64,000 bases of DNA from Lautropia sp. SCN 69-89 (GTDB lineage Bacteria; Pseudomonadota; Gammaproteobacteria; Burkholderiales; Burkholderiaceae_E), in the NCBI GenBank assembly GCA_001724855.1, contig MEED01000010.1, forward strand, positions 1-64,000. The letters run 5' to 3'. This document shows, in pieces, positions 1 through 64,000 of this stretch (its first letter is position 1; the number at the start of each line of letters is the position of its first letter). A program made the position numbers and the translations under genes. The notes beneath the pieces are model-generated. The model made no database searches, was not told the origin of the DNA, and worked only from the letters and a program-made list of their open reading frames with translations.

Positions 1-152
1 AGCGCGAGGCCGAGGTGCTCGAAGCGATCGAGCGGCGCAAGCTGCTGCTCGAACGCGGGCCGGGCTATGTGCGCATCACCGGGCCGGGCGTCGATGTCAA
101 GGCGCGCAAGCTGGCCGAGCTGGACGCGCGAGACCTCGACCCGGTGTACTGA
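1..152 (+). CDS. C-terminal end of an unidentified protein (partial)
   Basis: The frame is open from the window edge and stops with TGA at 150-152, giving the last 49 residues of a protein that begins outside the window. The segment is charged and probably helical (REAEVLEAIERRK...), then contains GYVRITGPGVDVKARKLAEL, and ends DLDPVY. Codon use looks like the neighbouring genes, so it is probably a real coding end. I do not recognise the family and assign no function. The next 213 bases hold no gene that I can support before the oppositely oriented tRNA. Confidence 0.55.
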   Translation, partial: REAEVLEAIERRKLLLERGPGYVRITGPGVDVKARKLAELDARDLDPVY

Positions 153-365
153 AAACGGCTGGCCACCGTGGGCGCTTCGTCTTGTTCACGCCCGAACGGC
201 TGCTGTTACTCGGCGAGTGGGCGACAACCCCGAGAGCCGGCGGCGTCTTTCCTTGAGGCGCGCGGCCGGCGACCGAATTCAGAGTTTCACGCTGGCGACC
301 TGTTTCACGCGACTTTCACGCAGCCGCGTATGTTAGTAGATACTATCGCGGAAACCCGCTAATTC

Positions 366-441
366 TGGCGCCCCCGGCACGAATCGAACGTGCGACCCTC
401 CCCTTAGGAGGGGGATGCTCTATCCACTGAGCTACGGGGGC
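366..441 (-). tRNA. tRNA-Arg (anticodon CCU)
   Basis: Read on the minus strand, the 76-nt sequence folds as a standard cloverleaf. The acceptor arms are GCCCCCG and CGGGGGC, the D arm is GCTC/GAGC, and the anticodon stem TCCCC/GGGGA encloses the loop CTCCTAA with anticodon CCT. The T arm GCACG/CGTGC encloses TTCGATT. The discriminator base is G and the 3' CCA is encoded. It reads the rare AGG arginine codon. Confidence 0.95.
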
Positions 442-565
442 GTGCGGCACGGATTTTACCGGAGGCCGCCGCGACGACGGCGCCCGAGCCGTTGCCGCCG
501 ATTCGTGCACCGTCACCTGTGACTGCCCATCGCAGGTAAGCTGCCCGCATCGCCGCAAGCCTTGG

Positions 566-2152
566 TTGCACGCCTTCCTCGTGCCCGATCCAGCCGTCGA
601 ATTCGAGCTGAAGTTCCTGGTGCCGCGCCGCGCGCGGGCGGCGCTGCGGGCGGCGCTCGCCGAGCGCGGCGCGAAGCCCGAAAGACAGCGGCTGGTTGCG
701 CGCTACTTCGACACCGGCGACCGCCGGCTGGCGCGTGCCGGCATGTCGCTGCGGCTGCGTCGAGAAGGGCGCCGGTGGGTCCAGACGCTGAAGGCCGGCG
801 GCGAGGCGGCGCTCGCTCGCTTCGAGCACGAGGCCGCGCGTCCCGACGACATGCTCGACGTGGCGGTTCACGCGGGCACGCCGGCCGGCGAGCGACTGGC
901 CGCGCTTCTGGCCGACGGCGAGCCGCTGGCGCCGCGCTACGGCACCGACATCCGCCGAGTGGTGCGCAGGCTGCGAGCGCGCGGCGCGACGGTCGAACTC
1001 GCGTTCGACGAGGGGCGCATCGAGGCGCAGGGCCGCCGGTGGCCGGTCTGCGAACTGGAGTTCGAGCTGCTGTCCGGTTCACACGCGACGCTGTTTGCGC
1101 TGGCCGAGCGATGGCGCGCGCGCTTCGGGCTGGTGATCGATTCGCGCAGCAAGGCGGCGCGCGGCGACGCGCTGGCCGACGGCAGACCGATGCGGGCACC
1201 GCGCCGCGCGATGCCGGTCGGCCTGGCACCCGAGGCCTGCGTGGACGAGGCCTGGCGGGCCGTGCTCGACGAATGCATCGCGCAGGTGCTCGCCAACGCG
1301 ATCGGTCTCGCGGCTGCGGGCGGCGTCGAGGCCACGGTGGACGTGGAGGCCGCGTCGACGCGAACGGCCGCGGGTTCGCACGATGTCGATCGCGCGGAGC
1401 AGGTGCATCAGTTGCGCATCGGCCTGCGCCGCCTGCGTGTCGCCTTGCGCCTGTTCCGGGGTTGGATGTCACCGGCGCCGGACGAGATCGGAGATGGCGC
1501 GCGCGAGTTGCACCGTGCACTGGGCGCCGCCCGTGACCTGGACGTGCTCGAGCAAGTCGTCGAGCCGGCGCTGCGGCGCGCCGGAGCGCCCGGAATGCCG
1601 GCGCCGCAGCGAACCGGGCCGACTGCGACCGTGCCCTGCGACCCGGCCGCGCTGGTGGCCGGCGATGCAGCCCAACGCTGGCTGCTGTCCCTGCTCGCGT
1701 GGCGCGATGGCCTCGACGAGGCGATCGCCGGCAACCGGGATGCCGAGCCCCCCGCGCCGACGGCGCTGGCGGCACCCGCCCGCCGGCGCCTCGCGCGCTG
1801 GCTTCGCTCGATCGACGCCGATGCGCGCCGCTTCGCGCAACTCGACGACGCGGCGCGCCATGCGCTGCGCAGGCGCGCGAAGCGCCTGCGCTACGCGAGC
1901 GAGTTCGTCGAGCCGCTGTTCGCGGGCAGGAGGATGCGGCGCCTGCTCGCGCGCCTGCAGGTGGCGCTGCGCGTGCTCGGCGAGTGGAACGACCTGTCGA
2001 TGGCCGCGCGGCGCTACCGTGGCGGACCGCAGGCCGACGCACGCGACTGGTTTGCCGCGGGCTGGATCGCGGCGCGCCGCGACGCACTGGCCACGCAGGC
2101 GGCCGATGCCCTCGCGCGGCTCGCGAAGCGCCACCCTTTCGGCAAGCGGTGA
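566..2152 (+). CDS. CYTH and CHAD domain protein (inorganic triphosphatase-like)
   Basis: A protein of about 528 aa. The N-terminal CYTH (triphosphate tunnel) domain, roughly residues 10-205, carries the diagnostic ExExK motif as EFELKF (E12, E14, K16) and many Arg/Lys residues for triphosphate binding. The C-terminal CHAD domain, roughly 270-515, is rich in His, Arg and Lys (HQLRIGLRRLRVALRLFR and later RRRAKRLRYASEFVEPLF). Such fusions hydrolyse inorganic tripolyphosphate, and CHAD domains bind polyphosphate; this is family knowledge. The start is uncertain: TTG at 566, or GTG at 581, which leaves VPDPAVEFELKF. Neither has a strong ribosome binding site. The gene stands alone. Confidence 0.88.
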   Translation: MHAFLVPDPAVEFELKFLVPRRARAALRAALAERGAKPERQRLVARYFDTGDRRLARAGMSLRLRREGRRWVQTLKAGGEAALARFEHEAARPDDMLDVAVHAGTPAGERLAALLADGEPLAPRYGTDIRRVVRRLRARGATVELAFDEGRIEAQGRRWPVCELEFELLSGSHATLFALAERWRARFGLVIDSRSKAARGDALADGRPMRAPRRAMPVGLAPEACVDEAWRAVLDECIAQVLANAIGLAAAGGVEATVDVEAASTRTAAGSHDVDRAEQVHQLRIGLRRLRVALRLFRGWMSPAPDEIGDGARELHRALGAARDLDVLEQVVEPALRRAGAPGMPAPQRTGPTATVPCDPAALVAGDAAQRWLLSLLAWRDGLDEAIAGNRDAEPPAPTALAAPARRRLARWLRSIDADARRFAQLDDAARHALRRRAKRLRYASEFVEPLFAGRRMRRLLARLQVALRVLGEWNDLSMAARRYRGGPQADARDWFAAGWIAARRDALATQAADALARLAKRHPFGKR

Positions 2153-2208
2153 GCGTCGGCCGCGACGGTCGTCGACGATCGAGATCGACGGCGCGCTGAA
2201 CCAGCTCC

Positions 2209-2382
2209 CTAGTAGTTGCGGTAGATCTGCGGCAACTCGTCCGGTGCGGGCGTGCGCGTGGGTTGGTCGGACAGCCGGTTGGCGAATTTGAACTGCATGT
2301 CTGCGCACCCGCCGATGGCCGGGAGCAAGCCGGCCAGCAGCGCGGACAGCGCGAACACGGACACGGCTCTTTTCAGGTTCAT
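2209..2382 (-). CDS. small predicted lipoprotein, 57 aa
   Basis: A short frame starts at ATG 2380-2382, a few bases after a good Shine-Dalgarno sequence (AAGGAGTGG). It encodes a basic N-terminus (MNLKR), a hydrophobic stretch (AVSVFALSALLAGLLPAIGG) and Cys26. LLPAIGGC resembles a lipobox, although the -3 position is not the usual Leu. The mature part is about 32 residues, polar and Pro-rich, and ends QIYRNY. It is probably exported and lipid-anchored. I do not recognise the family. It points away from the sulfatase remnant at 2464, and its upstream region abuts the point where the sulfatase is broken. Confidence 0.68.
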   Translation of the reverse strand: MNLKRAVSVFALSALLAGLLPAIGGCADMQFKFANRLSDQPTRTPAPDELPQIYRNY

Positions 2383-2463
2383 CTACCACTCCTTGCGCGT
2401 CGGGACTTCGTCGAGCCTGACTGCTCGTTGAGCAGAGCTGCACGGCCGGTCGCTCGGCATCCA

Positions 2464-3123
2464 TGGCCGGACGGGGCGATGACGCCGTTCCGCAGCGAGA
2501 AGAACACCAACTGGGAGGGCGCGTTCAGGGTTCCGCTGCTCGTGCGCTGGCCCGGCAAGGTTCCGGCGGGCGTGGTCAGCAACGAGATCGTCCAGCACCA
2601 CGATTGGCTGCCGACGTTCCTGGCGTTGGCGGGCGAACCGGACGTGATCGCCAGGCTGTCGAAGGGCTGCGAAGCGGCGGGAAAGAGGTTCAGGGTGCAC
2701 ATCGACGGGTACAACCTGCTGCCTTTCCTCACCGAGAAGGGAACGAAAGGCCCGCGCAAGGGATTCATCTACTTCAACGACGAGGGCGACCTGGTCGCCG
2801 TTCGCTTCCATAACTGGAAGGTCGTCTTCATGGAACAGCGCCAGACCGGAACCATGGCCATCTGGTCGGAGCCGTTCGTGACGCTGCGCATGCCCAAGCT
2901 CTTCAACCTCCGGACCGATCCGTTCGAGCGTGCCGACATGACCTCGAACACGTATTACGACTGGTTCCTGTCCAAGGTGTACATGGTCGGCGCAGCCGCC
3001 GTGATCGTGGAGGACTTCCTGAAGACCTTCCGGGAGTACCCGCCGCGGCAAAGGGCAGCCACGTTCACGATCGACCAGGCGCTCGAGAAGATGAAGGCGG
3101 CGCTCGGCGGCGGCGGTCGCTGA
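2464..3123 (+). pseudogene. C-terminal fragment of an arylsulfatase
   Basis: From about 2464 the frame reads WPDGAMTPFRSEKNTNWEGAF, PLLVRWPGKVPAG, HHDWLPTFLALAGEPD, IDGYNLLPFL and LFNLRTDPFERADMTSNTYYDW. This is the C-terminal part of bacterial arylsulfatases of the alkaline-phosphatase superfamily. The N-terminal half, with the Cys/Ser-x-Pro-x-Arg site that becomes formylglycine and the metal ligands, is missing. The frame upstream (2263-2463) does not resemble a sulfatase. An internal ATG at 2479 could give a 214-aa product, but it would be catalytically dead. I read it as a decayed gene, possibly once the substrate of the maturase at 3657-5027. Confidence 0.8.
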
Positions 3124-3163
3124 ACCGGAGCAGCCTGGCGGCACTCAGGAGCGAGGATCGAAG

Positions 3164-3640
3164 ATGGACGAGCGGGCGGGGGCGCACGTCGACGCGAGGT
3201 CGGAGCCGGACCGCATTTCGGTCGAGCTCTCCGGCCGCCGCACCGCGCTCTCGCTCCAGCGTACGCGGATGGCGGCCGATCGCACGTTGATGGCCGTGAT
3301 CCGCACGTCGCTGTCGCTGATCGGCTTCGGCTTCACGATCTTCCAGGTCTTCCAGAAACTGCACGAAGCGCAACTGCTGAAGCGGGCCCAGGCGCCGCGC
3401 AACTTCGGCGAGGCGCTGGTCCTGCTGGGGATCGCTGCGCTCGCCGTCGGCATCGTCTATCACGGAAGGTTCATGATCGCGCTGCGGCGCGAGCGCAAGC
3501 AGCTGAACGCCGACGGCTTGATCCCGGCCGAGCCCCAGTTCCCGGTCTCGCAGACGCTGATCATCGCGCTGCTGCTGTTGCTGCTTGGACTGGGGACGAT
3601 CGTCAGCATGACGTTCAGCGTCGGCCCGTTCGGCGACTAG
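3164..3640 (+). CDS. DUF202 family inner-membrane protein
   Basis: A 158-aa protein. After a polar N-terminus comes the DUF202 signature LSLQRTRMAADRTLMAVIRTSLSLIGFGF. Three membrane segments are visible, at about 45-63, 83-100 and 130-150 (SQTLIIALLLLLLGLGTIVSM). DUF202 proteins (YidG/YidH-like) are small membrane proteins of unknown function. The ATG at 3164 follows the sulfatase remnant by 40 bases in the same direction, so the two may once have shared a transcript. It converges on the sulfatase maturase gene 16 bases downstream. Confidence 0.85.
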   Translation: MDERAGAHVDARSEPDRISVELSGRRTALSLQRTRMAADRTLMAVIRTSLSLIGFGFTIFQVFQKLHEAQLLKRAQAPRNFGEALVLLGIAALAVGIVYHGRFMIALRRERKQLNADGLIPAEPQFPVSQTLIIALLLLLLGLGTIVSMTFSVGPFGD

Positions 3641-3656
3641 GGCGTGTGGACACGCG
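3641..3656. terminator. short hairpin between convergent genes
   Basis: The 16-base gap between the convergent DUF202 and maturase genes contains GCGTG-TGGA-CACGC (3642-3655), a five-base-pair stem with a four-base loop. There is no T tract on either strand. It could stop or slow transcription from both sides, but this is weak evidence. Confidence 0.25.
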
Positions 3657-5027
3657 CTAGCCGGCACGCTCCCCGGCCGCACCGTGGCAGAAACGGAACT
3701 TGCGGCCGCTGCCGCACGGGCACGGCGCATAGGGCCCGCGTTTCCTGTCGTCGGCCTTGATCGAAGCCATGATTTCCATCGGCGGCCTGCCTTGCGCGTA
3801 CAGGCGGCCCATCTGCGCCATCGCCGCGCGCGTGTGGCTGAAGAACGCGTAGAGCCCTTCGCACAGGTAGTTGTGGCCCGGCTCACCGTCCCTGGACAGC
3901 ACGAAACGGTCTTTCGGGCAGCCGCCGTTGCAGAACGCACGCACTTCGCACTGCTGGCACTGGCGCGTCAGCGTGTCGCGCTTGTCGTCGCCGAACTTGC
4001 GCTGCGCGGTCGACGCCACCATCTCGAGCATGTGCGTCTCGTGGATGTTGCCGAGCCTGAATCGCGGCTCGACGAAGTGGTCGCAGGCATACAGGTCGCC
4101 GTTGTACTCCAGCGCCGGCCCGTAGCCGCAGGTGGGCGCATGGATGCACAGCTTGTAGCGCCCGAAGCAGGCTTCCAGCGTGACGTCGAACAACTGGACG
4201 TATACCTTGCCGACGTCGCGCCGCGCCCATTCCTCGAACACGTCGACGAGAAACTGCCCGTACTGTTTCGCGCCCACCGACCGGTTGGTCACCAGCGTGC
4301 CGGTCTGCGTATACAGGAGGCGCTTTCCGCGCGGGTTCGCGCTCCAGCCGAGATTGGCGATGTCGAGCGTCTCGGCGGTGGCGCGTTCCACGATGGGGAT
4401 GAACTGGATCCAGGTCGCACCGAGCTCGTCGCGGAAGAACTGGTAGACCCGTCGCCCGTGCGCCTGGTTCGCCGCGTTCACCGTGCACAGGATATTGAAC
4501 TCCACGCGGTGGGCACGCAGACGATCGAGGCCCTTCATCACCAGATCGAACGTGCCCTTGCCGCCGCGGGTCACGCGGTAGGTGTCGTGCAGCTCGCGCG
4601 GACCGTCCACGCTCAGGCCGACCAGGAAATTGTTGGCCTCGAGGAAGGCGCACCACTCGTCGTCGAGCGCCACGCCGTTGGTCTGGAAGGTCTGCTCGAC
4701 ACGCTGTCCGGGGCGCCGGTGCTTGTCGACCAGTGCGACCGCCTTGCGGAAGAAGTCGAGCCCCATCAACGTGGGCTCGCCGCCCTGCCAGGCCACGGTG
4801 ACCTCGGGGAACCGGTGCGACTCGAGCAACTGGCGGATGTAGGCCTCCAGTGTCGCATCGGACATCCGATGCCGTTCATCCGGGTACAGCGATTCCTTCG
4901 ACAGGAAGAAGCAATACCGGCAGTCGATGTTGCAGGTCGAGCCGCTGGGCTTGGCCAGCAGATGGAAGCGCGGCGGGGCGCCGGCGGCGACGGCAGGATC
5001 CAGGACGGGCGAGGCTTGCGTGTCCAT
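3657..5027 (-). CDS. anaerobic sulfatase-maturating enzyme (radical SAM/SPASM) with SEC-C tail
   Basis: A 456-aa protein. The radical SAM motif CxxxCxxC is CNIDCRYC (C32, C36, C39), preceded by FHLLAKPSGS. AWQGGEPTLMG is the GGE motif for SAM binding. A Cys-rich SPASM region follows (CIHAPTCGYG, LYACDHF, CQQCEVRAFCNGGCPKDRF). The last 30 residues are a SEC-C metal-binding motif (PCPCGSGRKFRFCHG). Enzymes of this family convert an active-site Cys or Ser of sulfatases to formylglycine using S-adenosylmethionine and auxiliary [4Fe-4S] clusters. The neighbouring sulfatase is only a remnant, so any client must be encoded elsewhere. The gene lies 3 bases downstream of folA on the same strand. Confidence 0.92.
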   Translation of the reverse strand: MDTQASPVLDPAVAAGAPPRFHLLAKPSGSTCNIDCRYCFFLSKESLYPDERHRMSDATLEAYIRQLLESHRFPEVTVAWQGGEPTLMGLDFFRKAVALVDKHRRPGQRVEQTFQTNGVALDDEWCAFLEANNFLVGLSVDGPRELHDTYRVTRGGKGTFDLVMKGLDRLRAHRVEFNILCTVNAANQAHGRRVYQFFRDELGATWIQFIPIVERATAETLDIANLGWSANPRGKRLLYTQTGTLVTNRSVGAKQYGQFLVDVFEEWARRDVGKVYVQLFDVTLEACFGRYKLCIHAPTCGYGPALEYNGDLYACDHFVEPRFRLGNIHETHMLEMVASTAQRKFGDDKRDTLTRQCQQCEVRAFCNGGCPKDRFVLSRDGEPGHNYLCEGLYAFFSHTRAAMAQMGRLYAQGRPPMEIMASIKADDRKRGPYAPCPCGSGRKFRFCHGAAGERAG

Positions 5028-5030
5028 GGT

Positions 5031-5585
5031 TCAGATCCTGCGGTAATCGATGATGGCGTAGCGCAGGCCACTGTCCGATCGGCGCTCGCTGCGCGACTCG
5101 ACCCGCCATTGCAGCGCGTCGAGTTCCGGAAAGTGCGCGTCGCCGGCCACTTCGAGGTCGATGTCGGTGACGATCGCGCGCTGCGCGACCGCGATCGCAT
5201 CGAGGTATAACTGCGCGCCGCCCACGACGAACACCTCGTCGGTGGCGATCGACGGATCGGTGCCGGGCTGCGCGGCGAGTGCGATCGCCGCTTCGAGCGA
5301 GGTCGCGCTCTCGCAACCGGGGTGCGTCCAGCGCGGGTCGCGGCTTACCACGATCGTGCGCCGGCCCGGCAGCGCCTTGCCGATCGACTCGAAGGTCTTG
5401 CGCCCCATGACGATCGCGTGGCCCATCGTGGTTGCGCGAAAGTGCTTCAGGTCTTCGGGCAGGTGCCACGGCAGGCCGTTGTCGGCGCCGATCACGCCAC
5501 CGCGCGCGCGGGCGACGACGATCGTGACGCGAGGGCCCGCGACCGCAGGTGCGGCGTCGCTGCTATCTTCCGGGAGAGCGTTCAT
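5031..5585 (-). CDS. folA: dihydrofolate reductase
   Basis: DHFR of 184 aa reduces dihydrofolate to tetrahydrofolate with NADPH. The motifs are GVIGADNGLPWHLPEDLKHF, with the catalytic acidic residue in PEDLKHF, IVMGRKTFESIG, the cofactor stretch PGRRTIVVSRD, and VFVVGGAQLY near the C-terminus. The frame stays open to 5669, but that start would overlap the divergent methyltransferase at 5668. The ATG at 5583-5585 (MNALPEDSSD) still leaves about 17 residues before the first strand, so I chose it. thyA, its metabolic partner, is far away at 38.8 kb. Confidence 0.93.
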   Translation of the reverse strand: MNALPEDSSDAAPAVAGPRVTIVVARARGGVIGADNGLPWHLPEDLKHFRATTMGHAIVMGRKTFESIGKALPGRRTIVVSRDPRWTHPGCESATSLEAAIALAAQPGTDPSIATDEVFVVGGAQLYLDAIAVAQRAIVTDIDLEVAGDAHFPELDALQWRVESRSERRSDSGLRYAIIDYRRI

Positions 5586-5667
5586 TTCCGGTGCGGCTTT
5601 GCCGTGGACGCGGCCGGCGGCATCCGCCGCGCTCCGGCCCGAGCCCCAATTGTAGCTTTCGCTTCGC

Positions 5668-6297
5668 ATGAACTTCTACGATCGACGCATCCTTCCGCGA
5701 CTGGTCGACCTGGCCTGCGGTTCGCCGTCGCTGGCGCGCACGCGCGCGCTCGTGGTGCCGCGGGCTCGGGGCCGGGTGCTCGAGGTCGGCTTCGGCTCGG
5801 GCTTGAACCTGCCGTTCTACGATCCGGACAGGGTCGAGCGCGTGCTCGCGCTCGAGCCGGGCGAGGGCATCCGCGCGCTCGCGATGCGCCGCGCAGCGGC
5901 CAGCCGGGTGCCGGTGGAGTTCGTCGCAGCGCCCGGCGAATCGATCCCGCTGGCCGACGCGTCGGTCGACAGCGTGGTCATCACGTTCACGCTGTGCACG
6001 ATTCCCGACCCCGCGCGCGCGGCGCGCGAGATGCGCCGCGTGCTGCGACCGGGCGGCGAGTTGCTGTTCGCCGAGCACGGCGCCGCGCGCTCGGTGAGCG
6101 CGCAGCGCTGGCAGCAGCGGATCGAACCCGTATGGACCCCGCTGGCCGGGGGTTGCCACCTCACGCGCCATCCGCCGCAGATCCTGCGCGAGGCGGGTTT
6201 CGCAGTGCAATGGGCCGAAGGGCTGCTCGATCCGCGGCCGCTGGCGGCGCGAACCATCGCGCCGCTCACGTACGGTTACTGGGGCGTCGCGCGATAA
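5668..6297 (+). CDS. class I SAM-dependent methyltransferase
   Basis: A 209-aa protein with a Rossmann-type SAM-binding motif VLEVGFGSGLNLPFYD, an acidic strand end (LALEPGEG), FVAAPGESIPLADASVDSVV and LCTIPDPARAAREMRRVLRPGGELLFAEHG. This layout matches the UbiE/small-molecule methyltransferase group. The substrate cannot be deduced. It diverges from folA and ends 2 bases before the end of the convergent RidA-family gene. Confidence 0.85.
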   Translation: MNFYDRRILPRLVDLACGSPSLARTRALVVPRARGRVLEVGFGSGLNLPFYDPDRVERVLALEPGEGIRALAMRRAAASRVPVEFVAAPGESIPLADASVDSVVITFTLCTIPDPARAAREMRRVLRPGGELLFAEHGAARSVSAQRWQQRIEPVWTPLAGGCHLTRHPPQILREAGFAVQWAEGLLDPRPLAARTIAPLTYGYWGVAR

Positions 6298-6299
6298 CG

Positions 6300-6695
6300 C
6301 TACTTCGGCACGACCGCGGTGGCTTCGAGCTCGATCTTGCCCGGGTTGTCGAGCAGATCGGAGACGAAGATCATGCTCATCGCCGGGTAGTGGGCGCCCA
6401 TGTGCTTGCGCCAGATCTTGCCCAGCTCCTTGCGTGCCGCCATGTAGGCGGGCTTGTCGCAACAGTAGGCCGTCATGCGACAGACGTGCTCGGGCTTCGC
6501 GCCCGCCTTCGCCAGGATCGCCACGATGTTCTGCAGCGCCTGGTCGAACTGCGGCGCGATGTCTTCGGAATGGAACTTCTGCTGCGCGTCCCAGCCGACC
6601 TGGCCGGCAACGAAGACGATGCGGCCGGCGTCGACCGCGATGCCATTGGCGTAGCCGATCGGCGGCGCCCAGCCGTCGGGAAGAAGGGTCTGCAT
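6300..6695 (-). CDS. RidA (YjgF/YER057c/UK114) family protein
   Basis: A 131-aa protein with the typical fold signature: GIAVDAGRIVFVAGQVGWD, FDQALQNIVAILAKAGAKPEHVCRMTAYC, and a C-terminal KIELEATAVVPK. RidA proteins hydrolyse reactive enamine/imine intermediates, and relatives in catabolic operons deaminate or hydrolyse pathway intermediates. The start is ATG 6693-6695, about 30 bases after the ferritin-like gene, so it looks like the last gene of the korA-korB-ferritin transcript. Its role in aromatic degradation is inferred only from position. Confidence 0.88.
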   Translation of the reverse strand: MQTLLPDGWAPPIGYANGIAVDAGRIVFVAGQVGWDAQQKFHSEDIAPQFDQALQNIVAILAKAGAKPEHVCRMTAYCCDKPAYMAARKELGKIWRKHMGAHYPAMSMIFVSDLLDNPGKIELEATAVVPK

Positions 6696-6727
6696 GTGCG
6701 GGGTTCCTCGGTCGTTTCGGGGCGTTG

Positions 6728-7249
6728 TCAGTCGGTGTAGCGCGGCGGATCGGGATCGTCGGCCCAGTTGCGGTCGGGCTTGGGCACCTTCGCGAGCCAG
6801 CCCTTGATCAGCTCGACGTGCTCGCGCTCTTCCTCCTGCAGTTCGAGCGCGGCCTTGCGGACCGAGTCGACGGTGGCCGCCTCGGCAATGCGCGCGAAGA
6901 AGCGTTCGGCGCGCTCCTCGCTGGCCAGCGCGAGCGTCAGCGCGTGGTACGGCTGCATCAGGTAGTGCACTTCGTCCATCGCCACGGTTTCGGGCCCTTC
7001 GAAGTCTTCCCATTTCGCCTTGCCGGGCGGGGGCGGCACCTTCCAGCCCATTTCGGCCATGATCTGGGTGGCGTGCTTGCCCTCGATGCCGGCCATCTTG
7101 CGGAACAGGTCGGCGACTTCGCGGTTGTTGTGCGTCTCCATCGCGTCGGCGAAATCGGCATAGCGCTCCGAAGCCTCGATCTCCATCTCGTAGGCCTTGA
7201 CCATGAACTCTTCGAGCGTGCGCGGCGCCTTCATCTTCCTTGCATTCAT
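6728..7249 (-). CDS. ferritin-like (rubrerythrin-type) diiron protein
   Basis: A 173-aa helical protein with paired Glu/His motifs of ferritin-like diiron proteins: MEIEASERYADFADAM, MAGIEGKHATQIM, ASEERAERFFARIAEAA and LELQEEEREHVELIKGWL. No rubredoxin-type Cys tail is present. The ATG (7247-7249) overlaps the stop codon of korB, so it is translationally coupled. Rubrerythrin relatives detoxify peroxide or oxygen. Next to KorAB, whose iron-sulfur centres and radical chemistry are oxygen-sensitive, a protective role is likely but inferred. Confidence 0.82.
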   Translation of the reverse strand: MNARKMKAPRTLEEFMVKAYEMEIEASERYADFADAMETHNNREVADLFRKMAGIEGKHATQIMAEMGWKVPPPPGKAKWEDFEGPETVAMDEVHYLMQPYHALTLALASEERAERFFARIAEAATVDSVRKAALELQEEEREHVELIKGWLAKVPKPDRNWADDPDPPRYTD

Positions 7250-8103
7250 AGTTCGAACTCCGCCTCGATCTCGGCGATCTCGCGCCGCGTGCCGCGCGGC
7301 CCGAGAGGATAGGGGGTGCGATCGCCGATGTAGAGCACGCCGATGTTGAATCCGTCGTCGGTCATGAGGCGGCGCGCGGCCTGGGCCGGATCCGTGGTGG
7401 GGCCGACCGGCGCCGGTCGCGCCTGCTCCTTCCACGAGCGCTGCTCCGGCCGGAAGGTGACGCAAGGGCTGAGGATCTCGACGAAGGAGAAGCCGGGGTG
7501 GCGGATCGCCTGCGCGATGATCTCGGCGGTGCCGTTGGGGTCGCCCGAGAAGGCGCGAGCGACGAAGTTGGCGCCCGAGGCCAGTGCGATCACCAGCGGG
7601 TGGAACGAGCGCACCCCGGTGCCGCCCGGTGCGAGCTTGGAATCCCAGTCGGGTTCGGTGGTCGGCGAGGGCTGCCCCTTGGTCATGCCGTAGACGTGGT
7701 TGTCCATCACGATGTAGGTGAGGTCCACGTTGCGCCGGCAGGCATGCAGGAAGTGGTTGCCCCCGATCGAATAGCCGTCGCCGTCGCCGCCGGCCACCAG
7801 CACCGTGAGGTCCGGACGCGCCACTTTCAGGCCGGTGGCCGCCGCGAGCGAGCGCCCGTGCACGCCGTGGAAACCGTAGCAGGCCGTGTACGCGGGAATG
7901 CGCGACGAGCAGCCGATGCCCGATACCACGGCGATGTTCTCGGGGCGCACCTGCACCAGGGCGAATGCCTTGGTGATCGAGCCGAGCACGGAATAGTCGC
8001 CACAGCCCGGACACCAGATGGGCTTGTAGTCCGACTTGTAGTCCTTGGCCGACAGCGGTGCTGCCGCCCCGGCGTGTTCGGTCACGCTGACCGCCTCGTT
8101 CAT
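7246..8103 (-). CDS. korB: 2-oxoglutarate:ferredoxin oxidoreductase, beta subunit
   Basis: The 285-aa thiamine-diphosphate subunit of a 2-oxoacid:ferredoxin oxidoreductase. It has the N-terminal cluster motif WCPGCGDY (C31, C34), GIGCSSRIPAY, the TPP/Mg motif GGDGDGYSIGGNHF, and a later lone Cys (EILSPCVTF) that completes the [4Fe-4S] ligands. In Thauera, KorAB oxidises 2-oxoglutarate from the TCA cycle and reduces the ferredoxin that feeds benzoyl-CoA reductase; the divergent bcr-fdx operon here supports that role. The start overlaps the end of korA (8100-8103, ATGA), so the subunits are coupled. Confidence 0.92.
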   Translation of the reverse strand: MNEAVSVTEHAGAAAPLSAKDYKSDYKPIWCPGCGDYSVLGSITKAFALVQVRPENIAVVSGIGCSSRIPAYTACYGFHGVHGRSLAAATGLKVARPDLTVLVAGGDGDGYSIGGNHFLHACRRNVDLTYIVMDNHVYGMTKGQPSPTTEPDWDSKLAPGGTGVRSFHPLVIALASGANFVARAFSGDPNGTAEIIAQAIRHPGFSFVEILSPCVTFRPEQRSWKEQARPAPVGPTTDPAQAARRLMTDDGFNIGVLYIGDRTPYPLGPRGTRREIAEIEAEFEL

Positions 8104-9878
8104 TGTTGCCTCCATTCGAGAATGACCTGCGCGAGCTCGCCCGGGCGCATCGGCAACGGGCCGGGACGATGGAAGCTGGCCGGCTTGCCGGGCAGGTCGT
8201 ACATCGACCGCAGGTAGCGGAACAGCTGGGCCGTGTGGTTCTGCTCGACCACGAGCACGCGATCGACGCCCTCGAGTGCTTCTTCGAACTGCTCGGGCAG
8301 TGCCGGGGCGAGCAGTCGCAGTGCGATGAGCCGCACCTTCACGCCCTGCGCGGCGAGCCTGGCGAGCGCCTCGCGCGCAACGTCGGTGACCGAGCCGAAG
8401 GTGATGATCGCGATGTCGCCTTCGCCTTCGAGGTCGGCCCACCACCGGCCGTAGTCGTACTGCGCCAGCTTGCGCTGGCGCTTTTCGAGCTGCGTCATGT
8501 GGTCGCGCGCCTGGCTGCTCGGGATCCCGGCTTCGTTCTTCTCCAGGCCGTCGGCGGTGTAGACGATGCCGGGCGCGCCCGGAATCGCCATCGGCGAGAC
8601 GCCGGATTCGGTATTGCGGTAGCGCTTGTAATCGGGCGTGTTGGCCTCGGCCACGAGCCGCCGGGCGACGAAGCCCGGGTCTGCGGGGCGATCGATGATC
8701 GCGCGCGACTGGCCCATGAACTGGTCGGACAGCACGATCGCCGGTGCCTGCAGCGCCTCGGCGAGCTGCACCGCCCACTGGGTGGTGGCCACACAGTCGG
8801 CGATCGAGGTCGGGGCGACGACCAGGCGCGGCGCATCGCCGTGCAGGCCGCTGACGGCGAACGACAGGTCGCTCTGCTCGCTCTTGGCCGGGATGCCGGT
8901 GGAAGGACCACCGCGCATCACGTCGATCACCACCACCGGCACCTCGGCACTGACGGCCAGGCCGATGCCCTCGGTCATCAGCGCGAGGCCGGGGCCGGCA
9001 GTCGCGGTGAGCGAAGGCACGCCGCCATAGGATGCGCCGACGATCATGTTGATCGAGGCGAGTTCGTCCTCGGCCTGCAGCAGCGTTCCGCCGACCTTGG
9101 TGAGGGCGGGCGCGAGCCACTCGAGCACCTCGGTCGCGGGCGTGATCGGGTAGGCCGCCACGAAGCGGATACCGCCGCGCACCGCCCCGAAGCCGGCGCC
9201 CTCGTTGCCGCTGAGCAGCCAGCGCTTTTCCTTCGGTGCCGGACCGGCGCCGATGTGCGGCATGCCTTCGATGCCGGCAGCGGCCTCGACTCCGGCATGC
9301 AGCGCCTGCAGGTTCGCCTGCAGCGCGGTGTCGCCGCGCTTCCAGGATGCGCGCAACGCTTCCTCGAGCACCTCGGTGGGCAGCCCGGCGAGCGCGCCGG
9401 AGACGCCCAGCGCGACCATGTTGATCCAGCTGCCGGGGATCGCCTTGGCCAGCTTCTTCAGCGGCAGCGAGACGAAGCGCGCGCCGCCGGCGAGGAACAC
9501 CTCGGGCGGCTCGCCTTCGTCGGAGTCGCCCACCAGCAGGCCCGATGCGCGCATCGGGATCTCGTCGGCGAAACGGTTGATGTTCTGCCAGTCGATCGCC
9601 AGCAGCAGGTCGAAACCGTCGTCGAGCGACTCGGTCTGCGTGCGCGCCAGGCGCAGCAGCGCGGCCGCCTCGCCGCCGCGGATCTGCGGGCCGCTGGTGC
9701 GCACCATCAGGCCGTAGAGCCCCGCCTTGGCGGCGGCGTCGAGCAGCAGGTTGCCGGCAGTCATGACCCCGCTGCCGCCGCTGCCGGCCAGGGCGATCGA
9801 GAGACTCGTTGCAGCGCCGCGCGACGGCTCGGCGCCGCGCCCGCTGCTCTGCGATGTGTCGTGGGGATTGGCTTTCAA
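8100..9878 (-). CDS. korA: 2-oxoglutarate:ferredoxin oxidoreductase, fused gamma-alpha subunit
   Basis: A 592-aa subunit with the gamma domain at about 25-190 (IALAGSGGSGVMTAGNLLLDAAAKAG, RTSGPQIRGGEAA) fused to the alpha pyrimidine-binding domain (AAYPITPATEVLEWL, QAEDELASINMIVGASYGG, TATAGPGLALMTEGIG) and a C-terminal domain with VLVVEQNHTAQL. No ferredoxin domain is fused, so electrons go to a separate ferredoxin, probably the one at 17796. It oxidises 2-oxoacids with CoA. 2-Oxoglutarate is favoured by context; another 2-oxoacid such as phenylglyoxylate cannot be excluded from sequence alone. It is the first gene of a minus-strand unit and diverges from had across a 231-bp control region. 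Confidence 0.9.
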   Translation of the reverse strand: MKANPHDTSQSSGRGAEPSRGAATSLSIALAGSGGSGVMTAGNLLLDAAAKAGLYGLMVRTSGPQIRGGEAAALLRLARTQTESLDDGFDLLLAIDWQNINRFADEIPMRASGLLVGDSDEGEPPEVFLAGGARFVSLPLKKLAKAIPGSWINMVALGVSGALAGLPTEVLEEALRASWKRGDTALQANLQALHAGVEAAAGIEGMPHIGAGPAPKEKRWLLSGNEGAGFGAVRGGIRFVAAYPITPATEVLEWLAPALTKVGGTLLQAEDELASINMIVGASYGGVPSLTATAGPGLALMTEGIGLAVSAEVPVVVIDVMRGGPSTGIPAKSEQSDLSFAVSGLHGDAPRLVVAPTSIADCVATTQWAVQLAEALQAPAIVLSDQFMGQSRAIIDRPADPGFVARRLVAEANTPDYKRYRNTESGVSPMAIPGAPGIVYTADGLEKNEAGIPSSQARDHMTQLEKRQRKLAQYDYGRWWADLEGEGDIAIITFGSVTDVAREALARLAAQGVKVRLIALRLLAPALPEQFEEALEGVDRVLVVEQNHTAQLFRYLRSMYDLPGKPASFHRPGPLPMRPGELAQVILEWRQQ

Positions 9879-9934
9879 GGTGGGCTCTCTTCGCGTGAGA
9901 TTGGATTGTCCGTCGGGCGCGTGGGAAGGGGGGG

Positions 9935-9948
9935 TTGATTCAGATCAA
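9935..9948. promoter_or_regulatory. FNR-type box between korA and had
   Basis: TTGAT-TCAG-ATCAA is a perfect match to the FNR/Anr/AcpR consensus TTGAT-N4-ATCAA. Its centre (9941.5) lies 63.5 bases from the korA start codon. A site 41.5 bases upstream of a start point near 9900 would be a class II arrangement, and an ACAATC-like -10 (complement of 9904-9909) fits. In Azoarcus, AcpR of this family activates benzoyl-CoA pathway genes without oxygen. Confidence 0.8.
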
Positions 9949-9992
9949 GGCACCCTGCATCGGCCTGCTACAACATCCTGACCAGATAACAG

Positions 9993-10010
9993 TATTTCGG
10001 TACCACAATA
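9993..10010. promoter_or_regulatory. 18-bp palindrome, candidate operator (site A)
   Basis: TATTTCGGTACCACAATA is an imperfect palindrome around GGTACC. It matches the reverse complement of site C (37571-based, CATTCCGGTACCAGAATA) at 15 of 18 positions and shares the TATT/AATA ends with site B (21085-21102). It lies 60 bases from the FNR box, about 100 bases upstream of the had start codon. The binding protein is not known. Confidence 0.5.
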
Positions 10011-10109
10011 CAAGAATAAACGGCGACAAAACCCTGGTCAACCCCGAAACCGATGCGCGGCACGGGGTGCGGAAGACGAACAGCGTACGGCACAGGAGGC
10101 CGCGAAACA

Positions 10110-11174
10110 ATGAGCATCGAAGCGCACCGCTGGCTGATGAACGCGGTGAACACTCCGCTGGAACGCGCGACGTTCAACGCCGTCGCGGGCGAGGGCGAAG
10201 TGGTGGTGCAGGTGGCCGGCTGCGGCGTCTGCCACACCGACCTCGGCTACTTCTACGACGGCGTGCGCACCAACCACGCGCTGCCGCTCGCGCTCGGCCA
10301 CGAGATCAGCGGGCGCGTGGTCGCTGCCGGCGCCGGCGCGGAGCAATGGCTGGGCAAGGCGGTGATCGTCCCGGCGGTGCTGCCCTGCGGCGAGTGCGAT
10401 CTCTGCCGCCGCGGACTGGGCACGATCTGCCGCAACCAGAAGATGCCCGGCAACGACATCCAGGGCGGCTTCGCTTCCCATATCGTGGTTCCCGGTCGCG
10501 GGCTGTGCGAAGTCGACGAGGCGCGCCTGGCCGCAGCCGGACTCACGCTGGCGGAAGTATCGATCGTGGCCGACGCGCTCACCACGCCGTACCAGGCGGT
10601 GCGGCGCGCGGGCGTGGGGCCGGGCAGCCTGGCGGTGGTGATCGGCGCGGGCGGCGTCGGCGGCTACTGCGTGCAGATCGCCAACGCCAGCGGCGCGAAG
10701 GTGGTGGCGATCGACGTCGACGACGCGAAGCTGCAGGCGATCGCCGGCTACGGGGCCGCGCTCACGCTGAACAGCCGCCAGCTCGACGCGCGCGGCATCA
10801 AGGCGGCGATCGTCGAGTTCGCGAAGAAGAACGGCTTGCGTTCCACCGAGTGGTTCATCTTCGAGTGCTCGGGCACCGCGCCGGGCCAGCTCACCGCGTT
10901 CGGCCTGCTGGTGCATGGCGCGACGCTGTCGGTGGTCGGCTTCACGATGGACAAGATCGAGATCAGGCTGTCGAACCTGATGGCGTTCGACGCCCGGGCG
11001 ATCGGCAACTGGGGTTGTCCGCCGGAGTTCTATCCGGCTGCGCTCGACCTGGTGCTCGACGGCAAGGTGCAGATCAAGCCGTTCGTCGAGCCGCATCCGC
11101 TCGACGACATCAACCGCGTGTTCGACGCGGTCCACCATCGCGAGATCCGCAAGCGCGCGGTGCTCGTCCCCTGA
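10110..11174 (+). CDS. had: 6-hydroxycyclohex-1-ene-1-carbonyl-CoA dehydrogenase
   Basis: A 354-aa zinc-dependent medium-chain dehydrogenase. It oxidises 6-hydroxycyclohex-1-ene-1-carbonyl-CoA to the 6-oxo compound with NAD. Visible are the catalytic-zinc region [14 protein letters not shown] (C38), LGHEISG, the structural-zinc cysteines [15 protein letters not shown], and the NAD motif [11 protein letters not shown]. The start is ATG 10110 behind AGGAGG at 10094-10099; an earlier in-frame start at 10053 lacks a site. It is the first gene of had-oah-dch-bcrCBAD-fdx, the order found for Thauera-type clusters, and is probably controlled by the FNR box and palindrome upstream. Confidence 0.93.
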
Positions 11175-11188
11175 ACCAGGAGTCAAAA

Positions 11189-12289
11189 GTGCGCGAATTC
11201 AAGAACCACGACCTCGTCGACGACATCTCGAAGCCCGGCGTTCGCTACGAGAAGCGGCCGGCGAAGCTGCCCGACGGCTCGGTCGCGCCGGGGCTGTTCA
11301 ACGCCTGGATCACGCTGGACAACCCGGGCCAGTTCAATTCGTACACGACCGACATGGTCAAGGGAGTGATCCTCGCGTTCCGCGCGGCCTCGAATGCGCG
11401 CGACGTGAACTGCGTGGTCTTCACCGGTGCCGGCGACAAGGCGTTCTGCACCGGCGGCAACACCAAGGAATACGCCGAGTACTACGCCGGCCATCCGCAG
11501 GAATACCGCCAGTACATGCGGCTGTTCAACGACATGGTGTCGGCGATCCTCGCCTGCGACAAGCCGGTGATCTGCCGCGTGAACGGCATGCGCATCGGCG
11601 GCGGCCAGGAAATCGGCATGGCCTGCGACTTCTCGGTCGCGCAGGACCTCGCCCGCTTCGGCCAGGCTGGTCCGAAGCACGGCTCGGCGCCGATCGGCGG
11701 GGCCACCGACTTCCTGCCGGTGGTGGTGGGCGCCGAGCGCGCGATGGCCGCCTGCGTGCTGTGCGAGCCGTTCTCGGCGCACAAGGCCTACCAGATGGGC
11801 GTGCTTACCGACGTCGTTCCGGCGTTGAAGGTCGACGGCAAGTTCGTCGCCAACCCGCTGATCGAGACGCAGCGGATGGTCGACGAGTTCGGGCGCAACG
11901 TCTACGGCGAGCCCAAGACCGGCGAGGCGGCAAAGGACGGCAAGGCGCTGATGGCCCGCGGCACCGTCGACCTGTCGCTGCTCGACGCGAAGATCGAAGA
12001 GCTGTGCGCGAAGATGCTGCTCACCTTCCCCGACTGCACCACCAAGACGATCGAGGAGCTGCGCAAGCCCAAGCTCGACGCCTGGAACCGCAACAAGGAG
12101 AACTCGCGCGCCTGGCTCGCGCTGAACATGATGACCGAGGCGCGCTCGGGCTTCACCGCGTTCAACGAGGGTACGAAGGAGGACCGCGAGGTCGACTTCG
12201 TGCTGCTGCGCCAGAAGCTCGCCGCCGGCGAAAGCTGGGTCGGTCCGTTGCACGACTCGATCCAGCCGAAGGCGAAGCGCAAGGGGTGA
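11189..12289 (+). CDS. oah: 6-oxocyclohex-1-ene-1-carbonyl-CoA hydrolase (ring opening)
   Basis: A 366-aa crotonase-fold enzyme that adds water and hydrolytically opens the ring to 3-hydroxypimelyl-CoA. It has the oxyanion-hole regions FTGAGDKAFCTGGNTKEYAEYYAG and VNGMRIGGGQEIGMACDFSVA, and the family-specific GQAGPKHGSAPIGGATDFLP. The open frame extends far upstream through the had region in another frame. The best start is GTG 11189 (VREFKNHDLVDD), 5 bases after AGGAGT at 11179-11184 and 14 bases after the had stop. It is longer than ordinary enoyl-CoA hydratases, as expected for Oah. Confidence 0.93.
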   Translation: MREFKNHDLVDDISKPGVRYEKRPAKLPDGSVAPGLFNAWITLDNPGQFNSYTTDMVKGVILAFRAASNARDVNCVVFTGAGDKAFCTGGNTKEYAEYYAGHPQEYRQYMRLFNDMVSAILACDKPVICRVNGMRIGGGQEIGMACDFSVAQDLARFGQAGPKHGSAPIGGATDFLPVVVGAERAMAACVLCEPFSAHKAYQMGVLTDVVPALKVDGKFVANPLIETQRMVDEFGRNVYGEPKTGEAAKDGKALMARGTVDLSLLDAKIEELCAKMLLTFPDCTTKTIEELRKPKLDAWNRNKENSRAWLALNMMTEARSGFTAFNEGTKEDREVDFVLLRQKLAAGESWVGPLHDSIQPKAKRKG

Positions 12290-12293
12290 CGCG

Positions 12294-13067
12294 ATGCCCG
12301 ACGCTTCCCCGCTGAAGCAGGCGCTCGAGCGCGACGGCGCGTTGCTGCGCCTCACGCTGGCGCGCCCGAAGGCGAACATCGTCGATGCCGAGATGATCGG
12401 GGCGCTCTCGGGTGCGCTCGCCGCGCACGCCTCGGGCCGGGGTCTGCGCGGCGTGCTGCTTTGCGCCGAGGGCCCGAACTTCAGCTTCGGTGCGAGCGTC
12501 GAGGAGCACCTGCCCGAGCGCTGCGCCGCGATGCTGGCGTCGCTGCACGCGCTGGTGCTGTCGATGCTCGGGTTCCCGGCGCCGATCCTGGTGGCGGTGC
12601 GCGGCCAGTGCCTGGGTGGCGGGCTCGAGGTAGCGCTGGCTGGTGGACCGATCTTCGCGGGCCGCGATGCGCAGTTCGGCCAGCCGGAGATGAAGCTCGG
12701 CGTGTTCGCTCCGGCCGCCTCGGTGCTGCTGCCTTACCGGATGAACCAGCCGGCGGCCGAAGACCTGCTGTTCTCCGGTCGCTCGATCGGTGCCGACGAG
12801 GCGCTCGCCCGCGGGCTGGCGCAGCACGTGGCCGACGACCCGGAGACCGCGGCGCTGGCGTATTTCGATTCGCACCTGGCCGGCAAGAGCGCGGCCAGTC
12901 TCTCGCACGCCCTGACAGCCGCGCGTGGCGCGATGCTGCGCGACGTGCGCAACCGTCTCGCAGAGGTCGAGCAGCTGTATCTCGACCGGCTGATGAAGAC
13001 CCGCGACGCGAACGAGGGCCTCTCCGCGTTCCTCGCGAAACGCAAGCCTTCCTGGGAGCACTGCTGA
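12294..13067 (+). CDS. dch: cyclohexa-1,5-dienecarbonyl-CoA hydratase
   Basis: A 257-aa crotonase-family protein. It hydrates the dienoyl-CoA made by benzoyl-CoA reductase to 6-hydroxycyclohex-1-ene-1-carbonyl-CoA. The markers are LRLTLARPKANIVDAEMIGAL, LCAEGPNFSFGASVEEHLPE, VRGQCLGGGLEVALAGG and FGQPEMKLGVFAPAASVLLP. The catalytic acids of typical enoyl-CoA hydratases are replaced as in Dch proteins. The start is ATG 12294, 4 bases after oah. The stop overlaps the ATG of bcrC by one base. Confidence 0.9.
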   Translation: MPDASPLKQALERDGALLRLTLARPKANIVDAEMIGALSGALAAHASGRGLRGVLLCAEGPNFSFGASVEEHLPERCAAMLASLHALVLSMLGFPAPILVAVRGQCLGGGLEVALAGGPIFAGRDAQFGQPEMKLGVFAPAASVLLPYRMNQPAAEDLLFSGRSIGADEALARGLAQHVADDPETAALAYFDSHLAGKSAASLSHALTAARGAMLRDVRNRLAEVEQLYLDRLMKTRDANEGLSAFLAKRKPSWEHC

Positions 13068-14248
13068 TGAACACCGCCTCCTCTCCTGTCGAAGCGATCG
13101 TCGATCGCTGCCAGACGCTGTTCGAGGACCTGCATTTCAACGCCGTGAAGCAATGGAAGGCCGCCGCGCCGGGCCGCAAGGCCATCGGCTACATGCCGGT
13201 CTACGTGCCGCGCGAGCTGATCCACGCTGCCGGAATGCTGTCGGTGGGCATTCTCGGCGGCGGCGACCAGCTCGAGGTCATCCAGGGCGACGCCTACTAC
13301 CAGAGCTACATCTGTCGGATCCCGCGCTCGACCATCGAGCTCGGCCTCACCGGCCGCCTGGACTGTCTCGACGGCATGCTGTTCCCGTCGATCTGCGACG
13401 TGATCCGCAACCTCTCGGGCATGTGGCAGGTGATGTTCAAGGACAAGTACGTCCGCTACATCGACGTGCCGCAGAACTACGAAGACGCGATCGGCGGACG
13501 CTTCTACGTCGAGGAGATGGAGGTGCTGCGCCACGACCTCGGCGAACTGCGCGGCAAGCCGATCACCGACGACGAGCTCAACGCGTCGATCGCGGTCTAC
13601 AACGAGAACCGCAAGGCGGTGCGCGAGCTCTATGCCTACCGTGCCGCCAAGCCGTGGCAGGCGCCGACCTCCGAGGTGTACCTGATCCTGCGCGCCGGCA
13701 TGGTGCTGCCGGTCGAGGAGCACACGCAGCTGATCCGCGACTACCTGGCGGCCACCGACGTGGTGCCGCGGCCCAGGCGCGACAACGCGCGCATCGTGAT
13801 CAACGGGTCGTTCTGCGAGCAGCCGCCGCTGAACCTGATCAAGTCGATCGAGATGTCGGGCTGCTACATCGTCGACGACGACTTCATGCTCGTCACGCGC
13901 TGGCTGCTCGACGACGTGCCCACGAATGGCAACCCGCTCGAGGAGCTGTCGAAAGCCTTCCTGCACCGCTCGGCGTCCACCGCCGCCAAGTACGACGCGA
14001 AGCGCGAGGACAAGGGCCAGTACCTGCTCAGGCAGGTGAAGAACGGCGCCGCCGAAGGCGTCGTGTTCGCCGCACCGTCGTTCTGTGACCCGGCGCTGCT
14101 CGAGCGCCCGATGCTGCAGGACGTGCTGGCCAAGCACAAGGTTCCGTACACCGCATTCAAGTTCGCCGAGAACACCGGCCAGATGGCGCCGATCCGCGAA
14201 CAGTCCGGCACCTTCGCCGATTCGATCAAACTCTGGAGCGCAGCATGA
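13067..14248 (+). CDS. bcrC: benzoyl-CoA reductase, subunit C
   Basis: A 393-aa subunit of the BcrB/BcrC pair (2-hydroxyglutaryl-CoA dehydratase D-component family). It holds substrate and [4Fe-4S] clusters and performs the two-electron reduction of benzoyl-CoA to cyclohexa-1,5-diene-carbonyl-CoA. Features are KAIGYMPVYVPRELIHAAGMLSVG, cysteines in YICRIPRS, RLDCLDGMLFPSICDVIRN and GSFCEQPP, and a C-terminal TGQMAPIREQSGTFADSIKLW. The start is ATG 13067 inside the dch stop. It overlaps bcrB by 4 bases (ATGA). Confidence 0.94.
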   Translation: MNTASSPVEAIVDRCQTLFEDLHFNAVKQWKAAAPGRKAIGYMPVYVPRELIHAAGMLSVGILGGGDQLEVIQGDAYYQSYICRIPRSTIELGLTGRLDCLDGMLFPSICDVIRNLSGMWQVMFKDKYVRYIDVPQNYEDAIGGRFYVEEMEVLRHDLGELRGKPITDDELNASIAVYNENRKAVRELYAYRAAKPWQAPTSEVYLILRAGMVLPVEEHTQLIRDYLAATDVVPRPRRDNARIVINGSFCEQPPLNLIKSIEMSGCYIVDDDFMLVTRWLLDDVPTNGNPLEELSKAFLHRSASTAAKYDAKREDKGQYLLRQVKNGAAEGVVFAAPSFCDPALLERPMLQDVLAKHKVPYTAFKFAENTGQMAPIREQSGTFADSIKLWSAA

Positions 14249-15561
14249 GCACCGCCGCAACGCCCCCCGCCTCGAAGAAGCCGCAGAACGTCCAGAAAGA
14301 GGACGCGATGTGGCTCCAGAAGGAGCTGATCAACCGCAACTACCACGAGCTGGCCACCGCCCGCGCGCAGAACCGCAAGGTGTCGGCCACCTTCGTGCCC
14401 GGCAACCTGAACGAACTGCTGATGTGCTTCGACTTCGCGCGCAGCCTGCCGGAGACGAACGCGCTGCAGAACGGCATGCGCAAGAAGTCCGGCAAGTTCA
14501 TCATGGACGCCGAGCGCGAAGGCCAGTCCGAGGACGTCTGTACGTACGTGAAGGCCGACCTCGGGATGATGCAGGGCGGAGAGATCGGCCCCACCGGCGA
14601 GCCGCTGCCCACGCCCGACGTGCTGCTGCTGTCGTACACCGGCTGCTTCACCTTCATGAAGTGGTTCGAGCTCATCCGCCACAAGTACGGCTGTGAGACG
14701 GTGATGCTGCACGTGCCCTACCAGGGCGAGGGCAAGATCGCGCCGAACATGCGCGACTACGTGGTGCGCCAGCTCAAGGAGTCGGTGATCCCCACGCTCG
14801 AGCGCGTCTCGGGCGTGAAGTTCGACATCGACCGGCTGCGCCAGTACATGAAGGAGTCGGCCAAGGCCGAGGAAGACCTGGTCAGGGTGCTGCAGTCGGC
14901 CAAGAACCGGCCGTCGCCCATCGACGGTTACTTCGGCGCGGTCTACTACATCGGCCCGATCTTCACCGCGTTCCGCGGAACGCCCGAGGCGTCGCAGTAC
15001 TACAGCGTGCTGCGCTCCGAGATCGACGAGCGGGTGCGCCTGGGCAAGGGCCCCGTCACGCCCGACGGCGAGATGGGCGAGGAGAAGTACCGACTGGTGG
15101 TCGAAGGGCCGCCCAACTGGACGAGCTTCCGCGACTTCTGGAAGATGTTCTACGACGAGGGTGCGGTGGTGGTGTCGTCCACCTACGCGAAGGTCGGCGG
15201 CCTGTACGACTTCGGCTTCCGCCACGACCCCGACCATCCGCTCGAGTCGCTCGCCGAGTATTGCCTGGGCTGCTACACGAACCTGAACCTGCCGTCGCGG
15301 ATCGACATGATCTGCAAGTACATCGACGAGTACGAGGCCGACGGGCTGCTGATCAACTCGATCAAGAGCTGCAACAGCTTCTCGGCCGGGCAGCTGCTGA
15401 TCCTGCGCGAGGTCGAGAAGCGCACCGGCAAGCCGGCGGCGTTCATCGAGACCGACCTGGTCGACCCGCGCTACTTCTCGGCTGCCAACGTGAAGAACCG
15501 GCTCGAGAGCTACTTCCAGATGGTCAAGCAGAAGCGCGGCGCGGTCGCCGCGGCGCACTGA
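14245..15561 (+). CDS. bcrB: benzoyl-CoA reductase, subunit B
   Basis: A 438-aa partner of BcrC in the active-site module. It has [64 protein letters not shown] and [16 protein letters not shown], with the Cys residues expected to bind [4Fe-4S] clusters. The ATG at 14245 overlaps the end of bcrC, and the gene is followed 13 bases later by bcrA. The operon order C-B-A-D matches the ATP-dependent class I enzymes of Thauera and Rhodopseudomonas rather than the tungsten (Bam) enzymes. Confidence 0.94.
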
Positions 15562-15574
15562 TAAGGGGACCGCC

Positions 15575-16915
15575 ATGCGCTGTTTCATCGGCATCGACCT
15601 GGGCTCGACGACCACCAAGGCGGTGGTCATCGACGAGAACCAGAACGTCATCGGACGCGGCATCACGAACTCGCGCTCGAACTACGACACCGCGGCGGCC
15701 GTCGCCAAGCAGGAGGCGCTGGTCAACGGCCGGTTCCACCTGTTCAGGCAGGCGCTCGCGAGCACCAACGCGCTGAACGGACACCTCGAGGGCTTCCTGG
15801 GCCAGCTCGAGCGCGACTTCCGCGCCGAGCAGTACCTCGAGCAGCTCGGCGACCTGCACGACACCTGTCGGCGCAGCCTCGAGAGCGCGAAGTTCGGCGA
15901 CGACACCAAGGTGGTCGGCGAGGCGCTCGACGAAGTGTTCAAGCGCATCACCGTCGAGGCGCCGGCGCTATTCGCGCCGGGCGCCAAGCGCAAGTCCGAC
16001 TTCTTCCGCGACATCGCGGGCAGCCAGTACCTGGCCACCGGCGAGACGGTGGCGAAGGACCTGGGCACCCGCTACGACTACCTGCTCAACGTGTTCGACC
16101 GCTCGATCATCGAGGTGGAGAACCGCGTCTACGCCGAGTCGATCCGCCGCCACCTGCTGGCGGCGCTCGAGCGCACCTTCGCGGCGATGCCCGAGACCGC
16201 GAACCGGCGCGCTCAGGTCGAGTCGCCGGTGAAGGGCGTGCTCGACACCGAGATGGAGGAAACCTACGTCGTCGGCACCGGCTACGGCCGGGCACGGCTG
16301 CCGTTCTCGAAGGAGCACGTCCGCTCCGAGATCCTCTGTCACGGGCTGGGCGCGCACGTGATGTACCCGAACACGGCGACCGTGCTCGACATCGGCGGCC
16401 AGGACACGAAAGCGATCCAGGTCGATCCGGCCGGCATCGTCGAGAGTTTCCAGATGAACGACCGCTGCGCGGCCGGCTGCGGACGCTACCTCGGCTACAT
16501 CGCCGACGAGATGAACATGGGGCTGCACGAACTGGGCCCGCTGGCGATGAAGTCGACCAAGACCGTGCGGATCAACTCGACCTGCACCGTGTTCGCCGGC
16601 GCCGAACTGCGCGACCGGCTCGCGCTCGGCGACAAGCGCGAGGACATCATGGCGGGCCTGCACCGCTCGATCATCCTGCGTGCGATGTCGATCCTGGCGC
16701 GCTCGGGCGGCATCCGCAACGAGTTCACCTTCACCGGCGGCGTCGCGAAGAACGAAGCGGCAGTCAAGGCGCTGAAGGAGCTGGTGTTCGAGAACTACGG
16801 CGAGATGACCCTGAACATCGACCCCGACTCGATCTTCACCGGCGCGCTCGGCGGAGCCACCTTCGCATGGCGCGCGGTGGTCGAAGAAGGCAAGACGGCC
16901 GAGGCGCGCGCCTGA
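15575..16915 (+). CDS. bcrA: benzoyl-CoA reductase, ATPase subunit A
   Basis: A 446-aa ASKHA-type ATPase. [15 protein letters not shown] (about 6-20) is the phosphate-1 loop. [32 protein letters not shown] and [13 protein letters not shown] contain the Cys residues that share one [4Fe-4S] cluster with BcrD, and [17 protein letters not shown] is the adenosine motif. It couples ATP hydrolysis to electron transfer from ferredoxin to BcrBC. The long insert at about 60-200 is typical of BcrA compared with BcrD. RBS-like AAGGGG precedes ATG 15575. Confidence 0.94.
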
Positions 16916-16941
16916 GCCGCCCACCCAAACAGGAGAATGCG

Positions 16942-17781
16942 ATGACTTACACGATCGGCATCGACATCGGCTCGGGCGCGGTCAAGAGCGTGCTGTTCAA
17001 GGTGGACGGCGATCGCCAGGAGTGGCTGGCCAAGCGCTGCGAGCGCATCCGTCGGCGCGACCCGATGCAGCTGGCCGAGGAGGGCCGCGACGGCGTGCTC
17101 GCCGACGCCGGCATCGACCCCGGCCAGGTCGACTACACCGCCACCACCGGCGAGGGCGAGAACGTGAAGTTCGCCACCGGGCACTTCTACTCGATGACCA
17201 CGCACGCGCGCGGCGGCGTCTTCCTGCACCCCGGGGCGCGCGCAATCGTCGACATCGGCGCCCTGAACGGTCGCGCGATCTACGTCGACGAGCGCGGCAA
17301 GGTGCTGGCCTACAAGATGACGAGCCAGTGCGCCTCCGGCTCGGGCCAGTTCCTGGAGAACATCGCGCGCTACCTCGGCGTGGCGGTCGAGGAGATCGGC
17401 CCGCTGTCGCAGCAGTCGAAGAACCCCGAGAAAGTCAGCTCGATCTGTGCGGTGCTGGCCGAAACCGACGTGATCAACATGGTGTCGCGCAGCATCGCCC
17501 CGACCGATATCCTGAAAGGGATTCACTTGTCGATGGCGTCGCGTATCGTCAAGCTGTTGAAGGTCACCGGCATCAAGGAGGGCACGGCGCTGATGACCGG
17601 CGGCCTGGCGCTCGACAGCGGACTGCTCGCCGCGATCCGCGAGGAGATGGCCAACGAGAAGGCGAACGTCGAGGTGGTCAACCACCCCGACTCGATCTAT
17701 GCCGGGGCCATCGGCGCGGCGCTGTGGGGGGCGTTCCGCCACGGCAAGCTGGCCGGGCTGCAGGAACAGGCAATCGCGTAA
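16942..17781 (+). CDS. bcrD: benzoyl-CoA reductase, ATPase subunit D
   Basis: A 279-aa partner of BcrA. It has TIGIDIGSGAVKSVLFK, VDIGALNGRAIYVDERG, TSQCASGSGQFLENIARYLG and VSSICAVLAETDVINMVSRS (cluster Cys residues), then ALMTGGLALDSGLL. Together BcrA and BcrD form the activase-like electron module. The start is ATG 16942 behind AGGAG at 16931-16935; the longer frame from 16867 would overlap the end of bcrA. Confidence 0.94.
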   Translation: MTYTIGIDIGSGAVKSVLFKVDGDRQEWLAKRCERIRRRDPMQLAEEGRDGVLADAGIDPGQVDYTATTGEGENVKFATGHFYSMTTHARGGVFLHPGARAIVDIGALNGRAIYVDERGKVLAYKMTSQCASGSGQFLENIARYLGVAVEEIGPLSQQSKNPEKVSSICAVLAETDVINMVSRSIAPTDILKGIHLSMASRIVKLLKVTGIKEGTALMTGGLALDSGLLAAIREEMANEKANVEVVNHPDSIYAGAIGAALWGAFRHGKLAGLQEQAIA

Positions 17782-17795
17782 CCAGGAGGACTTCC

Positions 17796-18041
17796 ATGGC
17801 CCTGATGATCAACGACAACTGCACCGCCTGCGATGCATGCAGGCCGGTGTGCCCGAACGAGGCGATCAGCGCCGGCGACCCGATCTACGTGATCGACCCC
17901 ATGCGCTGCACCGAGTGCGTGGGCGCCGAGGATGAGCCGCAGTGCGTGCTGGTCTGCCCGGCCGACTGCATCCTTCCGCATCCCGACTTCCAGGAGACGC
18001 CCGAGCAGCTGATGGAGAAGTACCAGCAACTGCACGGCTGA
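17796..18041 (+). CDS. fdx: 2[4Fe-4S] ferredoxin (Allochromatium type)
   Basis: An 81-aa ferredoxin with a first cluster motif C9-x2-C12-x2-C15-x3-C19 and a second C38-x2-C41-x8-C50-x3-C54. The eight-residue spacing in the second motif is the mark of the very low potential Allochromatium vinosum type used by benzoyl-CoA reductases. It carries electrons from KorAB to BcrA/BcrD. The start is ATG 17796 behind AGGAGG at 17784-17789. It ends the plus-strand operon and converges on a membrane-protein gene 15 bases away. Confidence 0.93.
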   Translation: MALMINDNCTACDACRPVCPNEAISAGDPIYVIDPMRCTECVGAEDEPQCVLVCPADCILPHPDFQETPEQLMEKYQQLHG

Positions 18042-18056
18042 CGCCGGGCCTTCGGC

Positions 18057-19184
18057 TCAGGACACGCGCTTGGCGGCGGTGCCGCCGAGCGCGCCGCGTA
18101 TCACTGCGCTCACCATCGTCGCGATGAACGCCGCCAGCGCCACTGCATTGAGCATCCCGCCGGCCTGCGTCCAGTCGTAGCGGCCGGTCGCGTCGCCCGC
18201 GATGCGCACCAGCAGCGACAGGTGCAGCAGGACGAGCGGCAGGTAAAAGACGGGGTGGTACGGCACGGCGACCCGCAGCACCGCCGGGAAGATGATCGCC
18301 GCATGGCCGAACACCATCGAGAAGACGAAGCCCAGCGTGAGCGCGTGCAGCGCAGCGTCGTACGAAGGCGTGCCGGGCACCAGGCCGCCCGCCCACAGTG
18401 CGACCGCGCTGCCGGCCGCGAGCCAGCCGTAGCCCGAGAGCAGGCACACCGCGATGAAGCGGGTCAGGCCCTTGTTGCGCACCGTTCGCCGCGCGATGTC
18501 CTGGCGCAGCAGCCAGCCCGCCAGCGCGAGCAGACCGGCGGCGAACAGCGGCATGCCCCAGGGCAGGGCGGCCGCGGCCAGCCCGGCGAGAATCACCCCC
18601 AAGATCACGGCGAACACGCGCGTGGCCGTGGGCGACGGCGGCAGGAAGCGCGACAGCTCGAGCCGTTCGCCGGCGATCGTGAGGATGAGGAAGGCGAGCC
18701 ACCAGCCGACCACCTCGTGCACGCTCGCTCCCGCAGCCCATAGCGCGACGCCTGCCGGCCAGCAGGCGGCGCCCAGCGCCAGCGTGAAGGTGAACAGCGC
18801 CGTCTGACGTCGGAACACGTCGAGCGAGGCGGCGAGCAGGACGAGGCCGCCGCCGAGGAAGAACCAGGGCGCGAGCGCGCTCGCGCCGAAGACGGTGGTC
18901 GCGCTGCCGATGCCGGCCAGCAGCGGGCCCAGGTAGGCCCAGTAGCGGCCGATTGCCACGGCCCGCTCGAGCGAGATCACCACGCCGAAGAACCCGCAGA
19001 TCATCAGCGGGCCGTGCAGCGCAGCCGCGGAGGCGGCCAACTCGGGCACGCCCCAGCCGAGCCGCGCAAGTCCCGCGCCGGCGCCCACCACCAGGCCGAG
19101 GAATCCGAGTACGAGCAATGGCACCCGCCACGGCGGCGGCAGGCCGGTGGCGGGCGGTGTCGAAGGCGCGGACTGGCGGGCCAA
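18057..19184 (-). CDS. multi-pass membrane protein related to NnrS/heme-copper oxidase-like proteins
   Basis: A 375-aa protein that is almost entirely hydrophobic, with about twelve membrane segments. Conserved histidines sit in or near helices (AALHGPLMICGFFGVV, ALHALTLGFVFSMVFGHAAIIFPAVL, VPYHPVFYLPLVLLHLSLLVR), as in NnrS and related haem-binding membrane proteins of denitrifiers. The function is not established; a role in NO or haem handling is inferred. It is the last gene of the hemerythrin-GNAT-DUF59 set, 6 bases after the DUF59 gene. Confidence 0.65.
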   Translation of the reverse strand: MARQSAPSTPPATGLPPPWRVPLLVLGFLGLVVGAGAGLARLGWGVPELAASAAALHGPLMICGFFGVVISLERAVAIGRYWAYLGPLLAGIGSATTVFGASALAPWFFLGGGLVLLAASLDVFRRQTALFTFTLALGAACWPAGVALWAAGASVHEVVGWWLAFLILTIAGERLELSRFLPPSPTATRVFAVILGVILAGLAAAALPWGMPLFAAGLLALAGWLLRQDIARRTVRNKGLTRFIAVCLLSGYGWLAAGSAVALWAGGLVPGTPSYDAALHALTLGFVFSMVFGHAAIIFPAVLRVAVPYHPVFYLPLVLLHLSLLVRIAGDATGRYDWTQAGGMLNAVALAAFIATMVSAVIRGALGGTAAKRVS

Positions 19185-19190
19185 GCCGCG

Positions 19191-19502
19191 CTACCAGCCG
19201 AAGTGGTCGCGCGCGATGCCGGTCATCTTGTCGGGGGACCAGGGCGGATCCCAGACCAGTTCGACGTCGATGGCGGCGTCGGGCGGCGAGATCGCAGCGA
19301 TCGCGCGATGCGCGTTGTCGGTGATCATGTCGGCCATCGGGCAGGCGGCGGTGGTCATCGTCATCTCGACGTGGACCGACTTCTCGCCGACCTCGATCAG
19401 GTACACCAAGCCGAGGTCGACAATGTTCATGCCGGCTTCGGGGTCTTCGACCTCGCGCAGCGCTTCGCGCACCGCGTCGTCGTCGGGCATCGAGGTGATC
19501 AT
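19191..19502 (-). CDS. DUF59/MIP18 family Fe-S cluster assembly factor
   Basis: A 103-aa protein with DDDAVREALREVEDPEAGMNIVDLGLVYLIEV and TTAACPMADMITDNAHRAI, containing the conserved Cys of the PaaD/SufT/MIP18 family, and a C-terminal WDPPWSPDKMTGIARDHFGW. Members help mature iron-sulfur proteins. The island is rich in Fe-S enzymes (Bcr, Pad, Hcr, Kor), so a maturation role here is plausible. It sits between the double GNAT and the membrane protein on the minus strand. Confidence 0.88.
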   Translation of the reverse strand: MITSMPDDDAVREALREVEDPEAGMNIVDLGLVYLIEVGEKSVHVEMTMTTAACPMADMITDNAHRAIAAISPPDAAIDVELVWDPPWSPDKMTGIARDHFGW

Positions 19503-19526
19503 GGGAGCCGCCTCCCTGGTGGTCGC

Positions 19527-20540
19527 TCAGCCGATCCTTCGTGCGAAGGCCAGCCGTTGCGACGGCGTGAAACCGACATCGTACAGGAAGCCGAGCAGCG
19601 CGAGGTCGCGCGGCGCCACCTGCGTCTCGACCCGCTCGATGCGCAGCGCGCCCAGGTTCAGGAACAGCTGCGAGAGCAGCGCGTGGCCGACGCCGCGATG
19701 TCCGTACCCGGGATCGACGCCGATCGTGTCGATGACCGCGACCGGCTCGGTGCGGCCGAAGTCGCCCAGGTCGGCGCGCGCCATCACGAAGCCGACGATC
19801 ACGTCGTCGAGCCGCGCGGTGAGCGACACGCGGATCGCCGAGTCGGCCAGCGTTTCGGCGAGCAGGCCGCCGATGTAGCCGTGGCGGTCGCGCCCGGTGA
19901 TGCCGCGGTCGATGCGCGCGATGTCGGCCAGGTCGGCCGCGCTCATCGGGCGGATGTCGGCGTTGTCGCGGGCCAGGCGCTCGAAGTCGTTGCCTTCCTT
20001 GCCGCCGAAGTTGATCTCCTTGCCCGGGCCTTCGCCCACCGGCATCGACACCGGGTCGTCGCGTTCCTGCACGTATTCGCCGCCGCGCACCGCGCAGTCG
20101 ACCACGTGGTTGGGCGCCAGCACGAACCCGGCATTGTCGAGCCAGCCCATCATGCGGTGGTTGTTCCAGGCGGCCTGCGTGCGCAGTTCGGTGATGCCGT
20201 GGCGCGCGGCCCATTGCGACAGCACGCCGAACAGCTGCTTGCCGATGCCGCGGCCCTGCGCGTCGGCGCGAACGCCGAGCGCCTCGAGCCGCAGGTCGCG
20301 GCCGCTGCGGCCGAACTCGCCTTCGGTGACGCGCGCCTCGATGTGGCCGAGCAGTCCCTTGTCGTCGCAGGCGGCGAATTGCGCGTGTGCGGCAGGATCG
20401 CGCAGCGCGGCGGCGAGGCGGCGCTCGAAATAGGCGCGACGCGATCGGCCCTCGATCGCGGCGTCGATGGCGACGACGGCGTCGAGGTCGTCGCGCGCGA
20501 GCGCGCGGATGACGATGGCGGGCGCGGGAGCAGCTTGCAT
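19527..20540 (-). CDS. protein with two tandem GNAT acetyltransferase domains
   Basis: A 337-aa protein made of two GNAT domains. The first begins IVIRALARDDLDAVVAIDAAIEGRSRRAYF and contains LGVRADAQGRGIGKQLFGVL, an R/QxxGxG/A acetyl-CoA motif. The second begins IRPMSAADLADIARIDRGITGRDRHGYI and contains IGVDPGYGHRGVGHALLSQL. The linker (about 165-200) holds VSMPVGEGPGKEINFGG. Both domains share the IDxxIxGxxRxxY opening with the GNAT at 37627, so the three are probably paralogues. The start is ATG 20538-20540, 32 bases after the hemerythrin gene. GNATs in Rhodopseudomonas acetylate and switch off aryl-CoA ligases, so a similar role is possible. Confidence 0.82.
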   Translation of the reverse strand: MQAAPAPAIVIRALARDDLDAVVAIDAAIEGRSRRAYFERRLAAALRDPAAHAQFAACDDKGLLGHIEARVTEGEFGRSGRDLRLEALGVRADAQGRGIGKQLFGVLSQWAARHGITELRTQAAWNNHRMMGWLDNAGFVLAPNHVVDCAVRGGEYVQERDDPVSMPVGEGPGKEINFGGKEGNDFERLARDNADIRPMSAADLADIARIDRGITGRDRHGYIGGLLAETLADSAIRVSLTARLDDVIVGFVMARADLGDFGRTEPVAVIDTIGVDPGYGHRGVGHALLSQLFLNLGALRIERVETQVAPRDLALLGFLYDVGFTPSQRLAFARRIG

Positions 20541-20572
20541 GGATCGAACCTCGTGCGGGTTGCGCCGCCGCC

Positions 20573-21067
20573 TCAGGCGGCCGCGTAGGCGAACGCGAGT
20601 TCGCGGTCGGTGTCGTCGTCGAGCAGGTCGTCGAGCATCGGCAGCAACGCCATGGTTTCCTTCTGGATGTGGGCGACCTGGCGCTCGACCATCTCGAGCG
20701 CGCCGACCTTCAGCGCGTTCCAGCCGTCGTCGTCGAGCGTGCCGGCAGCCGCGGCGCGCGCCAGCGGCAGCATCTCGTCGGCCACCGCGCGGATCGCCGC
20801 GTGCTCCTCGGCGAGCAGCTCGGCGATGTCGCCTTCGCCCGCGTCGGCCAGCCGCGTGAAGAGCTCGCGCTCCTCGAAGTCGAAGTGGCGGTGGACGTCC
20901 TGCTCGAGGTGGCGCGCGAAGCTGGCCGCCACGCGGGCGAGCTCGGGGTCGCGGCTCGCGCCGGAGCGCGGCGCGCGCGCGAAGGCCTGCTCGATCCGGC
21001 CGAGCAGGTCGAGGTTCGTGCGGTGCTCGTCGTCGAGCGTGTGGCTGACCTGGCGCTGGAAGCTCAT
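20573..21067 (-). CDS. hemerythrin-like domain protein
   Basis: A 164-aa four-helix protein with the HHE/hemerythrin pattern: HTLDDEHRTNLDLLGRIE, ARHLEQDVHRHFDFEERELFTRL, LLAEEHAAIRAVADEML and MVERQVAHIQKETMALLPMLDDLL. These proteins bind a diiron site and sense or store O2, or react with NO. The start is ATG 21065-21067; an earlier in-frame Met at 21127 would place the palindrome and most of the control region inside the gene. It is the first gene of the unit that includes the double GNAT, DUF59 and a membrane protein. Confidence 0.88.
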   Translation of the reverse strand: MSFQRQVSHTLDDEHRTNLDLLGRIEQAFARAPRSGASRDPELARVAASFARHLEQDVHRHFDFEERELFTRLADAGEGDIAELLAEEHAAIRAVADEMLPLARAAAAGTLDDDGWNALKVGALEMVERQVAHIQKETMALLPMLDDLLDDDTDRELAFAYAAA

Positions 21068-21084
21068 CGTCGGTCCAATAATGG

Positions 21085-21102
21085 TATTCGAATACTGGAA
21101 TA
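21085..21102. promoter_or_regulatory. 18-bp palindrome, candidate operator (site B)
   Basis: TATTCGAATACTGGAATA shares TATTC at one end, GGAATA at the other and TAC in the middle with site C (13 of 18 identical), and the TATT/AATA ends with site A. It begins 18 bases upstream of the hemerythrin start codon. It would overlap the -10 element and start point expected from the FNR-like box at 21127, a typical repressor position. Confidence 0.5.
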
Positions 21103-21126
21103 TCCAACGAGGACCGGATTGGTCCA

Positions 21127-21140
21127 TTGATGCGGGTCAA
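21127..21140. promoter_or_regulatory. FNR-like box upstream of the hemerythrin gene
   Basis: TTGAT-GCGG-GTCAA matches the FNR consensus except for one base in the second half. Its centre (21133.5) is 66.5 bases from the hemerythrin start codon, almost the same distance as the box in front of korA. It overlaps the stop codon of the upstream membrane-protein gene (21137-21139). A second dyad, GGACC-N5-GGTCC, lies at 21111-21125. Confidence 0.6.
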
Positions 21141-22450
21141 GCAACCTTTGCATCGGGGCGCGCGCGTGCCGGCGGGGGGCGGCGCATGCGCAGCAGCAGG
21201 ATGACGTAGAAGGCGGCGAACGCGCCCGCGCCCGCCGCCCCGACCAGCGCGCCTGCCGCGGCGATCCAGCCGTTGTCGAGCACGATCGCCAGTGCCAGCA
21301 ATGTCAGCGCAGACAGATGGCACCAGAAGTGGACGGCGAGCGGCCGGTCGGCGGTGAGCGACGAGGGCGTGCGCGGCGGCGACTTTCCGGGCGGCTTGTG
21401 CATCGAGGCGAGGAACGGGACGATGCGCTGAAGGATGCCGAGCAGGAAGGTGAGCAGCCAGCCGGCGATCAGCACCAGGCCGAACAGCGTGGGCATGCCG
21501 TCGAACGGCAGGTCGACGGCGAGCGCAAGGGCGGCGACCAGGCTGAGCGCGAGCAGCGTCCACGAGATGCGTACCAGCCGGAACGAGCGGCCCAGTTCGC
21601 GGCGCATGCCGGTCTTCAGCGCGACCGTCATCAGTCGCAGGTGCAGCGCGATCGCCACGGCGGCGCAGAGCACGGCGGCGATGCGCAGCAGGCGCGGGGC
21701 CGCGCCCAGCGCGGCGGCCGCGGCGAGCGCGAGAGCCAGGATCGCGAGCGCGCACGAGGCGAGCGCGCGCCGCTCGTGCGGTGCTGCCGACAGCGCGAAC
21801 ATCGGAACGAGGATGTACGACAGGCCGAGCGCGAGCATGCCCATGAAGCCGTAGGCGGCGAACAGCACGTGCAGCGCGAGGCCGGCGCCGCGATCGAGCA
21901 GCGGCATGCCGACGTAGGTGAACGCGAGCGAGAACGCGGTGACGAGCGCGATCAGCAGCGAGGCGAACGCGGTCCAGCCATGGGCGACGACCACCGGCAT
22001 GCCGCGCGCGCCGGCCAGGTTCTGCGCGAGAAGCGCCGCATAGACGAGCAGCGCGGCCACCACCGCGGCGGCCCCGGCGGCGAGCAGCCAGGGCAGCGCG
22101 AAGCCCATGCCCAGCGCGATCGAGGCCACGCCCGGCGCGTACAGCCACCACACCAGCACGGGCCCGCGCATCGAACGCACCGGCTGGCGCGTGGCCACCG
22201 GCAGCAGCTGCAGGCTCGCGCCGATCGCGGTCATTGCCAGCACGCCCAGCGTCACGAGGTGCAGCGCAGCGAGCGTCCAGCCCAGCCCGCCGGCGAAGCG
22301 CGGCAGGCCGGCGCTGCCTGCCAGCAGCGCGAGCCATGCGAATACGTGGCTGGCTACCGCCGCGCCGAAGAAGCGCAGCGGAATCGAGGCGGGCAGCAGC
22401 CGGCTGGTCGCGCCCGCCAGGAAGTTGCCCGCAGCGAGCCTGGTCGCCAT
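21137..22450 (-). CDS. multi-pass heme-copper-oxidase-like membrane protein
   Basis: A 437-aa protein with about twelve membrane helices. Conserved His motifs at helix starts, LAALHLVTLGVLAMTAIGASLQLLPVATRQP and ALHVLFAAYGFMGMLALGLSYILVPMFAL, resemble the cytochrome-oxidase-subunit-I-like/NnrS-like proteins found near denitrification genes. The basic C-terminus RMRRPPPARARPDAKVA is probably cytoplasmic. It lies 20 bases after the DUF2249 gene on the same strand. Function is unknown; NO or haem handling is the best inference. Confidence 0.65.
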   Translation of the reverse strand: MATRLAAGNFLAGATSRLLPASIPLRFFGAAVASHVFAWLALLAGSAGLPRFAGGLGWTLAALHLVTLGVLAMTAIGASLQLLPVATRQPVRSMRGPVLVWWLYAPGVASIALGMGFALPWLLAAGAAAVVAALLVYAALLAQNLAGARGMPVVVAHGWTAFASLLIALVTAFSLAFTYVGMPLLDRGAGLALHVLFAAYGFMGMLALGLSYILVPMFALSAAPHERRALASCALAILALALAAAAALGAAPRLLRIAAVLCAAVAIALHLRLMTVALKTGMRRELGRSFRLVRISWTLLALSLVAALALAVDLPFDGMPTLFGLVLIAGWLLTFLLGILQRIVPFLASMHKPPGKSPPRTPSSLTADRPLAVHFWCHLSALTLLALAIVLDNGWIAAAGALVGAAGAGAFAAFYVILLLRMRRPPPARARPDAKVA

Positions 22451-22470
22451 TGCGGATCCGGGCCCGGGCC

Positions 22471-22764
22471 CTAGCTCGCCGGGGCGAGCCGCAGGCGCAC
22501 CTCGCCGGGCGCGCCGTCGATCGGTTCGGCACTCCAGCCCAGCTCGGCCAGCTCGGGGTAGAGCATCGTCGGATCGCGATCGAGGTGGGCGATGACCGGC
22601 GTGGCGTCGCGGATCGAGCCCACCAGTTCGAGGATCGCGACCAGCGGCTCGGGCGCCGGCAGGCCGCGGACATCGATGTGGATGCCGTCGGCCTCGGTCC
22701 AGCGCTTGCCGGCCCCGCCGGGGGCGGCGCGGTGGCCGGCCGGGTCGCTGCCTGGCGTGTGCAT
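22471..22764 (-). CDS. DUF2249 domain protein
   Basis: A 97-aa protein. After a low-complexity N-terminus it shows the DUF2249 (SirA/TusA-like) pattern: GIHIDVRGLPAPEPLVAILELVGSI, then VIAHLDRDPTMLYPELAELGWSAEPI. Such proteins accompany hemerythrin and NnrS genes in denitrifiers; their biochemical role is not settled. The start is ATG 22762-22764, 11 bases after hcrB, so it is probably cotranscribed with hcrCAB. Confidence 0.82.
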   Translation of the reverse strand: MHTPGSDPAGHRAAPGGAGKRWTEADGIHIDVRGLPAPEPLVAILELVGSIRDATPVIAHLDRDPTMLYPELAELGWSAEPIDGAPGEVRLRLAPAS

Positions 22765-22775
22765 CGCGGGCTCCG

Positions 22776-23774
22776 TCAGGCAGCGGCTACGCTGGCCGGC
22801 TGCGCGAGCGAGCGCAGCAGGCGCTGGGCGAGCACCGCCGCCACCTGCCGCCGGTAGTTCGACTGCGTGACGGTGGTGCGCATCGGGCTCACCTGCTTCT
22901 GCACCAGCTTGCCGAGACTGGCGAGCATCGCGTCGTCGACCGGGCGGCCGAGCAGTGTCTCGGTGCCGGAGAGCACCAGCGGATGCGAGTTGGTGCCGGT
23001 GAGCGCGACCCGCAGCGTGCGCAGCGCCCCATCGTCGGCGAGCGTGACCGCGCAGGCCACGCCAGCCAGCGGGAAGTCCATCGCGGCGCGTGCGCGCGCC
23101 TTGCGGTAGCCGGACGATCGTGCGTGGGCGCTCGCCGGGATCAGCACGCGGGTGAGGATTTCGTCGCGGGCGATGGTGAGGTGCGCGGCGCCGTCGTCGC
23201 GGTACATGTCGGCGAGCGCGATGCGCCGCGTGCCGCGGCTGGCCACCAGCTCGACCTCGGCGTCGTGCACCAGCAGCGCGGGGGCGAGGTCGCCCGAGAA
23301 CGCGGCGTGGCAGCGCGCGCCTTGCGGGGCGACGTGGCAGGTGTCGCCGCCCAGTTTCAGGCAGTAGTTGTTGGCCGCCCGCCACCATTCGCTCTGGTTG
23401 TAGAAGACGCAGCGCGTGTCGAGGCAGAGGTTGCCGCCGACCGTCGCGACGCCGCGATGGCCGGGCCCGGCGATCGAGCCGGCGGCCTGCGTGATGGCGG
23501 GCCAGGCGGCGCCGAACGACGCGTCGGCGGCCAGTTGCGCCAGCCTGACGCGCGCGCCGATCCAGGTGCCCTCGGGCGCGAGCGTGACCGCGTCGAGTCC
23601 GGCCACGTCGCCGAGATCGATCAGCATCGACGGACGCGCGATGCCGCGGCGCATGTTCGGGACGAGGTCGGTGCCGCCGGCGACGAGCCGCGCCTGCGGG
23701 TCGCTGGCGAGCAGCGCCGCGGCCTCGGCGACGCTCGTGGGCCGCTTCAGGACGAATGCGGGCATGCTGTCCAT
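22776..23774 (-). CDS. hcrB: 4-hydroxybenzoyl-CoA reductase, FAD/[4Fe-4S] beta subunit
   Basis: A 332-aa FAD subunit of the xanthine-oxidase family with RLVAGGTDLVPNMRRGIARP and GNLCLDTRCVF. An insert with C122, C138, C146 and C155 (within 120-160: RCVFYNQSEWW, NYCLKLGGDTC, GARCHAAF) is the extra [4Fe-4S] site that distinguishes 4-hydroxybenzoyl-CoA reductase from other family members. The numbering matches what I recall for Thauera HcrB, which supports the start at 23772-23774 behind AGGAG. The enzyme removes the para-hydroxyl of 4-hydroxybenzoyl-CoA to give benzoyl-CoA. It follows hcrA by 2 bases. Confidence 0.93.
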   Translation of the reverse strand: MDSMPAFVLKRPTSVAEAAALLASDPQARLVAGGTDLVPNMRRGIARPSMLIDLGDVAGLDAVTLAPEGTWIGARVRLAQLAADASFGAAWPAITQAAGSIAGPGHRGVATVGGNLCLDTRCVFYNQSEWWRAANNYCLKLGGDTCHVAPQGARCHAAFSGDLAPALLVHDAEVELVASRGTRRIALADMYRDDGAAHLTIARDEILTRVLIPASAHARSSGYRKARARAAMDFPLAGVACAVTLADDGALRTLRVALTGTNSHPLVLSGTETLLGRPVDDAMLASLGKLVQKQVSPMRTTVTQSNYRRQVAAVLAQRLLRSLAQPASVAAA

Positions 23775-23776
23775 GT

Positions 23777-26191
23777 TCAGCTCCTGGTCTCGGCCGCGGC
23801 GGCCGCGGCGGCCGCGGCGCCTGCAGCTGCGGGCCTGGAAGCGCGCAGCCGTTCCTCGCGGCGCCTGGCGTGGATGGCCTCGAGCACGCGGTCCGGCGTG
23901 AGCGGAAGCTCGTCGAGGCGCACGCCGATCGCATCGTGGATCGCGTTGGCGAGTGCCGGCGGGAAGCCGTGCAGCGCGCCTTCGCTCGCCTCCTTGGCGC
24001 CGAACGGGCCGAGCGGGTCGTTGCTCTCGACCAGCTTCACCTCGATCGGTGGCGACTCGGCAATGGTGGGGATGCGGTAGTCGAGCATGTTCGGGCGCAT
24101 CGGCAGGCCGAGGTGGTACTGGTTCTCCTCGGACATCGCCTGGCCCATGCCCATCCAGACCGCGCCCTGCACCTGGCCCTCGACCGCCAGCGGATTGATC
24201 GCGCGGCCGCAGTCGTGCGCAACCCAGACCCGCTCGACCTTGACCACGCCGGTGTCCTCGTCCACCGAGACCTCGACCACCTGCGCGGCGTACGAGAACC
24301 CGGCCGACGAGCCGACGGCCGCGCCGCGAAACTTGCCGCCCTGCGTCTCGGGCGGCGTCGACCACGCGCCCTTGAAGGTGAGCGTGCCGCTCTCGGCGAG
24401 CGCTGCCTCAACCACCTGCGCGAAGGCGAGCGTGCGGTCGGTGCCGGCCACGCGGCAGTGCTCGCCTTCCCATTCGACGTCGTCGACGCTGACCTCGAGC
24501 CGCTTGGCCGCGGCTTCGAGCAGCGCGCGCTTCATCGCCTGCGCGGCGCGCAGCGCCGCGTTGCCGACCATGAACGAGACGCGCGACGAATACGAACCGT
24601 TGTCCTTCGGCGTGAGCGCGCTGTCGGTGGCCACGACGCGGATGCGCGCGATCGGCAGCGCCAGCACTTCGGCGACGATCTGCGTGAGCAGCGTGGACGA
24701 GCCCTGGCCGATGTCGGACGCACCGGTGAGAATCGTGATGCCGCCGTCGAAGTCGAGCTTCAGGTTGATGACCGCGTGCGGCTCGCCGCTCCAGTGCACC
24801 GGCTTCGCCGAACCCGACACGTAGTGCGAGCACGCCATGCCGAGGCCGCGCCCGCGCGGCAGCTTGCCGCGGCGCTCCTTCCAGCCCGAGGCCTGCTCGA
24901 CCCAGTCGAGGCATTCGGGGATGCCGTACGAGTTGACCTGCAGGTCGTTCAGCGTGCGGTAGGGCGGCGTGATCAGGTTGGCCCGCCGCACCGCGAACGG
25001 GTCGAGGCCGAGTTCCCCGGCCATGCGGTCGAGCAGCGTCTCGAATGCGTGGCGCGCATCGACCGCGCCGTGGCCGCGCATCGCGCCACACGGCGGCGTG
25101 TTGGTGTAGATGCGGAAGCCCCTGTACTTCACCGCGCCCATCTTGTAGATCGCGTGAAGCAGCGCGCCCGCGTAGAGGATCGTGACCAGCCCGTAGCCGC
25201 CATAGGCGCCGCCGCGCTGCACGATCTCGGCGTCGACCGCGGTGATCTCGCCGTTCTTCTTCAGGCCGATCTTCAGCCGGATGTCGGTCTCGGGGCGGCC
25301 TCGATGCGTGAGGAAACTGTCTTCGCGCGACTGCTCGATGCGCACCGTGCCGCCGGCGGCGCGCGCCAGCGCCGCGGTGACCATTTCGAAGTTCAGGGGC
25401 TCGACGCGGTGGCCGAAGCCCCCGCCGACGAAGGGCTTGACCACGCGGATGTGCGAGCTGTCCATGCCCAGGCACTGCGCCAGCGTCAGGTGCAGGTAAT
25501 AGGGCACCTGCGTGACCGAATGGGTGGTCAGGCGGTCGCGCTCCGGCTCGTACGAGGCCACCGCCGCGTTCAGCTCGATCTGCCCGTGCGAGACCTCGGC
25601 GTAATGGAAAGTGTGCTCGCGCACCAGGTCTGCCGCCGCGAAGCCGGCCTCGACGTCGCCGAAGGTATGGTCGACGTCGCGCTCGACGTTGCCGGCCTTC
25701 TTCTCGTGCAGCAGCGTGGCGCCCGCAGCGCGCGCGTCGGAGGCGCTGAAGTAGGCCGGCAGCGGCTCGATGTCGAGCACGATCGAGGCGAGCGCCGCTT
25801 CCGCGGTGGCGTCGTCGATCGCGGCCACCGCCACCACCGGCTCGCCCCGATAGCGGACCTTGCCGCGTGCCAGCGGCCACTCGTTCTGTGCGATCGGGAT
25901 CACGCCGTAGGGCGCGGCGAAGTCTTCGCCGGTGACCACCGCGCGCACGCCCGGCATCGCGCGTGCCTTCGCGGTGTCGATGCCGCGGATCACGCCGTGG
26001 GCGACCGGGCTGCGCAGGATCTTGCCGACCAGGGTTTCGCCGAACGGCAGGTCGGCGGTGTAGCGCGCGCGTCCGGTGACTTTCTCGATGCCGTCGATCA
26101 GCGGCGTGCGCTGTCCGACCGGGTGTTCGCCGCGGCCGGCGCCGCTCGGGCCCTGGGCGGCGACGCTCCCGGGAGTTGCAGTCGGATTCAT
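23777..26191 (-). CDS. hcrA: 4-hydroxybenzoyl-CoA reductase, molybdenum alpha subunit
   Basis: An 804-aa molybdopterin subunit of the xanthine-oxidase family. Landmarks are [16 protein letters not shown] near the start, [19 protein letters not shown] (GGGFG pterin motif), [33 protein letters not shown] (GQG), [21 protein letters not shown] and [12 protein letters not shown] with the conserved active-site Glu region. It catalyses reductive dehydroxylation. The C-terminal tail is an unusual poly-Ala run ([19 protein letters not shown]) coded by 9-bp repeats. Gene order hcrC-hcrA-hcrB differs from A-B-C, and spacing is only a few bases. Confidence 0.93.
23792..23818. repeat. three tandem copies of a 9-bp GC repeat
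   Basis: GGCCGCGGC occurs three times in a row, inside the 3' end of hcrA, where it encodes part of a poly-alanine tail. Such repeats can change copy number by slippage; a change by whole units would only alter tail length. Confidence 0.85.
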
Positions 26192-26195
26192 TGAA

Positions 26196-26660
26196 TCATT
26201 CCTTCGCGGCGGCCTTCACCGATTCGATGATCTTGACGTAACCGGTGCAGCGGCACAGGTTGCCCGACAGGGCGTCGCGGATTTCGGCGTCGCCAGGATG
26301 CGGATTGCGGCGCAGCAGGGCTTCCGAGGCCATGATCATGCCCGGCGTGCAGAAGCCGCACTGCGTGCCGAGGTTCTCGTGGAACGCCTGCTGCAGGCGG
26401 CTCATGCGGCCGCTGGCCGACAGGCTCTCGATGGTCTCGACGTGCCTGCCTTCGCAGCTCGCGGCCAGCGTGATGCAGGCGAGCCGTGTTTCGCCGTCGA
26501 CCAGCACGGTGCAGGCGCCGCATTCGCCGCCGTCGCAGCCCTGCTTGGTGCCGGTGAGGCCGACGGTGTCGCGCAGGTAATCGACGAGCAGCGCGTGATC
26601 GGCGACCGCGTCCTCGCGGGCGCGCCCGTTCACGGTCAGGGAAAGCAGTCGCTTGGCCAT
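26196..26660 (-). CDS. hcrC: 4-hydroxybenzoyl-CoA reductase, 2x[2Fe-2S] gamma subunit
   Basis: A 154-aa iron-sulfur subunit. The plant-type cluster is C42, C47, C50 and C62 ([14 protein letters not shown]...LAC) and the second cluster is C101, C104, C136 and C138 ([10 protein letters not shown]...GNLCRCTGY). It passes electrons between the other subunits and the low-potential donor. The start is ATG 26658-26660, 4 bases downstream of the ligase gene, and the gene is followed by hcrA after 4 bases. Confidence 0.93.
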
Positions 26661-26664
26661 GGTT

Positions 26665-28017
26665 TCACACCCCCTTCGGTCGCAGGTCGCGCACGCGCAC
26701 CGCCTTGCCCTGCGAGCGCGGGATCTCGCCGGGACGCTTGACGACGACGTCGGTGCTGATGCCGAGCATCGACTTGATCTGGTGCGCCACCTTGCGCGCG
26801 ATGCCGTCGTAGGCGGTCGGATCGACGCCGGGCTGCGCTTCGGTCTCGACCGTCACGTGGTCGAGCCGGCCGTGGCGCTCGACCACCAGCTGGTAGTGCG
26901 GCGCGATGTTCTCCAGGCCGACCAGCACCGCCTCGACCTGCGACGGGTAGACGTTCACGCCGCGGATGATCAGCATGTCGTCGTTGCGGCCGGTGACCCT
27001 CAGGATGCGCAGGTGCGTGCGCCCGCAATCGCACGGCGCGGTTGTGATCCGCGTGATGTCGCGCGTACGGTAGCGCAGCATCGGCAGCGCCTCCTTGGTG
27101 AGCGTGGTGATCACCAGCTCGCCGGCTTCGCCCTCGGGCAGTTGCCGCCCCGTGTCCGGATCGATCACCTCGAACAGGAAGTGATCCTCCCAGCCGTGCA
27201 GGCCGGCGTGGTGCTCGCATTCGCAGGCCACGCCGGGGCCCATGATCTCGGACAGGCCGTAGATGTCGACCGCGCGGATGCCCAGGCGCGCCTGGATCTC
27301 GCGGCGCATCGCATCGCTCCAGGGCTCGGCGCCGAACATGCCGACCTCGAGCGCGGAATCTTTCGCCAGGTCGACGCCCTGCTGCTCGGCGAGCTCGGCG
27401 ATCGCCAGCGCGTACGACGGCGTGGAGCACAAGACGCGCGCCCGGAAGTCCATGATGAGCGACACCTGGCGCTCGGTGGAGCCGCCCGACATCGGCACCA
27501 CCACCCCGCCGAGCCGCTCGGCGCCATAGTGCGCGCCCAGGCCCCCGGTGAACAGGCCGTAGCCGTAGGCGTTGTGGACCACGTCGCCGCGGCGCGCGCC
27601 GCCCGAATACAGCGAGCGCGCCATCAGGTCGGCCCAGTTGTCGAGGTCGCCGCCGGTGTAGCCGACCACGGTCGGCTTGCCGGTCGTGCCCGAGGAGGCG
27701 TGCAATCGCGCGAGCTCGCCGACCGGACGCGCGAACATGCCGAACGGATAGTGGTCGCGCAGATCGGTCTTGAGCGTGAACGGCAGCCGCTGCACGTCGT
27801 CGAGCGAACGGATGTCGTCGGGCGAAATGCCGGCCGCGTCGAGCCGCGCGCGATGCAGCGGCACGTTCTCCCAGGCGTTCTTCACGGTCTTGCGAAGCCG
27901 CTCGAGCTGCAGCGCCGCCAGCCGCTCGCGCGGCAGGGTCTCGACCTCGGGATGGAGGTGACGGGCGTCGGCAGGCTGCGCGGCGCGGGCGGGCCGGTGG
28001 GTGGTGCTCGTGCTCAT
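26665..28017 (-). CDS. paaK: phenylacetate-CoA ligase (AMP-forming)
   Basis: A 450-aa member of the PaaK/PadJ family. It has the phosphate loop ASSGTTGKPTVVGYT, GMFGAEPWSDAMRREIQ, DIYGLSEIMGPGVACEC, LRYRTRDITRI and VTGRNDDMLIIRGVNVYPSQ, and a C-terminal catalytic Lys in IPRSQGKAVRV. It converts phenylacetate, CoA and ATP to phenylacetyl-CoA, AMP and pyrophosphate. Its place between padBCD and hcrCAB fits phenylacetate or 4-hydroxyphenylacetate as substrate; sequence alone does not separate the two. In Thauera the matching gene is padJ. Confidence 0.9.
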   Translation of the reverse strand: MSTSTTHRPARAAQPADARHLHPEVETLPRERLAALQLERLRKTVKNAWENVPLHRARLDAAGISPDDIRSLDDVQRLPFTLKTDLRDHYPFGMFARPVGELARLHASSGTTGKPTVVGYTGGDLDNWADLMARSLYSGGARRGDVVHNAYGYGLFTGGLGAHYGAERLGGVVVPMSGGSTERQVSLIMDFRARVLCSTPSYALAIAELAEQQGVDLAKDSALEVGMFGAEPWSDAMRREIQARLGIRAVDIYGLSEIMGPGVACECEHHAGLHGWEDHFLFEVIDPDTGRQLPEGEAGELVITTLTKEALPMLRYRTRDITRITTAPCDCGRTHLRILRVTGRNDDMLIIRGVNVYPSQVEAVLVGLENIAPHYQLVVERHGRLDHVTVETEAQPGVDPTAYDGIARKVAHQIKSMLGISTDVVVKRPGEIPRSQGKAVRVRDLRPKGV

Positions 28018-28050
28018 CGTGTTCTCCTCGGATTCGCTTCGTGTCGGTGA

Positions 28051-28896
28051 TCAGGGGCGCGCGCCGCGCACCGGCAGCTTCGCGAGCGCGAAGCCCTGGT
28101 TGAACGCAGCTCGCGTGACCAGCGTGTACTTGAGCCAGGCGCCGGCGGCCGCGGCCGCGACGCCGGCCAGCGCGGCCAGCAGCGCGGCGCTGGCGCCGCT
28201 CACCAGGCCGATGCCGACCGGCGCGACCAGCGCGAGCGCGATCCAGGTACCGGCCGTCTGCAGCATGCCGCCTGCGCGGTCGAGCGCCGCGAGCGCGCGC
28301 GGTGCGGCGCACGCGGCGAGACGGCGACGGTAGGCCAGCCATGCGAGGAAGCGCGCGGCCACCAGCACGCCGAACAGCGTTGCCAGTGCGGGGCCGGCCA
28401 GGCCGTGCAGCGGTTGCGTGAACAGAAACAGCCCGCCGCCTTCGGCGAGCCCGGTGGCGACCACGAGCGGCACCACCAGCGGCTCGCGCCAGGCCGGGAT
28501 GCCGCGGGCAGCCTTCAGGATGCGCGCCTGGCAGTAGACGAATACGAGCGCGAGCAGCGCGGCCAGCCACGCGAACGGGGCGAGGCCGGCTGCCGCGGCG
28601 AGACCGGCCGGAAACAGTAGCGTGGCGACGAAGGCCTCGCGCGACATCCAGGAGGTGCGCGGGTTGAAGAACACGTGCAGCGCGCGTGTCGGCCGGCCGA
28701 TTTCGAGCCACACGCACAGCAGCCCCAGGCCGACGAGCCCCAGCGCGCCCAGCGTGAGAAGCGTGGCTGTCGTGCCGCGCGCGCCCGATAGCGCCGTGAA
28801 CACCAGCAGCCCGCTGCCGGCGCCGCCGAAGACGAAGTTGCCTGCGGCGCGCCAGTCCCAGTGCGCCTGCTGCCAGGGTTTGGGGCCGTAGCTCAT
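28051..28896 (-). CDS. padD: phenylacetyl-CoA:acceptor oxidoreductase, membrane subunit
   Basis: A 281-aa membrane protein with about eight helices of the DmsC/NrfD type (HWDWRAAGNFVFGGAGSGLLVF, WLEIGRPTRALHVFFNPRTSWMSREAF). That combination marks the quinone-reactive anchor of molybdenum oxidoreductases. The ATG overlaps the stop of padC (28893-28896, ATGA). Together with PadB and PadC it would pass electrons from phenylacetyl-CoA oxidation to the quinone pool. Confidence 0.87.
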   Translation of the reverse strand: MSYGPKPWQQAHWDWRAAGNFVFGGAGSGLLVFTALSGARGTTATLLTLGALGLVGLGLLCVWLEIGRPTRALHVFFNPRTSWMSREAFVATLLFPAGLAAAAGLAPFAWLAALLALVFVYCQARILKAARGIPAWREPLVVPLVVATGLAEGGGLFLFTQPLHGLAGPALATLFGVLVAARFLAWLAYRRRLAACAAPRALAALDRAGGMLQTAGTWIALALVAPVGIGLVSGASAALLAALAGVAAAAAGAWLKYTLVTRAAFNQGFALAKLPVRGARP

Positions 28897-29543
28897 GCCT
28901 GCGCCTTGTCCCAGAGATAGTAGAAGCCGGGGCCGGTGCCGAGCTCCTCGTGCATGCGGAAGTACTGGTTCTCCGCGAGCAGCTGCGAGACGTTGCTGGC
29001 CGGATCGTCGAGGTCGCCGAAGGTGAGCGCCTTCGCGATGCACGCGTTCACGCAGGCCGGCGTGGCCTCGGGATCGACGCCAGGCGTCTGCCCCTTCTCG
29101 AGGCCGGCGTCGATGCGCTCGACGCAGAAGGTGCACTTGGTGGCCACTCCCAGCCGTGCGTCGTCGTGGCGCCTGGCCTCGCTCTCGGTGGGCGCTCCGT
29201 AGGCGAAGGTGGGCCGCTCGGTCTTGTAGCGCGCCTGGTAGGGGCAGGCGACCGCGCAATAGGCGCAGCCGATGCACAGGTCGTAGTCGATCGTGACGAT
29301 GCCGTCGGGCCGCTTCTTCGTGGCGGTGGTGGGGCACACCTCCATGCACGGCGGATCGTCGCAGTGCTGGCAGCCGGTGGGCACGAACGCGCGGCGCACT
29401 TCCGGGTATTCGCCGAACTCCATGTCGAGCACGCGCCGCCACTGCACGCCCGGCGGCGTGGCGTTGGCGTGCTTGCACGACGCGGTGCAGGTCTGGCAGC
29501 CGACGCAGCGACGCAGGTCGGCGATCATGGCCCAGCGCGTCAT
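28893..29543 (-). CDS. padC: phenylacetyl-CoA:acceptor oxidoreductase, iron-sulfur subunit
   Basis: A 216-aa four-cluster ferredoxin-like subunit. It has C13-x2-C16-x2-C19-x3-C23 at the N-terminus, then GCQHCDDPPCMEVCP, CIGCAYCAVACPYQARY and KCTFCVERI...ACVNACIAKAL. It links the molybdenum subunit to the membrane subunit. The start at ATG 29541-29543 overlaps the padB stop by 4 bases (29540-29543). Confidence 0.9.
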   Translation of the reverse strand: MTRWAMIADLRRCVGCQTCTASCKHANATPPGVQWRRVLDMEFGEYPEVRRAFVPTGCQHCDDPPCMEVCPTTATKKRPDGIVTIDYDLCIGCAYCAVACPYQARYKTERPTFAYGAPTESEARRHDDARLGVATKCTFCVERIDAGLEKGQTPGVDPEATPACVNACIAKALTFGDLDDPASNVSQLLAENQYFRMHEELGTGPGFYYLWDKAQA

Positions 29544-32305
29544 GCCGCGGCCCTCCGGATGGCGACGCGCACGATGTCGGCGCTCGAGCCGGTGGCGTCG
29601 GTGAGATCCATCGACATGGTGGCCAGCGCGTTCAGGCTGGGCACGCCGAAGTCTTTCGCGAACGGCGTGGCCCAGTGGTTGAACTGGCCGATCAGCAGCA
29701 GCGTGTCGGGACGGATGCCCTGGCGCAGCACCGCGCGTCCGCGCACGCTGCGCTTCGGCGTGGCGATCTCGATCTCGTCGCCATCCTCGATGCCGAGCTT
29801 CGCGGCCGCCTGCGGGTTCACGATCACGCCGCGGTGGCCTGCGACGTTTTCGGCGACTTCGCGGATCATCTGCACGCCGACGTTGCCGCCCCAGGCGTAC
29901 TGCATGCTGCGCGAGGTGAGCAGCCAGAACGGATAGTCTTCGGCGTGCGCGCCGTCGGCGGTGACGATGCCTTCCCAGAGCCCGGGGAAGTCTTTCCACG
30001 GGGGCAGCGCCTGGTACTCGCCCATCTGCTTGTCCCACCAGCGCATGTCGTGCTCGTGCAGTCGCCGACCCAGCTCGGCGCCCACGCGCATCAGGCGCTC
30101 CTGGTAGGGCAGCTCGAAGCGCAGGTTGCGCTCGACCATCGTCGGATACAGGTACCAGGCGAGGCGCGGAAACGGCTTCGTGGCCAGCCCCTGCTCCTTC
30201 CACCAGTCGAGCCCGTGGGCCTGCGCACCGTCGGTGAGCTCGGCGCTGGCCGCACGGCAGGCCGCGTCCCAGATCTCCTCGCGGGTATGCGCGCGCTCGA
30301 GCGCCAGGGAGAAGTCGCCGTGCTCGCCCTTCAGCGGCACTCCGCACGTGCCCTTGTTGATCGACGCGTTGTACTTCTCGAGGATGCCGCTGCGTCGCGC
30401 CAGTTCGGTGGCGATGTCGGTGAAGTCGCGGGCCTGCCCGCGCATCGCGACTGCAGGCTGGCGCAGCGCGAAGCCTTCGTGGTCCCAGAACTGTTCCACG
30501 TACTTGGTCGCGCCGATGCGGATCAGCTGCAGCCCTTCGAGGTCGGTCGCGTCGGGCAGCAGGATGTCGGCGAAGTGGTTGGTCTCGTCGCGCGTGTACG
30601 CGAGCGCGACGACGAACGGGAAGCGGGCGATCTTGTCGGCGACCGACAGCGTGTCCCAGAACGAGATCGCCGGGTTCGTGCGGTAGACGAACCAGACGTC
30701 GGGGAAGGTGACCTTCGGCAGGCCCTTCGGCGTTTCGTCGAGGAACATCCACGAGAAGTGCGTCGGGCCGAGCGCCTGGCTCCATGCGCCGTTGCCCACG
30801 AGCGGCACCATCGTGCGATAGGCGTTGCGGATGTTCGGGCGCGGCGACCAGTTCTTTCGGTCGGTGGGGTTCAGCGGGTAGGCCATGAACCCGTCGGGGC
30901 CGGGCTTCGCGCTCTCCAGCCGCTCGGACATCGGGCGCACCAGCCGCACGGTGGTGCCGATGGTGCCGCCGGGAACCTCGAGCGCGCCCACCAGCGAGGC
31001 GAGCATCGTTCGCGCCCAGCAGCACTCGTAGCCGCCCCAGCCGTTGTTGATCGTCTTGCCCAGCGTGACCGCGACCGGGCGATACGGAAGCTCGCGGCCC
31101 TCGATCTCGATCGTCTGGCCGACGCAGGCGTGCTCGACGTATTCGAGCGCGATCCTGCGCATCGTGGCCGCCGGCACGTCGCAGACGCCCTGCGCCCACT
31201 CGGGCGAGTAGGGCCGCATGTGCGCGACCAGCTTGTCGAACGCGGTCTCGCCCGCGAGCAGGCCGTCGGCGAGCACCTCGTCGTCGGGGCCGATCTCGAC
31301 CGCGTCGACCTCGACGCTGGCGTGCAGTGCTTCGTCGAGCCCCTCGCTGTCGTGCGGGCGGGCGCAGCCGGCGCTCGCATCCCAGACGAGCGGCTTGCGG
31401 CTCGCGCGATCGCGCAGGTAGTAGCCGTTGGGGCCGACCAGGTACGCCGACGCGGTGCGCCTGGCGAGGAAGGGCAGGTCGAGCCGCTCGCGCGGCACTT
31501 CGTGCAGCAGCACGTGGATCAGCGCATAGAGGAACGCCGCGTCGGTCTTGGGTTTGATCGGCACCCACTGCGCCGAGCAGGCACCGGTGACCGACAGGTG
31601 CGGCTCGACCTGGACGCGCTTCAGGCCGCGCACGCGCGCCTGCGAATGCCGCCAGACGCCGACCACGCCGCCCGAGGCCTCGATGTTCGAGCCGCAGGAG
31701 ATCAGGTAGTTGCAGTTCGGCGTGTCGGCCGCGACGATGAACGCGCGGTGCCAGAACTCGCCGTACAGGTGCTCGGAGTGGTCGCACTTGACGCCCTGGC
31801 CCGAGCCGAAGCCCATGTCGACCGGCCCCCAGGCCGCGAGGAAGGCCGGGAACGTGCCCATGTAGAACTGCGGCGTGCCGCCGCCGCCGAAGCTCGCCGC
31901 CAGCCGCGGGTAGCCCGATTCGTCGGTGAGGCCCTGCTCGCGGATGCGGTTCAGGCGCTCGGCGATCGTGTCGAACGCCTCCTCCCAGGAGATCGGCACG
32001 AAGCCCGGATCCTGGTCGCGGCCCTTCTTCGGGTTGGTCCGCTTCATCGGCGTGAGGATCCGGTTCGGGTTGTAGGTCTTCTGGACCAGCCCGTAGGCCT
32101 TCACGCAGACCTTGCCGCCGCCCGGATGGATCTTCTCGGCGCAGAAGTTGGGCTCCACCTCGGTGGCCACGCCATCGACCACCTTGACGGTGAGCAGGTC
32201 GGGGCCCGCCACGCACTGGTAGCAGTAGGTGGGAACCCGGCGCAGGCCAGGCGCGGGCGCGTCGGCGCGGCCCGCGTCGGCTGCGGCGGCAGCAGCGACG
32301 CTCAT
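29540..32305 (-). CDS. padB: phenylacetyl-CoA:acceptor oxidoreductase, molybdopterin subunit
   Basis: A 921-aa DMSO-reductase-family protein. An N-terminal [4Fe-4S] site is C28, C31, C55 and C67 (YCYQC...FCAEK...KVCVKAYG). NRILTPMKRTNPKKGRD, VKCDHSEHLYGEFWHRAF and the C-terminal LLTSRSMQYAWGGNVGVQM bind the pterin cofactor. No twin-arginine signal is seen, so it should be cytoplasmic, facing the membrane, which suits a CoA-ester substrate. It oxidises the alpha carbon of phenylacetyl-CoA to give phenylglyoxylate. It overlaps the preceding thioesterase gene by 4 bases. Confidence 0.88.
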   Translation of the reverse strand: MSVAAAAAADAGRADAPAPGLRRVPTYCYQCVAGPDLLTVKVVDGVATEVEPNFCAEKIHPGGGKVCVKAYGLVQKTYNPNRILTPMKRTNPKKGRDQDPGFVPISWEEAFDTIAERLNRIREQGLTDESGYPRLAASFGGGGTPQFYMGTFPAFLAAWGPVDMGFGSGQGVKCDHSEHLYGEFWHRAFIVAADTPNCNYLISCGSNIEASGGVVGVWRHSQARVRGLKRVQVEPHLSVTGACSAQWVPIKPKTDAAFLYALIHVLLHEVPRERLDLPFLARRTASAYLVGPNGYYLRDRASRKPLVWDASAGCARPHDSEGLDEALHASVEVDAVEIGPDDEVLADGLLAGETAFDKLVAHMRPYSPEWAQGVCDVPAATMRRIALEYVEHACVGQTIEIEGRELPYRPVAVTLGKTINNGWGGYECCWARTMLASLVGALEVPGGTIGTTVRLVRPMSERLESAKPGPDGFMAYPLNPTDRKNWSPRPNIRNAYRTMVPLVGNGAWSQALGPTHFSWMFLDETPKGLPKVTFPDVWFVYRTNPAISFWDTLSVADKIARFPFVVALAYTRDETNHFADILLPDATDLEGLQLIRIGATKYVEQFWDHEGFALRQPAVAMRGQARDFTDIATELARRSGILEKYNASINKGTCGVPLKGEHGDFSLALERAHTREEIWDAACRAASAELTDGAQAHGLDWWKEQGLATKPFPRLAWYLYPTMVERNLRFELPYQERLMRVGAELGRRLHEHDMRWWDKQMGEYQALPPWKDFPGLWEGIVTADGAHAEDYPFWLLTSRSMQYAWGGNVGVQMIREVAENVAGHRGVIVNPQAAAKLGIEDGDEIEIATPKRSVRGRAVLRQGIRPDTLLLIGQFNHWATPFAKDFGVPSLNALATMSMDLTDATGSSADIVRVAIRRAAA

Positions 32306-32709
32306 GCCAGTCCTGCCTTCTTCGCCTTCGCAGCCAGGCGCGCCGCAGTGCCTTCGACATCGACCACGAAGCGGCTGTGCCGGCCGCGGCAGATCGCGTC
32401 GACGCTGTCACGGCCCTCGACCTCGAAGGTGACCGCGCGGCCCTTGACCTCGGCGATCGTCACCTTCAGCTCGACCGGCATCCCGAGCAACGTGGCGGCG
32501 AGGTGGTCGATCTCCACGCGCGTGCCCACCGAGTCTTCGCCGGCGTCGAGGTGCTCGAGCAGCAACTCCCGGCAGGCGATTTCGATGTCCTGCACCAGCA
32601 TCGGCGTGGCGTAGACGCGGGCGTTCTCGCCCATGAAGCCGATCGTGCGATCGCGATCGACGGTGAGCTTGCTGGTGCGCGTCGCGCCGGGGACGAGGGT
32701 CGGTTTCAT
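32302..32709 (-). CDS. hotdog-fold thioesterase of the FlK type
   Basis: A 135-aa protein. T35, E43 and H69 have exactly the spacing (8 and 26) of the Thr42-Glu50-His76 triad of fluoroacetyl-CoA thioesterase FlK. The sequence around them, VYATPMLVQDIEIACRELL and GTRVEIDHLAATLLGMPV, is typical of that group. It would hydrolyse a small acyl- or aryl-CoA. As first gene of the padBCD unit, with overlapping codons, it may release CoA from phenylacetyl-CoA or a dead-end ester. The preferred substrate is inferred. Confidence 0.8.
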   Translation of the reverse strand: MKPTLVPGATRTSKLTVDRDRTIGFMGENARVYATPMLVQDIEIACRELLLEHLDAGEDSVGTRVEIDHLAATLLGMPVELKVTIAEVKGRAVTFEVEGRDSVDAICRGRHSRFVVDVEGTAARLAAKAKKAGLA

Positions 32710-32781
32710 CGGATTCTCCGTGTTCGTTGCCGGGCATGGCGGATGCCGGACCGGCGTCGTGAGTGGCGGATTCCTGGCGGG

Positions 32782-33483
32782 CTACAGCCCGAGATAAGCC
32801 TGCTGCACCGCCGGGTCGTGCAGCAATTCGGTGCCGCTGCCGGAAAGGGCGATGCGGCCGACTTCGAGCACGTAGGCGCGGTCGGCCACCGACAGCGCCG
32901 CACGCGCGTTCTGGTCGACCAGCAGGATCGTGGTGTTGGCGTCCTTCAGCGAGCGGATCGTCGCGAAGATCTCGGCCACCAGGCGCGGCGCCAGGCCCAT
33001 GCTGGGCTCGTCGAGCAGCAGCAGCCTGGGGCGCGACATCAGCGCCCGGCCCATCGCGAGCATCTGCTGCTGTCCGCCCGACAGCGTGCCGGCCGCGTCG
33101 TGGCGTTTCGACGCCAGGATCGGGAACAGCGTGTAGACATGTTCGAGCCCGCCGGCGATCTCGCCCGCCGGGCGCACGTAGGCACCGAGCTTGAGGTTGT
33201 CTTCGACCGTGAGCGGGCCGAATACCTGCCTGCCCTCAGGCACCTGGACGATGCCCATGCGCACGCGCGCGCGCGGCGACACGCGGGTGACGTCGGCGCC
33301 CTCGAAGCGCACGCTGCCTGCCGCAGCGGGCTGCACCCCCGAGAGGGTGCGCAGCAGCGTCGACTTGCCGGCGCCGTTGGCGCCCACGAGGGCGACGAGC
33401 TCGCCGTCGTTGACGCTCAGGCTGACCGAGTCGAGCGCGGTGATGCGGCCGTAGCGGCTGGAGAGCCCGGCGACTTCAAGCAT
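32782..33483 (-). CDS. livF: branched-chain-type ABC transporter ATP-binding protein
   Basis: A 233-aa LivF-type ATPase. Walker A is GANGAGKST, the signature is LSGGQQQMLAMGRALM, Walker B is LLLLDEPSMGL, and PEGRQVFGPLTVEDNLKLGA is the LivF-specific stretch. It powers import with LivG, LivH and LivM. Its start overlaps the livG end by 8 bases. In this place the substrate is more likely an aromatic acid than an amino acid. Confidence 0.9.
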   Translation of the reverse strand: MLEVAGLSSRYGRITALDSVSLSVNDGELVALVGANGAGKSTLLRTLSGVQPAAAGSVRFEGADVTRVSPRARVRMGIVQVPEGRQVFGPLTVEDNLKLGAYVRPAGEIAGGLEHVYTLFPILASKRHDAAGTLSGGQQQMLAMGRALMSRPRLLLLDEPSMGLAPRLVAEIFATIRSLKDANTTILLVDQNARAALSVADRAYVLEVGRIALSGSGTELLHDPAVQQAYLGL

Positions 33484-34330
33484 TCGCCTGCTCCGGCTGC
33501 GCTGCCGCGCCCAGGTAGGCCTCGATCACGCGCGGGTCGTTGCGCACCTGGTCGGCGGTGCCTTCGGCGAGCCGGCGCCCATAGTCGAGCACCAGGATGT
33601 GGTCGGACACGCCCATGACCAGCCGCATGTTGTGTTCGACCAGCACGACGGTCGTGCCGCCGTCGGCGAGCCGGCGGATGAGCACTGCGATGTCGGCCGA
33701 TTCGGTGGGGTTCAGGCCAGCGGCCGGTTCGTCGAGCAGCAGGAACTTCGGTTCGCCGGCCAGCGCGCGAGCGATCTCCAGGCGCTTCAGTGCGCCGTAC
33801 GGCATGGCATCGGCGCTCGATTCTGCGTGGGCGCCGAGCCCGACGAACTTCAGCAGCTCGAGTGCACGCTCGCGGCAATCGCGCTCGGTGCGCCGCAGTT
33901 GCGAAGTGCGCAGCAGCGTGGGCAGCAGCCCGCAGCGCTCGCGCAGATGGCGCCCGGTCATCACGTTCTCGAGCGCGCTCATGTTGAAGAAGATCTGCAG
34001 GTTCTGGAACGTTCGGCCGATGCCGGCGGCGGCGAATACGTGCGCGGGCTGGCCGGTGAGGTCGCGGCCGCGCAGGCCGATGCGGCCGGCGCTGGGCAGG
34101 TAGACGCCGGTGAGCAGGTTCAGCAGCGTCGTCTTGCCGGCGCCGTTGGGGCCGATGATCGAATGGACCATGCCTTCGCGCAGCAAGAAGGAGAGGTCCT
34201 GGACGGCGTGGATGCCGCCGAATTCTTTCGACAGGCCCTGTACGCGCAGGCCGTCGTCGGCCGCCTGCGTCGCGCCGGCAGCCGTCGCATGCGCAGTCGT
34301 CATCGTGGAGTCGCTCGTCGGACCGGACAT
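33476..34330 (-). CDS. livG: branched-chain-type ABC transporter ATP-binding protein
   Basis: A 284-aa LivG-type ATPase. Walker A is GPNGAGKTT, IGRTFQNLQIFFNMSALENVMTGRH is the LivG Q-loop region, PYGALKRLEIARAL stands at the signature, and Walker B is FLLLDEPAAGLNPTES. The unusual PYGALKRLE in place of LSGGQ-type is normal for LivG. The N-terminal 25 residues are low-complexity. ATG 34328-34330 is 2 bases after livM. Confidence 0.9.
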   Translation of the reverse strand: MSGPTSDSTMTTAHATAAGATQAADDGLRVQGLSKEFGGIHAVQDLSFLLREGMVHSIIGPNGAGKTTLLNLLTGVYLPSAGRIGLRGRDLTGQPAHVFAAAGIGRTFQNLQIFFNMSALENVMTGRHLRERCGLLPTLLRTSQLRRTERDCRERALELLKFVGLGAHAESSADAMPYGALKRLEIARALAGEPKFLLLDEPAAGLNPTESADIAVLIRRLADGGTTVVLVEHNMRLVMGVSDHILVLDYGRRLAEGTADQVRNDPRVIEAYLGAAAQPEQANA

Positions 34331-34332
34331 CG

Positions 34333-35331
34333 TCAGCCCCGCTTGCGAGCGAGCAGGCCGACCAGCGTCGGCACGGCGCCGCGCGGCAGGAAGATCATCG
34401 TGATCATCAGGATGGCGCCAAAGACGACCATCTCGTAATCCTTGATCACCGTGAGCGCCTGCGGCAGCACGGTGAGGATCGCGGCGCCGACGACGGCGCC
34501 GAAGGTCGAGGCCATGCCGCCGAAGACGACCATGGTCACCAGCTCGACCGAATGCAGGAACGAAGCCTTGGCGGGCGTGATGAAGCCGCTGTAGAACGCG
34601 GTGAGTCCGCCGGCGATCGCGGCGAACACCGCCGAGACCACGAAGACCATCAGCTTCTGGCGCGCGCTGTCGATGCCGACCACCTCGGCGGCCACCTCGG
34701 AGGTGTGCAGCGCGCGCAGCGCCCGGCCGGTGGGCGATTCGATCAGGTTCAACGCCACCCAGACCGCGAGCAGCAGGCAGCCGCCGACGATCCAGTACCA
34801 GGTCTGTTCGCCGCTCACCGCCAGGCCGAACACGGTGAACGGCGGTACCGGCATGCCGTCGGGTCCGCCGGTGATGCGGTCTTCGTTGGCGAGCACGATC
34901 GACACGATGACGCCGAGGCCCAGGGTGGCCATCGCGAGGTAGTGGCCCTTCAGGCGCAGGATCGGGCGCCCGACGACGAAGGCCATCAGCGCCACCGCCG
35001 TGGTGGCGATGGCCAGCGCGGCCAGCGGCGGCAGCCCGTAGCGCGAGGCCAGCAGCGCCGAGCCGTAGGCGCCCAGGCCGAAGAAGCCGGCGTGCCCGAG
35101 GCTGATCTGGCCGGCGTAGCCGATCAGCAGGTTCAGCCCCACGCAGACGATCGCGTTCAGGCCGACGAGAATCGCGACGTCGTAGAAGTAGTCGTTGGCG
35201 AGCGCCAGCGGCGCCAGCGCGATGACGAGCGCGAGCGCGCCCAGGCCGCCGGTTCGCGGCGACGCCCACCAGCGTGCGCGGTTGGCCGGGCGGTCAGACA
35301 CGGTCGCTCTTGACTGCACCAAGGATTCCAT
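34333..35331 (-). CDS. livM: branched-chain-type ABC transporter permease
   Basis: A permease of up to 332 aa with about ten helices and the LivM signature GLNLLIGYAGQISLGHAGFFGLGAY, RPILRLKGHYLAMATLGLG and GRALRALHTSEVAAEVVGID. The ATG at 35331 overlaps livH by 38 bases and lacks a ribosome binding site; GTG 35301 (VSDRPANRARWW), overlapping by 8, may be the real start. It forms the membrane pore with LivH. Confidence 0.9.
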   Translation of the reverse strand: MESLVQSRATVSDRPANRARWWASPRTGGLGALALVIALAPLALANDYFYDVAILVGLNAIVCVGLNLLIGYAGQISLGHAGFFGLGAYGSALLASRYGLPPLAALAIATTAVALMAFVVGRPILRLKGHYLAMATLGLGVIVSIVLANEDRITGGPDGMPVPPFTVFGLAVSGEQTWYWIVGGCLLLAVWVALNLIESPTGRALRALHTSEVAAEVVGIDSARQKLMVFVVSAVFAAIAGGLTAFYSGFITPAKASFLHSVELVTMVVFGGMASTFGAVVGAAILTVLPQALTVIKDYEMVVFGAILMITMIFLPRGAVPTLVGLLARKRG

Positions 35332-36169
35332 CGGGACGCACGAACAGCACGACGAGAATGATCACGAACGCGATCACGTCCTTGTAGGCCGACGACAGGT
35401 AGCCGGCACCGAGGCTTTCGAGCAGCCCCAGCACGAGTCCGCCGACGATGGCCCCCGGAAAGCTGCCCAGGCCGCCGAGCATCGCCGCGGCGAATCCCTT
35501 GAGCCCGAGCATGATTCCGGCGTCGTACGACGTGAAGGTGATCGGCGCGATCAGCACGCCGGCGACCGCGCCGAGCGCGGCTGCCAGCCCGAAGCTGGCG
35601 AACAGGACCTTGCGCACCTCGATGCCGACCAGTTGCGCGGCGAAGCGGTTGTACGAGGTGGCCAGCATCGCCTTGCCGAGCAGCGTGCGGTTGAAGAACC
35701 ACGACAGGGCGGCTACGATCACCACGGTGACGCCGATCACCCACAGGCTCTGCGGAACGATGGTGGCGCCGAGAATCGAGATCGGCGCGTCGCCCGACAG
35801 CGGCGGCAGCGCGTGGATGCTCTTGTCCCAGATGAGCTGCGCCAGGCCGCGCAGGAAGATCGATGCGCCGATGGTGATGATGATCAGCGTCACCACGTCG
35901 GCCTTGCGGGCACGTCCGACCGCCAGCCACTCGAGCAGGAGCCCGACCACGCCCGTGACCGCCACGGCACCGAGCAGGGCGATCGGCATCGGCAGTCCGG
36001 AACCGATGAACGACACCGCGCTCATGCCGCCGATCATCACGAACTCGCCCTGGGCGAAGTTGATGACGTAGCTGGCATTGAAGATGATCGAGAAGCCCAG
36101 GGCCACCAGCGCATAGATCGCGCCGATGGTGAGGCCACCGGCGAGAAACTGCAGCCATGCTCCGCTCAT
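35294..36169 (-). CDS. livH: branched-chain-type ABC transporter permease
   Basis: A 291-aa permease with LQFLAGGLTIGAIYALVALGFSIIFNASYVINFAQGEFVMIGGM at the start, the LivH signature, and MLGLKGFAAAMLGGLGSFPGAIVGGLVLGLLESL near the end. It pairs with LivM. It starts 37 bases after the binding-protein gene in the same direction. Confidence 0.9.
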   Translation of the reverse strand: MSGAWLQFLAGGLTIGAIYALVALGFSIIFNASYVINFAQGEFVMIGGMSAVSFIGSGLPMPIALLGAVAVTGVVGLLLEWLAVGRARKADVVTLIIITIGASIFLRGLAQLIWDKSIHALPPLSGDAPISILGATIVPQSLWVIGVTVVIVAALSWFFNRTLLGKAMLATSYNRFAAQLVGIEVRKVLFASFGLAAALGAVAGVLIAPITFTSYDAGIMLGLKGFAAAMLGGLGSFPGAIVGGLVLGLLESLGAGYLSSAYKDVIAFVIILVVLFVRPDGILGAVKSDRV

Positions 36170-36206
36170 TGCCGTTCCTCGCCGGGGTGGCCGGTCGGCG
36201 CTGCCG

Positions 36207-37376
36207 TCAGTTCTTGACCAGCGTCCAGTTGCCGTTGCGCACTTCGAGCATGCGGAAGGCGCTGAGGTCGAGACCCATGTGGTCGGTGGGCGACATGTTG
36301 AACTGCCCGCCCGTGCCCATCAGGCCCTTGGTCTTCTCGATCTCGTCGCGCACCTTGGCCTTGTCGGTGCCGCCGGCGCGCTTGATCGCCTCGACCGCGA
36401 TCATCAGCGCATCGTAGGCGTGGCCGCCGAAGGTGGACACGTCGGACTTGTAGCGCGCCGTGTAGTCGTGGGCGTACGCCGTCACGACCGGCTTCTGCGG
36501 ATCGTTGGCGGGCAGGATGTCGGCCACCAGCAGCGCGGCAGCGGGCAGGCGCACGCCTTCAGCCGCTCCGCCGGAGAGCTTGATGTACTCCTTGGAGGCC
36601 ACGCCGTGCGACTGGTAGAAGGGCTGCGTGAGGCCGAGCTGGCGGTAGTTCTTCGTGACGATCGCCGGACCCTGGCCGAAGCCGCAGTTCATCACCGCCT
36701 GCACGCCGGGCGTGCCCTTGATCTTGGTGAGCTGCGCGGTCATGTCGGTGTCGGCTGCGCCGTAGCTCTCGTCGGCGACGATCTCGATGCCGTACTTCGG
36801 CGCCACCTTGATGCACTCGTTGCGCAGAGACTTGTCGAAGCCGCCGGCCCCGGTGATCAGCGCGAGCTTGCTCAGCTTGCGCTCGTTCATGTCGGTGAAG
36901 ATCTTCTCGCAGGCCATGCGATCGGTGTGCGGCGTCTTGAACACCCACTTCTTCACCGGCTCGATGATGACTACCGCGCCCGCCAGCGAGATGAACGGGA
37001 TCTGCGCCTGCTCGACCAGCGGCACCGCGGCCATCGTTTCGCCGGTGCTCGTGCCGCCGATGATGAGATCGACCTTGTCCTGCTCGACGAGCCGCTTGGT
37101 GAAGGTGCGCGCCTTCTCGGCGTCGCCGGCGGAGTCGTAGGAGACCAGTTGCAGCTTGCGCCCGAGAACGCCGCCCGCCGCGTTGATGCGCTCGACGTAC
37201 ATGTCGAGCGTCTTCTGTTCGGGGTCGCCGAGGAAGGAGGCGGGCCCGGTGACCGCAAGGAACGCCCCGATTTTGATAGGCTCCTGTGCCGCGGCCGTTC
37301 CGGTTCCGATCAGCGCGGCCGCGGCGAAGGTGCCGGCCAGGCGGATCGCGATTCGGGCACTTGCAACGAAATTCAT
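36207..37376 (-). CDS. periplasmic binding protein of the branched-chain-type transporter
   Basis: A 389-aa type I periplasmic binding protein. A signal peptide (about residues 1-31, AGTFAAAALIGTGTAAAQ) precedes EPIKIGAFLAVTGPASFLGDPEQKTLDMYVERINAAGG. LIIGGTSTGETMAAVPLVEQAQIPFISLAG and the C-terminal GTGGQFNMSPTDHMGL belong to the Peripla_BP_6 family, whose members in aromatic clusters bind benzoate-like acids. The start is ATG 37374-37376 with GAGGAG upstream. It heads the long minus-strand block; a 250-bp region with site C and an FNR-like box separates it from the GNAT gene. Confidence 0.88.
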   Translation of the reverse strand: MNFVASARIAIRLAGTFAAAALIGTGTAAAQEPIKIGAFLAVTGPASFLGDPEQKTLDMYVERINAAGGVLGRKLQLVSYDSAGDAEKARTFTKRLVEQDKVDLIIGGTSTGETMAAVPLVEQAQIPFISLAGAVVIIEPVKKWVFKTPHTDRMACEKIFTDMNERKLSKLALITGAGGFDKSLRNECIKVAPKYGIEIVADESYGAADTDMTAQLTKIKGTPGVQAVMNCGFGQGPAIVTKNYRQLGLTQPFYQSHGVASKEYIKLSGGAAEGVRLPAAALLVADILPANDPQKPVVTAYAHDYTARYKSDVSTFGGHAYDALMIAVEAIKRAGGTDKAKVRDEIEKTKGLMGTGGQFNMSPTDHMGLDLSAFRMLEVRNGNWTLVKN

Positions 37377-37570
37377 CCGAGTCTCCTCTTCTTGTCTGCG
37401 ACGACATGGCCGCGATGCGGCCTGGATTCGCCCCGTCGCGCGCTTCGCGCGAGACGGGGCAGTTGCGCCATCGGCCGGCTGCCGGGACGGGGCCGACCGA
37501 CGGTGTCTGCTCGGGGCAACGAACCGCGCGTCTGTGGCAACGACATTTACAGAACGCCCGTTAACCCCTA

Positions 37571-37588
37571 TTCTGGTACCGGAATGCG
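37571..37588. promoter_or_regulatory. palindrome, candidate operator (site C)
   Basis: The core ATTC-TGGTACCG-GAAT is an inverted repeat around GGTACC (37575-37580). The full 18-mer TATTCTGGTACCGGAATG runs from 37569 to 37586; the feature edges given are approximate. It resembles site A (15 of 18, opposite orientation) and site B (13 of 18). On the minus strand AGAATA (complement of 37569-37574) could be the -10 of the binding-protein operon, so a bound regulator would block it. Confidence 0.5.
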
Positions 37589-37597
37589 GGTATTCAC

Positions 37598-37611
37598 TTG
37601 ATCTGTATCAG
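37598..37611. promoter_or_regulatory. FNR-type box between the transporter operon and the GNAT gene
   Basis: TTGAT-CTGT-ATCAG matches the FNR consensus except for the last base. Its centre (37604.5) lies 41.5 bases from a start point near 37563 if transcription runs toward the transporter, with the AGAATA -10 placed correctly. It is only 22 bases upstream of the GNAT start codon, so activation in that direction is unlikely. The transporter transcript would carry a leader of about 190 nt. Confidence 0.65.
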
Positions 37612-37626
37612 CCTTTCGGGGTACCG

Positions 37627-38163
37627 ATGACGAGGGTAACCACACGCGCGGGCACAGGCAACACCCGGCCGCGCAGGCGCGCGGCGAGCGCCGCGCAGGG
37701 CGCGACGTCCGACGTCGCCGGCCAGGTCTCGGTTCGCGCGGTGCGCCGCCAGGATCTCGACCAGGTGATCGCGATCGACGCCAGCGTGACCGGGGTCGAG
37801 AAGCGCGCCTACTGGCTGTCGGTGTTCCGCCGCTATGGCGACAGCGACGGACCCGAGCGGCAGTTCCTGGTGGCCGAGGTCGACGGCCGCGTCGCGGGCT
37901 TCATCATCGGCGAGGTGCGCGACTGGGAGTTCGGTGCGCCGCCGTGCGGCTGGGTGTTCGCGATCGACGTGGCGCCCGAGTTCCGGCTCGGCGGCATCGC
38001 CACGCGCATGCTCGACGCTCTGCGCGCGGGGTTCCGCCGCGCGGGGGTGCGCAAGCTGCGCACGATGCTGGCGCGCGAGAACACGCTGATCCTCTCGTTC
38101 TTCCGCAGCCAGGGCATGATGACCGGGCCCTTCATTCCACTGGAGATGGATGTCGATGGCTGA
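37627..38163 (+). CDS. GNAT family N-acetyltransferase
   Basis: A 178-aa protein. After a basic, disordered N-terminus of about 35 residues, one GNAT domain begins VSVRAVRRQDLDQVIAIDASVTGVEKRAYW and contains FAIDVAPEFRLGGIATRMLDAL (acetyl-CoA loop) and ARENTLILSFFRSQGMMTG. It is similar at its start to both domains of the protein at 19527-20540. The start is ATG 37627, just after an FNR-like box and GGTACC; no clear ribosome binding site is seen. The rrf2-type gene follows after 15 bases. A role in acetylating CoA ligases is a hypothesis. Confidence 0.83.
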   Translation: MTRVTTRAGTGNTRPRRRAASAAQGATSDVAGQVSVRAVRRQDLDQVIAIDASVTGVEKRAYWLSVFRRYGDSDGPERQFLVAEVDGRVAGFIIGEVRDWEFGAPPCGWVFAIDVAPEFRLGGIATRMLDALRAGFRRAGVRKLRTMLARENTLILSFFRSQGMMTGPFIPLEMDVDG

Positions 38164-38178
38164 TTGCGAGCGTGCGCG

Positions 38179-38736
38179 ATGAGGCTGCAGAAGAACACTT
38201 CGCTCGCGCTCTACAGCGTGCTCGAGTTCGCCATCGACCCGACGCGGCACATTCCGGCAGCCGAGATCGCGCAGAAGTACGAGGTCTCGCCGCATCATCT
38301 CGCGAAGGTGCTGTCGGAGCTCGCGCGCAGCGGCATCGTCGAGTCGGTGCGCGGCGTCGGCGGCGGCTATCGCTTCGCGGGCAATGCGCGGCGCATCACG
38401 CTGATGGACGTGATCCGACTGTTCGAGGACCTCACACCCGCGCCGAACGAGCGGCGCGAGCCGAGCGACTCGACGCCGGTGGGCATGGCGCTGGGCGCGG
38501 TGCTCTCGGAGATCGACGAGATCGCCAAGGCCACGCTGAGCTCGATCACGCTGGCGACCATGCTGCGGCTGATCGAGCGCCAGCAGGGCAGGCCGATCGG
38601 CCCGGTGGCGTCGCCGGTGGACGACGAGGCCCTGCAAGCGGCTGGCGCGCCGGCGCCGCGGCGCGGTGGCCGCAAGGCGGCTGCGTCGCAGCCGGCCGCG
38701 CGCAGTCGCGGGCAGGCCGCGCGCGGGGGCCGCTGA
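38179..38736 (+). CDS. Rrf2 family transcriptional regulator without cysteines
   Basis: A 185-aa protein with an N-terminal winged-helix of the Rrf2 family: MRLQKNTSLALYSVLEFA, IPAAEIAQKYEVSPHHLAKVLSELARSGIVESVRGVGGGYRFA, ITLMDVIRLFED. Fe-S sensors such as IscR and NsrR have three Cys near 90-110; this protein has no Cys, and that place reads TPAPNERREPSDSTP. An about 35-residue Ala/Arg-rich tail follows. It therefore probably senses something other than through a cluster, or works without a ligand. It is the only regulator gene in the island and is a candidate reader of the 18-bp palindromes. Confidence 0.85.
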   Translation: MRLQKNTSLALYSVLEFAIDPTRHIPAAEIAQKYEVSPHHLAKVLSELARSGIVESVRGVGGGYRFAGNARRITLMDVIRLFEDLTPAPNERREPSDSTPVGMALGAVLSEIDEIAKATLSSITLATMLRLIERQQGRPIGPVASPVDDEALQAAGAPAPRRGGRKAAASQPAARSRGQAARGGR

Positions 38737-38805
38737 ACCGGGTGGCCGCAGCCGCGCGGTGCGTCGCGAAGCGCGGACCGACGGCCATGCCGCGCCCGGG
38801 TTTCG

Positions 38806-39600
38806 CTACACCGCGACGGGCGCCGCGATGTGCGGGTGCGCCTCGTAGCCGACGATGCGGATGTCGTCGTATTCGTAGCCGTCGATCGACGCCGGCTTGC
38901 GCGCGAATTCGAGCCGCGGGAGCGGCAGCGGCTCGCGCGTCAACTGCAGTCGCGCCTGGTCGAGGTGGTTGCTGTAGAGGTGCACGTCACCGCCCGTCCA
39001 GACGAACTCGCCGGGCTCGAGGTCGCATTGGTGCGCGAGCATCGCCAGCAGCAGCGCATAGCTGGCGATATTGAACGGCACGCCGAGGAAGACGTCGCAC
39101 GAGCGTTGGTACAGCTGCAGGTGCAGCCGGCCGCCGATCACCGCGGTCTGGAACAGGCAGTGGCAGGGTGCGAGCTTCATCGACGGCAGGTCGCCCACGT
39201 TCCAGGCGCTGACGATCTGCCGCCGCGACCACGGGTCGTGCCTGATCTGGCGCACGAGTTCGGCGATCTGGTCGACGTGACGGCCGTCGGCGGTCGTCCA
39301 GTCGCGCCACTGCTTGCCATAGACCGGTCCGAGATCGCCGTTGGCGTCGGCCCATTCGTCCCAGATGCTGACGCGGTTCTCGCGCAGGTAGCGGACGTTG
39401 GTGTCGCCTTTCAGGAACCACAGCAGCTCGTGGACGATCGAGCGCAGATGCAGCTTCTTGGTGGTGACCATCGGAAAGCCGTCGGCCAGGTCGAAGCGCA
39501 TCTGGTGGCCGAAGACGGCACGCGTGCCGGTGCCGGTGCGATCGGGGCGATCGACACCTTCGCGAAGGATGCGTTCGAGGAGATCGAGGTATTGCCTCAT
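38806..39600 (-). CDS. thyA: thymidylate synthase
   Basis: A 264-aa enzyme, the same length as E. coli ThyA. It methylates dUMP with methylenetetrahydrofolate. Visible are [34 protein letters not shown], the active-site Cys in [30 protein letters not shown] and the C-terminal [10 protein letters not shown]. The start is ATG 39598-39600; a longer open frame to 39720 overlaps gspC and adds no homology. It lies 40 bases downstream of gspC on the same strand. Confidence 0.95.
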
Positions 39601-39640
39601 CGTGCTCTGCGGGTCGGGTTCGCCGGGGTCGTGCGTCGGC

Positions 39641-40387
39641 CTATTGCTCGCCGGACGCTGCGGGCGCCTGCTGCGCCGGCTGGCCCTGCGGCGTTGCGGC
39701 CGGCGCAGCGGCCGGCGCACCCGGCTCGGCAGGCTGCGCGTGCGCTGCCGATGGCGTGGCCGTGCCGGGGCCCGGAGTGCGAAGATCGAGGGGGCCCGGC
39801 GCCGGCTGCGGCGAGGGCGCGGCGCCGGCCGCGGGTGGTGGACCCGGCGCCGCGGGCGGGGGCGGTGTCGTGGGCACCGGCGGGGCCGCGGCGGCGCTCG
39901 TGGACTCGCCGGCGCGCGCTGGTCCGGACCAGAGCGTGGCGACCGAGGGTCGCTGCGGCGCGGGCAGTTCGATCCGCGCGCCGTTGCGCTCGATGACGAC
40001 GGCGCCCGGGCGCACCTCGACCACCTTTGCGTCGGCGCTCACCGCATCGCCCACCATGAACGCGCGCGGCGGCTTGCCGTCGACCGCGAGCACCGCGCTG
40101 CCGCGCAACTCGCTGGCGGCGACGCCGAGCACCTGGATGTTCGACGCAGGTGCGACCGACGCCTGTGCGCCGCCGCTACCGGCGGGCAGGCCGAACAGCC
40201 GGGCTGCCGTTGCCAGGTCGGGCACGTCGCCCCGGTCGGCCAGCGAGCCGGCCGGCGCGATCGGAACCGCGGGAGCGAGCAGCTGCAGCGCCCAGTAGGC
40301 GATCGTCGCGCACAGCAGCGCGAACATCGCGAGCGAGGCTGCCGTCGGGGTGAAGCGGCGCGCACCGGCGGGTCGTTTGAAGCGCAT
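39641..40387 (-). CDS. gspC: type II secretion system protein C
   Basis: A protein of about 248 aa with one N-terminal membrane anchor ([20 protein letters not shown]) and a periplasmic domain: [48 protein letters not shown] and [20 protein letters not shown] are the GspC homology region. The last 85 residues are Pro/Ala-rich with no PDZ or coiled-coil domain. GspC links the inner-membrane platform to the GspD secretin. It is transcribed away from gspG. The start is uncertain: ATG 40387 (MRFKRP) or ATG 40426 (MIPADF). Confidence 0.82.
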
Positions 40388-40460
40388 CTCGGGGGTGGGG
40401 AGGGTGCGGAAATCCGCTGGTATCATAGCCCGAGTCGCCATGGCACTTTCAGGAGCATCG

Positions 40461-40913
40461 ATGCACGGTCCTACGGCCCAGCGGGGGCCGCATGCGCGCC
40501 AGCGCGGCTTTACGCTGATCGAGATCATGGTGGTCATCGTGATTCTCGGCGTGCTGGCCGCGATCGCGGTGCCGCGCATCATGAGCAAACCCGACGAGGC
40601 GCGCGTGAAGGCCGCGCAGACCGAGATCGCGCAGATCCTGCAGGCTCTCGATTTGTACCGGCTCGACAACCAGCGCTACCCGACCACCGACCAGGGCCTG
40701 GCCGCGCTCGCGCAGCGACCGGTCGTCGAGCCGCTGCCGCCCAACTGGAAGGCCTACCTGAAGCAGCCCCCGGTCGATCCCTGGGGCAAGCCCTACCAGT
40801 ACCTGAACCCAGGCGTGCGCGGCGAGATCGACGTCTTCAGCCTGGGCGCCGACGGCCAGCCCGGCGGCGAAGGCGTTGCCGCCGACATCGGCAACTGGTC
40901 GCTGAACCGGTAG
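40461..40913 (+). CDS. gspG: type II secretion major pseudopilin G
   Basis: A 150-aa pseudopilin. The prepilin site is RG-FTLIEIMVVIVILGVLAAIAVPRIM with Glu at +5. The body, PDEARVKAAQTEIAQILQALDLYRLDNQRYPTTDQGLAAL and DPWGKPYQYLNPG, with the calcium-binding tail FSLGADGQPGGEG, is classic GspG. The start is ATG 40461 behind AGGAG at 40451-40455. It begins the plus-strand operon gspGHIJKLMNDEF. Confidence 0.95.
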   Translation: MHGPTAQRGPHARQRGFTLIEIMVVIVILGVLAAIAVPRIMSKPDEARVKAAQTEIAQILQALDLYRLDNQRYPTTDQGLAALAQRPVVEPLPPNWKAYLKQPPVDPWGKPYQYLNPGVRGEIDVFSLGADGQPGGEGVAADIGNWSLNR

Positions 40914-40960
40914 GCCGCCGCCGGCGGCGTCGGGAAAAAACGCGAGACGAGGTGCAACGC

Positions 40961-41428
40961 GTGAACGGCCCGGCCTTCGCTGCCCGGCCGCGCCAGGCGG
41001 GCTTCACACTGCTCGAGCTGCTGGTGGCGATGGTGATCGCCGGCGTGCTGATCGGCATCGCATCGCTGTCGATCGGCGGCTTCGATCGTGGCCTGCGCTT
41101 CGAGGCCGAGCGGCTCGCGCAGCTGCTGGTGCTCGCGCGCGAGGAGGCGCAGGTGCGCGGCGCGCCGATCCGCTTCGACGCCGACGACGAGCGCTATGGT
41201 TTCTTCATCTGGCGCGAGCGGCGCTGGCAGCCGGTGCTCGACGACCGCGACCTGCGCGAACGCAGCTGGGACGAGCCCACGCGGCTGCGCGTGGAGCGTG
41301 CCGACGGCAGGCGCGAGATCGAGTTCGGCCGCGACCAGGTCGACACGCCGTTCGTGCTGCACCTCGCGCGCCGCGACTCGCGCGTGTCGATCGTCGCCAA
41401 CGGCCTCGGCGCCTTCGAGGTGCGCTGA
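40961..41428 (+). CDS. gspH: type II secretion minor pseudopilin H
   Basis: A 155-aa protein with the prepilin site QAG-FTLLELLVAMVIAGVLIG, then FEAERLAQLLVLAREEAQVRGAPIRFDADDERYGFFIW, the GspH pattern. The start is GTG 40961, 8 bases after GAGG; GTG 40952 is also possible. The stop overlaps the gspI start by one base. A hairpin-like GC dyad in the 47-base gap before it is followed by A, not T. Confidence 0.88.
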   Translation: MNGPAFAARPRQAGFTLLELLVAMVIAGVLIGIASLSIGGFDRGLRFEAERLAQLLVLAREEAQVRGAPIRFDADDERYGFFIWRERRWQPVLDDRDLRERSWDEPTRLRVERADGRREIEFGRDQVDTPFVLHLARRDSRVSIVANGLGAFEVR

Positions 41429-41790
41429 TGCGCAGCCGTGGCTTCACGCTGATCGAGGTGCTGGTCGCGATGACGATCGCAGCGGTCGCGCTGATGGCCG
41501 CGATCCGGGCGACGGCCTCGCTCGCAGTGAACAGCGCCGACCTGCGCAGCCGCACGCTGGCGCAGTGGAGCGCCGAGAACCGGCTGGCGCAGATCCGCAT
41601 CGCGCACGAATGGCCGAATCTCGGCCGTCGCCAGTACGACTGCAGCCAGGCGAACGTGGCGCTGCTGTGCCGTGAAGACGTGATCCAGACGCCGAATCCC
41701 CTGTTCCGCCGCGTCGAGGTCAGCGTGTTCAGCGAGGACGGCACCTTCCGGCTGGCGCGGCTGGTCGGCTTCTCGACGAGACTGCCGTGA
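41428..41790 (+). CDS. gspI: type II secretion minor pseudopilin I
   Basis: A 120-aa pseudopilin with SRG-FTLIEVLVAMTIAAVALMAAIRA and QWSAENRLAQIRIAHEWP...RREDVIQTPNP-type GspI features, including FRRVEVSVFSEDG at the C-terminal strand. It forms the pseudopilus tip with GspJ and GspK. It is coupled to both neighbours by overlapping stop and start codons. Confidence 0.9.
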   Translation: MRSRGFTLIEVLVAMTIAAVALMAAIRATASLAVNSADLRSRTLAQWSAENRLAQIRIAHEWPNLGRRQYDCSQANVALLCREDVIQTPNPLFRRVEVSVFSEDGTFRLARLVGFSTRLP

Positions 41791-42464
41791 GAGTGCGCGA
41801 ACGAACCGTCCGGCGCGCGGCGCGCGGCTTCACGCTGCTGGAACTGCTGGTGGCGGTCGCGCTGCTGTCGGTGCTGGCGGTGCTCACCTGGCGCGGCATG
41901 GATTCGGTGCTGCGCGGACGTGACCGCATCGTGTCCGCTTCCGACGAACTGCGCTCGCTCACCGTCGCGATGGCGCAGATCGAGGAAGACCTGCGCCGCT
42001 CCTGGCCGATCCGCCTGCTCGGCCTTCCGGAGCCTTCGATCTCGTTCTCGATCGCCACCGACCGCGAACCGCCCTCGCTGGCGGTGCTGCGCGAGACGCG
42101 CGGCTCGGACGCCGTGCAGGTGCAGCGGGTGATCTACCGGCTGCGCGACGGCGTGTTCGAGCGCGGCTTCAGCGCATGGGCCGCGCCGTCGCCGGACGGC
42201 ACGCAGCAGGTCCCGGCCACGCCGTTCACGTGGCAGCCGATCCTGCGCGACGTGCAGTCGGTGGAGTTCCGCGGCTGGCTCGACGGCCGCGGGTGGCTGC
42301 CGGCTGCTTCGCTTGCCCCGTTGCTGGCGGCTGCCGCACAGGTGCCGGCCACCCCGGCTGCCGCGGCTGGCGCGGCCAGGCCGATGCCGCAGGTGACCGG
42401 TGTCGAGGTGGTGCTGATGAGCCGCGGCGAGCGCATCGCGCGCGTCTTCGCGGTGGCCGATTGA
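41787..42464 (+). CDS. gspJ: type II secretion minor pseudopilin J
   Basis: A 225-aa pseudopilin with ARG-FTLLELLVAVALLSVLAVLTWRGMDSVLRGRDRI and QIEEDLRRSWPIR, typical of GspJ. The start is GTG 41787 (GTGAGAGTG), overlapping the gspI stop. A low-complexity Ala/Pro segment near 175-200 (AAAQVPATPAAAAGAARP) interrupts the C-terminal domain. Confidence 0.88.
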   Translation: MRVRERTVRRAARGFTLLELLVAVALLSVLAVLTWRGMDSVLRGRDRIVSASDELRSLTVAMAQIEEDLRRSWPIRLLGLPEPSISFSIATDREPPSLAVLRETRGSDAVQVQRVIYRLRDGVFERGFSAWAAPSPDGTQQVPATPFTWQPILRDVQSVEFRGWLDGRGWLPAASLAPLLAAAAQVPATPAAAAGAARPMPQVTGVEVVLMSRGERIARVFAVAD

Positions 42465-42466
42465 GC

Positions 42467-43456
42467 ATGCGCACGCGCGCCGCACGCCGCGGGCGGCCCG
42501 CCGCGCAGGCCGGCGTGGCGATCATCAGCGTGCTGCTGGTGATCACGCTGGTCACGCTGATCGTGAGCGGCCTGTTCTGGCGCGAGCACGTCACCGTGCG
42601 TTCGGTGGAGAACCGGCTGGCGCTCGCGCAGATGCGCTGGATCGAGACCGCGGTGCTCGACTGGGCGTCGGTGGTGCTGCGCGTCGATCGCAACAGCACC
42701 GGCTCGGTCGACCACCTGGGTGAATTGTGGGCGACGCCGGTGGCCGAAACCGTGCTCGACGAGACGGTGACCGGCGGCGCGCGGATCAGCGACGAAGGCA
42801 GCAAGGCGCGACTGGCCGGCCAGATGTTCGACGCCCAGGCGCGCATGAACCTGAACAACCTGGTGATCGACGGGCTGCCCTCGGCGGTGAATCGGGAGGC
42901 ATTCGAACGCCTGCTGGCGATCGTCGGGCGCCCCGAGAGCCTGGCCGGCGTGCTGCAGGCGCGGCTGCAGCGTGCCTATCCGCCGCTGGTGCAGGGACGC
43001 AGGGCGCCGGCCTCGGCGCTGCCGCTGCTCAAGCTCGCCGACCTGCGCAGCGTGCCCGGCTTCGACGAGGCGACCATCGCGGTGCTCGAGCCGTTTGTCA
43101 TCTTCCTGCCCAAGCGGGTGCGGTTGGGTACCGGCGAGATCGTCACCGAGGGCTCGAAGGTCAACGTCAACACCGCTCCACCCGAGGTGCTGGCCGCGGA
43201 GATCGGGGACATCGACCTTCAGTCGGCGCGACGCTTCGTCGAAGGCGTGCGCCAGCGCACCTTCTTCGCGAGCCTGGACGTGGCGCGCTCGCGTTTCGAC
43301 GGATCGCCGGTGCTGCCGGCCAACCTGCTGTCCGTCGGCTCGGACTTTTTCCTGGTAAGGGGGATGGTACGCTTCGGGCGGGTCGAGTCGCAGAGCGAAG
43401 CGCTCCTTTACCGCGGCGCCAGCCGCGTGGAACTCATATGGCAGCACAGGTACTGA
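42467..43456 (+). CDS. gspK: type II secretion minor pseudopilin K
   Basis: A 329-aa pseudopilin. The prepilin region QAG-VAIISVLLVITLVTLIVSGLFW lacks the usual Glu at +5, which is normal for GspK. DAQARMNLNNLV and EGSKVNVNTAPPEVLAAEIGD, the helix-hairpin-like part, confirm the family. The start is ATG 42467, 2 bases after gspJ. It overlaps gspL by 19 bases. Confidence 0.9.
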   Translation: MRTRAARRGRPAAQAGVAIISVLLVITLVTLIVSGLFWREHVTVRSVENRLALAQMRWIETAVLDWASVVLRVDRNSTGSVDHLGELWATPVAETVLDETVTGGARISDEGSKARLAGQMFDAQARMNLNNLVIDGLPSAVNREAFERLLAIVGRPESLAGVLQARLQRAYPPLVQGRRAPASALPLLKLADLRSVPGFDEATIAVLEPFVIFLPKRVRLGTGEIVTEGSKVNVNTAPPEVLAAEIGDIDLQSARRFVEGVRQRTFFASLDVARSRFDGSPVLPANLLSVGSDFFLVRGMVRFGRVESQSEALLYRGASRVELIWQHRY

Positions 43457-44871
43457 GGAAGGGGCAGGCGATCGTCTGGGTGCCGCCGCGCGCCATCGGC
43501 GAACGTGCGTTCGCGACCGAACCGGTGCTGCTGGCGATGCTGCCGGTCGCGGTCTCCGACAAGGTCGGCGGCGCGGCGAACCCGGGCGGGGTGCCCGTTA
43601 CGGTCTTCGGCAGCGCGAGCACGGCCCGCTACGTGCGCGTGAGCCTCGACGCGCTGCCGGTGCTCAAGACCGCCACGCTCGTCTTCGACGCCCGCGACGT
43701 CAACCTGCTGCAGGTGGTGGTGCCGGCGCTCTCGGGCGCGCGGCTCCAGCAGGCACTGCCGAACGTCGTCGAGGAAATGCTGCTGCAGGATCCGCAGTCC
43801 TGTGCCTATGCGGTGGGACCGCGCGTCGGCGCCGACGGACAGCGTCTGGTGGCGGCGATCGATCGCGGCTGGCTCGAATTCGTGGTCGGCGCCTTCGAGC
43901 GGCGTGGCATCGCGGTGCAGGGTGCCTGGCCGGCGCAACTCGCGCTGCCGGTGGGGGCCGACCGTACCGCGCTCGCGTGCCTGAACGACGGGCTGGCGCT
44001 GCGCACCGGGCTGCTCGACGGCATCGGATGGAGCGCATCGTCGGACGCGGATTCGCGCGCCGAGGCGATCGTGGCGCTGCTGGCCAGCGCCGGCACGCCT
44101 TCGGCGCCGTTCGCGCCGCCCGCCGCCGATGCGGGGGCCGCTCCCGCGGCCGGGCCGGCGGCAGCCGAGGGCGAGGCGGTGGTCGGGCTCGCGGCGCGCG
44201 AGTTGCCCTCGGAGCCGCCGCGGCTGCGCCGCCGGCTGGCAGTCTTCGTCGAGGACGCGAGTTGGCAGACGCCGGTACTCAAGGCGGCTTCTCGGGCCGG
44301 GTTCGATGCCGACATCCGCGCGCTGCCGTTTCCGCTCCCCGCGCCGGTCGACCTGCTGGCGGCGCGCCGCGGCAGCGCGGCCGGCCGCTGGTTCGCCGAC
44401 ATCGACTGGCGCGCCTGGCGATCGGCGGCGACCTTCGCCGGCGCCAGCATTGCCGCCGCACTGCTCGGGCTGAACCTGCACTGGGGCGCGCTCGCGCAGG
44501 AGCGCGCCGCGCTGAAGGCGCAGACCGAGCGCACCTTCCGGCAGGCGTTCCCCAACACGCCGCTGGTGGTCGAACCGCTGATGCAGATGCAGCGCGAAGT
44601 CGCCGGCCTGCGCACCCGTGCCGGACAGGCGGGCCCCGAGGATTTCCTCCCGCTGCTGACGCGCTTTTCGCTGGCGCTCGGAGCGCAGGGGGCCGATTCG
44701 ATGGCAAGCGTCGAGTATCGCGAGATGCGGCTGCGGGTGCGTTTCCAGCCGGGTTTCTTCGAGGCGCGCTCGGCACGCGAGATCCTGGTCCGCGACAGCC
44801 AGCGCCAGGGTCTGTCGGTGAAGTTCGACGGCGAGCGTGAGCCGACCGCCACCGTCGCGCTGATGCGTTGA
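43438..44871 (+). CDS. gspL: type II secretion protein L
   Basis: A 477-aa inner-membrane platform protein. A cytoplasmic actin-like domain (about 1-330) contains LVFDARDVNLLQVVVPALSGARLQQALPNVVEE. One membrane helix lies near WRSAATFAGASIAAALLGLNL (about 330-350), and a periplasmic ferredoxin-like domain ends the protein. It recruits GspE and contacts GspM. The start is ATG 43438 within gspK. Confidence 0.88.
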   Translation: MAAQVLRKGQAIVWVPPRAIGERAFATEPVLLAMLPVAVSDKVGGAANPGGVPVTVFGSASTARYVRVSLDALPVLKTATLVFDARDVNLLQVVVPALSGARLQQALPNVVEEMLLQDPQSCAYAVGPRVGADGQRLVAAIDRGWLEFVVGAFERRGIAVQGAWPAQLALPVGADRTALACLNDGLALRTGLLDGIGWSASSDADSRAEAIVALLASAGTPSAPFAPPAADAGAAPAAGPAAAEGEAVVGLAARELPSEPPRLRRRLAVFVEDASWQTPVLKAASRAGFDADIRALPFPLPAPVDLLAARRGSAAGRWFADIDWRAWRSAATFAGASIAAALLGLNLHWGALAQERAALKAQTERTFRQAFPNTPLVVEPLMQMQREVAGLRTRAGQAGPEDFLPLLTRFSLALGAQGADSMASVEYREMRLRVRFQPGFFEARSAREILVRDSQRQGLSVKFDGEREPTATVALMR

Positions 44872-44885
44872 GGACGGGCGCGACG

Positions 44886-45386
44886 ATGCTCGAAACGCTG
44901 CTCCAGAGATGGCAGATGCTCACGCCGCGCGAGCGGCGCACCCTGGTGGCTGGCGCGGCGCTGCTTGCGGTGGCACTGGTCTGGCTGGTGCTGTTCGAGC
45001 CGGCGTGGGACGCGCGCCGGCGGCTGCAGGCCGAGTTGCCCACGATGCGCGCGCAGCTGGCGCAGGCCGAGCAGCTGGCCGACGAAGCGCGCCGCCTCGG
45101 CGCGGTGCCCGGAGCGAGCGATTCGCCGCAGGCGGTGAAGGCCCAACTCGAGCAGTCGATCGAGGGTGCGGGCCTGCGGCCGGCACTTGCGCAGCTCACG
45201 CTCACCGGCAACCTGTTCGAGCTGCGCTTCAAGAGCGTGCCCTACGGGGCCTGGCTCGCCTGGCTGGAGGCGGCCGCGCGCGAGACGCGGCTGCGCGTGG
45301 TCGATGCGGCCGTCACTCGCGAGACCGGCGTCGGCGTGGTTTCGGCGCGACTGGCGCTCGAGATGCCGCGCCGGGAGGGGCGCTGA
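44886..45386 (+). CDS. gspM: type II secretion protein M
   Basis: A 166-aa protein with a short cytoplasmic part (MLETLLQRWQMLTPRERRTL), one membrane helix (VAGAALLAVALVWLVLFEPAW) and a periplasmic domain with coiled-coil-like and ferredoxin-like parts (NLFELRFKSVPYGAWLAWLEAAARE). It is the partner of GspL. I chose ATG 44886, about a dozen bases after GAGGA, over TTG 44868. Confidence 0.88.
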   Translation: MLETLLQRWQMLTPRERRTLVAGAALLAVALVWLVLFEPAWDARRRLQAELPTMRAQLAQAEQLADEARRLGAVPGASDSPQAVKAQLEQSIEGAGLRPALAQLTLTGNLFELRFKSVPYGAWLAWLEAAARETRLRVVDAAVTRETGVGVVSARLALEMPRREGR

Positions 45387-45387
45387 C

Positions 45388-46173
45388 GTGCGGCTGCACC
45401 CCGGACGGGCACTGGCCCATGCATTCGTCGGGCTGCTGGGAGCCGCGCTCGCGCTGGTGGCCACCGCCCCGGCCAGCTTCGCCGATCTGGCCCTTGCGCG
45501 CGCCACCGGCGGGCGGATGCGTCTGGCCGAGACGACTGGATCGATCTGGCAGGGCTCGGGCAGGCTGGTCCTGGTCGACACCGGTGCCGAGGCCGGCAAG
45601 CGGCGCGCGGTGGCCGGGGTCGCGGTGCCGGGTCGGATAGACTGGAACGTTCACGCGTTGCCGCTGCTGATCGGCCAGGTCGATGCGTCGTTGCGCATCG
45701 AGGGCATGGCGCAGCCGGTGCGCGTGCAGGGCGGCTACGGCGAGATGAGGGTGGGCGGCGGCGCGGTGGCGCTGCCGTCCGTCGAACTGGGCAGGATGGG
45801 CTCGCCGTGGAATACGTTGCGTCCCTCGGGTGCGCTCAGTCTGCGCTGGGAGAACCTCACCCTGCGGCAAGGCGGGCTCGAGGGTCGCGCGCAGATCGAA
45901 TTGCGTGATGCCTCCTCGGCGATGACGCCGGTCAGGCCGCTGGGCAGCTACCGGGTGGAGATCGTCGGCCGCGGCGGGCAGGCCGACCTGAGTATCCAGA
46001 CCCTCGCTGGGCCGCTGCGGCTGCAGGGAAGCGGCAGTTTCACCGCGCAGGCGGGCCTGCGCTTCACCGCCGAGGCCAGCGCCGATCCTGCCGAACGGGC
46101 GAGCCTGAACTCGTTTCTCGGCTTGATCGGGCGGCGCGACGGCGACAGAACCATCATTAGAATAGGGGCATGA
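45388..46173 (+). CDS. gspN: type II secretion protein N
   Basis: A 261-aa protein with an N-terminal membrane segment (HAFVGLLGAALALVATAPASFADLALA) and GSIWQGSGRLVLVD, GRIDWNVHALPLLIG, WENLTLRQGGLEGRAQIELRDASS and PLGSYRVEIVG, the GspN pattern. The start is GTG 45388 after GGGAGGGG. GspN is an accessory component present in only some systems; its role is not well defined. It overlaps gspD by 4 bases. Confidence 0.85.
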   Translation: MRLHPGRALAHAFVGLLGAALALVATAPASFADLALARATGGRMRLAETTGSIWQGSGRLVLVDTGAEAGKRRAVAGVAVPGRIDWNVHALPLLIGQVDASLRIEGMAQPVRVQGGYGEMRVGGGAVALPSVELGRMGSPWNTLRPSGALSLRWENLTLRQGGLEGRAQIELRDASSAMTPVRPLGSYRVEIVGRGGQADLSIQTLAGPLRLQGSGSFTAQAGLRFTAEASADPAERASLNSFLGLIGRRDGDRTIIRIGA

Positions 46174-48695
46174 GCGTGCACAAGCCAGGCGGGCACAGGC
46201 CCGCGCGTCCGCCTGACGGCGGTGCGCCGCTGCAGACGACCCGCACGGCGGTGTCGCGCATTGCGGCTGCCGCGGCGCTCGCGCTGGCCTGCGCGTTCGG
46301 TGCCACGACTGCGCCCGCGCAGCCCGCGCAGCCCGCGCAGCCCGCGCAGCCCGCGCAGCCCGCGCCGGCCGGTGCGGCAGGCGCCGCAGGTGCCCAGGGT
46401 ACCGCGGGTACCGCCGGCGCAGGCAAGGCCGCCGGCACGCCGGCCGCAATCGATGTCGTCACGCTGAACTTCAAGGATGCCGACGTCGATTCGGTGATCG
46501 GCGCTTTCGGCCACCTCCTCGACCGCACTTTCGTCATCGACCCGCGCGTGCGCGGCAAGATGACGCTCGAGACGCCGCGCCCGGTCACTCGCGCGCAGGC
46601 ATGGCAGCTGCTGCAAGCGGCGCTGCGCTCGCAGGGCTTCGCGGTGGTCGAGACCGGCACGCTCACGAAGATCGTTCCCGAGGCCGACGCCAAGCTGCAG
46701 GCCACGCCGGTCAACGCGGGGCGGGCGCCGACGGCGGCCGGCGACCAGGTGGTGACGCAGGTCTTCCGGCTGAACTACGAATCGGCGACCAACCTCGTGC
46801 CGGTGCTGCGACCGCTGATTTCGCCGAACAACACCGTGGTCGCGTACCCCAGCAACAACTCGCTGGTGGTCACCGACTACGCGGCGAACCTGCAGCGGAT
46901 CGCGCGCATCGTCGCTACCCTCGACAGCCCGTCGACCAGCGAGGTCGAAGTGGTGCCGGTCGAATATGCGGTGGCCAGCGACATCGCGATCTCGGTCGCG
47001 CGGATGCTCGAGGACGCTTCACGCGCCGGCCCGGGCGCGCAGGTCGACGCGGGCCAGCGGGTCACGGTGATGGCCGACCCGCGGCTGAACTCGATCATGA
47101 TCCGCGCGGCGAGCCCGGCCCGGCTGAACCTGGCCAAGAGCCTGATCGCGCGGCTCGACCAGCCGAGCGCGCGGCCCGGCAACATCAACGTGGTCTACCT
47201 GCGCAACGCCGAGGCCGTGAAGCTCGCGCAGACGCTGCGCGGGGTGCTCGGCGGAGAGGGCGCCGGCGGCGCGGCGGGCGGCCCGCTCGCTACCGCGCAG
47301 ACGCCGCCGTCGCAGCTGCCGCAGGGTTCGGCGCTGCAGCCGGGACAGCCGGGCATGCAAGGGCAGGGCGCGGCGACCACGCCGTTGCAGCCTTCGAGCA
47401 GCACGCCCGTCACGGTGAGTGCGGGCGGCGCGATCATCGCCGCCGATCCGGCCACCAATTCGCTGATCATCACCGCGCCCGAGCCGATCTACCGCAACCT
47501 GCGCGCAGTGATCGACAAGCTCGATGCGCGCCGGGCGCAGGTGTTCATCGAGTCGCTGATCCTCGAGATCAGCGCCGAGAAGGCAGCCGAACTCGGCGTG
47601 CAGTGGCAGTTCCTCGGCTCGCCGCAGGGCTCGACCCGGGCCATTGGCGGCACCAACCTGGCGCCGCGCGGCAGCGGCTCGAACATTCTCGACGTCGCGG
47701 CGAACATCGGCTCGGTGGGCACCGGGTTGAACCTGGGCGTGGTGCGCGGCACGATCAACGTGCCCGGTGTCGGCGAAGTGCTCAACCTCGGCTTCCTCGC
47801 GCGCGCGCTGGAGAGCGGCGCCAACGCGAACATCCTGGCCACGCCGAACCTGCTCACGCTCGACAACGAGGAGGCGCGCATCATCATCGGCCAGAACGTG
47901 CCCTTCATCACCGGCCAGTTCACCGCCACCGGCACCGGCGGCGGGGCGGTGAATCCGTTCCAGACGATCGAGCGCAAGGACGTCGGCACCACGCTGCGCG
48001 TGAAACCGCAGGTCTCGGAGTCGGGCACCGTGAAGCTGCAGATCTTCCAGGAGGTGTCGAGCGTGCAGAGCACGACGCTGTCGGCGGGGATCATCACCAA
48101 CCGGCGCGCGATCGAGTCGAACGTGCTGGTCGACGACGGCCAGATCATCGTGCTCGGCGGCCTGATCGAGGAGCGCATCGAGGGCAACGAGGACAAGGTG
48201 CCCGGGCTGGGCGACGTGCCGGTGGTCGGGCAGCTGTTCCGCTACGACTCGCGCAAGCGCGTGAAGACCAACCTGCTCGTGTTCCTGCGCCCGGTGATCG
48301 TGCGCGACGGCAGCGACGCGCACGGGATCACCGCCGACCGCTACGACTACATCCGCGGGCTGCGCGGCGACTCGACACTGCCGTCGCACTGGGCGCTGCC
48401 CGACCTGAAGCCGACGCCGCTTCCGCCGATGCCGCCGGCGCCGCCGCGCGAACCGAAGCGGCCGGCGGGCGAGGGGACTCGGCAAGGCGGCGCGCCGGCA
48501 CCCGGAGCGTCACCCCAGGAGGGCGGGCCCGCGGCCGGGTCGGCCGCGCAGCAGGGCGTCGCGTCCGGGCTGGCTGCGCAGCCGCCGGCGCCGGTCTCGG
48601 CGTCGCGGCCGAGCACGGTGATCCAGACCGCGCCGAACGAGGTCGTGGTGCCCCTGCGCCCGGGCACCGCGCTCGTGCCGGCGTCCGGGCAATAG
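46170..48695 (+). CDS. gspD: type II secretion secretin D
   Basis: An 841-aa outer-membrane secretin. After a long leader with signal peptide (SRIAAAAALALACAFGATTAPAQ) and five PAQ repeats come the N0 domain (VVTLNFKDADVDSVIGAFGHLLDRTFVIDPRVRGKMTLETP), N1-N3 repeats and the secretin core (VGTTLRVKPQVSESGTVKLQIFQEVSSVQ, NVLVDDGQIIVLGGLIEE, VPGLGDVPVVGQLFRYDSRKRVKTNLLVFLRPVIV). The 130-residue Pro/Gly-rich tail is unusual. It has no lipobox. It lies after gspN rather than first in the operon. Confidence 0.94.
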   Translation: MSVHKPGGHRPARPPDGGAPLQTTRTAVSRIAAAAALALACAFGATTAPAQPAQPAQPAQPAQPAPAGAAGAAGAQGTAGTAGAGKAAGTPAAIDVVTLNFKDADVDSVIGAFGHLLDRTFVIDPRVRGKMTLETPRPVTRAQAWQLLQAALRSQGFAVVETGTLTKIVPEADAKLQATPVNAGRAPTAAGDQVVTQVFRLNYESATNLVPVLRPLISPNNTVVAYPSNNSLVVTDYAANLQRIARIVATLDSPSTSEVEVVPVEYAVASDIAISVARMLEDASRAGPGAQVDAGQRVTVMADPRLNSIMIRAASPARLNLAKSLIARLDQPSARPGNINVVYLRNAEAVKLAQTLRGVLGGEGAGGAAGGPLATAQTPPSQLPQGSALQPGQPGMQGQGAATTPLQPSSSTPVTVSAGGAIIAADPATNSLIITAPEPIYRNLRAVIDKLDARRAQVFIESLILEISAEKAAELGVQWQFLGSPQGSTRAIGGTNLAPRGSGSNILDVAANIGSVGTGLNLGVVRGTINVPGVGEVLNLGFLARALESGANANILATPNLLTLDNEEARIIIGQNVPFITGQFTATGTGGGAVNPFQTIERKDVGTTLRVKPQVSESGTVKLQIFQEVSSVQSTTLSAGIITNRRAIESNVLVDDGQIIVLGGLIEERIEGNEDKVPGLGDVPVVGQLFRYDSRKRVKTNLLVFLRPVIVRDGSDAHGITADRYDYIRGLRGDSTLPSHWALPDLKPTPLPPMPPAPPREPKRPAGEGTRQGGAPAPGASPQEGGPAAGSAAQQGVASGLAAQPPAPVSASRPSTVIQTAPNEVVVPLRPGTALVPASGQ
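46314..46358. repeat. five tandem copies of CCCGCGCAG in gspD
   Basis: A perfect 9-bp repeat occurs five times, with a sixth degenerate copy to 46367. It encodes Pro-Ala-Gln units just after the predicted signal peptide of GspD. In-frame gain or loss would vary the length of a flexible linker at the mature N-terminus. Confidence 0.9.
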
Positions 48696-48702
48696 CGCGC
48701 CG

Positions 48703-50142
48703 ATGGCCACCGTCTCGCCGGCGCGCTACGTGCCCTACGGTTTCGCCCGCACCCACCAGGTGCTGGTCACCGGCGTCTCGGGCGACGCGGTCGAGGTGTG
48801 GGTCGGCGATCGTACGCCGCGCCAGGCGCTGGCCGAGCTGTCGCGCACGCTGCCGCTGCGGCTGGTCACGGTGCACAAGCCCGAGGCGGAGCTCGCGGCG
48901 GCGATCTCGCGCGCGTATTCGCAGCAGGAAGGATCGGCGGCGTCGGTGGTCGACGAGGTCGAAAGCGACCTCGACCTGTCGCGCCTGCTGCAGGACATCC
49001 CGAAGATCGAGGACCTGCTCGAGGCCGAGGACGACGCGCCGATCATCCGGATGATCAACGCGCTGCTCACGCAGGCGAGCCGCGACGGCGCTTCCGACAT
49101 CCACATCGAGCCGTTCGAGACGACCTCGCTGGTGCGTTTCCGCATCGACGGCACGCTGCGCGACGTGGTGCGCCCGCGCCGCGAGCTGCATGCCGCGCTG
49201 ATCTCGCGGATCAAGATCATGGCGCAGCTCGACATCGCCGAGAAGCGGCTCCCGCAGGACGGCCGCATCACGCTGCGCATCGGCGGGCGGCCAATGGACG
49301 TGCGCGTGTCCACGCTTCCCACCGGGCACGGTGAGCGCGCGGTGCTGCGCCTGCTCGACAAGGAGGCCGGCCGCCTCGACCTGGCCAGGCTCGGCATGAG
49401 CCCGGGCACGCTGTCGGCGTTCGACCGCCTCGTGCACCAGCCGCACGGCATCGTGCTGGTCACCGGCCCGACCGGCTCGGGCAAGACCACCACGCTGTAC
49501 GCCGCGCTCGGCCGGCTCGATTCGTCCACCACCAACATCCTGACGGTCGAGGATCCGATCGAATACGACCTCGAAGGCATCGGGCAGACGCAGGTCAACG
49601 CGCGCATCGACATGAGCTTCGCGAAGGCGCTGCGCTCGATCCTGCGCCAGGACCCCGACGTCGTGATGATCGGCGAGATCCGCGACCTCGAAACCGCGCA
49701 GATCGCGGTGCAGGCCTCGCTCACCGGCCACCTGGTGCTGGCCACGCTGCACACGAACGACGCGGTCTCGGCGGTCACGCGGCTGATCGACATGGGCATC
49801 GAGCCGTTCCTGCTGTCGTCGTCGCTGCTGGGCGTGGTCGCGCAGCGGCTGGTGCGCAAGCTGTGCCCGCAATGCCGGCAGCCCGATCCGGTCACGCACG
49901 GCTGGCGCGCGGTGGGCTGCATGGCGTGCAACCGCACCGGCTTCCAGGGCCGCACCGGCATCTACGAGCTGTTCCCCGTCGACGACCAGATCCGCGGGCT
50001 GATCCACCGCAACGCGCCAGAGACCGAGATCCGCGCAGCCGCGCTGCGCGCCGGCATGCAGTCGATGCGCGACGACGGCCGGCGCTGGGTCGAGGCCGGC
50101 GTCACCTCGGCCGACGAGGTCGTGCGCGTGACCCGCGACTGA
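48703..50142 (+). CDS. gspE: type II secretion ATPase E
   Basis: A 479-aa hexameric ATPase. N-terminal GspL-binding part, then IIRMINALLTQASRDGASDIHIEPFE, Walker A GPTGSGKTTTLYAALG, the Asp box TVEDPIEYDLEGIGQTQVN, Walker B DPDVVMIGEIRDLETA, the His box TGHLVLATLHTNDA, and the zinc motif LCPQC...CMACNRTGFQGRTGIYELF. It energises pseudopilus assembly. It starts 7 bases after gspD. Confidence 0.95.
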   Translation: MATVSPARYVPYGFARTHQVLVTGVSGDAVEVWVGDRTPRQALAELSRTLPLRLVTVHKPEAELAAAISRAYSQQEGSAASVVDEVESDLDLSRLLQDIPKIEDLLEAEDDAPIIRMINALLTQASRDGASDIHIEPFETTSLVRFRIDGTLRDVVRPRRELHAALISRIKIMAQLDIAEKRLPQDGRITLRIGGRPMDVRVSTLPTGHGERAVLRLLDKEAGRLDLARLGMSPGTLSAFDRLVHQPHGIVLVTGPTGSGKTTTLYAALGRLDSSTTNILTVEDPIEYDLEGIGQTQVNARIDMSFAKALRSILRQDPDVVMIGEIRDLETAQIAVQASLTGHLVLATLHTNDAVSAVTRLIDMGIEPFLLSSSLLGVVAQRLVRKLCPQCRQPDPVTHGWRAVGCMACNRTGFQGRTGIYELFPVDDQIRGLIHRNAPETEIRAAALRAGMQSMRDDGRRWVEAGVTSADEVVRVTRD

Positions 50143-50161
50143 CCGCGCCGCCGCTCGCATC

Positions 50162-51373
50162 GTGCCGGCCTACCGCTACGAAGCCGCCGAGCCTTCGGGC
50201 CAGCTCGCGCGCGGCATCATCGACGCCGACTCGCCGCGGCACGCGCGCAACCTGCTGCGCGAACGCGGCCTCACGCCGCTCGAACTGAACCCGGTGCAGC
50301 CGGCGGCCGGCGGTGCCGGCCTGCGCGTGCTCGCCGGCCGGCTCGGCGCGGCCGAGCTCGCGCTCGCCACGCGCCAGCTCGCGAGCCTGCTGTCGGCGCG
50401 CCTGCCGATCGAGCAGGCGCTCGGCGCGGTGGTCGAGCAGGCCGACCGGCAGGCGGTGCGCGACCGCTTCGCGGCGGTGCGCAGCGAGGTGATCGGCGGG
50501 CAGACGCTCGCGCAGGCACTGGCCAAGTTTCCGCGCGACTTCCCCGAGGTCTACCGGGCGCTGGTGGCTGCCGGCGAGCAGTCGGGCGACCTCGCCCTCG
50601 TGATGAGCCGGCTGGCCGACTACGTCGAGTCGCGCACCGCGCTGTCGCAGCGGATCCTGCTCGCGTTCACCTATCCGGCGATCGTCACCGTGGTCGCCTC
50701 GCTGGTGATCGTCGCGCTGCTCACCTACGTGGTGCCGCAGGTGGTCGGCGTGTTCGCGCAGACGCGCCAGCAACTGCCGCCGCTCACCGTCGCGCTGATC
50801 GCGACGTCGGACTTCGTGCGCGACTGGGGGCTGTGGCTGCTCGTGCTGGCGGTCGCCGCGGTCGTCGCGGTGCGGCTCGCGCTGCGCGCGCCGACCGCGA
50901 GGCTCGCCTGGGATCGCCGGATGCTCGCGATGCCGATCGCCGGCAGGCTGATCCGCGGGATGAACACCGCGCGCTTCGCCTCGACGCTGGGCATCCTGGC
51001 GAGCAGCGGCGTGCCGCTGATCCGCGCGCTGGAGGCGGGCGCGCGCACGCTGTCGAACGAGTCGATGCGCGCGAACGTGCACGACGCGATCTCGCGGGTG
51101 AGGGAGGGCGCGCCGCTGTCGCGCGCGCTGAAGGCGGGCGGGCAGTTCCCGCCGATGATGATCCACATGATCGCCAGCGGCGAGGCCACCGGCGAGCTGC
51201 CGCAGATGCTCGAGCGCACCGCGACCACGCTGTCGCAGGAAACCGAGCGCCGCGCGCTCACGCTCACCAGCCTGCTCGAGCCGCTGCTGATCCTGCTGAT
51301 GGGCGCGGTCGTCCTGGTGATCGTGCTGGCAGTGCTGCTGCCGATCATCGAGATCAACCAGCTGGTGCGCTGA
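50162..51373 (+). CDS. gspF: type II secretion platform protein F
   Basis: A 403-aa polytopic protein with two GspF domains: AELALATRQLASLLSARLPIEQAL...VYRALVAAGEQSGDL and MNTARFASTLGILASSGVPLIRALEAGARTL...MMIHMIASGEATGELPQML. Membrane helices lie at about 165-195, 212-235 and near the C-terminus. The start is GTG 50162 (PAYRYEAAEPSGQLARG). It ends the gsp operon; a prepilin peptidase gene is not in the window. Confidence 0.94.
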   Translation: MPAYRYEAAEPSGQLARGIIDADSPRHARNLLRERGLTPLELNPVQPAAGGAGLRVLAGRLGAAELALATRQLASLLSARLPIEQALGAVVEQADRQAVRDRFAAVRSEVIGGQTLAQALAKFPRDFPEVYRALVAAGEQSGDLALVMSRLADYVESRTALSQRILLAFTYPAIVTVVASLVIVALLTYVVPQVVGVFAQTRQQLPPLTVALIATSDFVRDWGLWLLVLAVAAVVAVRLALRAPTARLAWDRRMLAMPIAGRLIRGMNTARFASTLGILASSGVPLIRALEAGARTLSNESMRANVHDAISRVREGAPLSRALKAGGQFPPMMIHMIASGEATGELPQMLERTATTLSQETERRALTLTSLLEPLLILLMGAVVLVIVLAVLLPIIEINQLVR

Positions 51374-51380
51374 AGACGCC

Positions 51381-52610
51381 GTGCACCGCAATACCGCGAT
51401 GCAGGCGCGCGAGCGCAGCGGCCACACCGTTGCCGACGCCTTTCCGCTGCTGGTGGCGGGGCTCGTGGCGGCGGTCGCGACGGTCGGCGCGACCATCTTC
51501 GCGATCTCGCCGCTGCTGCCCGACATCGCGGCGAGCTTCGGCGTCGCACCGGCGCGGGCCGGCTGGCTGATCGGGGCCTACGGCCTGTCGATGGCGATCG
51601 TGGCGCCGACGGTGGGCCTGCTCGCTCGGCGGCTGCCGCGGGCGCGGGTGATCGTCGCCGGGCTGCTGCTGTTCGCGCTGGTGTGGCTGCTCGCCGCCGC
51701 CACGCGGCGCTTCGATGCGCTGCTCGGCCTGACGCTGCTCGCCGGGGCGGCTACCGGCGCGGTGATTCCTGCCACGTACGCGTATGCCGGCGACCTGTCG
51801 AGCTTCGCGCATCGCGGCCAGGTGATGGGGCGCATCGTGAGCGGCTGGTCGATCGCGATCCTGCTGGTGGTGCCGGCGATGGCGATCGCGTCGCAGGCGA
51901 TCGACTGGCAGGCGGCGTTCGCCGGACTGGCCGTGGCGGCGCTGCTCGCCGCGGCGGTGCTCGCGCTGGCCCCGCGCCCTGCGGCCACCGCCGATGCCGA
52001 GGCGGCGGCGGAACTGCCGGTCGGGCCGAGCCTGCGGCGCGTGCTCTCGCACCGGCCGACGCTGTTCGTGCTCGCGGTCAACGGCATCGACATGGGCGCC
52101 TTCTACGCGGTCTACGCGTTCCTCGGCAACGAGATCCGGCGCGTCAACGACTGGGGTGCGGCCCCGGTCGGTTTCGCGATCGCCGCGTACGGTGCGGGCC
52201 TGCTGATCGTCACGCTGAACGGTCGCCTGATCGACCGTGTCGGCAAGACGCGCAGCGCGATCGCGGCGCTGGCGACGCTCGCCGCGCTGCTCTCGGGGTT
52301 GCCGTGGCTCGTGGGCGCGCCCGCGCTGCTGGTCGTGGCGATCGTCGCCTGGGGGTGCACGCAGGGCGTGTTCTTCACCGCGATCACTTCGCTGGCCACG
52401 GAGCAGATCCCGGAATTGCGCGGCGTCGTGACCGCGATGCTGAGCGGCGCCACCTATCTCGGCGTGACGCTGTTTTCCCCGCTCGCGGTGCTGCTGTACG
52501 AACGGGCCGGTTTCCCGGCGGTGGGCGCGCTGGCGGGGCTGGCCAGCCTCGCGGCGGCCGCGCTGCTCGCGGGGCCTGGCGCGCAGGTGGCGTCGGTGGA
52601 GCGGCGCTGA
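51381..52610 (+). CDS. MFS transporter
   Basis: A 409-aa protein with twelve membrane helices and the major facilitator pattern: ISPLLPDIAASFGVAPARAGWLIGAYGLSMAIVAPTVGLLARRLPR (first helices and the loop 2-3 region), then a central loop at about 195-215. It probably exports a small molecule by proton antiport (DHA1-like), with no substrate clue. The start is GTG 51381, 7 bases after gspF, or ATG 51399. It converges on the AttH-like gene 7 bases away. Confidence 0.83.
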   Translation: MHRNTAMQARERSGHTVADAFPLLVAGLVAAVATVGATIFAISPLLPDIAASFGVAPARAGWLIGAYGLSMAIVAPTVGLLARRLPRARVIVAGLLLFALVWLLAAATRRFDALLGLTLLAGAATGAVIPATYAYAGDLSSFAHRGQVMGRIVSGWSIAILLVVPAMAIASQAIDWQAAFAGLAVAALLAAAVLALAPRPAATADAEAAAELPVGPSLRRVLSHRPTLFVLAVNGIDMGAFYAVYAFLGNEIRRVNDWGAAPVGFAIAAYGAGLLIVTLNGRLIDRVGKTRSAIAALATLAALLSGLPWLVGAPALLVVAIVAWGCTQGVFFTAITSLATEQIPELRGVVTAMLSGATYLGVTLFSPLAVLLYERAGFPAVGALAGLASLAAAALLAGPGAQVASVERR

Positions 52611-52617
52611 ACCTCCG

Positions 52618-53733
52618 CTACAGGCGCAGCGCTCCGGCGTAGCCGGTCAGTTCCAGGTAGCCGCGGCCGATCTCGCGGCCGGCCTCGAGGGCGCGCACCG
52701 CCCCTTCCCAGTAGATCGTGCCGGTGCTCGCGCGCGTGTCGAGCTCCTGGTCGTCGAACAGCGGCTCGAGCGCGATCGAGCGTGCGCCGAGATCGAGCCG
52801 CATCGCCACCGGGTAGCGCGCGCCGGTGCGCGGCGAGGTCCAGCTGCGCATGGGCACGAAGCGCACCGCGGGGTCGGCGCCGGTGGATGCGGCGCCTGCG
52901 GCGCCGATCCAGCGCGCGTACGACCACGCGACGCCGCCGTCGCGTCGGCGGATCCGGAACGCGACGAGCGCCGAGCCGTCGTCCAGGTTCAGGCCGGTCC
53001 AGTCCCAGCCCTCGGCCGCCGCGTCGAGGATTTCGCTGGACCATTCGTGGTCGAGCCAGGCGACGCCTTCGACGGCGGCGCGCGCACCCTCGATGCGGAT
53101 CGCGCCGCGGGTGCGCAGCTGCGGACGGCTGTAGTAGCGGCTCGCCTGCCGCTCCAGCGGCCCCTTGCGCGAGAAGCCGGCGTCGCCTTGCGGCACCGGC
53201 GGTGCGTGCGCTTCGGCATCGAGTTCGATCGCGAAGCGCCGGTCCGCGATGCGCGCGTGGTAGCGGTCGGCCGCGTCGCGTTCGAGCGTCCAGTCATCGA
53301 TCGACAGCGCGGTGTCGTGCTCCGACGCGCTCGCCAGCCCGAAGCCTGCGCGGGCGGCTCGCTGCGAATGCACGAGATCGCCCCGCTCGGGCACGGCCAG
53401 CGCCGCGTGCGCGAGCAGCAGCTGCGTGGGCGCGAAGCGGCTCGGGTTGGCCGAGTCGTGACGGGTGCGCGAACGAAAGAAGGTGACTTGCACGCCCACG
53501 GGCTGGCCGCGATGCACGTCGTCGAGGCGTTGCAGCCAGCCGGTGAGGTACCACCACTCGGTGCGAAACGCCGGATGTGCGCCGTGGTCGCGCGGAAACG
53601 CGAGCGGCACGCCGCGTACGATCGGCGGATAGACGGACTCTCCTGCAAGCGCGGGTGGCGCGCGCAGCCCGCAACCGCCGAGCGCCAGTGCTGCGAGGGC
53701 CTCGCGACGGGCGCGGCGGCAGGGCGCGTTCAC
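52618..53733 (-). CDS. AttH-like lipocalin-fold protein (carotenoid 1,2-hydratase-like)
   Basis: A 371-aa protein. The N-terminus (LAALALGGCGLRAPPALAGE) looks like a lipoprotein signal with Cys. The body has the CrtC/AttH family marks FPRDHGAHPAFRTEWWYLTGWL, VGVQVTFFRSRT, YYSRPQLRTRGAIRIEG, AWLDHEWSS and WDWTGLNLDDGSALVAFRIRR. AttH-like proteins accompany an FtsX-type permease and ATPase and are thought to act in envelope lipid or hydrophobic ligand handling. Start GTG 53731-53733 overlaps the permease stop (GTGA). A true carotenoid hydratase is unlikely without carotenoid genes nearby. Confidence 0.82.
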   Translation of the reverse strand: MNAPCRRARREALAALALGGCGLRAPPALAGESVYPPIVRGVPLAFPRDHGAHPAFRTEWWYLTGWLQRLDDVHRGQPVGVQVTFFRSRTRHDSANPSRFAPTQLLLAHAALAVPERGDLVHSQRAARAGFGLASASEHDTALSIDDWTLERDAADRYHARIADRRFAIELDAEAHAPPVPQGDAGFSRKGPLERQASRYYSRPQLRTRGAIRIEGARAAVEGVAWLDHEWSSEILDAAAEGWDWTGLNLDDGSALVAFRIRRRDGGVAWSYARWIGAAGAASTGADPAVRFVPMRSWTSPRTGARYPVAMRLDLGARSIALEPLFDDQELDTRASTGTIYWEGAVRALEAGREIGRGYLELTGYAGALRL

Positions 53734-56324
53734 CAGTCCTCCCGCAGCGCGCGCACCGGTGCTTCGGACATCGCCGAGCGCGCCCCGAGGACCGCGGCGG
53801 ACACGCCCAGCGCAAGCAATGCGGCCGCGGCGGCGCCGAGCAGGCCGACGGGCCAGGACAGATCCATGGTCCAGTGAAACGACTGCGGATTCACGCGATG
53901 GACGAGCACCAGCGCGATCATCGCGCCGAGCACCGTGCCCCATGTGGCGGCGATGCCGATCTGCAACGCCGCTTCGGCAGCGAACAGCCGCGCGACCTCG
54001 CGCCTGCGCAGCCCCAGGTGGCGCAGCATGCCGAATTCGCGAACCCGGGCCAGCCCCTCTGCGGCCCACGCGGAGCCGGCGCCGAACAATGCGACCACGA
54101 TCGCGATCGCCTCGAGCGCGTAGGTGACCGCGAAGCTGCGATCGAAGATGCGCAGCGACAGTGCGCGCAGCTCGCCGGTCGTTCGCAGCTCGAGCCCGGT
54201 GACGTCCGACAGTGCCTCGCGCAGCGTTGCGATTGCCCTGGCGGGCGCAATCGACGCGTCGAACCACAATGCGACGTCGCTCGTCGTGGCGTCGCCGGTG
54301 AGCGCGCGGTAATCGGTCGCGTCGAGTGCGACCGCGCCGTGCTGGCGCGCGTAGTCGCGCCAGATTGCGGCAACGAAGAAGCGCTGCGTTGCCGCCGCAC
54401 CCGGCAGCGGCAAGGCGATACGGCTGCCCGCCGTCCAGCCGTAGAGGTCGGCAGCCGCCTCGCTCACGTAGACCGGCACCGTGTCCGGCGGCGGCGCGAG
54501 CCCCTCGCCGGTGATCGCCAGCCGTCGTTGCGGGCGCAGCGGATCGATCGGACGCGCGATCAGGACCAGCGATGGGCGCGACGGGTCGAGCGTGAGTTCG
54601 AGGCTGCGCGAGAACTCGGCGCGCGCCACGCCCGGGGCGCGCGCGAAGCGCTCGCGCAGTGCCGGATCGATCGCGGCCGTCGCCGCGCCGGAGGCGATCC
54701 GCGCGTACGCGTCGGCCGGAAGCACCGCGCCCAGCCAGCGGTCGACCGAGTCGCGAAAGCTCGACACCATGATCGCCATCGCGCCGGCCAGCGCGACGCT
54801 CGCGACGATGCCCGACATCGCCGCCGAGGCGCTCGCCGGCGCGCCGCGCAGCCGGTGCGCCGCCAGCCACGCGATCGGCCCCGCCGCGCGCGAAGAGGCC
54901 AGGCGCGCGAAGCCGCGCGAACTCACTGCCACCACGCGCGGCACCAGCGCGACGCCGCCGGCGAGCCACGCCGCGATCGCCGCGTACGAGGGCCAGGGGA
55001 TTCCGTCGAGCGGCGGCAGCGCGAGCGCCGCCGCACCACACACGAAGCAGCCGATCGGCCAGGCGAGCGCGGCCGCGCCGCCGCGTCCACGCAGCGTCTC
55101 CTCGACACTGCCGGCGCGCAGCGCGCGCGCGCCCGGCGTGCGGCTCGCTGCGAGTGCCGGCGCAATCGCGCCCAGAACCGCGGTGGCCAGGCCGGCTCCG
55201 GCGAAACCGAAGAGCGCCGGCGCGTCCAGCGCGAGCGCGGGTCGGCTGCCCGCGAAGTAGCCGCCGCCCAGGTCGCCGCCCACCCAGGCCAGCAGCGTCC
55301 CAGCGAGCGCCACGCCGGCCACCGCGCCCAGCGCCGCGCCGACCGAGCCCAGCAGCAACGCCTGGCCGAGCACTTGTGCGAGCAGCAGTCGCGGGCGCGC
55401 ACCCAGCACGCCGAGCAGCGCCAGTTCACGCTGCTGGCGCGCCACGCCGAGCGCCAGCGTCGCATGAACGATGTAGCCACCGGTGAGCAGCGCCACCAGC
55501 GCCAGCATGTCGAGATTCACGCGATAGGCGCGCGACAGGTTGGACATGCGCTGCCGGTTCGCGTCGGGTGCGCTCCAGACGGCATCGGGCGGCAGCAGCG
55601 CCTGCCAGCGCGCACGCAGGCGCGCCGCATCGCTCGTTTCCGCGAAGTGCAGGTCGAGGCGCGAGAGCCGGCCGAGCCAGCCCAGCCGCCATTGCATCGC
55701 GCCCAGGTCCATCACCGCGAGCTGCTGCCCGGCTCCGACCCGCGGCAGCGTACCCGCGACGCGCAGCGCGACCGTGCGCGCGCCCGCGCGCAGCCGCAGC
55801 GTGTCGCCTTCGGCCAGGCCGAGCGCCGACAGCGCGGCGTTCGACAGGAACACCGTGTCGTCGGCGAACAGCGGCGAAGCGGCGCCTGCCTGTTCACCGG
55901 CGCCGGGCGAGGGCAGCAGCGCGGGAGTCACCGCGGCGGCGCGGAAGGCATCGATGCCGATGACCCGCAAGGTTTCGTCGGGCCGGTCGGCGAGCGCGAA
56001 GACTGCGTCGATCACCGGGCTCACCGAGGCGCCGTCCGCTTCGGCGGCGAGCCGCGGATACAGCGTTTCGTCGAAGCTGCCGGCGCGCGCGCGCACCTGC
56101 GCCTGCGCCTCGCCGTTCACCGTGGACATCGCCGCCGCGAACTCCTCGAGCGCCGAGCGATTCACCAGGTGGATCGCCAGTGCCAGCGCCACGCCGATCG
56201 CGATCGCGAGCACTGCGGTCAGCGCGCGCCCGGGCTGCGCGCGCGCCTGTGCACGCCACAGCCAGCCGAGCAGCGCCAGGCGCCCATCGGCGGCGCGCGC
56301 GAACGCGGCCGCGAGCGCGCTCAT
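53730..56324 (-). CDS. FtsX/MacB-type ABC transporter permease
   Basis: An 864-aa permease with two FtsX-like modules. A first helix (RALTAVLAIAIGVALALAIHLV) is followed by a large periplasmic domain (about 45-270), then helices with LALVALLTGGYIVHATLALGVARQQRELALLGVLGARPRLLLAQVL. The second half repeats this, ending with LEAIAIVVALFGAGSAWAAEGLARVREFGMLRHLGLRRREVARLFAAEA. Such permeases move lipoproteins, lipids or peptides or transmit mechanical force rather than importing nutrients. The ATG (56322-56324) overlaps the ATPase stop. It corresponds to AttF/AttG in one chain. Confidence 0.87.
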   Translation of the reverse strand: MSALAAAFARAADGRLALLGWLWRAQARAQPGRALTAVLAIAIGVALALAIHLVNRSALEEFAAAMSTVNGEAQAQVRARAGSFDETLYPRLAAEADGASVSPVIDAVFALADRPDETLRVIGIDAFRAAAVTPALLPSPGAGEQAGAASPLFADDTVFLSNAALSALGLAEGDTLRLRAGARTVALRVAGTLPRVGAGQQLAVMDLGAMQWRLGWLGRLSRLDLHFAETSDAARLRARWQALLPPDAVWSAPDANRQRMSNLSRAYRVNLDMLALVALLTGGYIVHATLALGVARQQRELALLGVLGARPRLLLAQVLGQALLLGSVGAALGAVAGVALAGTLLAWVGGDLGGGYFAGSRPALALDAPALFGFAGAGLATAVLGAIAPALAASRTPGARALRAGSVEETLRGRGGAAALAWPIGCFVCGAAALALPPLDGIPWPSYAAIAAWLAGGVALVPRVVAVSSRGFARLASSRAAGPIAWLAAHRLRGAPASASAAMSGIVASVALAGAMAIMVSSFRDSVDRWLGAVLPADAYARIASGAATAAIDPALRERFARAPGVARAEFSRSLELTLDPSRPSLVLIARPIDPLRPQRRLAITGEGLAPPPDTVPVYVSEAAADLYGWTAGSRIALPLPGAAATQRFFVAAIWRDYARQHGAVALDATDYRALTGDATTSDVALWFDASIAPARAIATLREALSDVTGLELRTTGELRALSLRIFDRSFAVTYALEAIAIVVALFGAGSAWAAEGLARVREFGMLRHLGLRRREVARLFAAEAALQIGIAATWGTVLGAMIALVLVHRVNPQSFHWTMDLSWPVGLLGAAAAALLALGVSAAVLGARSAMSEAPVRALREDW

Positions 56325-57013
56325 GGCAGCGTCGCGTCGTCGGCGCGCAGGCCGCGCGCGTCCAGCCGAAGCCGGCGATGGGCGATCGCGGCGGCCTGCT
56401 TCGAGTGCGTGACCAGCACCAGCGCAGCGCCGCTCGATTCGACCGTTTCGGCGATCAACGCCAGCGCCTGCGCAGCGGTGGTGGGGTCGAGGTTGCCGGT
56501 GGGCTCGTCGGCGAGCACCAGCGCCGGCGCGTGCACCAGCGCGCGCGCGAGCGCCACGCGCTGCTGCTCGCCGCCCGAAAGTTCGCGCGGCCATGCGCGC
56601 TCGCGCCCGGCCAGCCCGACGCGCGCGAGCATCGCGGCCGAGCGCTCGAGCGCGGCACCGGGGACAATGCCGTTCAGCAGCAGCGGCACCGCGACGTTGC
56701 GCGCCGCATCCAGGTGCGGCAACAGGTGGAATGCCTGGAACACGAAGCCGATCGCGCTGCGCCGGAAGCGTGCCGCGACGTCGGCGTCGAGCGCGGAGAC
56801 CTCGGTGCCGGCGACGCGCACCGTCCCGGCGTCGACCGGTTCGAGGCCGGCGATCAGGTTCAACAGCGTCGACTTGCCGCTGCCCGACTCGCCGAGCAGC
56901 GCGACGCGTTCGCCGCGCGCCACGCTCATGCCGACGCCGTCGAGCACCGCGCGTCCGGCGAACGCCTTGCGAACGCCGATCAGCTCGACCGCAGGTGTCG
57001 TCGATGCGGGCAA
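56321..57013 (-). CDS. LolD/MacB-type ABC transporter ATP-binding protein
   Basis: A protein of about 230 aa. Walker A is GESGSGKSTLLNLIAG, with FRRSAIGFVFQAFHLLPHLDAARNVAVPLL, signature LSGGEQQRVALARALV and Walker B ALVLADEPTGNLD, all typical of the LolD/MacB/FtsE group that pairs with FtsX-like permeases. No ATG is available; TTG 57011-57013 (PASTTPAVELIG) is the best start and lies 5 bases after selD. It forms an operon with the permease and the AttH-like gene. Confidence 0.86.
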   Translation of the reverse strand: MPASTTPAVELIGVRKAFAGRAVLDGVGMSVARGERVALLGESGSGKSTLLNLIAGLEPVDAGTVRVAGTEVSALDADVAARFRRSAIGFVFQAFHLLPHLDAARNVAVPLLLNGIVPGAALERSAAMLARVGLAGRERAWPRELSGGEQQRVALARALVHAPALVLADEPTGNLDPTTAAQALALIAETVESSGAALVLVTHSKQAAAIAHRRLRLDARGLRADDATLP

Positions 57014-57018
57014 CGACT

Positions 57019-58080
57019 TCAGGCGAGCACCTCGACGCCCGGCTCGCCGGCGACGAGCTCGCCGATCTCGCAGGCGGCGTCGAAGCCGTCGCGGCGGAAG
57101 ATCGCGAGCACTTCGCCGACCGCGTCGGGCGCGCAGGCCACCAGCAGGCCGCCGGAAGTCTGCGGATCGGTCATCAGCGTGCGCTGGCGCTCGTCGATGC
57201 CGGCGGCCAGCCGCACTTCGTGCCCGTAGCCGGCCCAGTTGCGCTGCGAGGCGCCGGTGGCGAAGCCGCGCGCGAGCAGCTCGTCGACGCCCGCGATCCG
57301 CGGCACCGACGACGCCGAAATGCGTGCCGAGAGCCGCGCGCCGTGGCAGACCTCGAGCAGGTGGCCGAGCAGGCCGAAGCCGGTGACGTCGGTGAGCGCG
57401 TGCACCGAATCGAGTTTCGCCAGCGCCTGGCCGGGCGTGTTGAGCCGGGTCGTGCTGGCGAGCATCGCGGCGTAGCCGTCGGCCGACAGTTCGCCCTTCT
57501 TGAGCGCCGCCGACAGCACGCCCACGCCGAGCGGCTTGCCGAGCACCAGCCGGTCGCCCGGGCGCGCGCCGGTGTTGCGCTTGATCCGGTCGGGATGGCC
57601 GATGCCGAGCACGACCAGGCCGTAGATCGGCTCGACCGAGTCGATCGTGTGCCCTCCCGCGATCGGGATGCCGGCCGCGGCACAGACCGACTCGCCGCCT
57701 TCGAGGATGCGGCGGATCACGTCGAGCGGCAGCCGGTCGACCGGCATCGCCACCAGCGCGAGCGCCATGATCGGCGTACCGCCCATCGCATAGACGTCGG
57801 AGATCGCGTTGGTGGCCGCGATGCGCCCGAAGTCGAACGGGTCGTCGACGATCGGCATGAAGAAATCGGTGGTCGCGATCAGCGCCTGCTCGTCGTTGAG
57901 CCGGTAGACCGCGGCGTCGTCGGCGCTTTCGATGCCCACCAGCAGTTGCGGCGGCACCGGCAGGCGCGACGCGCCCTGCAGGATCTCGGAGAGCACGCCC
58001 GGGGCGATCTTGCAGCCGCAGCCGCCGCCGTGCGAAAAGGAGGTCAGTCGCGGCGCTTGCGCGATCTCGGGTGCGTTCAT
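57019..58080 (-). CDS. selD: selenide, water dikinase (selenophosphate synthetase)
   Basis: A 353-aa enzyme that makes selenophosphate from selenide and ATP. The glycine-rich active site is SHGGGCGCKIAP with catalytic C21 and K24; the position sometimes occupied by selenocysteine is a normal Cys codon. TTDFFMPIVDDPFDFGRIAATNAISDVYAMGG and HALTDVTGFGLLGHLLE are family motifs. The start overlaps the senB stop (58077-58080, ATGA), so the two are co-translated. This suggests the product feeds SenB as well as, or instead of, tRNA and Sec synthesis. No selA, selB or mnmH is in the window. Confidence 0.95.
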   Translation of the reverse strand: MNAPEIAQAPRLTSFSHGGGCGCKIAPGVLSEILQGASRLPVPPQLLVGIESADDAAVYRLNDEQALIATTDFFMPIVDDPFDFGRIAATNAISDVYAMGGTPIMALALVAMPVDRLPLDVIRRILEGGESVCAAAGIPIAGGHTIDSVEPIYGLVVLGIGHPDRIKRNTGARPGDRLVLGKPLGVGVLSAALKKGELSADGYAAMLASTTRLNTPGQALAKLDSVHALTDVTGFGLLGHLLEVCHGARLSARISASSVPRIAGVDELLARGFATGASQRNWAGYGHEVRLAAGIDERQRTLMTDPQTSGGLLVACAPDAVGEVLAIFRRDGFDAACEIGELVAGEPGVEVLA

Positions 58081-59093
58081 CGTTCGGTGGTCCGGGAAGA
58101 AGGCAAAGGCACGCTGCCGGCGCGCCTGTGGGCAAGCAGATTATGCGCCAGCGCGAGCACGGCCGCTGCCTCGCGCTGCGGCGCGAAGTGCGGCGCGCAG
58201 CGCGCACAGTGCACGCGCAGCCGCTCGAGGAAGGCCGGTTCGTCGCGGCAGCGCCGGATCAGCGCGGCCAGCGCGGCGTCGTCGCCCACCGGGAAGAAGC
58301 CCGGGTAGTCGGCGCCGAGCATCCCGGTCGAGCCGCCGATCCGCGACGCCAGCACCGGCACGCCGGCGGTCACCGCCTCGATGAGCACGTTGGCGCCGCC
58401 TTCGATCAGCGACGGCAGCAGCAGCAGGCGGCCGCGGCGGATCAGCGCGCGCGTGGTCGCGTGCGCAAGCGGGCCGCGCAGCTCGATGCGCGGATCGACA
58501 CGTGCCGCTTCGCGCATCTGCCGCGCGAGCGCTTCGTCGTGCGCGCCGCCGACGTGGACCAGCCGGATGCGCCGCGAGGCCGCGTCGTCGAGCCGCGCCA
58601 GCGCGCGCACTGCGGTGAGCGGATCCTTCTCCGCCCGCAGGTGGCCGACCAGCAGCAGGTCGAAGGTTCGCTGTCGCGGCGTGCCCGGCGAGAGCGCCGG
58701 CGCCGACTGTTCGATCACCGTCGCACGTCCGCGCAGTGCGGGGGGCAGTTCTTCGAGGCCCTGCGGCTGCAGTACCACCAGCCGGCGGGCGAGCTCGAGC
58801 GAGTGCTGCGCGTCGCGATCATCGCGGATGTCCCGGTACAGGTCGGTGCCGGTGAGCACCAGCGCCACCGGCCGGCCGCTGGCAGCGAACGCGGCGATCG
58901 CCGGCGCCGAGCGCCGCGCGTGCAGTGCGATCATCGCGTCGTCGGGTTCATTGTTCCAGTCGCGCGCGATGCGCACGCGGTAGTGTGCGCGCAGGAACTG
59001 CGCCCAGCGGCGCGCCGTCTGCCAGTTCCCGGTGTTGGCGTCGGCCAGCGTCGGCGAGACGATCAGGATCCGGCCGGCCGGCAACCTGCTCAC
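58077..59093 (-). CDS. senB: selenosugar synthase SenB-like glycosyltransferase
   Basis: A 338-aa GT-B fold protein of the group (TIGR04348) that includes SenB of selenoneine synthesis. Features are GRILIVSPTLADANTGNWQTARRWAQFL, VRIARDWNNEPDDAMIALHARRSA, LVLTGTDLYRDI, LLLVGHLRAEKDPLTAVRAL and LLLPSLIEGGANVLIEAVTAGVPVLASRIGG (UDP-sugar site). SenB joins selenophosphate and a UDP-N-acetylhexosamine to a selenosugar with a C-Se bond. The overlap with selD strongly supports this. No SenA (EgtB-like) gene is visible. Start GTG 59091-59093 is the best guess; longer frames run into fabI. Confidence 0.82.
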   Translation of the reverse strand: MSRLPAGRILIVSPTLADANTGNWQTARRWAQFLRAHYRVRIARDWNNEPDDAMIALHARRSAPAIAAFAASGRPVALVLTGTDLYRDIRDDRDAQHSLELARRLVVLQPQGLEELPPALRGRATVIEQSAPALSPGTPRQRTFDLLLVGHLRAEKDPLTAVRALARLDDAASRRIRLVHVGGAHDEALARQMREAARVDPRIELRGPLAHATTRALIRRGRLLLLPSLIEGGANVLIEAVTAGVPVLASRIGGSTGMLGADYPGFFPVGDDAALAALIRRCRDEPAFLERLRVHCARCAPHFAPQREAAAVLALAHNLLAHRRAGSVPLPSSRTTER

Positions 59094-59106
59094 GCGGGGG
59101 CGTCCG

Positions 59107-59901
59107 CTAATCTCCGTGCAGCTCCATGCCGCCGACCACCTGGCTGAACCCGGCATCGACGTAGGTGATCTCGGCCGTGACGCCCGCCGCGAGGTCTGAC
59201 AGCAGGAACGCGGCGACGTTGCCGACGTCCTCGATCGTGACGTTGCGCCGCAGCGGCGCATGGCTGCCGACGAAGTCGAGGATGCGCGAGAAATCCTTGA
59301 TGCCGCTGGCCGCCAGCGTGCGGATCGGCCCGGCCGAGATGCCGTTCACGCGGATGCCCTGCGGGCCGAGGTCGCTCGCCAGGTAGCGCACCGCCGCCTC
59401 GAGGCTCGCCTTGGCCAGCCCCATCATGTTGTAGTGCGGCAGTACGCGCACCGCGCCGAGGTAGCTCAGCGTGAGCATCGCGCCGGCGCGGCCCTGCATC
59501 ATCGGCAGCGCGGCCTTCGCCAGCGCGACCAGGCTGTACGCGGAGACGTCGTGCGACACCCGGAACGACTCGCGGTTCGCACCGTCGAGGAAGTTGCCCG
59601 CGATCGCCTCGCGCGGCGCGAATGCGATCGCGTGAACCAGTCCGTCCAGCCCGTCCCAGCGTTCGCGCAGCGCCGCGAACAGCGTGTCGATCTGCGCGTC
59701 CTCGGAGACGTCGCAGGGGAACACCAGCGACGAGCCGAACCCGGCGGCCATCTCGGTGACGCGGCCCTGGAAGCGCTCGTTCTGGTAGGTGAACGCGAGT
59801 TCGGCGCCCTGGTCGCGACAGGCCCGCGCGATGCCCCAGGCGATCGAACGGTTCGACAGCAGGCCGGTGATCAGGATGCGCTTGCCGGCAAGGAATCCCA
59901 T
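59107..59901 (-). CDS. fabI: enoyl-[acyl-carrier-protein] reductase (NADH)
   Basis: A 264-aa short-chain dehydrogenase fold enzyme of fatty acid synthesis. [35 protein letters not shown] is the NAD site of Fab[20 protein letters not shown] the substrate loop, and [24 protein letters not shown] the Tyr-x6-Tyr...Lys active site. The start is ATG 59899-59901, 27 bases from the divergent yejA start. senB follows 13 bases later, so fabI may drive the selenium operon. Confidence 0.95.
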
Positions 59902-59928
59902 TCGGGGTCTCCGCTAGAATCTTCGACG

Positions 59929-61722
59929 ATGACGATTGTCGCACGCGTTGCTCTGGCGCTGACGCTGGGCGCCCTGGCCGGCCCGGCGCTGGCCGTCCAT
60001 GCGCTGGCATGGGGCGACACGCCGAAGTACCCGCCGGGCTTTGCCCATTTCGACTACGTGAACCCGCAGGCGCCCAGGGGCGGCACGTTGAACCTCGCGG
60101 GCTACGGTTCGTTCGACAAGCTCAATCCGTTCACGCTGCGCGGCCTGCCGGCCGCGGGGCTGGGAACGCTGATGTTCGAGACGCTCGCCGTGGCGAGCGA
60201 CGACGAGCCGTTCTCGATGTACGGCCTGCTCGCCGACGACATCCGCTTCGCCGACGACGGCCTGTCGATCACCTTCCACCTGAACCCGCGCGCGCGGTTC
60301 TGGAACGGCGATCCGGTCACCGCCGAGGACGTGCGGCACTCGTTCGCGCTGCTCACCGGCAAGCAGGCGCATCCGCGCTTCCGGCAGTACTTCGCCGACG
60401 TTGCGCGCGTGGTGGCGGTCGACGCGGCCACGGTGCGCTTCGAGTTCGCGCGCCGCAACCACGAACTGCACATGATCATCGGCATGCAGCTGCCGGTGTT
60501 CTCGCACAAGTGGGGCGCGGGCCAGCCGTTCGACCGCGTGGTGCAGGACGAGCCGGTGACCAGCGGCCCGTACCGGATCGAGCGCTTCGACTGGGGCAAG
60601 ACGATCGCCTACCGCCGCGCTCCCGCCTGGTGGGCTGCCGACCTGAACGTGCGCCGCGGCATGTTCAACTTCGACCGCGTCGTCTACAAGTACTTCAAGG
60701 ACGAAACCGCGCGCCTCGAAGGCTTCAAGGCCGGCGAATTCGACTGGGTCGCCGAGAACTCGGCGAAGAACTGGGCGCGCGGCCACGTCGGACGGCACTA
60801 CGACTCGGGCGAGATCGTCAAGCGCGAATTCCGTCACTCGAACTCGGCGGGCATGCAGGGCTTCGTGCTGAACACCCGGCGTCCGGAGTTCGCCGACGTG
60901 CGCGTGCGCCACGCGCTCGCGCTCGCGATGGACTTCGAGTGGATGAACCGGCAGGTGTTCTACGGCCAGTACGTTCGCAGCACCAGCTACTTCACCAACA
61001 GCGAGATGGAGGCGAAGGGCCTGCCGTCGGCCGACGAGCTCGCGCTGCTCGAGCCGCTGCGCGCGCAGCTCGACCCCGCCGTGTTCGGCGAGGCGGTGAT
61101 GCCGCCCGGCACCGACCCGCCGTCGAGCCTGCGGGCAAACCTGCGCCGCGCGCTCGCGTTGCTCGCGCAGGCCGGCTGGAACGTCGACGACGAGGGCATG
61201 CTGCGCAACGCCCAGGGGCAGGCGTTCGGCTTCGAGATCCTCAGCTACTCGAAGGGCCTCGAGCGCGTCGCAGTGCCCTGGGCGCGCAACCTCGAGAAGC
61301 TCGGCATCGCTGCGCGCCTGCGGATCACCGATCCGGCGCTGTACCAGAAGCGGATGGACGAATTCGACTTCGACGTCGCGATCCACCTGTACGCGGCGAG
61401 CCAGACGCCGGGCAACGAGCTGATCGAGCGCTTCACCTCGGCGGCGGCCGACGAAAAGGGCTCGGACAACTTCGCGGGTATCCACGACCCGGCGGTCGAT
61501 GCCATCGTGCAGCGGCTGCTGGTGAGCCGCACGCGGGCCGAACTGGTCACCGCGGCGCGCGCGCTCGATCGGGTGTTGCGCGCTGGCTGGTACCTGGTGC
61601 CGCATTTCTATGCGCCCGCGCACCACGTCGCCTGGCGTGCGCGCCTGGCGCACCCCGATACGCTGCCGCTCTACTACGCGGCCGAGACCTGGCTGCTCGA
61701 AACCTGGTGGGAGAAGCGCTGA
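59929..61722 (+). CDS. yejA: peptide ABC transporter substrate-binding protein
   Basis: A 597-aa periplasmic protein with signal peptide (ARVALALTLGALAGPALA) and the SBP_bac_5 fold of the YejA branch: HALAWGDTPKYPPGFAHFDYVNPQAPRGGTLNLAGYGSFDKLNPFTLRG, FHLNPRARFWNGDPVTAEDVRHSF, QDEPVTSGPYRIERFDWGKTIAYRR. It binds peptides (or microcin C-like compounds in E. coli). ATG 59929 precedes yejB, and the stop overlaps the yejB start. Confidence 0.92.
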   Translation: MTIVARVALALTLGALAGPALAVHALAWGDTPKYPPGFAHFDYVNPQAPRGGTLNLAGYGSFDKLNPFTLRGLPAAGLGTLMFETLAVASDDEPFSMYGLLADDIRFADDGLSITFHLNPRARFWNGDPVTAEDVRHSFALLTGKQAHPRFRQYFADVARVVAVDAATVRFEFARRNHELHMIIGMQLPVFSHKWGAGQPFDRVVQDEPVTSGPYRIERFDWGKTIAYRRAPAWWAADLNVRRGMFNFDRVVYKYFKDETARLEGFKAGEFDWVAENSAKNWARGHVGRHYDSGEIVKREFRHSNSAGMQGFVLNTRRPEFADVRVRHALALAMDFEWMNRQVFYGQYVRSTSYFTNSEMEAKGLPSADELALLEPLRAQLDPAVFGEAVMPPGTDPPSSLRANLRRALALLAQAGWNVDDEGMLRNAQGQAFGFEILSYSKGLERVAVPWARNLEKLGIAARLRITDPALYQKRMDEFDFDVAIHLYAASQTPGNELIERFTSAAADEKGSDNFAGIHDPAVDAIVQRLLVSRTRAELVTAARALDRVLRAGWYLVPHFYAPAHHVAWRARLAHPDTLPLYYAAETWLLETWWEKR

Positions 61723-62768
61723 TGCTGGCCTACGTCGTCAAGCGGCTGCTGCTGATGGTGCCCACGCTGGTCGGCATCCTGTTCGTCTCCTTCGTCGTGA
61801 TCCAGTTCGTGCCCGGCGGCCCGGTGGAGCAGCTGGTGCGCGAGCTGCGCGGCGGCGGCGTCGGCGGCGAGGTCGCCGCCACCGGCGGCGTGTACCGCGG
61901 CGCGCAGGGCGTGGACCCCGAGCGCGTGGCCGAGTTTCGCAAGATGTACGGCTTCGACCGGCCGGCGCACGAGCGTTTTCTCGAGATGCTGGCCCGTTAC
62001 GCCGTGTTCGACCTGGGTAACAGCTACCTGCACCACAAGGGTGTCTGGCAGCTGATGGTGGAGAAGCTGCCGGTGTCGATCAGCCTGGGCGTCTGGAGCT
62101 TCCTGCTGGTGTACGCGGTGTCGATTCCGCTGGGCATCGCGAAGGCGGTGCGCCACGGCAGCCGCTTCGATGTGTGGACCTCGGTCGCGATCCTGGTCGG
62201 CTACGCGATTCCCGGCTTCGTGCTCGGCGTGGCGCTGCTGGTGCTGTTCGGCGGCGGCACGTTCTGGCAGCTGTTTCCGCTGCGCGGACTGACCTCGGAC
62301 AATTTCGCCGAGTTGTCGCTCGCGGGCAAGGTGCTCGACTACTTCTGGCACCTGACGATGCCGCTGGCCTGCCTGACCGTGGGCAGCTTCGCGGTGACCA
62401 CGATGCTCACGAAGAACACCTTCCTCGAGGAAATCCGCAAGCAGTACGTGCTGACCGCGCGCGCCAAGGGGCTCTCCGAGGGGCGGGTCTTCTACCGGCA
62501 TGTGTTCCGCAACGCGATGATCCCGCTGGTCACCGCGTTTCCGGCGGCCTTCGTCGGCGCGTTCTTCGCGGGCTCGCTGCTGATCGAGACACTGTTCTCG
62601 CTCGACGGGCTGGGGCTGCTGTCCTACGAGGCGGTCATCCGGCGCGACTATCCGGTGGTTCTCGGCTCGCTGTACGTGTTCTCGCTGATCGGCCTGCTCA
62701 CCCGGCTCGTCACCGACCTGGCCTACACCTGGGTCGACCCGCGCGTGAAGTTCGGGGCTGCGGGCTGA
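61722..62768 (+). CDS. yejB: peptide ABC transporter permease
   Basis: A 348-aa permease with YVVKRLLLMVPTLVGILFVSFVVIQFVPGGPVEQLV at the N-terminus, a long periplasmic insert, then helices and the EAA-type motif YVLTARAKGLSEGRVFYRHVFRNAMIPLV. It pairs with YejE. Start ATG 61722 overlaps the yejA stop by one base and its own stop overlaps yejE by one base. Confidence 0.94.
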   Translation: MLAYVVKRLLLMVPTLVGILFVSFVVIQFVPGGPVEQLVRELRGGGVGGEVAATGGVYRGAQGVDPERVAEFRKMYGFDRPAHERFLEMLARYAVFDLGNSYLHHKGVWQLMVEKLPVSISLGVWSFLLVYAVSIPLGIAKAVRHGSRFDVWTSVAILVGYAIPGFVLGVALLVLFGGGTFWQLFPLRGLTSDNFAELSLAGKVLDYFWHLTMPLACLTVGSFAVTTMLTKNTFLEEIRKQYVLTARAKGLSEGRVFYRHVFRNAMIPLVTAFPAAFVGAFFAGSLLIETLFSLDGLGLLSYEAVIRRDYPVVLGSLYVFSLIGLLTRLVTDLAYTWVDPRVKFGAAG

Positions 62769-63802
62769 TGGCGACGCCGCGGCGCTCGCTGTCGCCGGGC
62801 CGGCGCGCCTGGCTGCGCTTTCGCGCCAACCGGCGCGGCTACTGGAGCCTGTGGATCTTCGCGCTCGTCTTCGGCGTGAGCCTCGCGGCCGAAGTGCTGT
62901 CCAACGATCGTCCGATCGTCACGCGCTACGAGGGGCGGCTGTACTGGCCGCTGTGGCGGCAGTATCCGGAGACGACCTTCGGGGGCGATTTCCGCACCGC
63001 CACCGACTACCTCGACCCGTTCATCCGCCAGCGCCTGTCGCAGGACGGCAACTGGGCGCTGTACCCGCCGAACCCGTACCGCTTCGACACGATCAACTAT
63101 TTCGCACCCAGCCCGAACCCGGCGCCGCCGTCGCGGCAGAACCTGCTCGGCACCGACGACCAGGGGCGCGACGTGCTTGCGCGGCTGCTCTATGGCTTTC
63201 GCATCTCGGTGCTCTTCGGCATGGCGCTCACCGCCGTCGGCATGCTGTTCGGCATCGCGGCGGGCGCGCTGCAGGGCTATTTCGGCGGCCGCGTCGACCT
63301 GGCGCTGCAGCGCCTGACCGAGATCTGGGGATCGATCCCCGAGCTCTACCTGCTGCTGATCCTCGCGTCGATCTTCGAGCCGAGCATCTGGATCCTGCTC
63401 GCGATCCTGTCGCTGTTCAGCTGGATGGGGCTGTCCGACTACGTGCGCGCCGAGTTCCTGCGCAACCGCCAGCTCGAATACGTGACGGCGGCGCGGGCGC
63501 TCGGCCTGTCGAGCCTGCAGGTCATCCGCCGGCACGTGCTGCCGAACTCGCTCACCCCGGTGATCGCGTTCCTGCCGTTCCGGATGAGCGCGGCGATCGT
63601 CGCGCTCACCAGCCTCGACTTCCTCGGCCTGGGCGTGCCGCCTTCGACGCCGAGCCTGGGCGAACTGCTCGCACAGGGCAAGGCGAACCTCGACGCCTGG
63701 TGGATCTCGCTCTGCACCTTCGGCGTGCTGGTGGGCACGCTGATGCTGCTGATCTTCATCGGCGAAGCGCTGCGCGATGCGCTCGACACCCGCAGGGGCT
63801 GA
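62768..63802 (+). CDS. yejE: peptide ABC transporter permease
   Basis: A 344-aa permease with an extended N-terminus (RRAWLRFRANRRGYWSLWIFALVFGVSLAAEVLSNDRPI), the large periplasmic loop of YejE (PWRQYPETTFGGDF-type), LLGTDDQGRDVLARLLYGFRISVLFG and the coupling motif YVTAARALGLSSLQVIRRHVLPNSLTPVI. It completes the membrane pore with YejB. Confidence 0.93.
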   Translation: MATPRRSLSPGRRAWLRFRANRRGYWSLWIFALVFGVSLAAEVLSNDRPIVTRYEGRLYWPLWRQYPETTFGGDFRTATDYLDPFIRQRLSQDGNWALYPPNPYRFDTINYFAPSPNPAPPSRQNLLGTDDQGRDVLARLLYGFRISVLFGMALTAVGMLFGIAAGALQGYFGGRVDLALQRLTEIWGSIPELYLLLILASIFEPSIWILLAILSLFSWMGLSDYVRAEFLRNRQLEYVTAARALGLSSLQVIRRHVLPNSLTPVIAFLPFRMSAAIVALTSLDFLGLGVPPSTPSLGELLAQGKANLDAWWISLCTFGVLVGTLMLLIFIGEALRDALDTRRG

Positions 63803-63805
63803 ACG

Positions 63806-64000
63806 GTGATCGCGCCCGAAACTGCCCGAGCCGCCGACGCGCCGCTGCTGTCGGTCGAGGACCTGGCGGTCGAGTTCGCGACCGCCAGCGGCGGGGCACG
63901 CGTCGTCGACAGCGTCGACTTTGCCATCGGGCGCGGCGAGAAATTCGCGCTGGTGGGCGAGTCGGGCTCGGGCAAGACGGTGACCGCGCTGTCGGTGCTG
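63806..64000 (+). CDS. yejF: peptide ABC transporter ATP-binding protein (partial)
   Basis: The frame starts at GTG 63806, 3 bases after yejE, and is cut by the window end after 65 codons. It reads APLLSVEDLAVEFAT, VVDSVDFAIGRGEKFALVGESGSGKTVTALS, a Walker A typical of dipeptide transporter ATPases. YejF usually has two fused ATPase domains; only the start is seen. Confidence 0.88.
   Translation, partial: MIAPETARAADAPLLSVEDLAVEFATASGGARVVDSVDFAIGRGEKFALVGESGSGKTVTALSVL

What the first reader, a model, noticed from the sequence alone, without database searches (positions are those of the whole stretch)
9993..37588. An 18-bp palindrome shared by three promoters of the aromatic island
Three intergenic regions carry related 18-mers: TATTTCGGTACCACAATA (9993), TATTCGAATACTGGAATA (21085) and TATTCTGGTACCGGAATG (37569). 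After orienting, identity is 15/18 (A vs C), 13/18 (B vs C) and about 12/18 (A vs B), with the scheme TATTC-N8-GAATA. Each lies near an FNR-type box. These AT-rich elements stand out in GC-rich DNA and sit in front of korA/had, the hemerythrin unit and the transporter/pad/hcr block. They look like operators of one regulator tying the island together. I know of no described operator with this sequence.
Basis: partly seen in the sequence, partly recalled or inferred. Interest (0 to 1): 0.78.

Follow-up and report, generated by a model that had tools for sequence, protein, structure and literature searches.

The report
Shared operator of a benzoyl-CoA regulon
Three similar short DNA sequences in this bacterium look like real regulatory sites, kept by evolution in front of the genes that dismantle aromatic rings, and they are probably where a BadM-type (Rrf2) repressor encoded in the same gene island sits.

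Summary
Observation confirmed and extended. The three 18-mers are at the stated places, each near an FNR-type box. A fourth copy, closest to consensus, lies on another contig before a diverged benzoyl-CoA-reductase-like operon. Orthologous promoters in the genus keep it: had 12 of 12, hemerythrin 16 of 16 (some degenerate), second reductase 9 of 9; site C is clear in 8 of 17. Site C precedes a GNAT-Rrf2 pair laid out like badL-badM of Rhodopseudomonas palustris; the pair is intact in 79 of 80 named relatives and a motif copy precedes it in at least 42. In another class, probably Alphaproteobacteria, the motif stands in the same slots, and in one family between badL and boxC. Best reading: operator of a BadM-type repressor that autoregulates and gates an FNR-activated benzoyl-CoA regulon. 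Binding, repression and ligand are inferred. The primary papers on BadM's sites were not held, so novelty of the sequence itself is open.

The parts
9993..10010 (+). Site A, operator between korA and had; 27-nt profile match 9992-10017
   Evidence: conserved in 12 of 12 genus had promoters
9935..9948 (+). FNR-type box of promoter A (perfect TTGATNNNNATCAA)
21085..21102 (-). Site B, operator before the hemerythrin gene; profile match 21077-21102 on the - strand
21127..21140 (-). FNR-type box of promoter B (1 mismatch)
37569..37586 (+). Site C, operator between the ABC-transporter operon (left) and GNAT-Rrf2 (right); profile match 37569-37594
37598..37611 (.). FNR-type box of promoter C (1 mismatch)
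37627..38160 (+). GNAT acetyltransferase, BadL-like by gene context
   Evidence: Pfam PF00583; just upstream of the Rrf2 gene in 79 of 80 named loci
38179..38736 (+). Rrf2-family regulator, BadM-like by gene context, proposed binder; contains no cysteine
   Evidence: Pfam PF02082; sequence, alignment
8100..9878 (-). korA-type 2-oxoacid:acceptor oxidoreductase alpha subunit
   Evidence: TIGR03710
10110..11174 (+). had, 6-hydroxycyclohex-1-ene-1-carbonyl-CoA dehydrogenase, first gene after site A
   Evidence: TIGR03201
11168..12289 (+). oah (start not determined)
   Evidence: TIGR03200
12294..13067 (+). dch
   Evidence: TIGR03189
13181..14230 (+). bcrC, benzoyl-CoA reductase subunit C (matched part; start not determined)
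   Evidence: TIGR02263 620 bits
14245..15561 (+). bcrB, benzoyl-CoA reductase subunit B
   Evidence: TIGR02260
15575..16915 (+). bcrA, benzoyl-CoA reductase subunit A
   Evidence: TIGR02259 703 bits
16942..17781 (+). bcrD, benzoyl-CoA reductase subunit D
   Evidence: TIGR02261
20573..21067 (-). Hemerythrin-domain protein, first gene after site B
   Evidence: PF01814
36207..37376 (-). ABC-transporter substrate-binding protein, first gene left of site C
   Evidence: PF13458
29540..32305 (-).
   Evidence: PF00384
26665..28017 (-). Aryl-CoA ligase close to phenylacetate-CoA ligase (below that model's cut-off)
   Evidence: TIGR02155 599 bits, cut-off 646
23777..26191 (-). hcrA, 4-hydroxybenzoyl-CoA reductase alpha subunit
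   Evidence: TIGR03194
26196..26660 (-). hcrC, 4-hydroxybenzoyl-CoA reductase gamma subunit
   Evidence: TIGR03193

Best explanation
Sites A, B, C and a fourth site D on contig C32 are operators of the BadM-type Rrf2 protein encoded at 38179-38736. An FNR-type activator turns the promoters on without oxygen (inferred from the boxes). The Rrf2 dimer sits over or close to the transcription start (inferred from position) and blocks polymerase until an aromatic-derived ligand releases it. By analogy to R. palustris that ligand would be an acetylated aminobenzoate made by the neighbouring GNAT enzyme, or a related aryl compound. The regulon covers ring reduction and hydration (had-oah-dch-bcr), a second diverged reductase operon, hemerythrin, uptake and peripheral genes, and the regulator's own operon. 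Shown here: sites, conservation, gene context, co-occurrence. Inferred: binder, sign of regulation, ligand, operon extents.
For: Phylogenetic footprints: mean majority-base frequency in motif columns against other upstream columns is 0.94 against 0.73 for A (12 genomes), 0.82 against 0.62 for B (16), 0.95 against 0.66 for D (9). Co-occurrence in 74 family genomes: motif with at most 1 mismatch in 11 of 24 with the Rrf2 gene and 0 of 50 without; at most 2 mismatches, 18 of 24 against 5 of 50; reversed control 0 of 24 and 6 of 50. The genus genome without an Rrf2 match (G064) is the only one of 18 with no profile match. GNAT gene just upstream of Rrf2 in 79 of 80 named loci; motif with at most 4 mismatches there in 42 of 79 against 0 of 79 for the reversed motif. 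In family f65 of another class, 27 of 30 loci read have the core within 5 mismatches near the GNAT start against 0 of 30 reversed. The profile, trained only on the window's genus, hits korA-had, hemerythrin, bcrC-GNAT and GNAT promoters of another class. In R. palustris BadM binds the badC-badD gap, represses badDEFGAB and is released by acetamidobenzoates made by BadL (PMC6191541, sections read).
Against: No binding or expression data. The genome has three other Rrf2 proteins (IscR-like; RirA/NsrR-like, on the same contig as site D; SUF regulator) that could read related sequences. A fifth profile match lies before ilvD, not an aromatic gene, and is conserved in 6 genus genomes. Site C has 4 or more mismatches in 9 of 17 genus genomes, and 26 of 79 named loci have 6 or more before the GNAT gene. 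Some of the 2-mismatch sites counted lie inside open reading frames and are probably chance. In 12 larger stretches the profile hit 4, so 8 gave nothing at E up to 2. No motif in the Agrobacterium plasmid that carries a GNAT-Rrf2 pair. The R. palustris badD promoter could not be examined.
Confidence: 0.83

Rival explanations
1. The sites are read by a different Rrf2 protein of the same genome, for example the RirA/NsrR-like one on contig C32, as an iron or NO signal.
For: Four Rrf2 proteins in the genome, one on the same contig as site D; hemerythrin and ilvD as targets would suit an iron, oxygen or NO signal.
Against: The motif lies before the GNAT-Rrf2 pair in relatives of two classes and tracks that gene in the family. 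Three of the four main sites stand before benzoyl-CoA genes or their transporter. The NsrR and IscR motifs as I recall them differ (recalled, no call).
Confidence: 0.1
2. The 18-mers are only core promoter elements (-10 regions) of FNR-dependent promoters that look alike.
For: Their centres lie 27 to 60 bp from the FNR box centre, near the start such a box predicts.
Against: A palindromic GGTACC core is no part of a -10 element; the distance to the FNR box varies (60, 40, 27, 46 bp). In the 30 family f65 loci the motif stands without an FNR box: the best box within about 150 bp has 3 or more mismatches in all 30.
Confidence: 0.04
3. Site B is a chance resemblance; only A, C and D form a regulon.
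For: B has 4 mismatches to the tight consensus and is outside the 3-mismatch cut.
Against: Trained without B, the profile still ranks B next after A, C and D in 120 kb; all 16 genus hemerythrin promoters align with a motif-like stretch and give a profile match, although 15 of the 16 were in its training set; a hit before hemerythrin also in genome G705 of another class.
Confidence: 0.05

Closest known systems
BadM-BadL of Rhodopseudomonas palustris (Rrf2 repressor of badDEFGAB; GNAT acetyltransferase making the inducer)
   Same: GNAT and Rrf2 genes adjacent; near benzoyl-CoA reductase genes; FNR/Crp-type activator on the target promoter (AadR there, FNR box here); PMC6191541 already reports badL-badM clustering in Magnetospirillum and Geobacter
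   Different: Here at least four candidate promoters including hemerythrin, transporter and a second reductase, in a had/oah/dch pathway; ligand untested; R. palustris site sequence and BadM protein not compared
BzdR/AcpR control of the bzd PN promoter in Azoarcus/Aromatoleum (PMC6678401, passages read)
   Same: FNR-type activator box plus a specific repressor over the start of an anaerobic benzoyl-CoA operon
   Different: BzdR operators are TGCA repeats in three regions; here one 27-nt element around GGTAC
NsrR, IscR and CymR (Rrf2 family)
   Same: Rrf2 family; solved relatives found by profile
   Different: The window protein contains no cysteine, so no Fe-S ligands of the IscR/NsrR kind

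Membership tests
Rrf2 family regulator | Rrf2 domain above the curated cut-off | tested here: met
   PF02082 94.2 bits, cut-off 30; TIGR00738 99.5 bits, cut-off 73.3
BadM | Adjacent BadL-type GNAT gene | tested here: met
   same arrangement in 79 of 80 named loci
BadM | Located with benzoyl-CoA reductase and related genes | tested here: met
   window and loci of another class
BadM | Sequence orthology to R. palustris BadM | not tested
   R. palustris was not among the 80 loci kept of 453 and its protein was not in hand
BadM | Binds and represses the reductase promoter | not testable with these tools
   needs gel shift and reporter assays
BadM | Released by acetamidobenzoates | not testable with these tools
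   known for R. palustris (PMC6191541)
Fe-S Rrf2 sensors (IscR, NsrR, RirA) | Conserved cysteines as cluster ligands | tested here: not met
   no cysteine in the window protein; no invariant cysteine in A1; equivalog cut-offs not reached
BzdR operator | TGCA repeats over the promoter | tested here: not met
   the aligned 27-nt motif shows no TGCA repeat; the rest of the promoters was not scanned for TGCA and a BzdR gene was not searched for
FNR-activated promoter | TTGATNNNNATCAA box upstream | tested here: met
   activation itself not tested

The most novel reading that the evidence does not exclude
BadL-BadM pairs form one regulatory module shared by two proteobacterial classes, with a single conserved operator of about 27 nt. 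The same module governs anaerobic benzoyl-CoA reduction (bcr/had/korA), a second uncharacterised reductase, transport, an oxygen- or NO-handling hemerythrin and, in another family, the aerobic box pathway. The operator code would be portable between oxygen-dependent and oxygen-independent ring degradation.
Probability: 0.6. Interest if true: 0.72.

Novelty: new member of a known kind. Interest (0 to 1): 0.57.

Why it matters
It offers a sequence code, quickly testable by gel shift, for a regulator type that in the papers I could read was studied experimentally in one phototroph. It makes predictions in other genomes: which operons belong to the regulon, that hemerythrin is part of it, and that a paralogous reductase operon on contig C32 responds to the same aromatic signal. 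It also suggests that one switch was reused for the aerobic box pathway.

Tried and rejected
First promoter alignments mixed orientations, because loci from the genome search are not turned; redone and discarded. only listed loci, lengths and positions. Motif search in the Agrobacterium tumefaciens plasmid segment L221 found none, though a GNAT-Rrf2 pair is annotated there. The G264 GNAT promoter showed no clear motif by eye; a weak one lies in its had-korA gap (16.4). One search printed a fixed 'FNR-none' text without scanning; FNR boxes were scanned later. One of the 79 loci (L186, at a contig edge) was mis-windowed; it counts among the misses. The second had-like match of G060 (L080, 51% identity) was left out. 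Paper search for operator strings: 123 papers hold such a string, 10 listed, none on this subject by title; the other 113 were not seen. Searches on BadM, Rrf2 and benzoyl-CoA led to one full paper on BadM, PMC6191541 (abstract, sections 4, 8, 10, 15 and passages read). PMC6678401, PMC9795900, PMC10803450 and PMC4424350: passages only. Peres and Harwood 2006, Hirakawa 2015 and Egland and Harwood 1999 are not held; I know them from reference lists and recall only.

Rows dropped: of 37 unique sites, four were left out of alignment A2: two mislocated by the simple mismatch search (C and B of G060) and two weak C sites (G063, G073). Searches dropped only the two mislocated ones; one search used at most 12 unique sites per class.
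Full report
What is there.

Is it more than chance. A tighter consensus around GGTACC with up to 3 mismatches gives 6 sites against 1 control; the best is a new site, D, on contig C32 (0 mismatches), then C (1), then four with 3, one of them A. D lies, with a perfect FNR box, in front of an operon whose first two proteins match benzoyl-CoA reductase subunits C and B below the curated cut-offs: a diverged second reductase. A 27-nt profile built from 33 unique sites of the genus finds 8 matches at 5 places in the genome at E up to 3: C, D, A, B and one before ilvD. Because A-D were in the training set, I left each class out in turn: every held-out site was still recovered near the top of 120 kb of own-genome DNA, below only the other sites and their reverse strands.

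Conservation. Eighteen genomes of the genus are held. The had promoter keeps motif and FNR box in 12 of 12 genomes that have had. The hemerythrin promoter keeps a motif-like stretch in 16 of 16, some of them degenerate. The second reductase keeps it in 9 of 9 (gene counts). Motif columns are more conserved than other upstream columns in all three sets. At site C, 8 of 17 genomes have at most 2 mismatches and 9 have 4 or more.

Who binds. The GNAT-Rrf2 order is that of badL-badM of R. palustris, where BadM, an Rrf2 repressor, binds the badC-badD gap and acetamidobenzoates made by BadL release it; the same paper shows such pairs in Magnetospirillum and Geobacter (PMC6191541, sections read). In 74 family genomes the motif with at most 1 mismatch occurs in 11 of 24 that have the Rrf2 gene and in 0 of 50 that lack it; with at most 2, in 18 of 24 and 5 of 50; the reversed control in 0 of 24 and 6 of 50. 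Some of the 2-mismatch sites lie inside reading frames and are probably chance. Of 453 relatives found in named genomes the tool kept 80. In 79 of these the GNAT gene lies just upstream on the same strand, and the motif with at most 4 mismatches lies before it in 42 of 79 against 0 of 79 for the reversed motif; 26 of 79 show 6 or more mismatches. Several of these carry shifted forms such as TATTCTCGTACTTAAATG at the same distance, so the operator seems to drift.

Another class. A 398-genome sample of the phylum gave 7 with the Rrf2 gene, own genome included, and a 385-genome sample of the class of G212 gave 22. In the family of G212, 69 of 75 genomes have it. Of 30 loci read, 27 have the core within 5 mismatches near the GNAT start (extrapolated from the window protein), and none has the reversed motif within 5. 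No FNR box with fewer than 3 mismatches lies within about 150 bp in any of the 30. In G212 the gene on the other side is boxC by TIGR03222, 899 bits; for 26 of the 30 boxC was flagged only by a short and weak peptide signature. The genus-trained profile hits 29 of 61 sources at E up to 1, some of them overlapping stretches of one genome. In 12 larger stretches it hits 4: the GNAT promoter (24.3 bits) and the hemerythrin promoter (15.7 bits) of G705, the korA-had gap of G545 (14.2 bits), the bcrC-GNAT gap of G823 (18.2 bits), and a transporter-like promoter of G006, which is of the window's own family (19.5 bits; gene read by eye). Over 16 gene gaps chosen by context, 16 exceed the 95th and 12 the 99th percentile of random 260-bp stretches of loci from the same set; with the reversed profile 4 and 0 do. 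That null favours the gaps, which differ in length and are richer in A+T than coding DNA; against that, its pool includes true sites. So slots A, B and C recur in another class.

How it works. If the FNR box sits at -41.5, as in class II promoters (recalled), the palindrome centre lies at +18.5 (A), -1.5 (B), -14.5 (C, leftward) and +4.5 (D), where a bound protein could block polymerase. The distances to the FNR box differ, so these look like two separate regulator sites. The simplest scheme is anoxia through FNR and an aromatic signal through release of the Rrf2 repressor. The Rrf2 protein contains no cysteine, so a ligand rather than an Fe-S cluster is the likely signal. Repression, ligand and binder are inferred.

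Against. A fifth profile site lies before ilvD (TIGR00110) in six genus genomes, so the regulon may be wider, or another Rrf2 may read related sequences; the genome encodes three others. The Agrobacterium plasmid pair has no such motif. R. palustris itself could not be examined.

Novelty. The regulator type is known. In the held papers I did not find the operator sequence, a BadM-type regulon with hemerythrin, or the boxC link (searches, with listings capped). A 2024 survey of benzoate-CoA ligase clusters reports BadM only in the context of Alphaproteobacteria (PMC10803450, passage). The primary BadM papers were not held, so the sequence may be in print.

Noticed in passing
G000:C32:60422-61600 (L020:10423-11601, minus strand) and following genes: A second, diverged benzoyl-CoA-reductase-like operon (subunit C- and B-like proteins below the curated cut-offs, and an acyl-CoA dehydratase activase), with close copies in 9 of 18 genus genomes; substrate unknown.
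   Followed up: partly
G000:C43:12309-12332 (L018, L300): A conserved copy of the motif between ilvD and a bfd-like gene, just upstream of a -10-like TACACT in six genus genomes; outside aromatic metabolism.
   Followed up: partly
window 21137-22450 (minus strand): 437-aa ORF without any Pfam match at E up to 1, upstream of hemerythrin here; relatives (46 to 48% identity) lie near hemerythrin in clusters of G705 and G871 and near hcr in G305.
   Followed up: partly
L221 (NZ_CP123840.1, 229100-259480): Agrobacterium plasmid carrying a GNAT-Rrf2 pair beside a molybdopterin-binding oxidoreductase, an ABC transporter and a benzoate-CoA ligase family gene, without the motif.
   Followed up: no
L210:1092-2756 (G212): boxC (TIGR03222) divergent from a GNAT-Rrf2 pair with the same operator core; apparently recurring in family f65.
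   Followed up: partly
L306 (G065:C119:57543): In one relative a motif copy stands directly before a gene whose protein start resembles the molybdopterin oxidoreductase at window 29540-32305 (read by eye).
   Followed up: no
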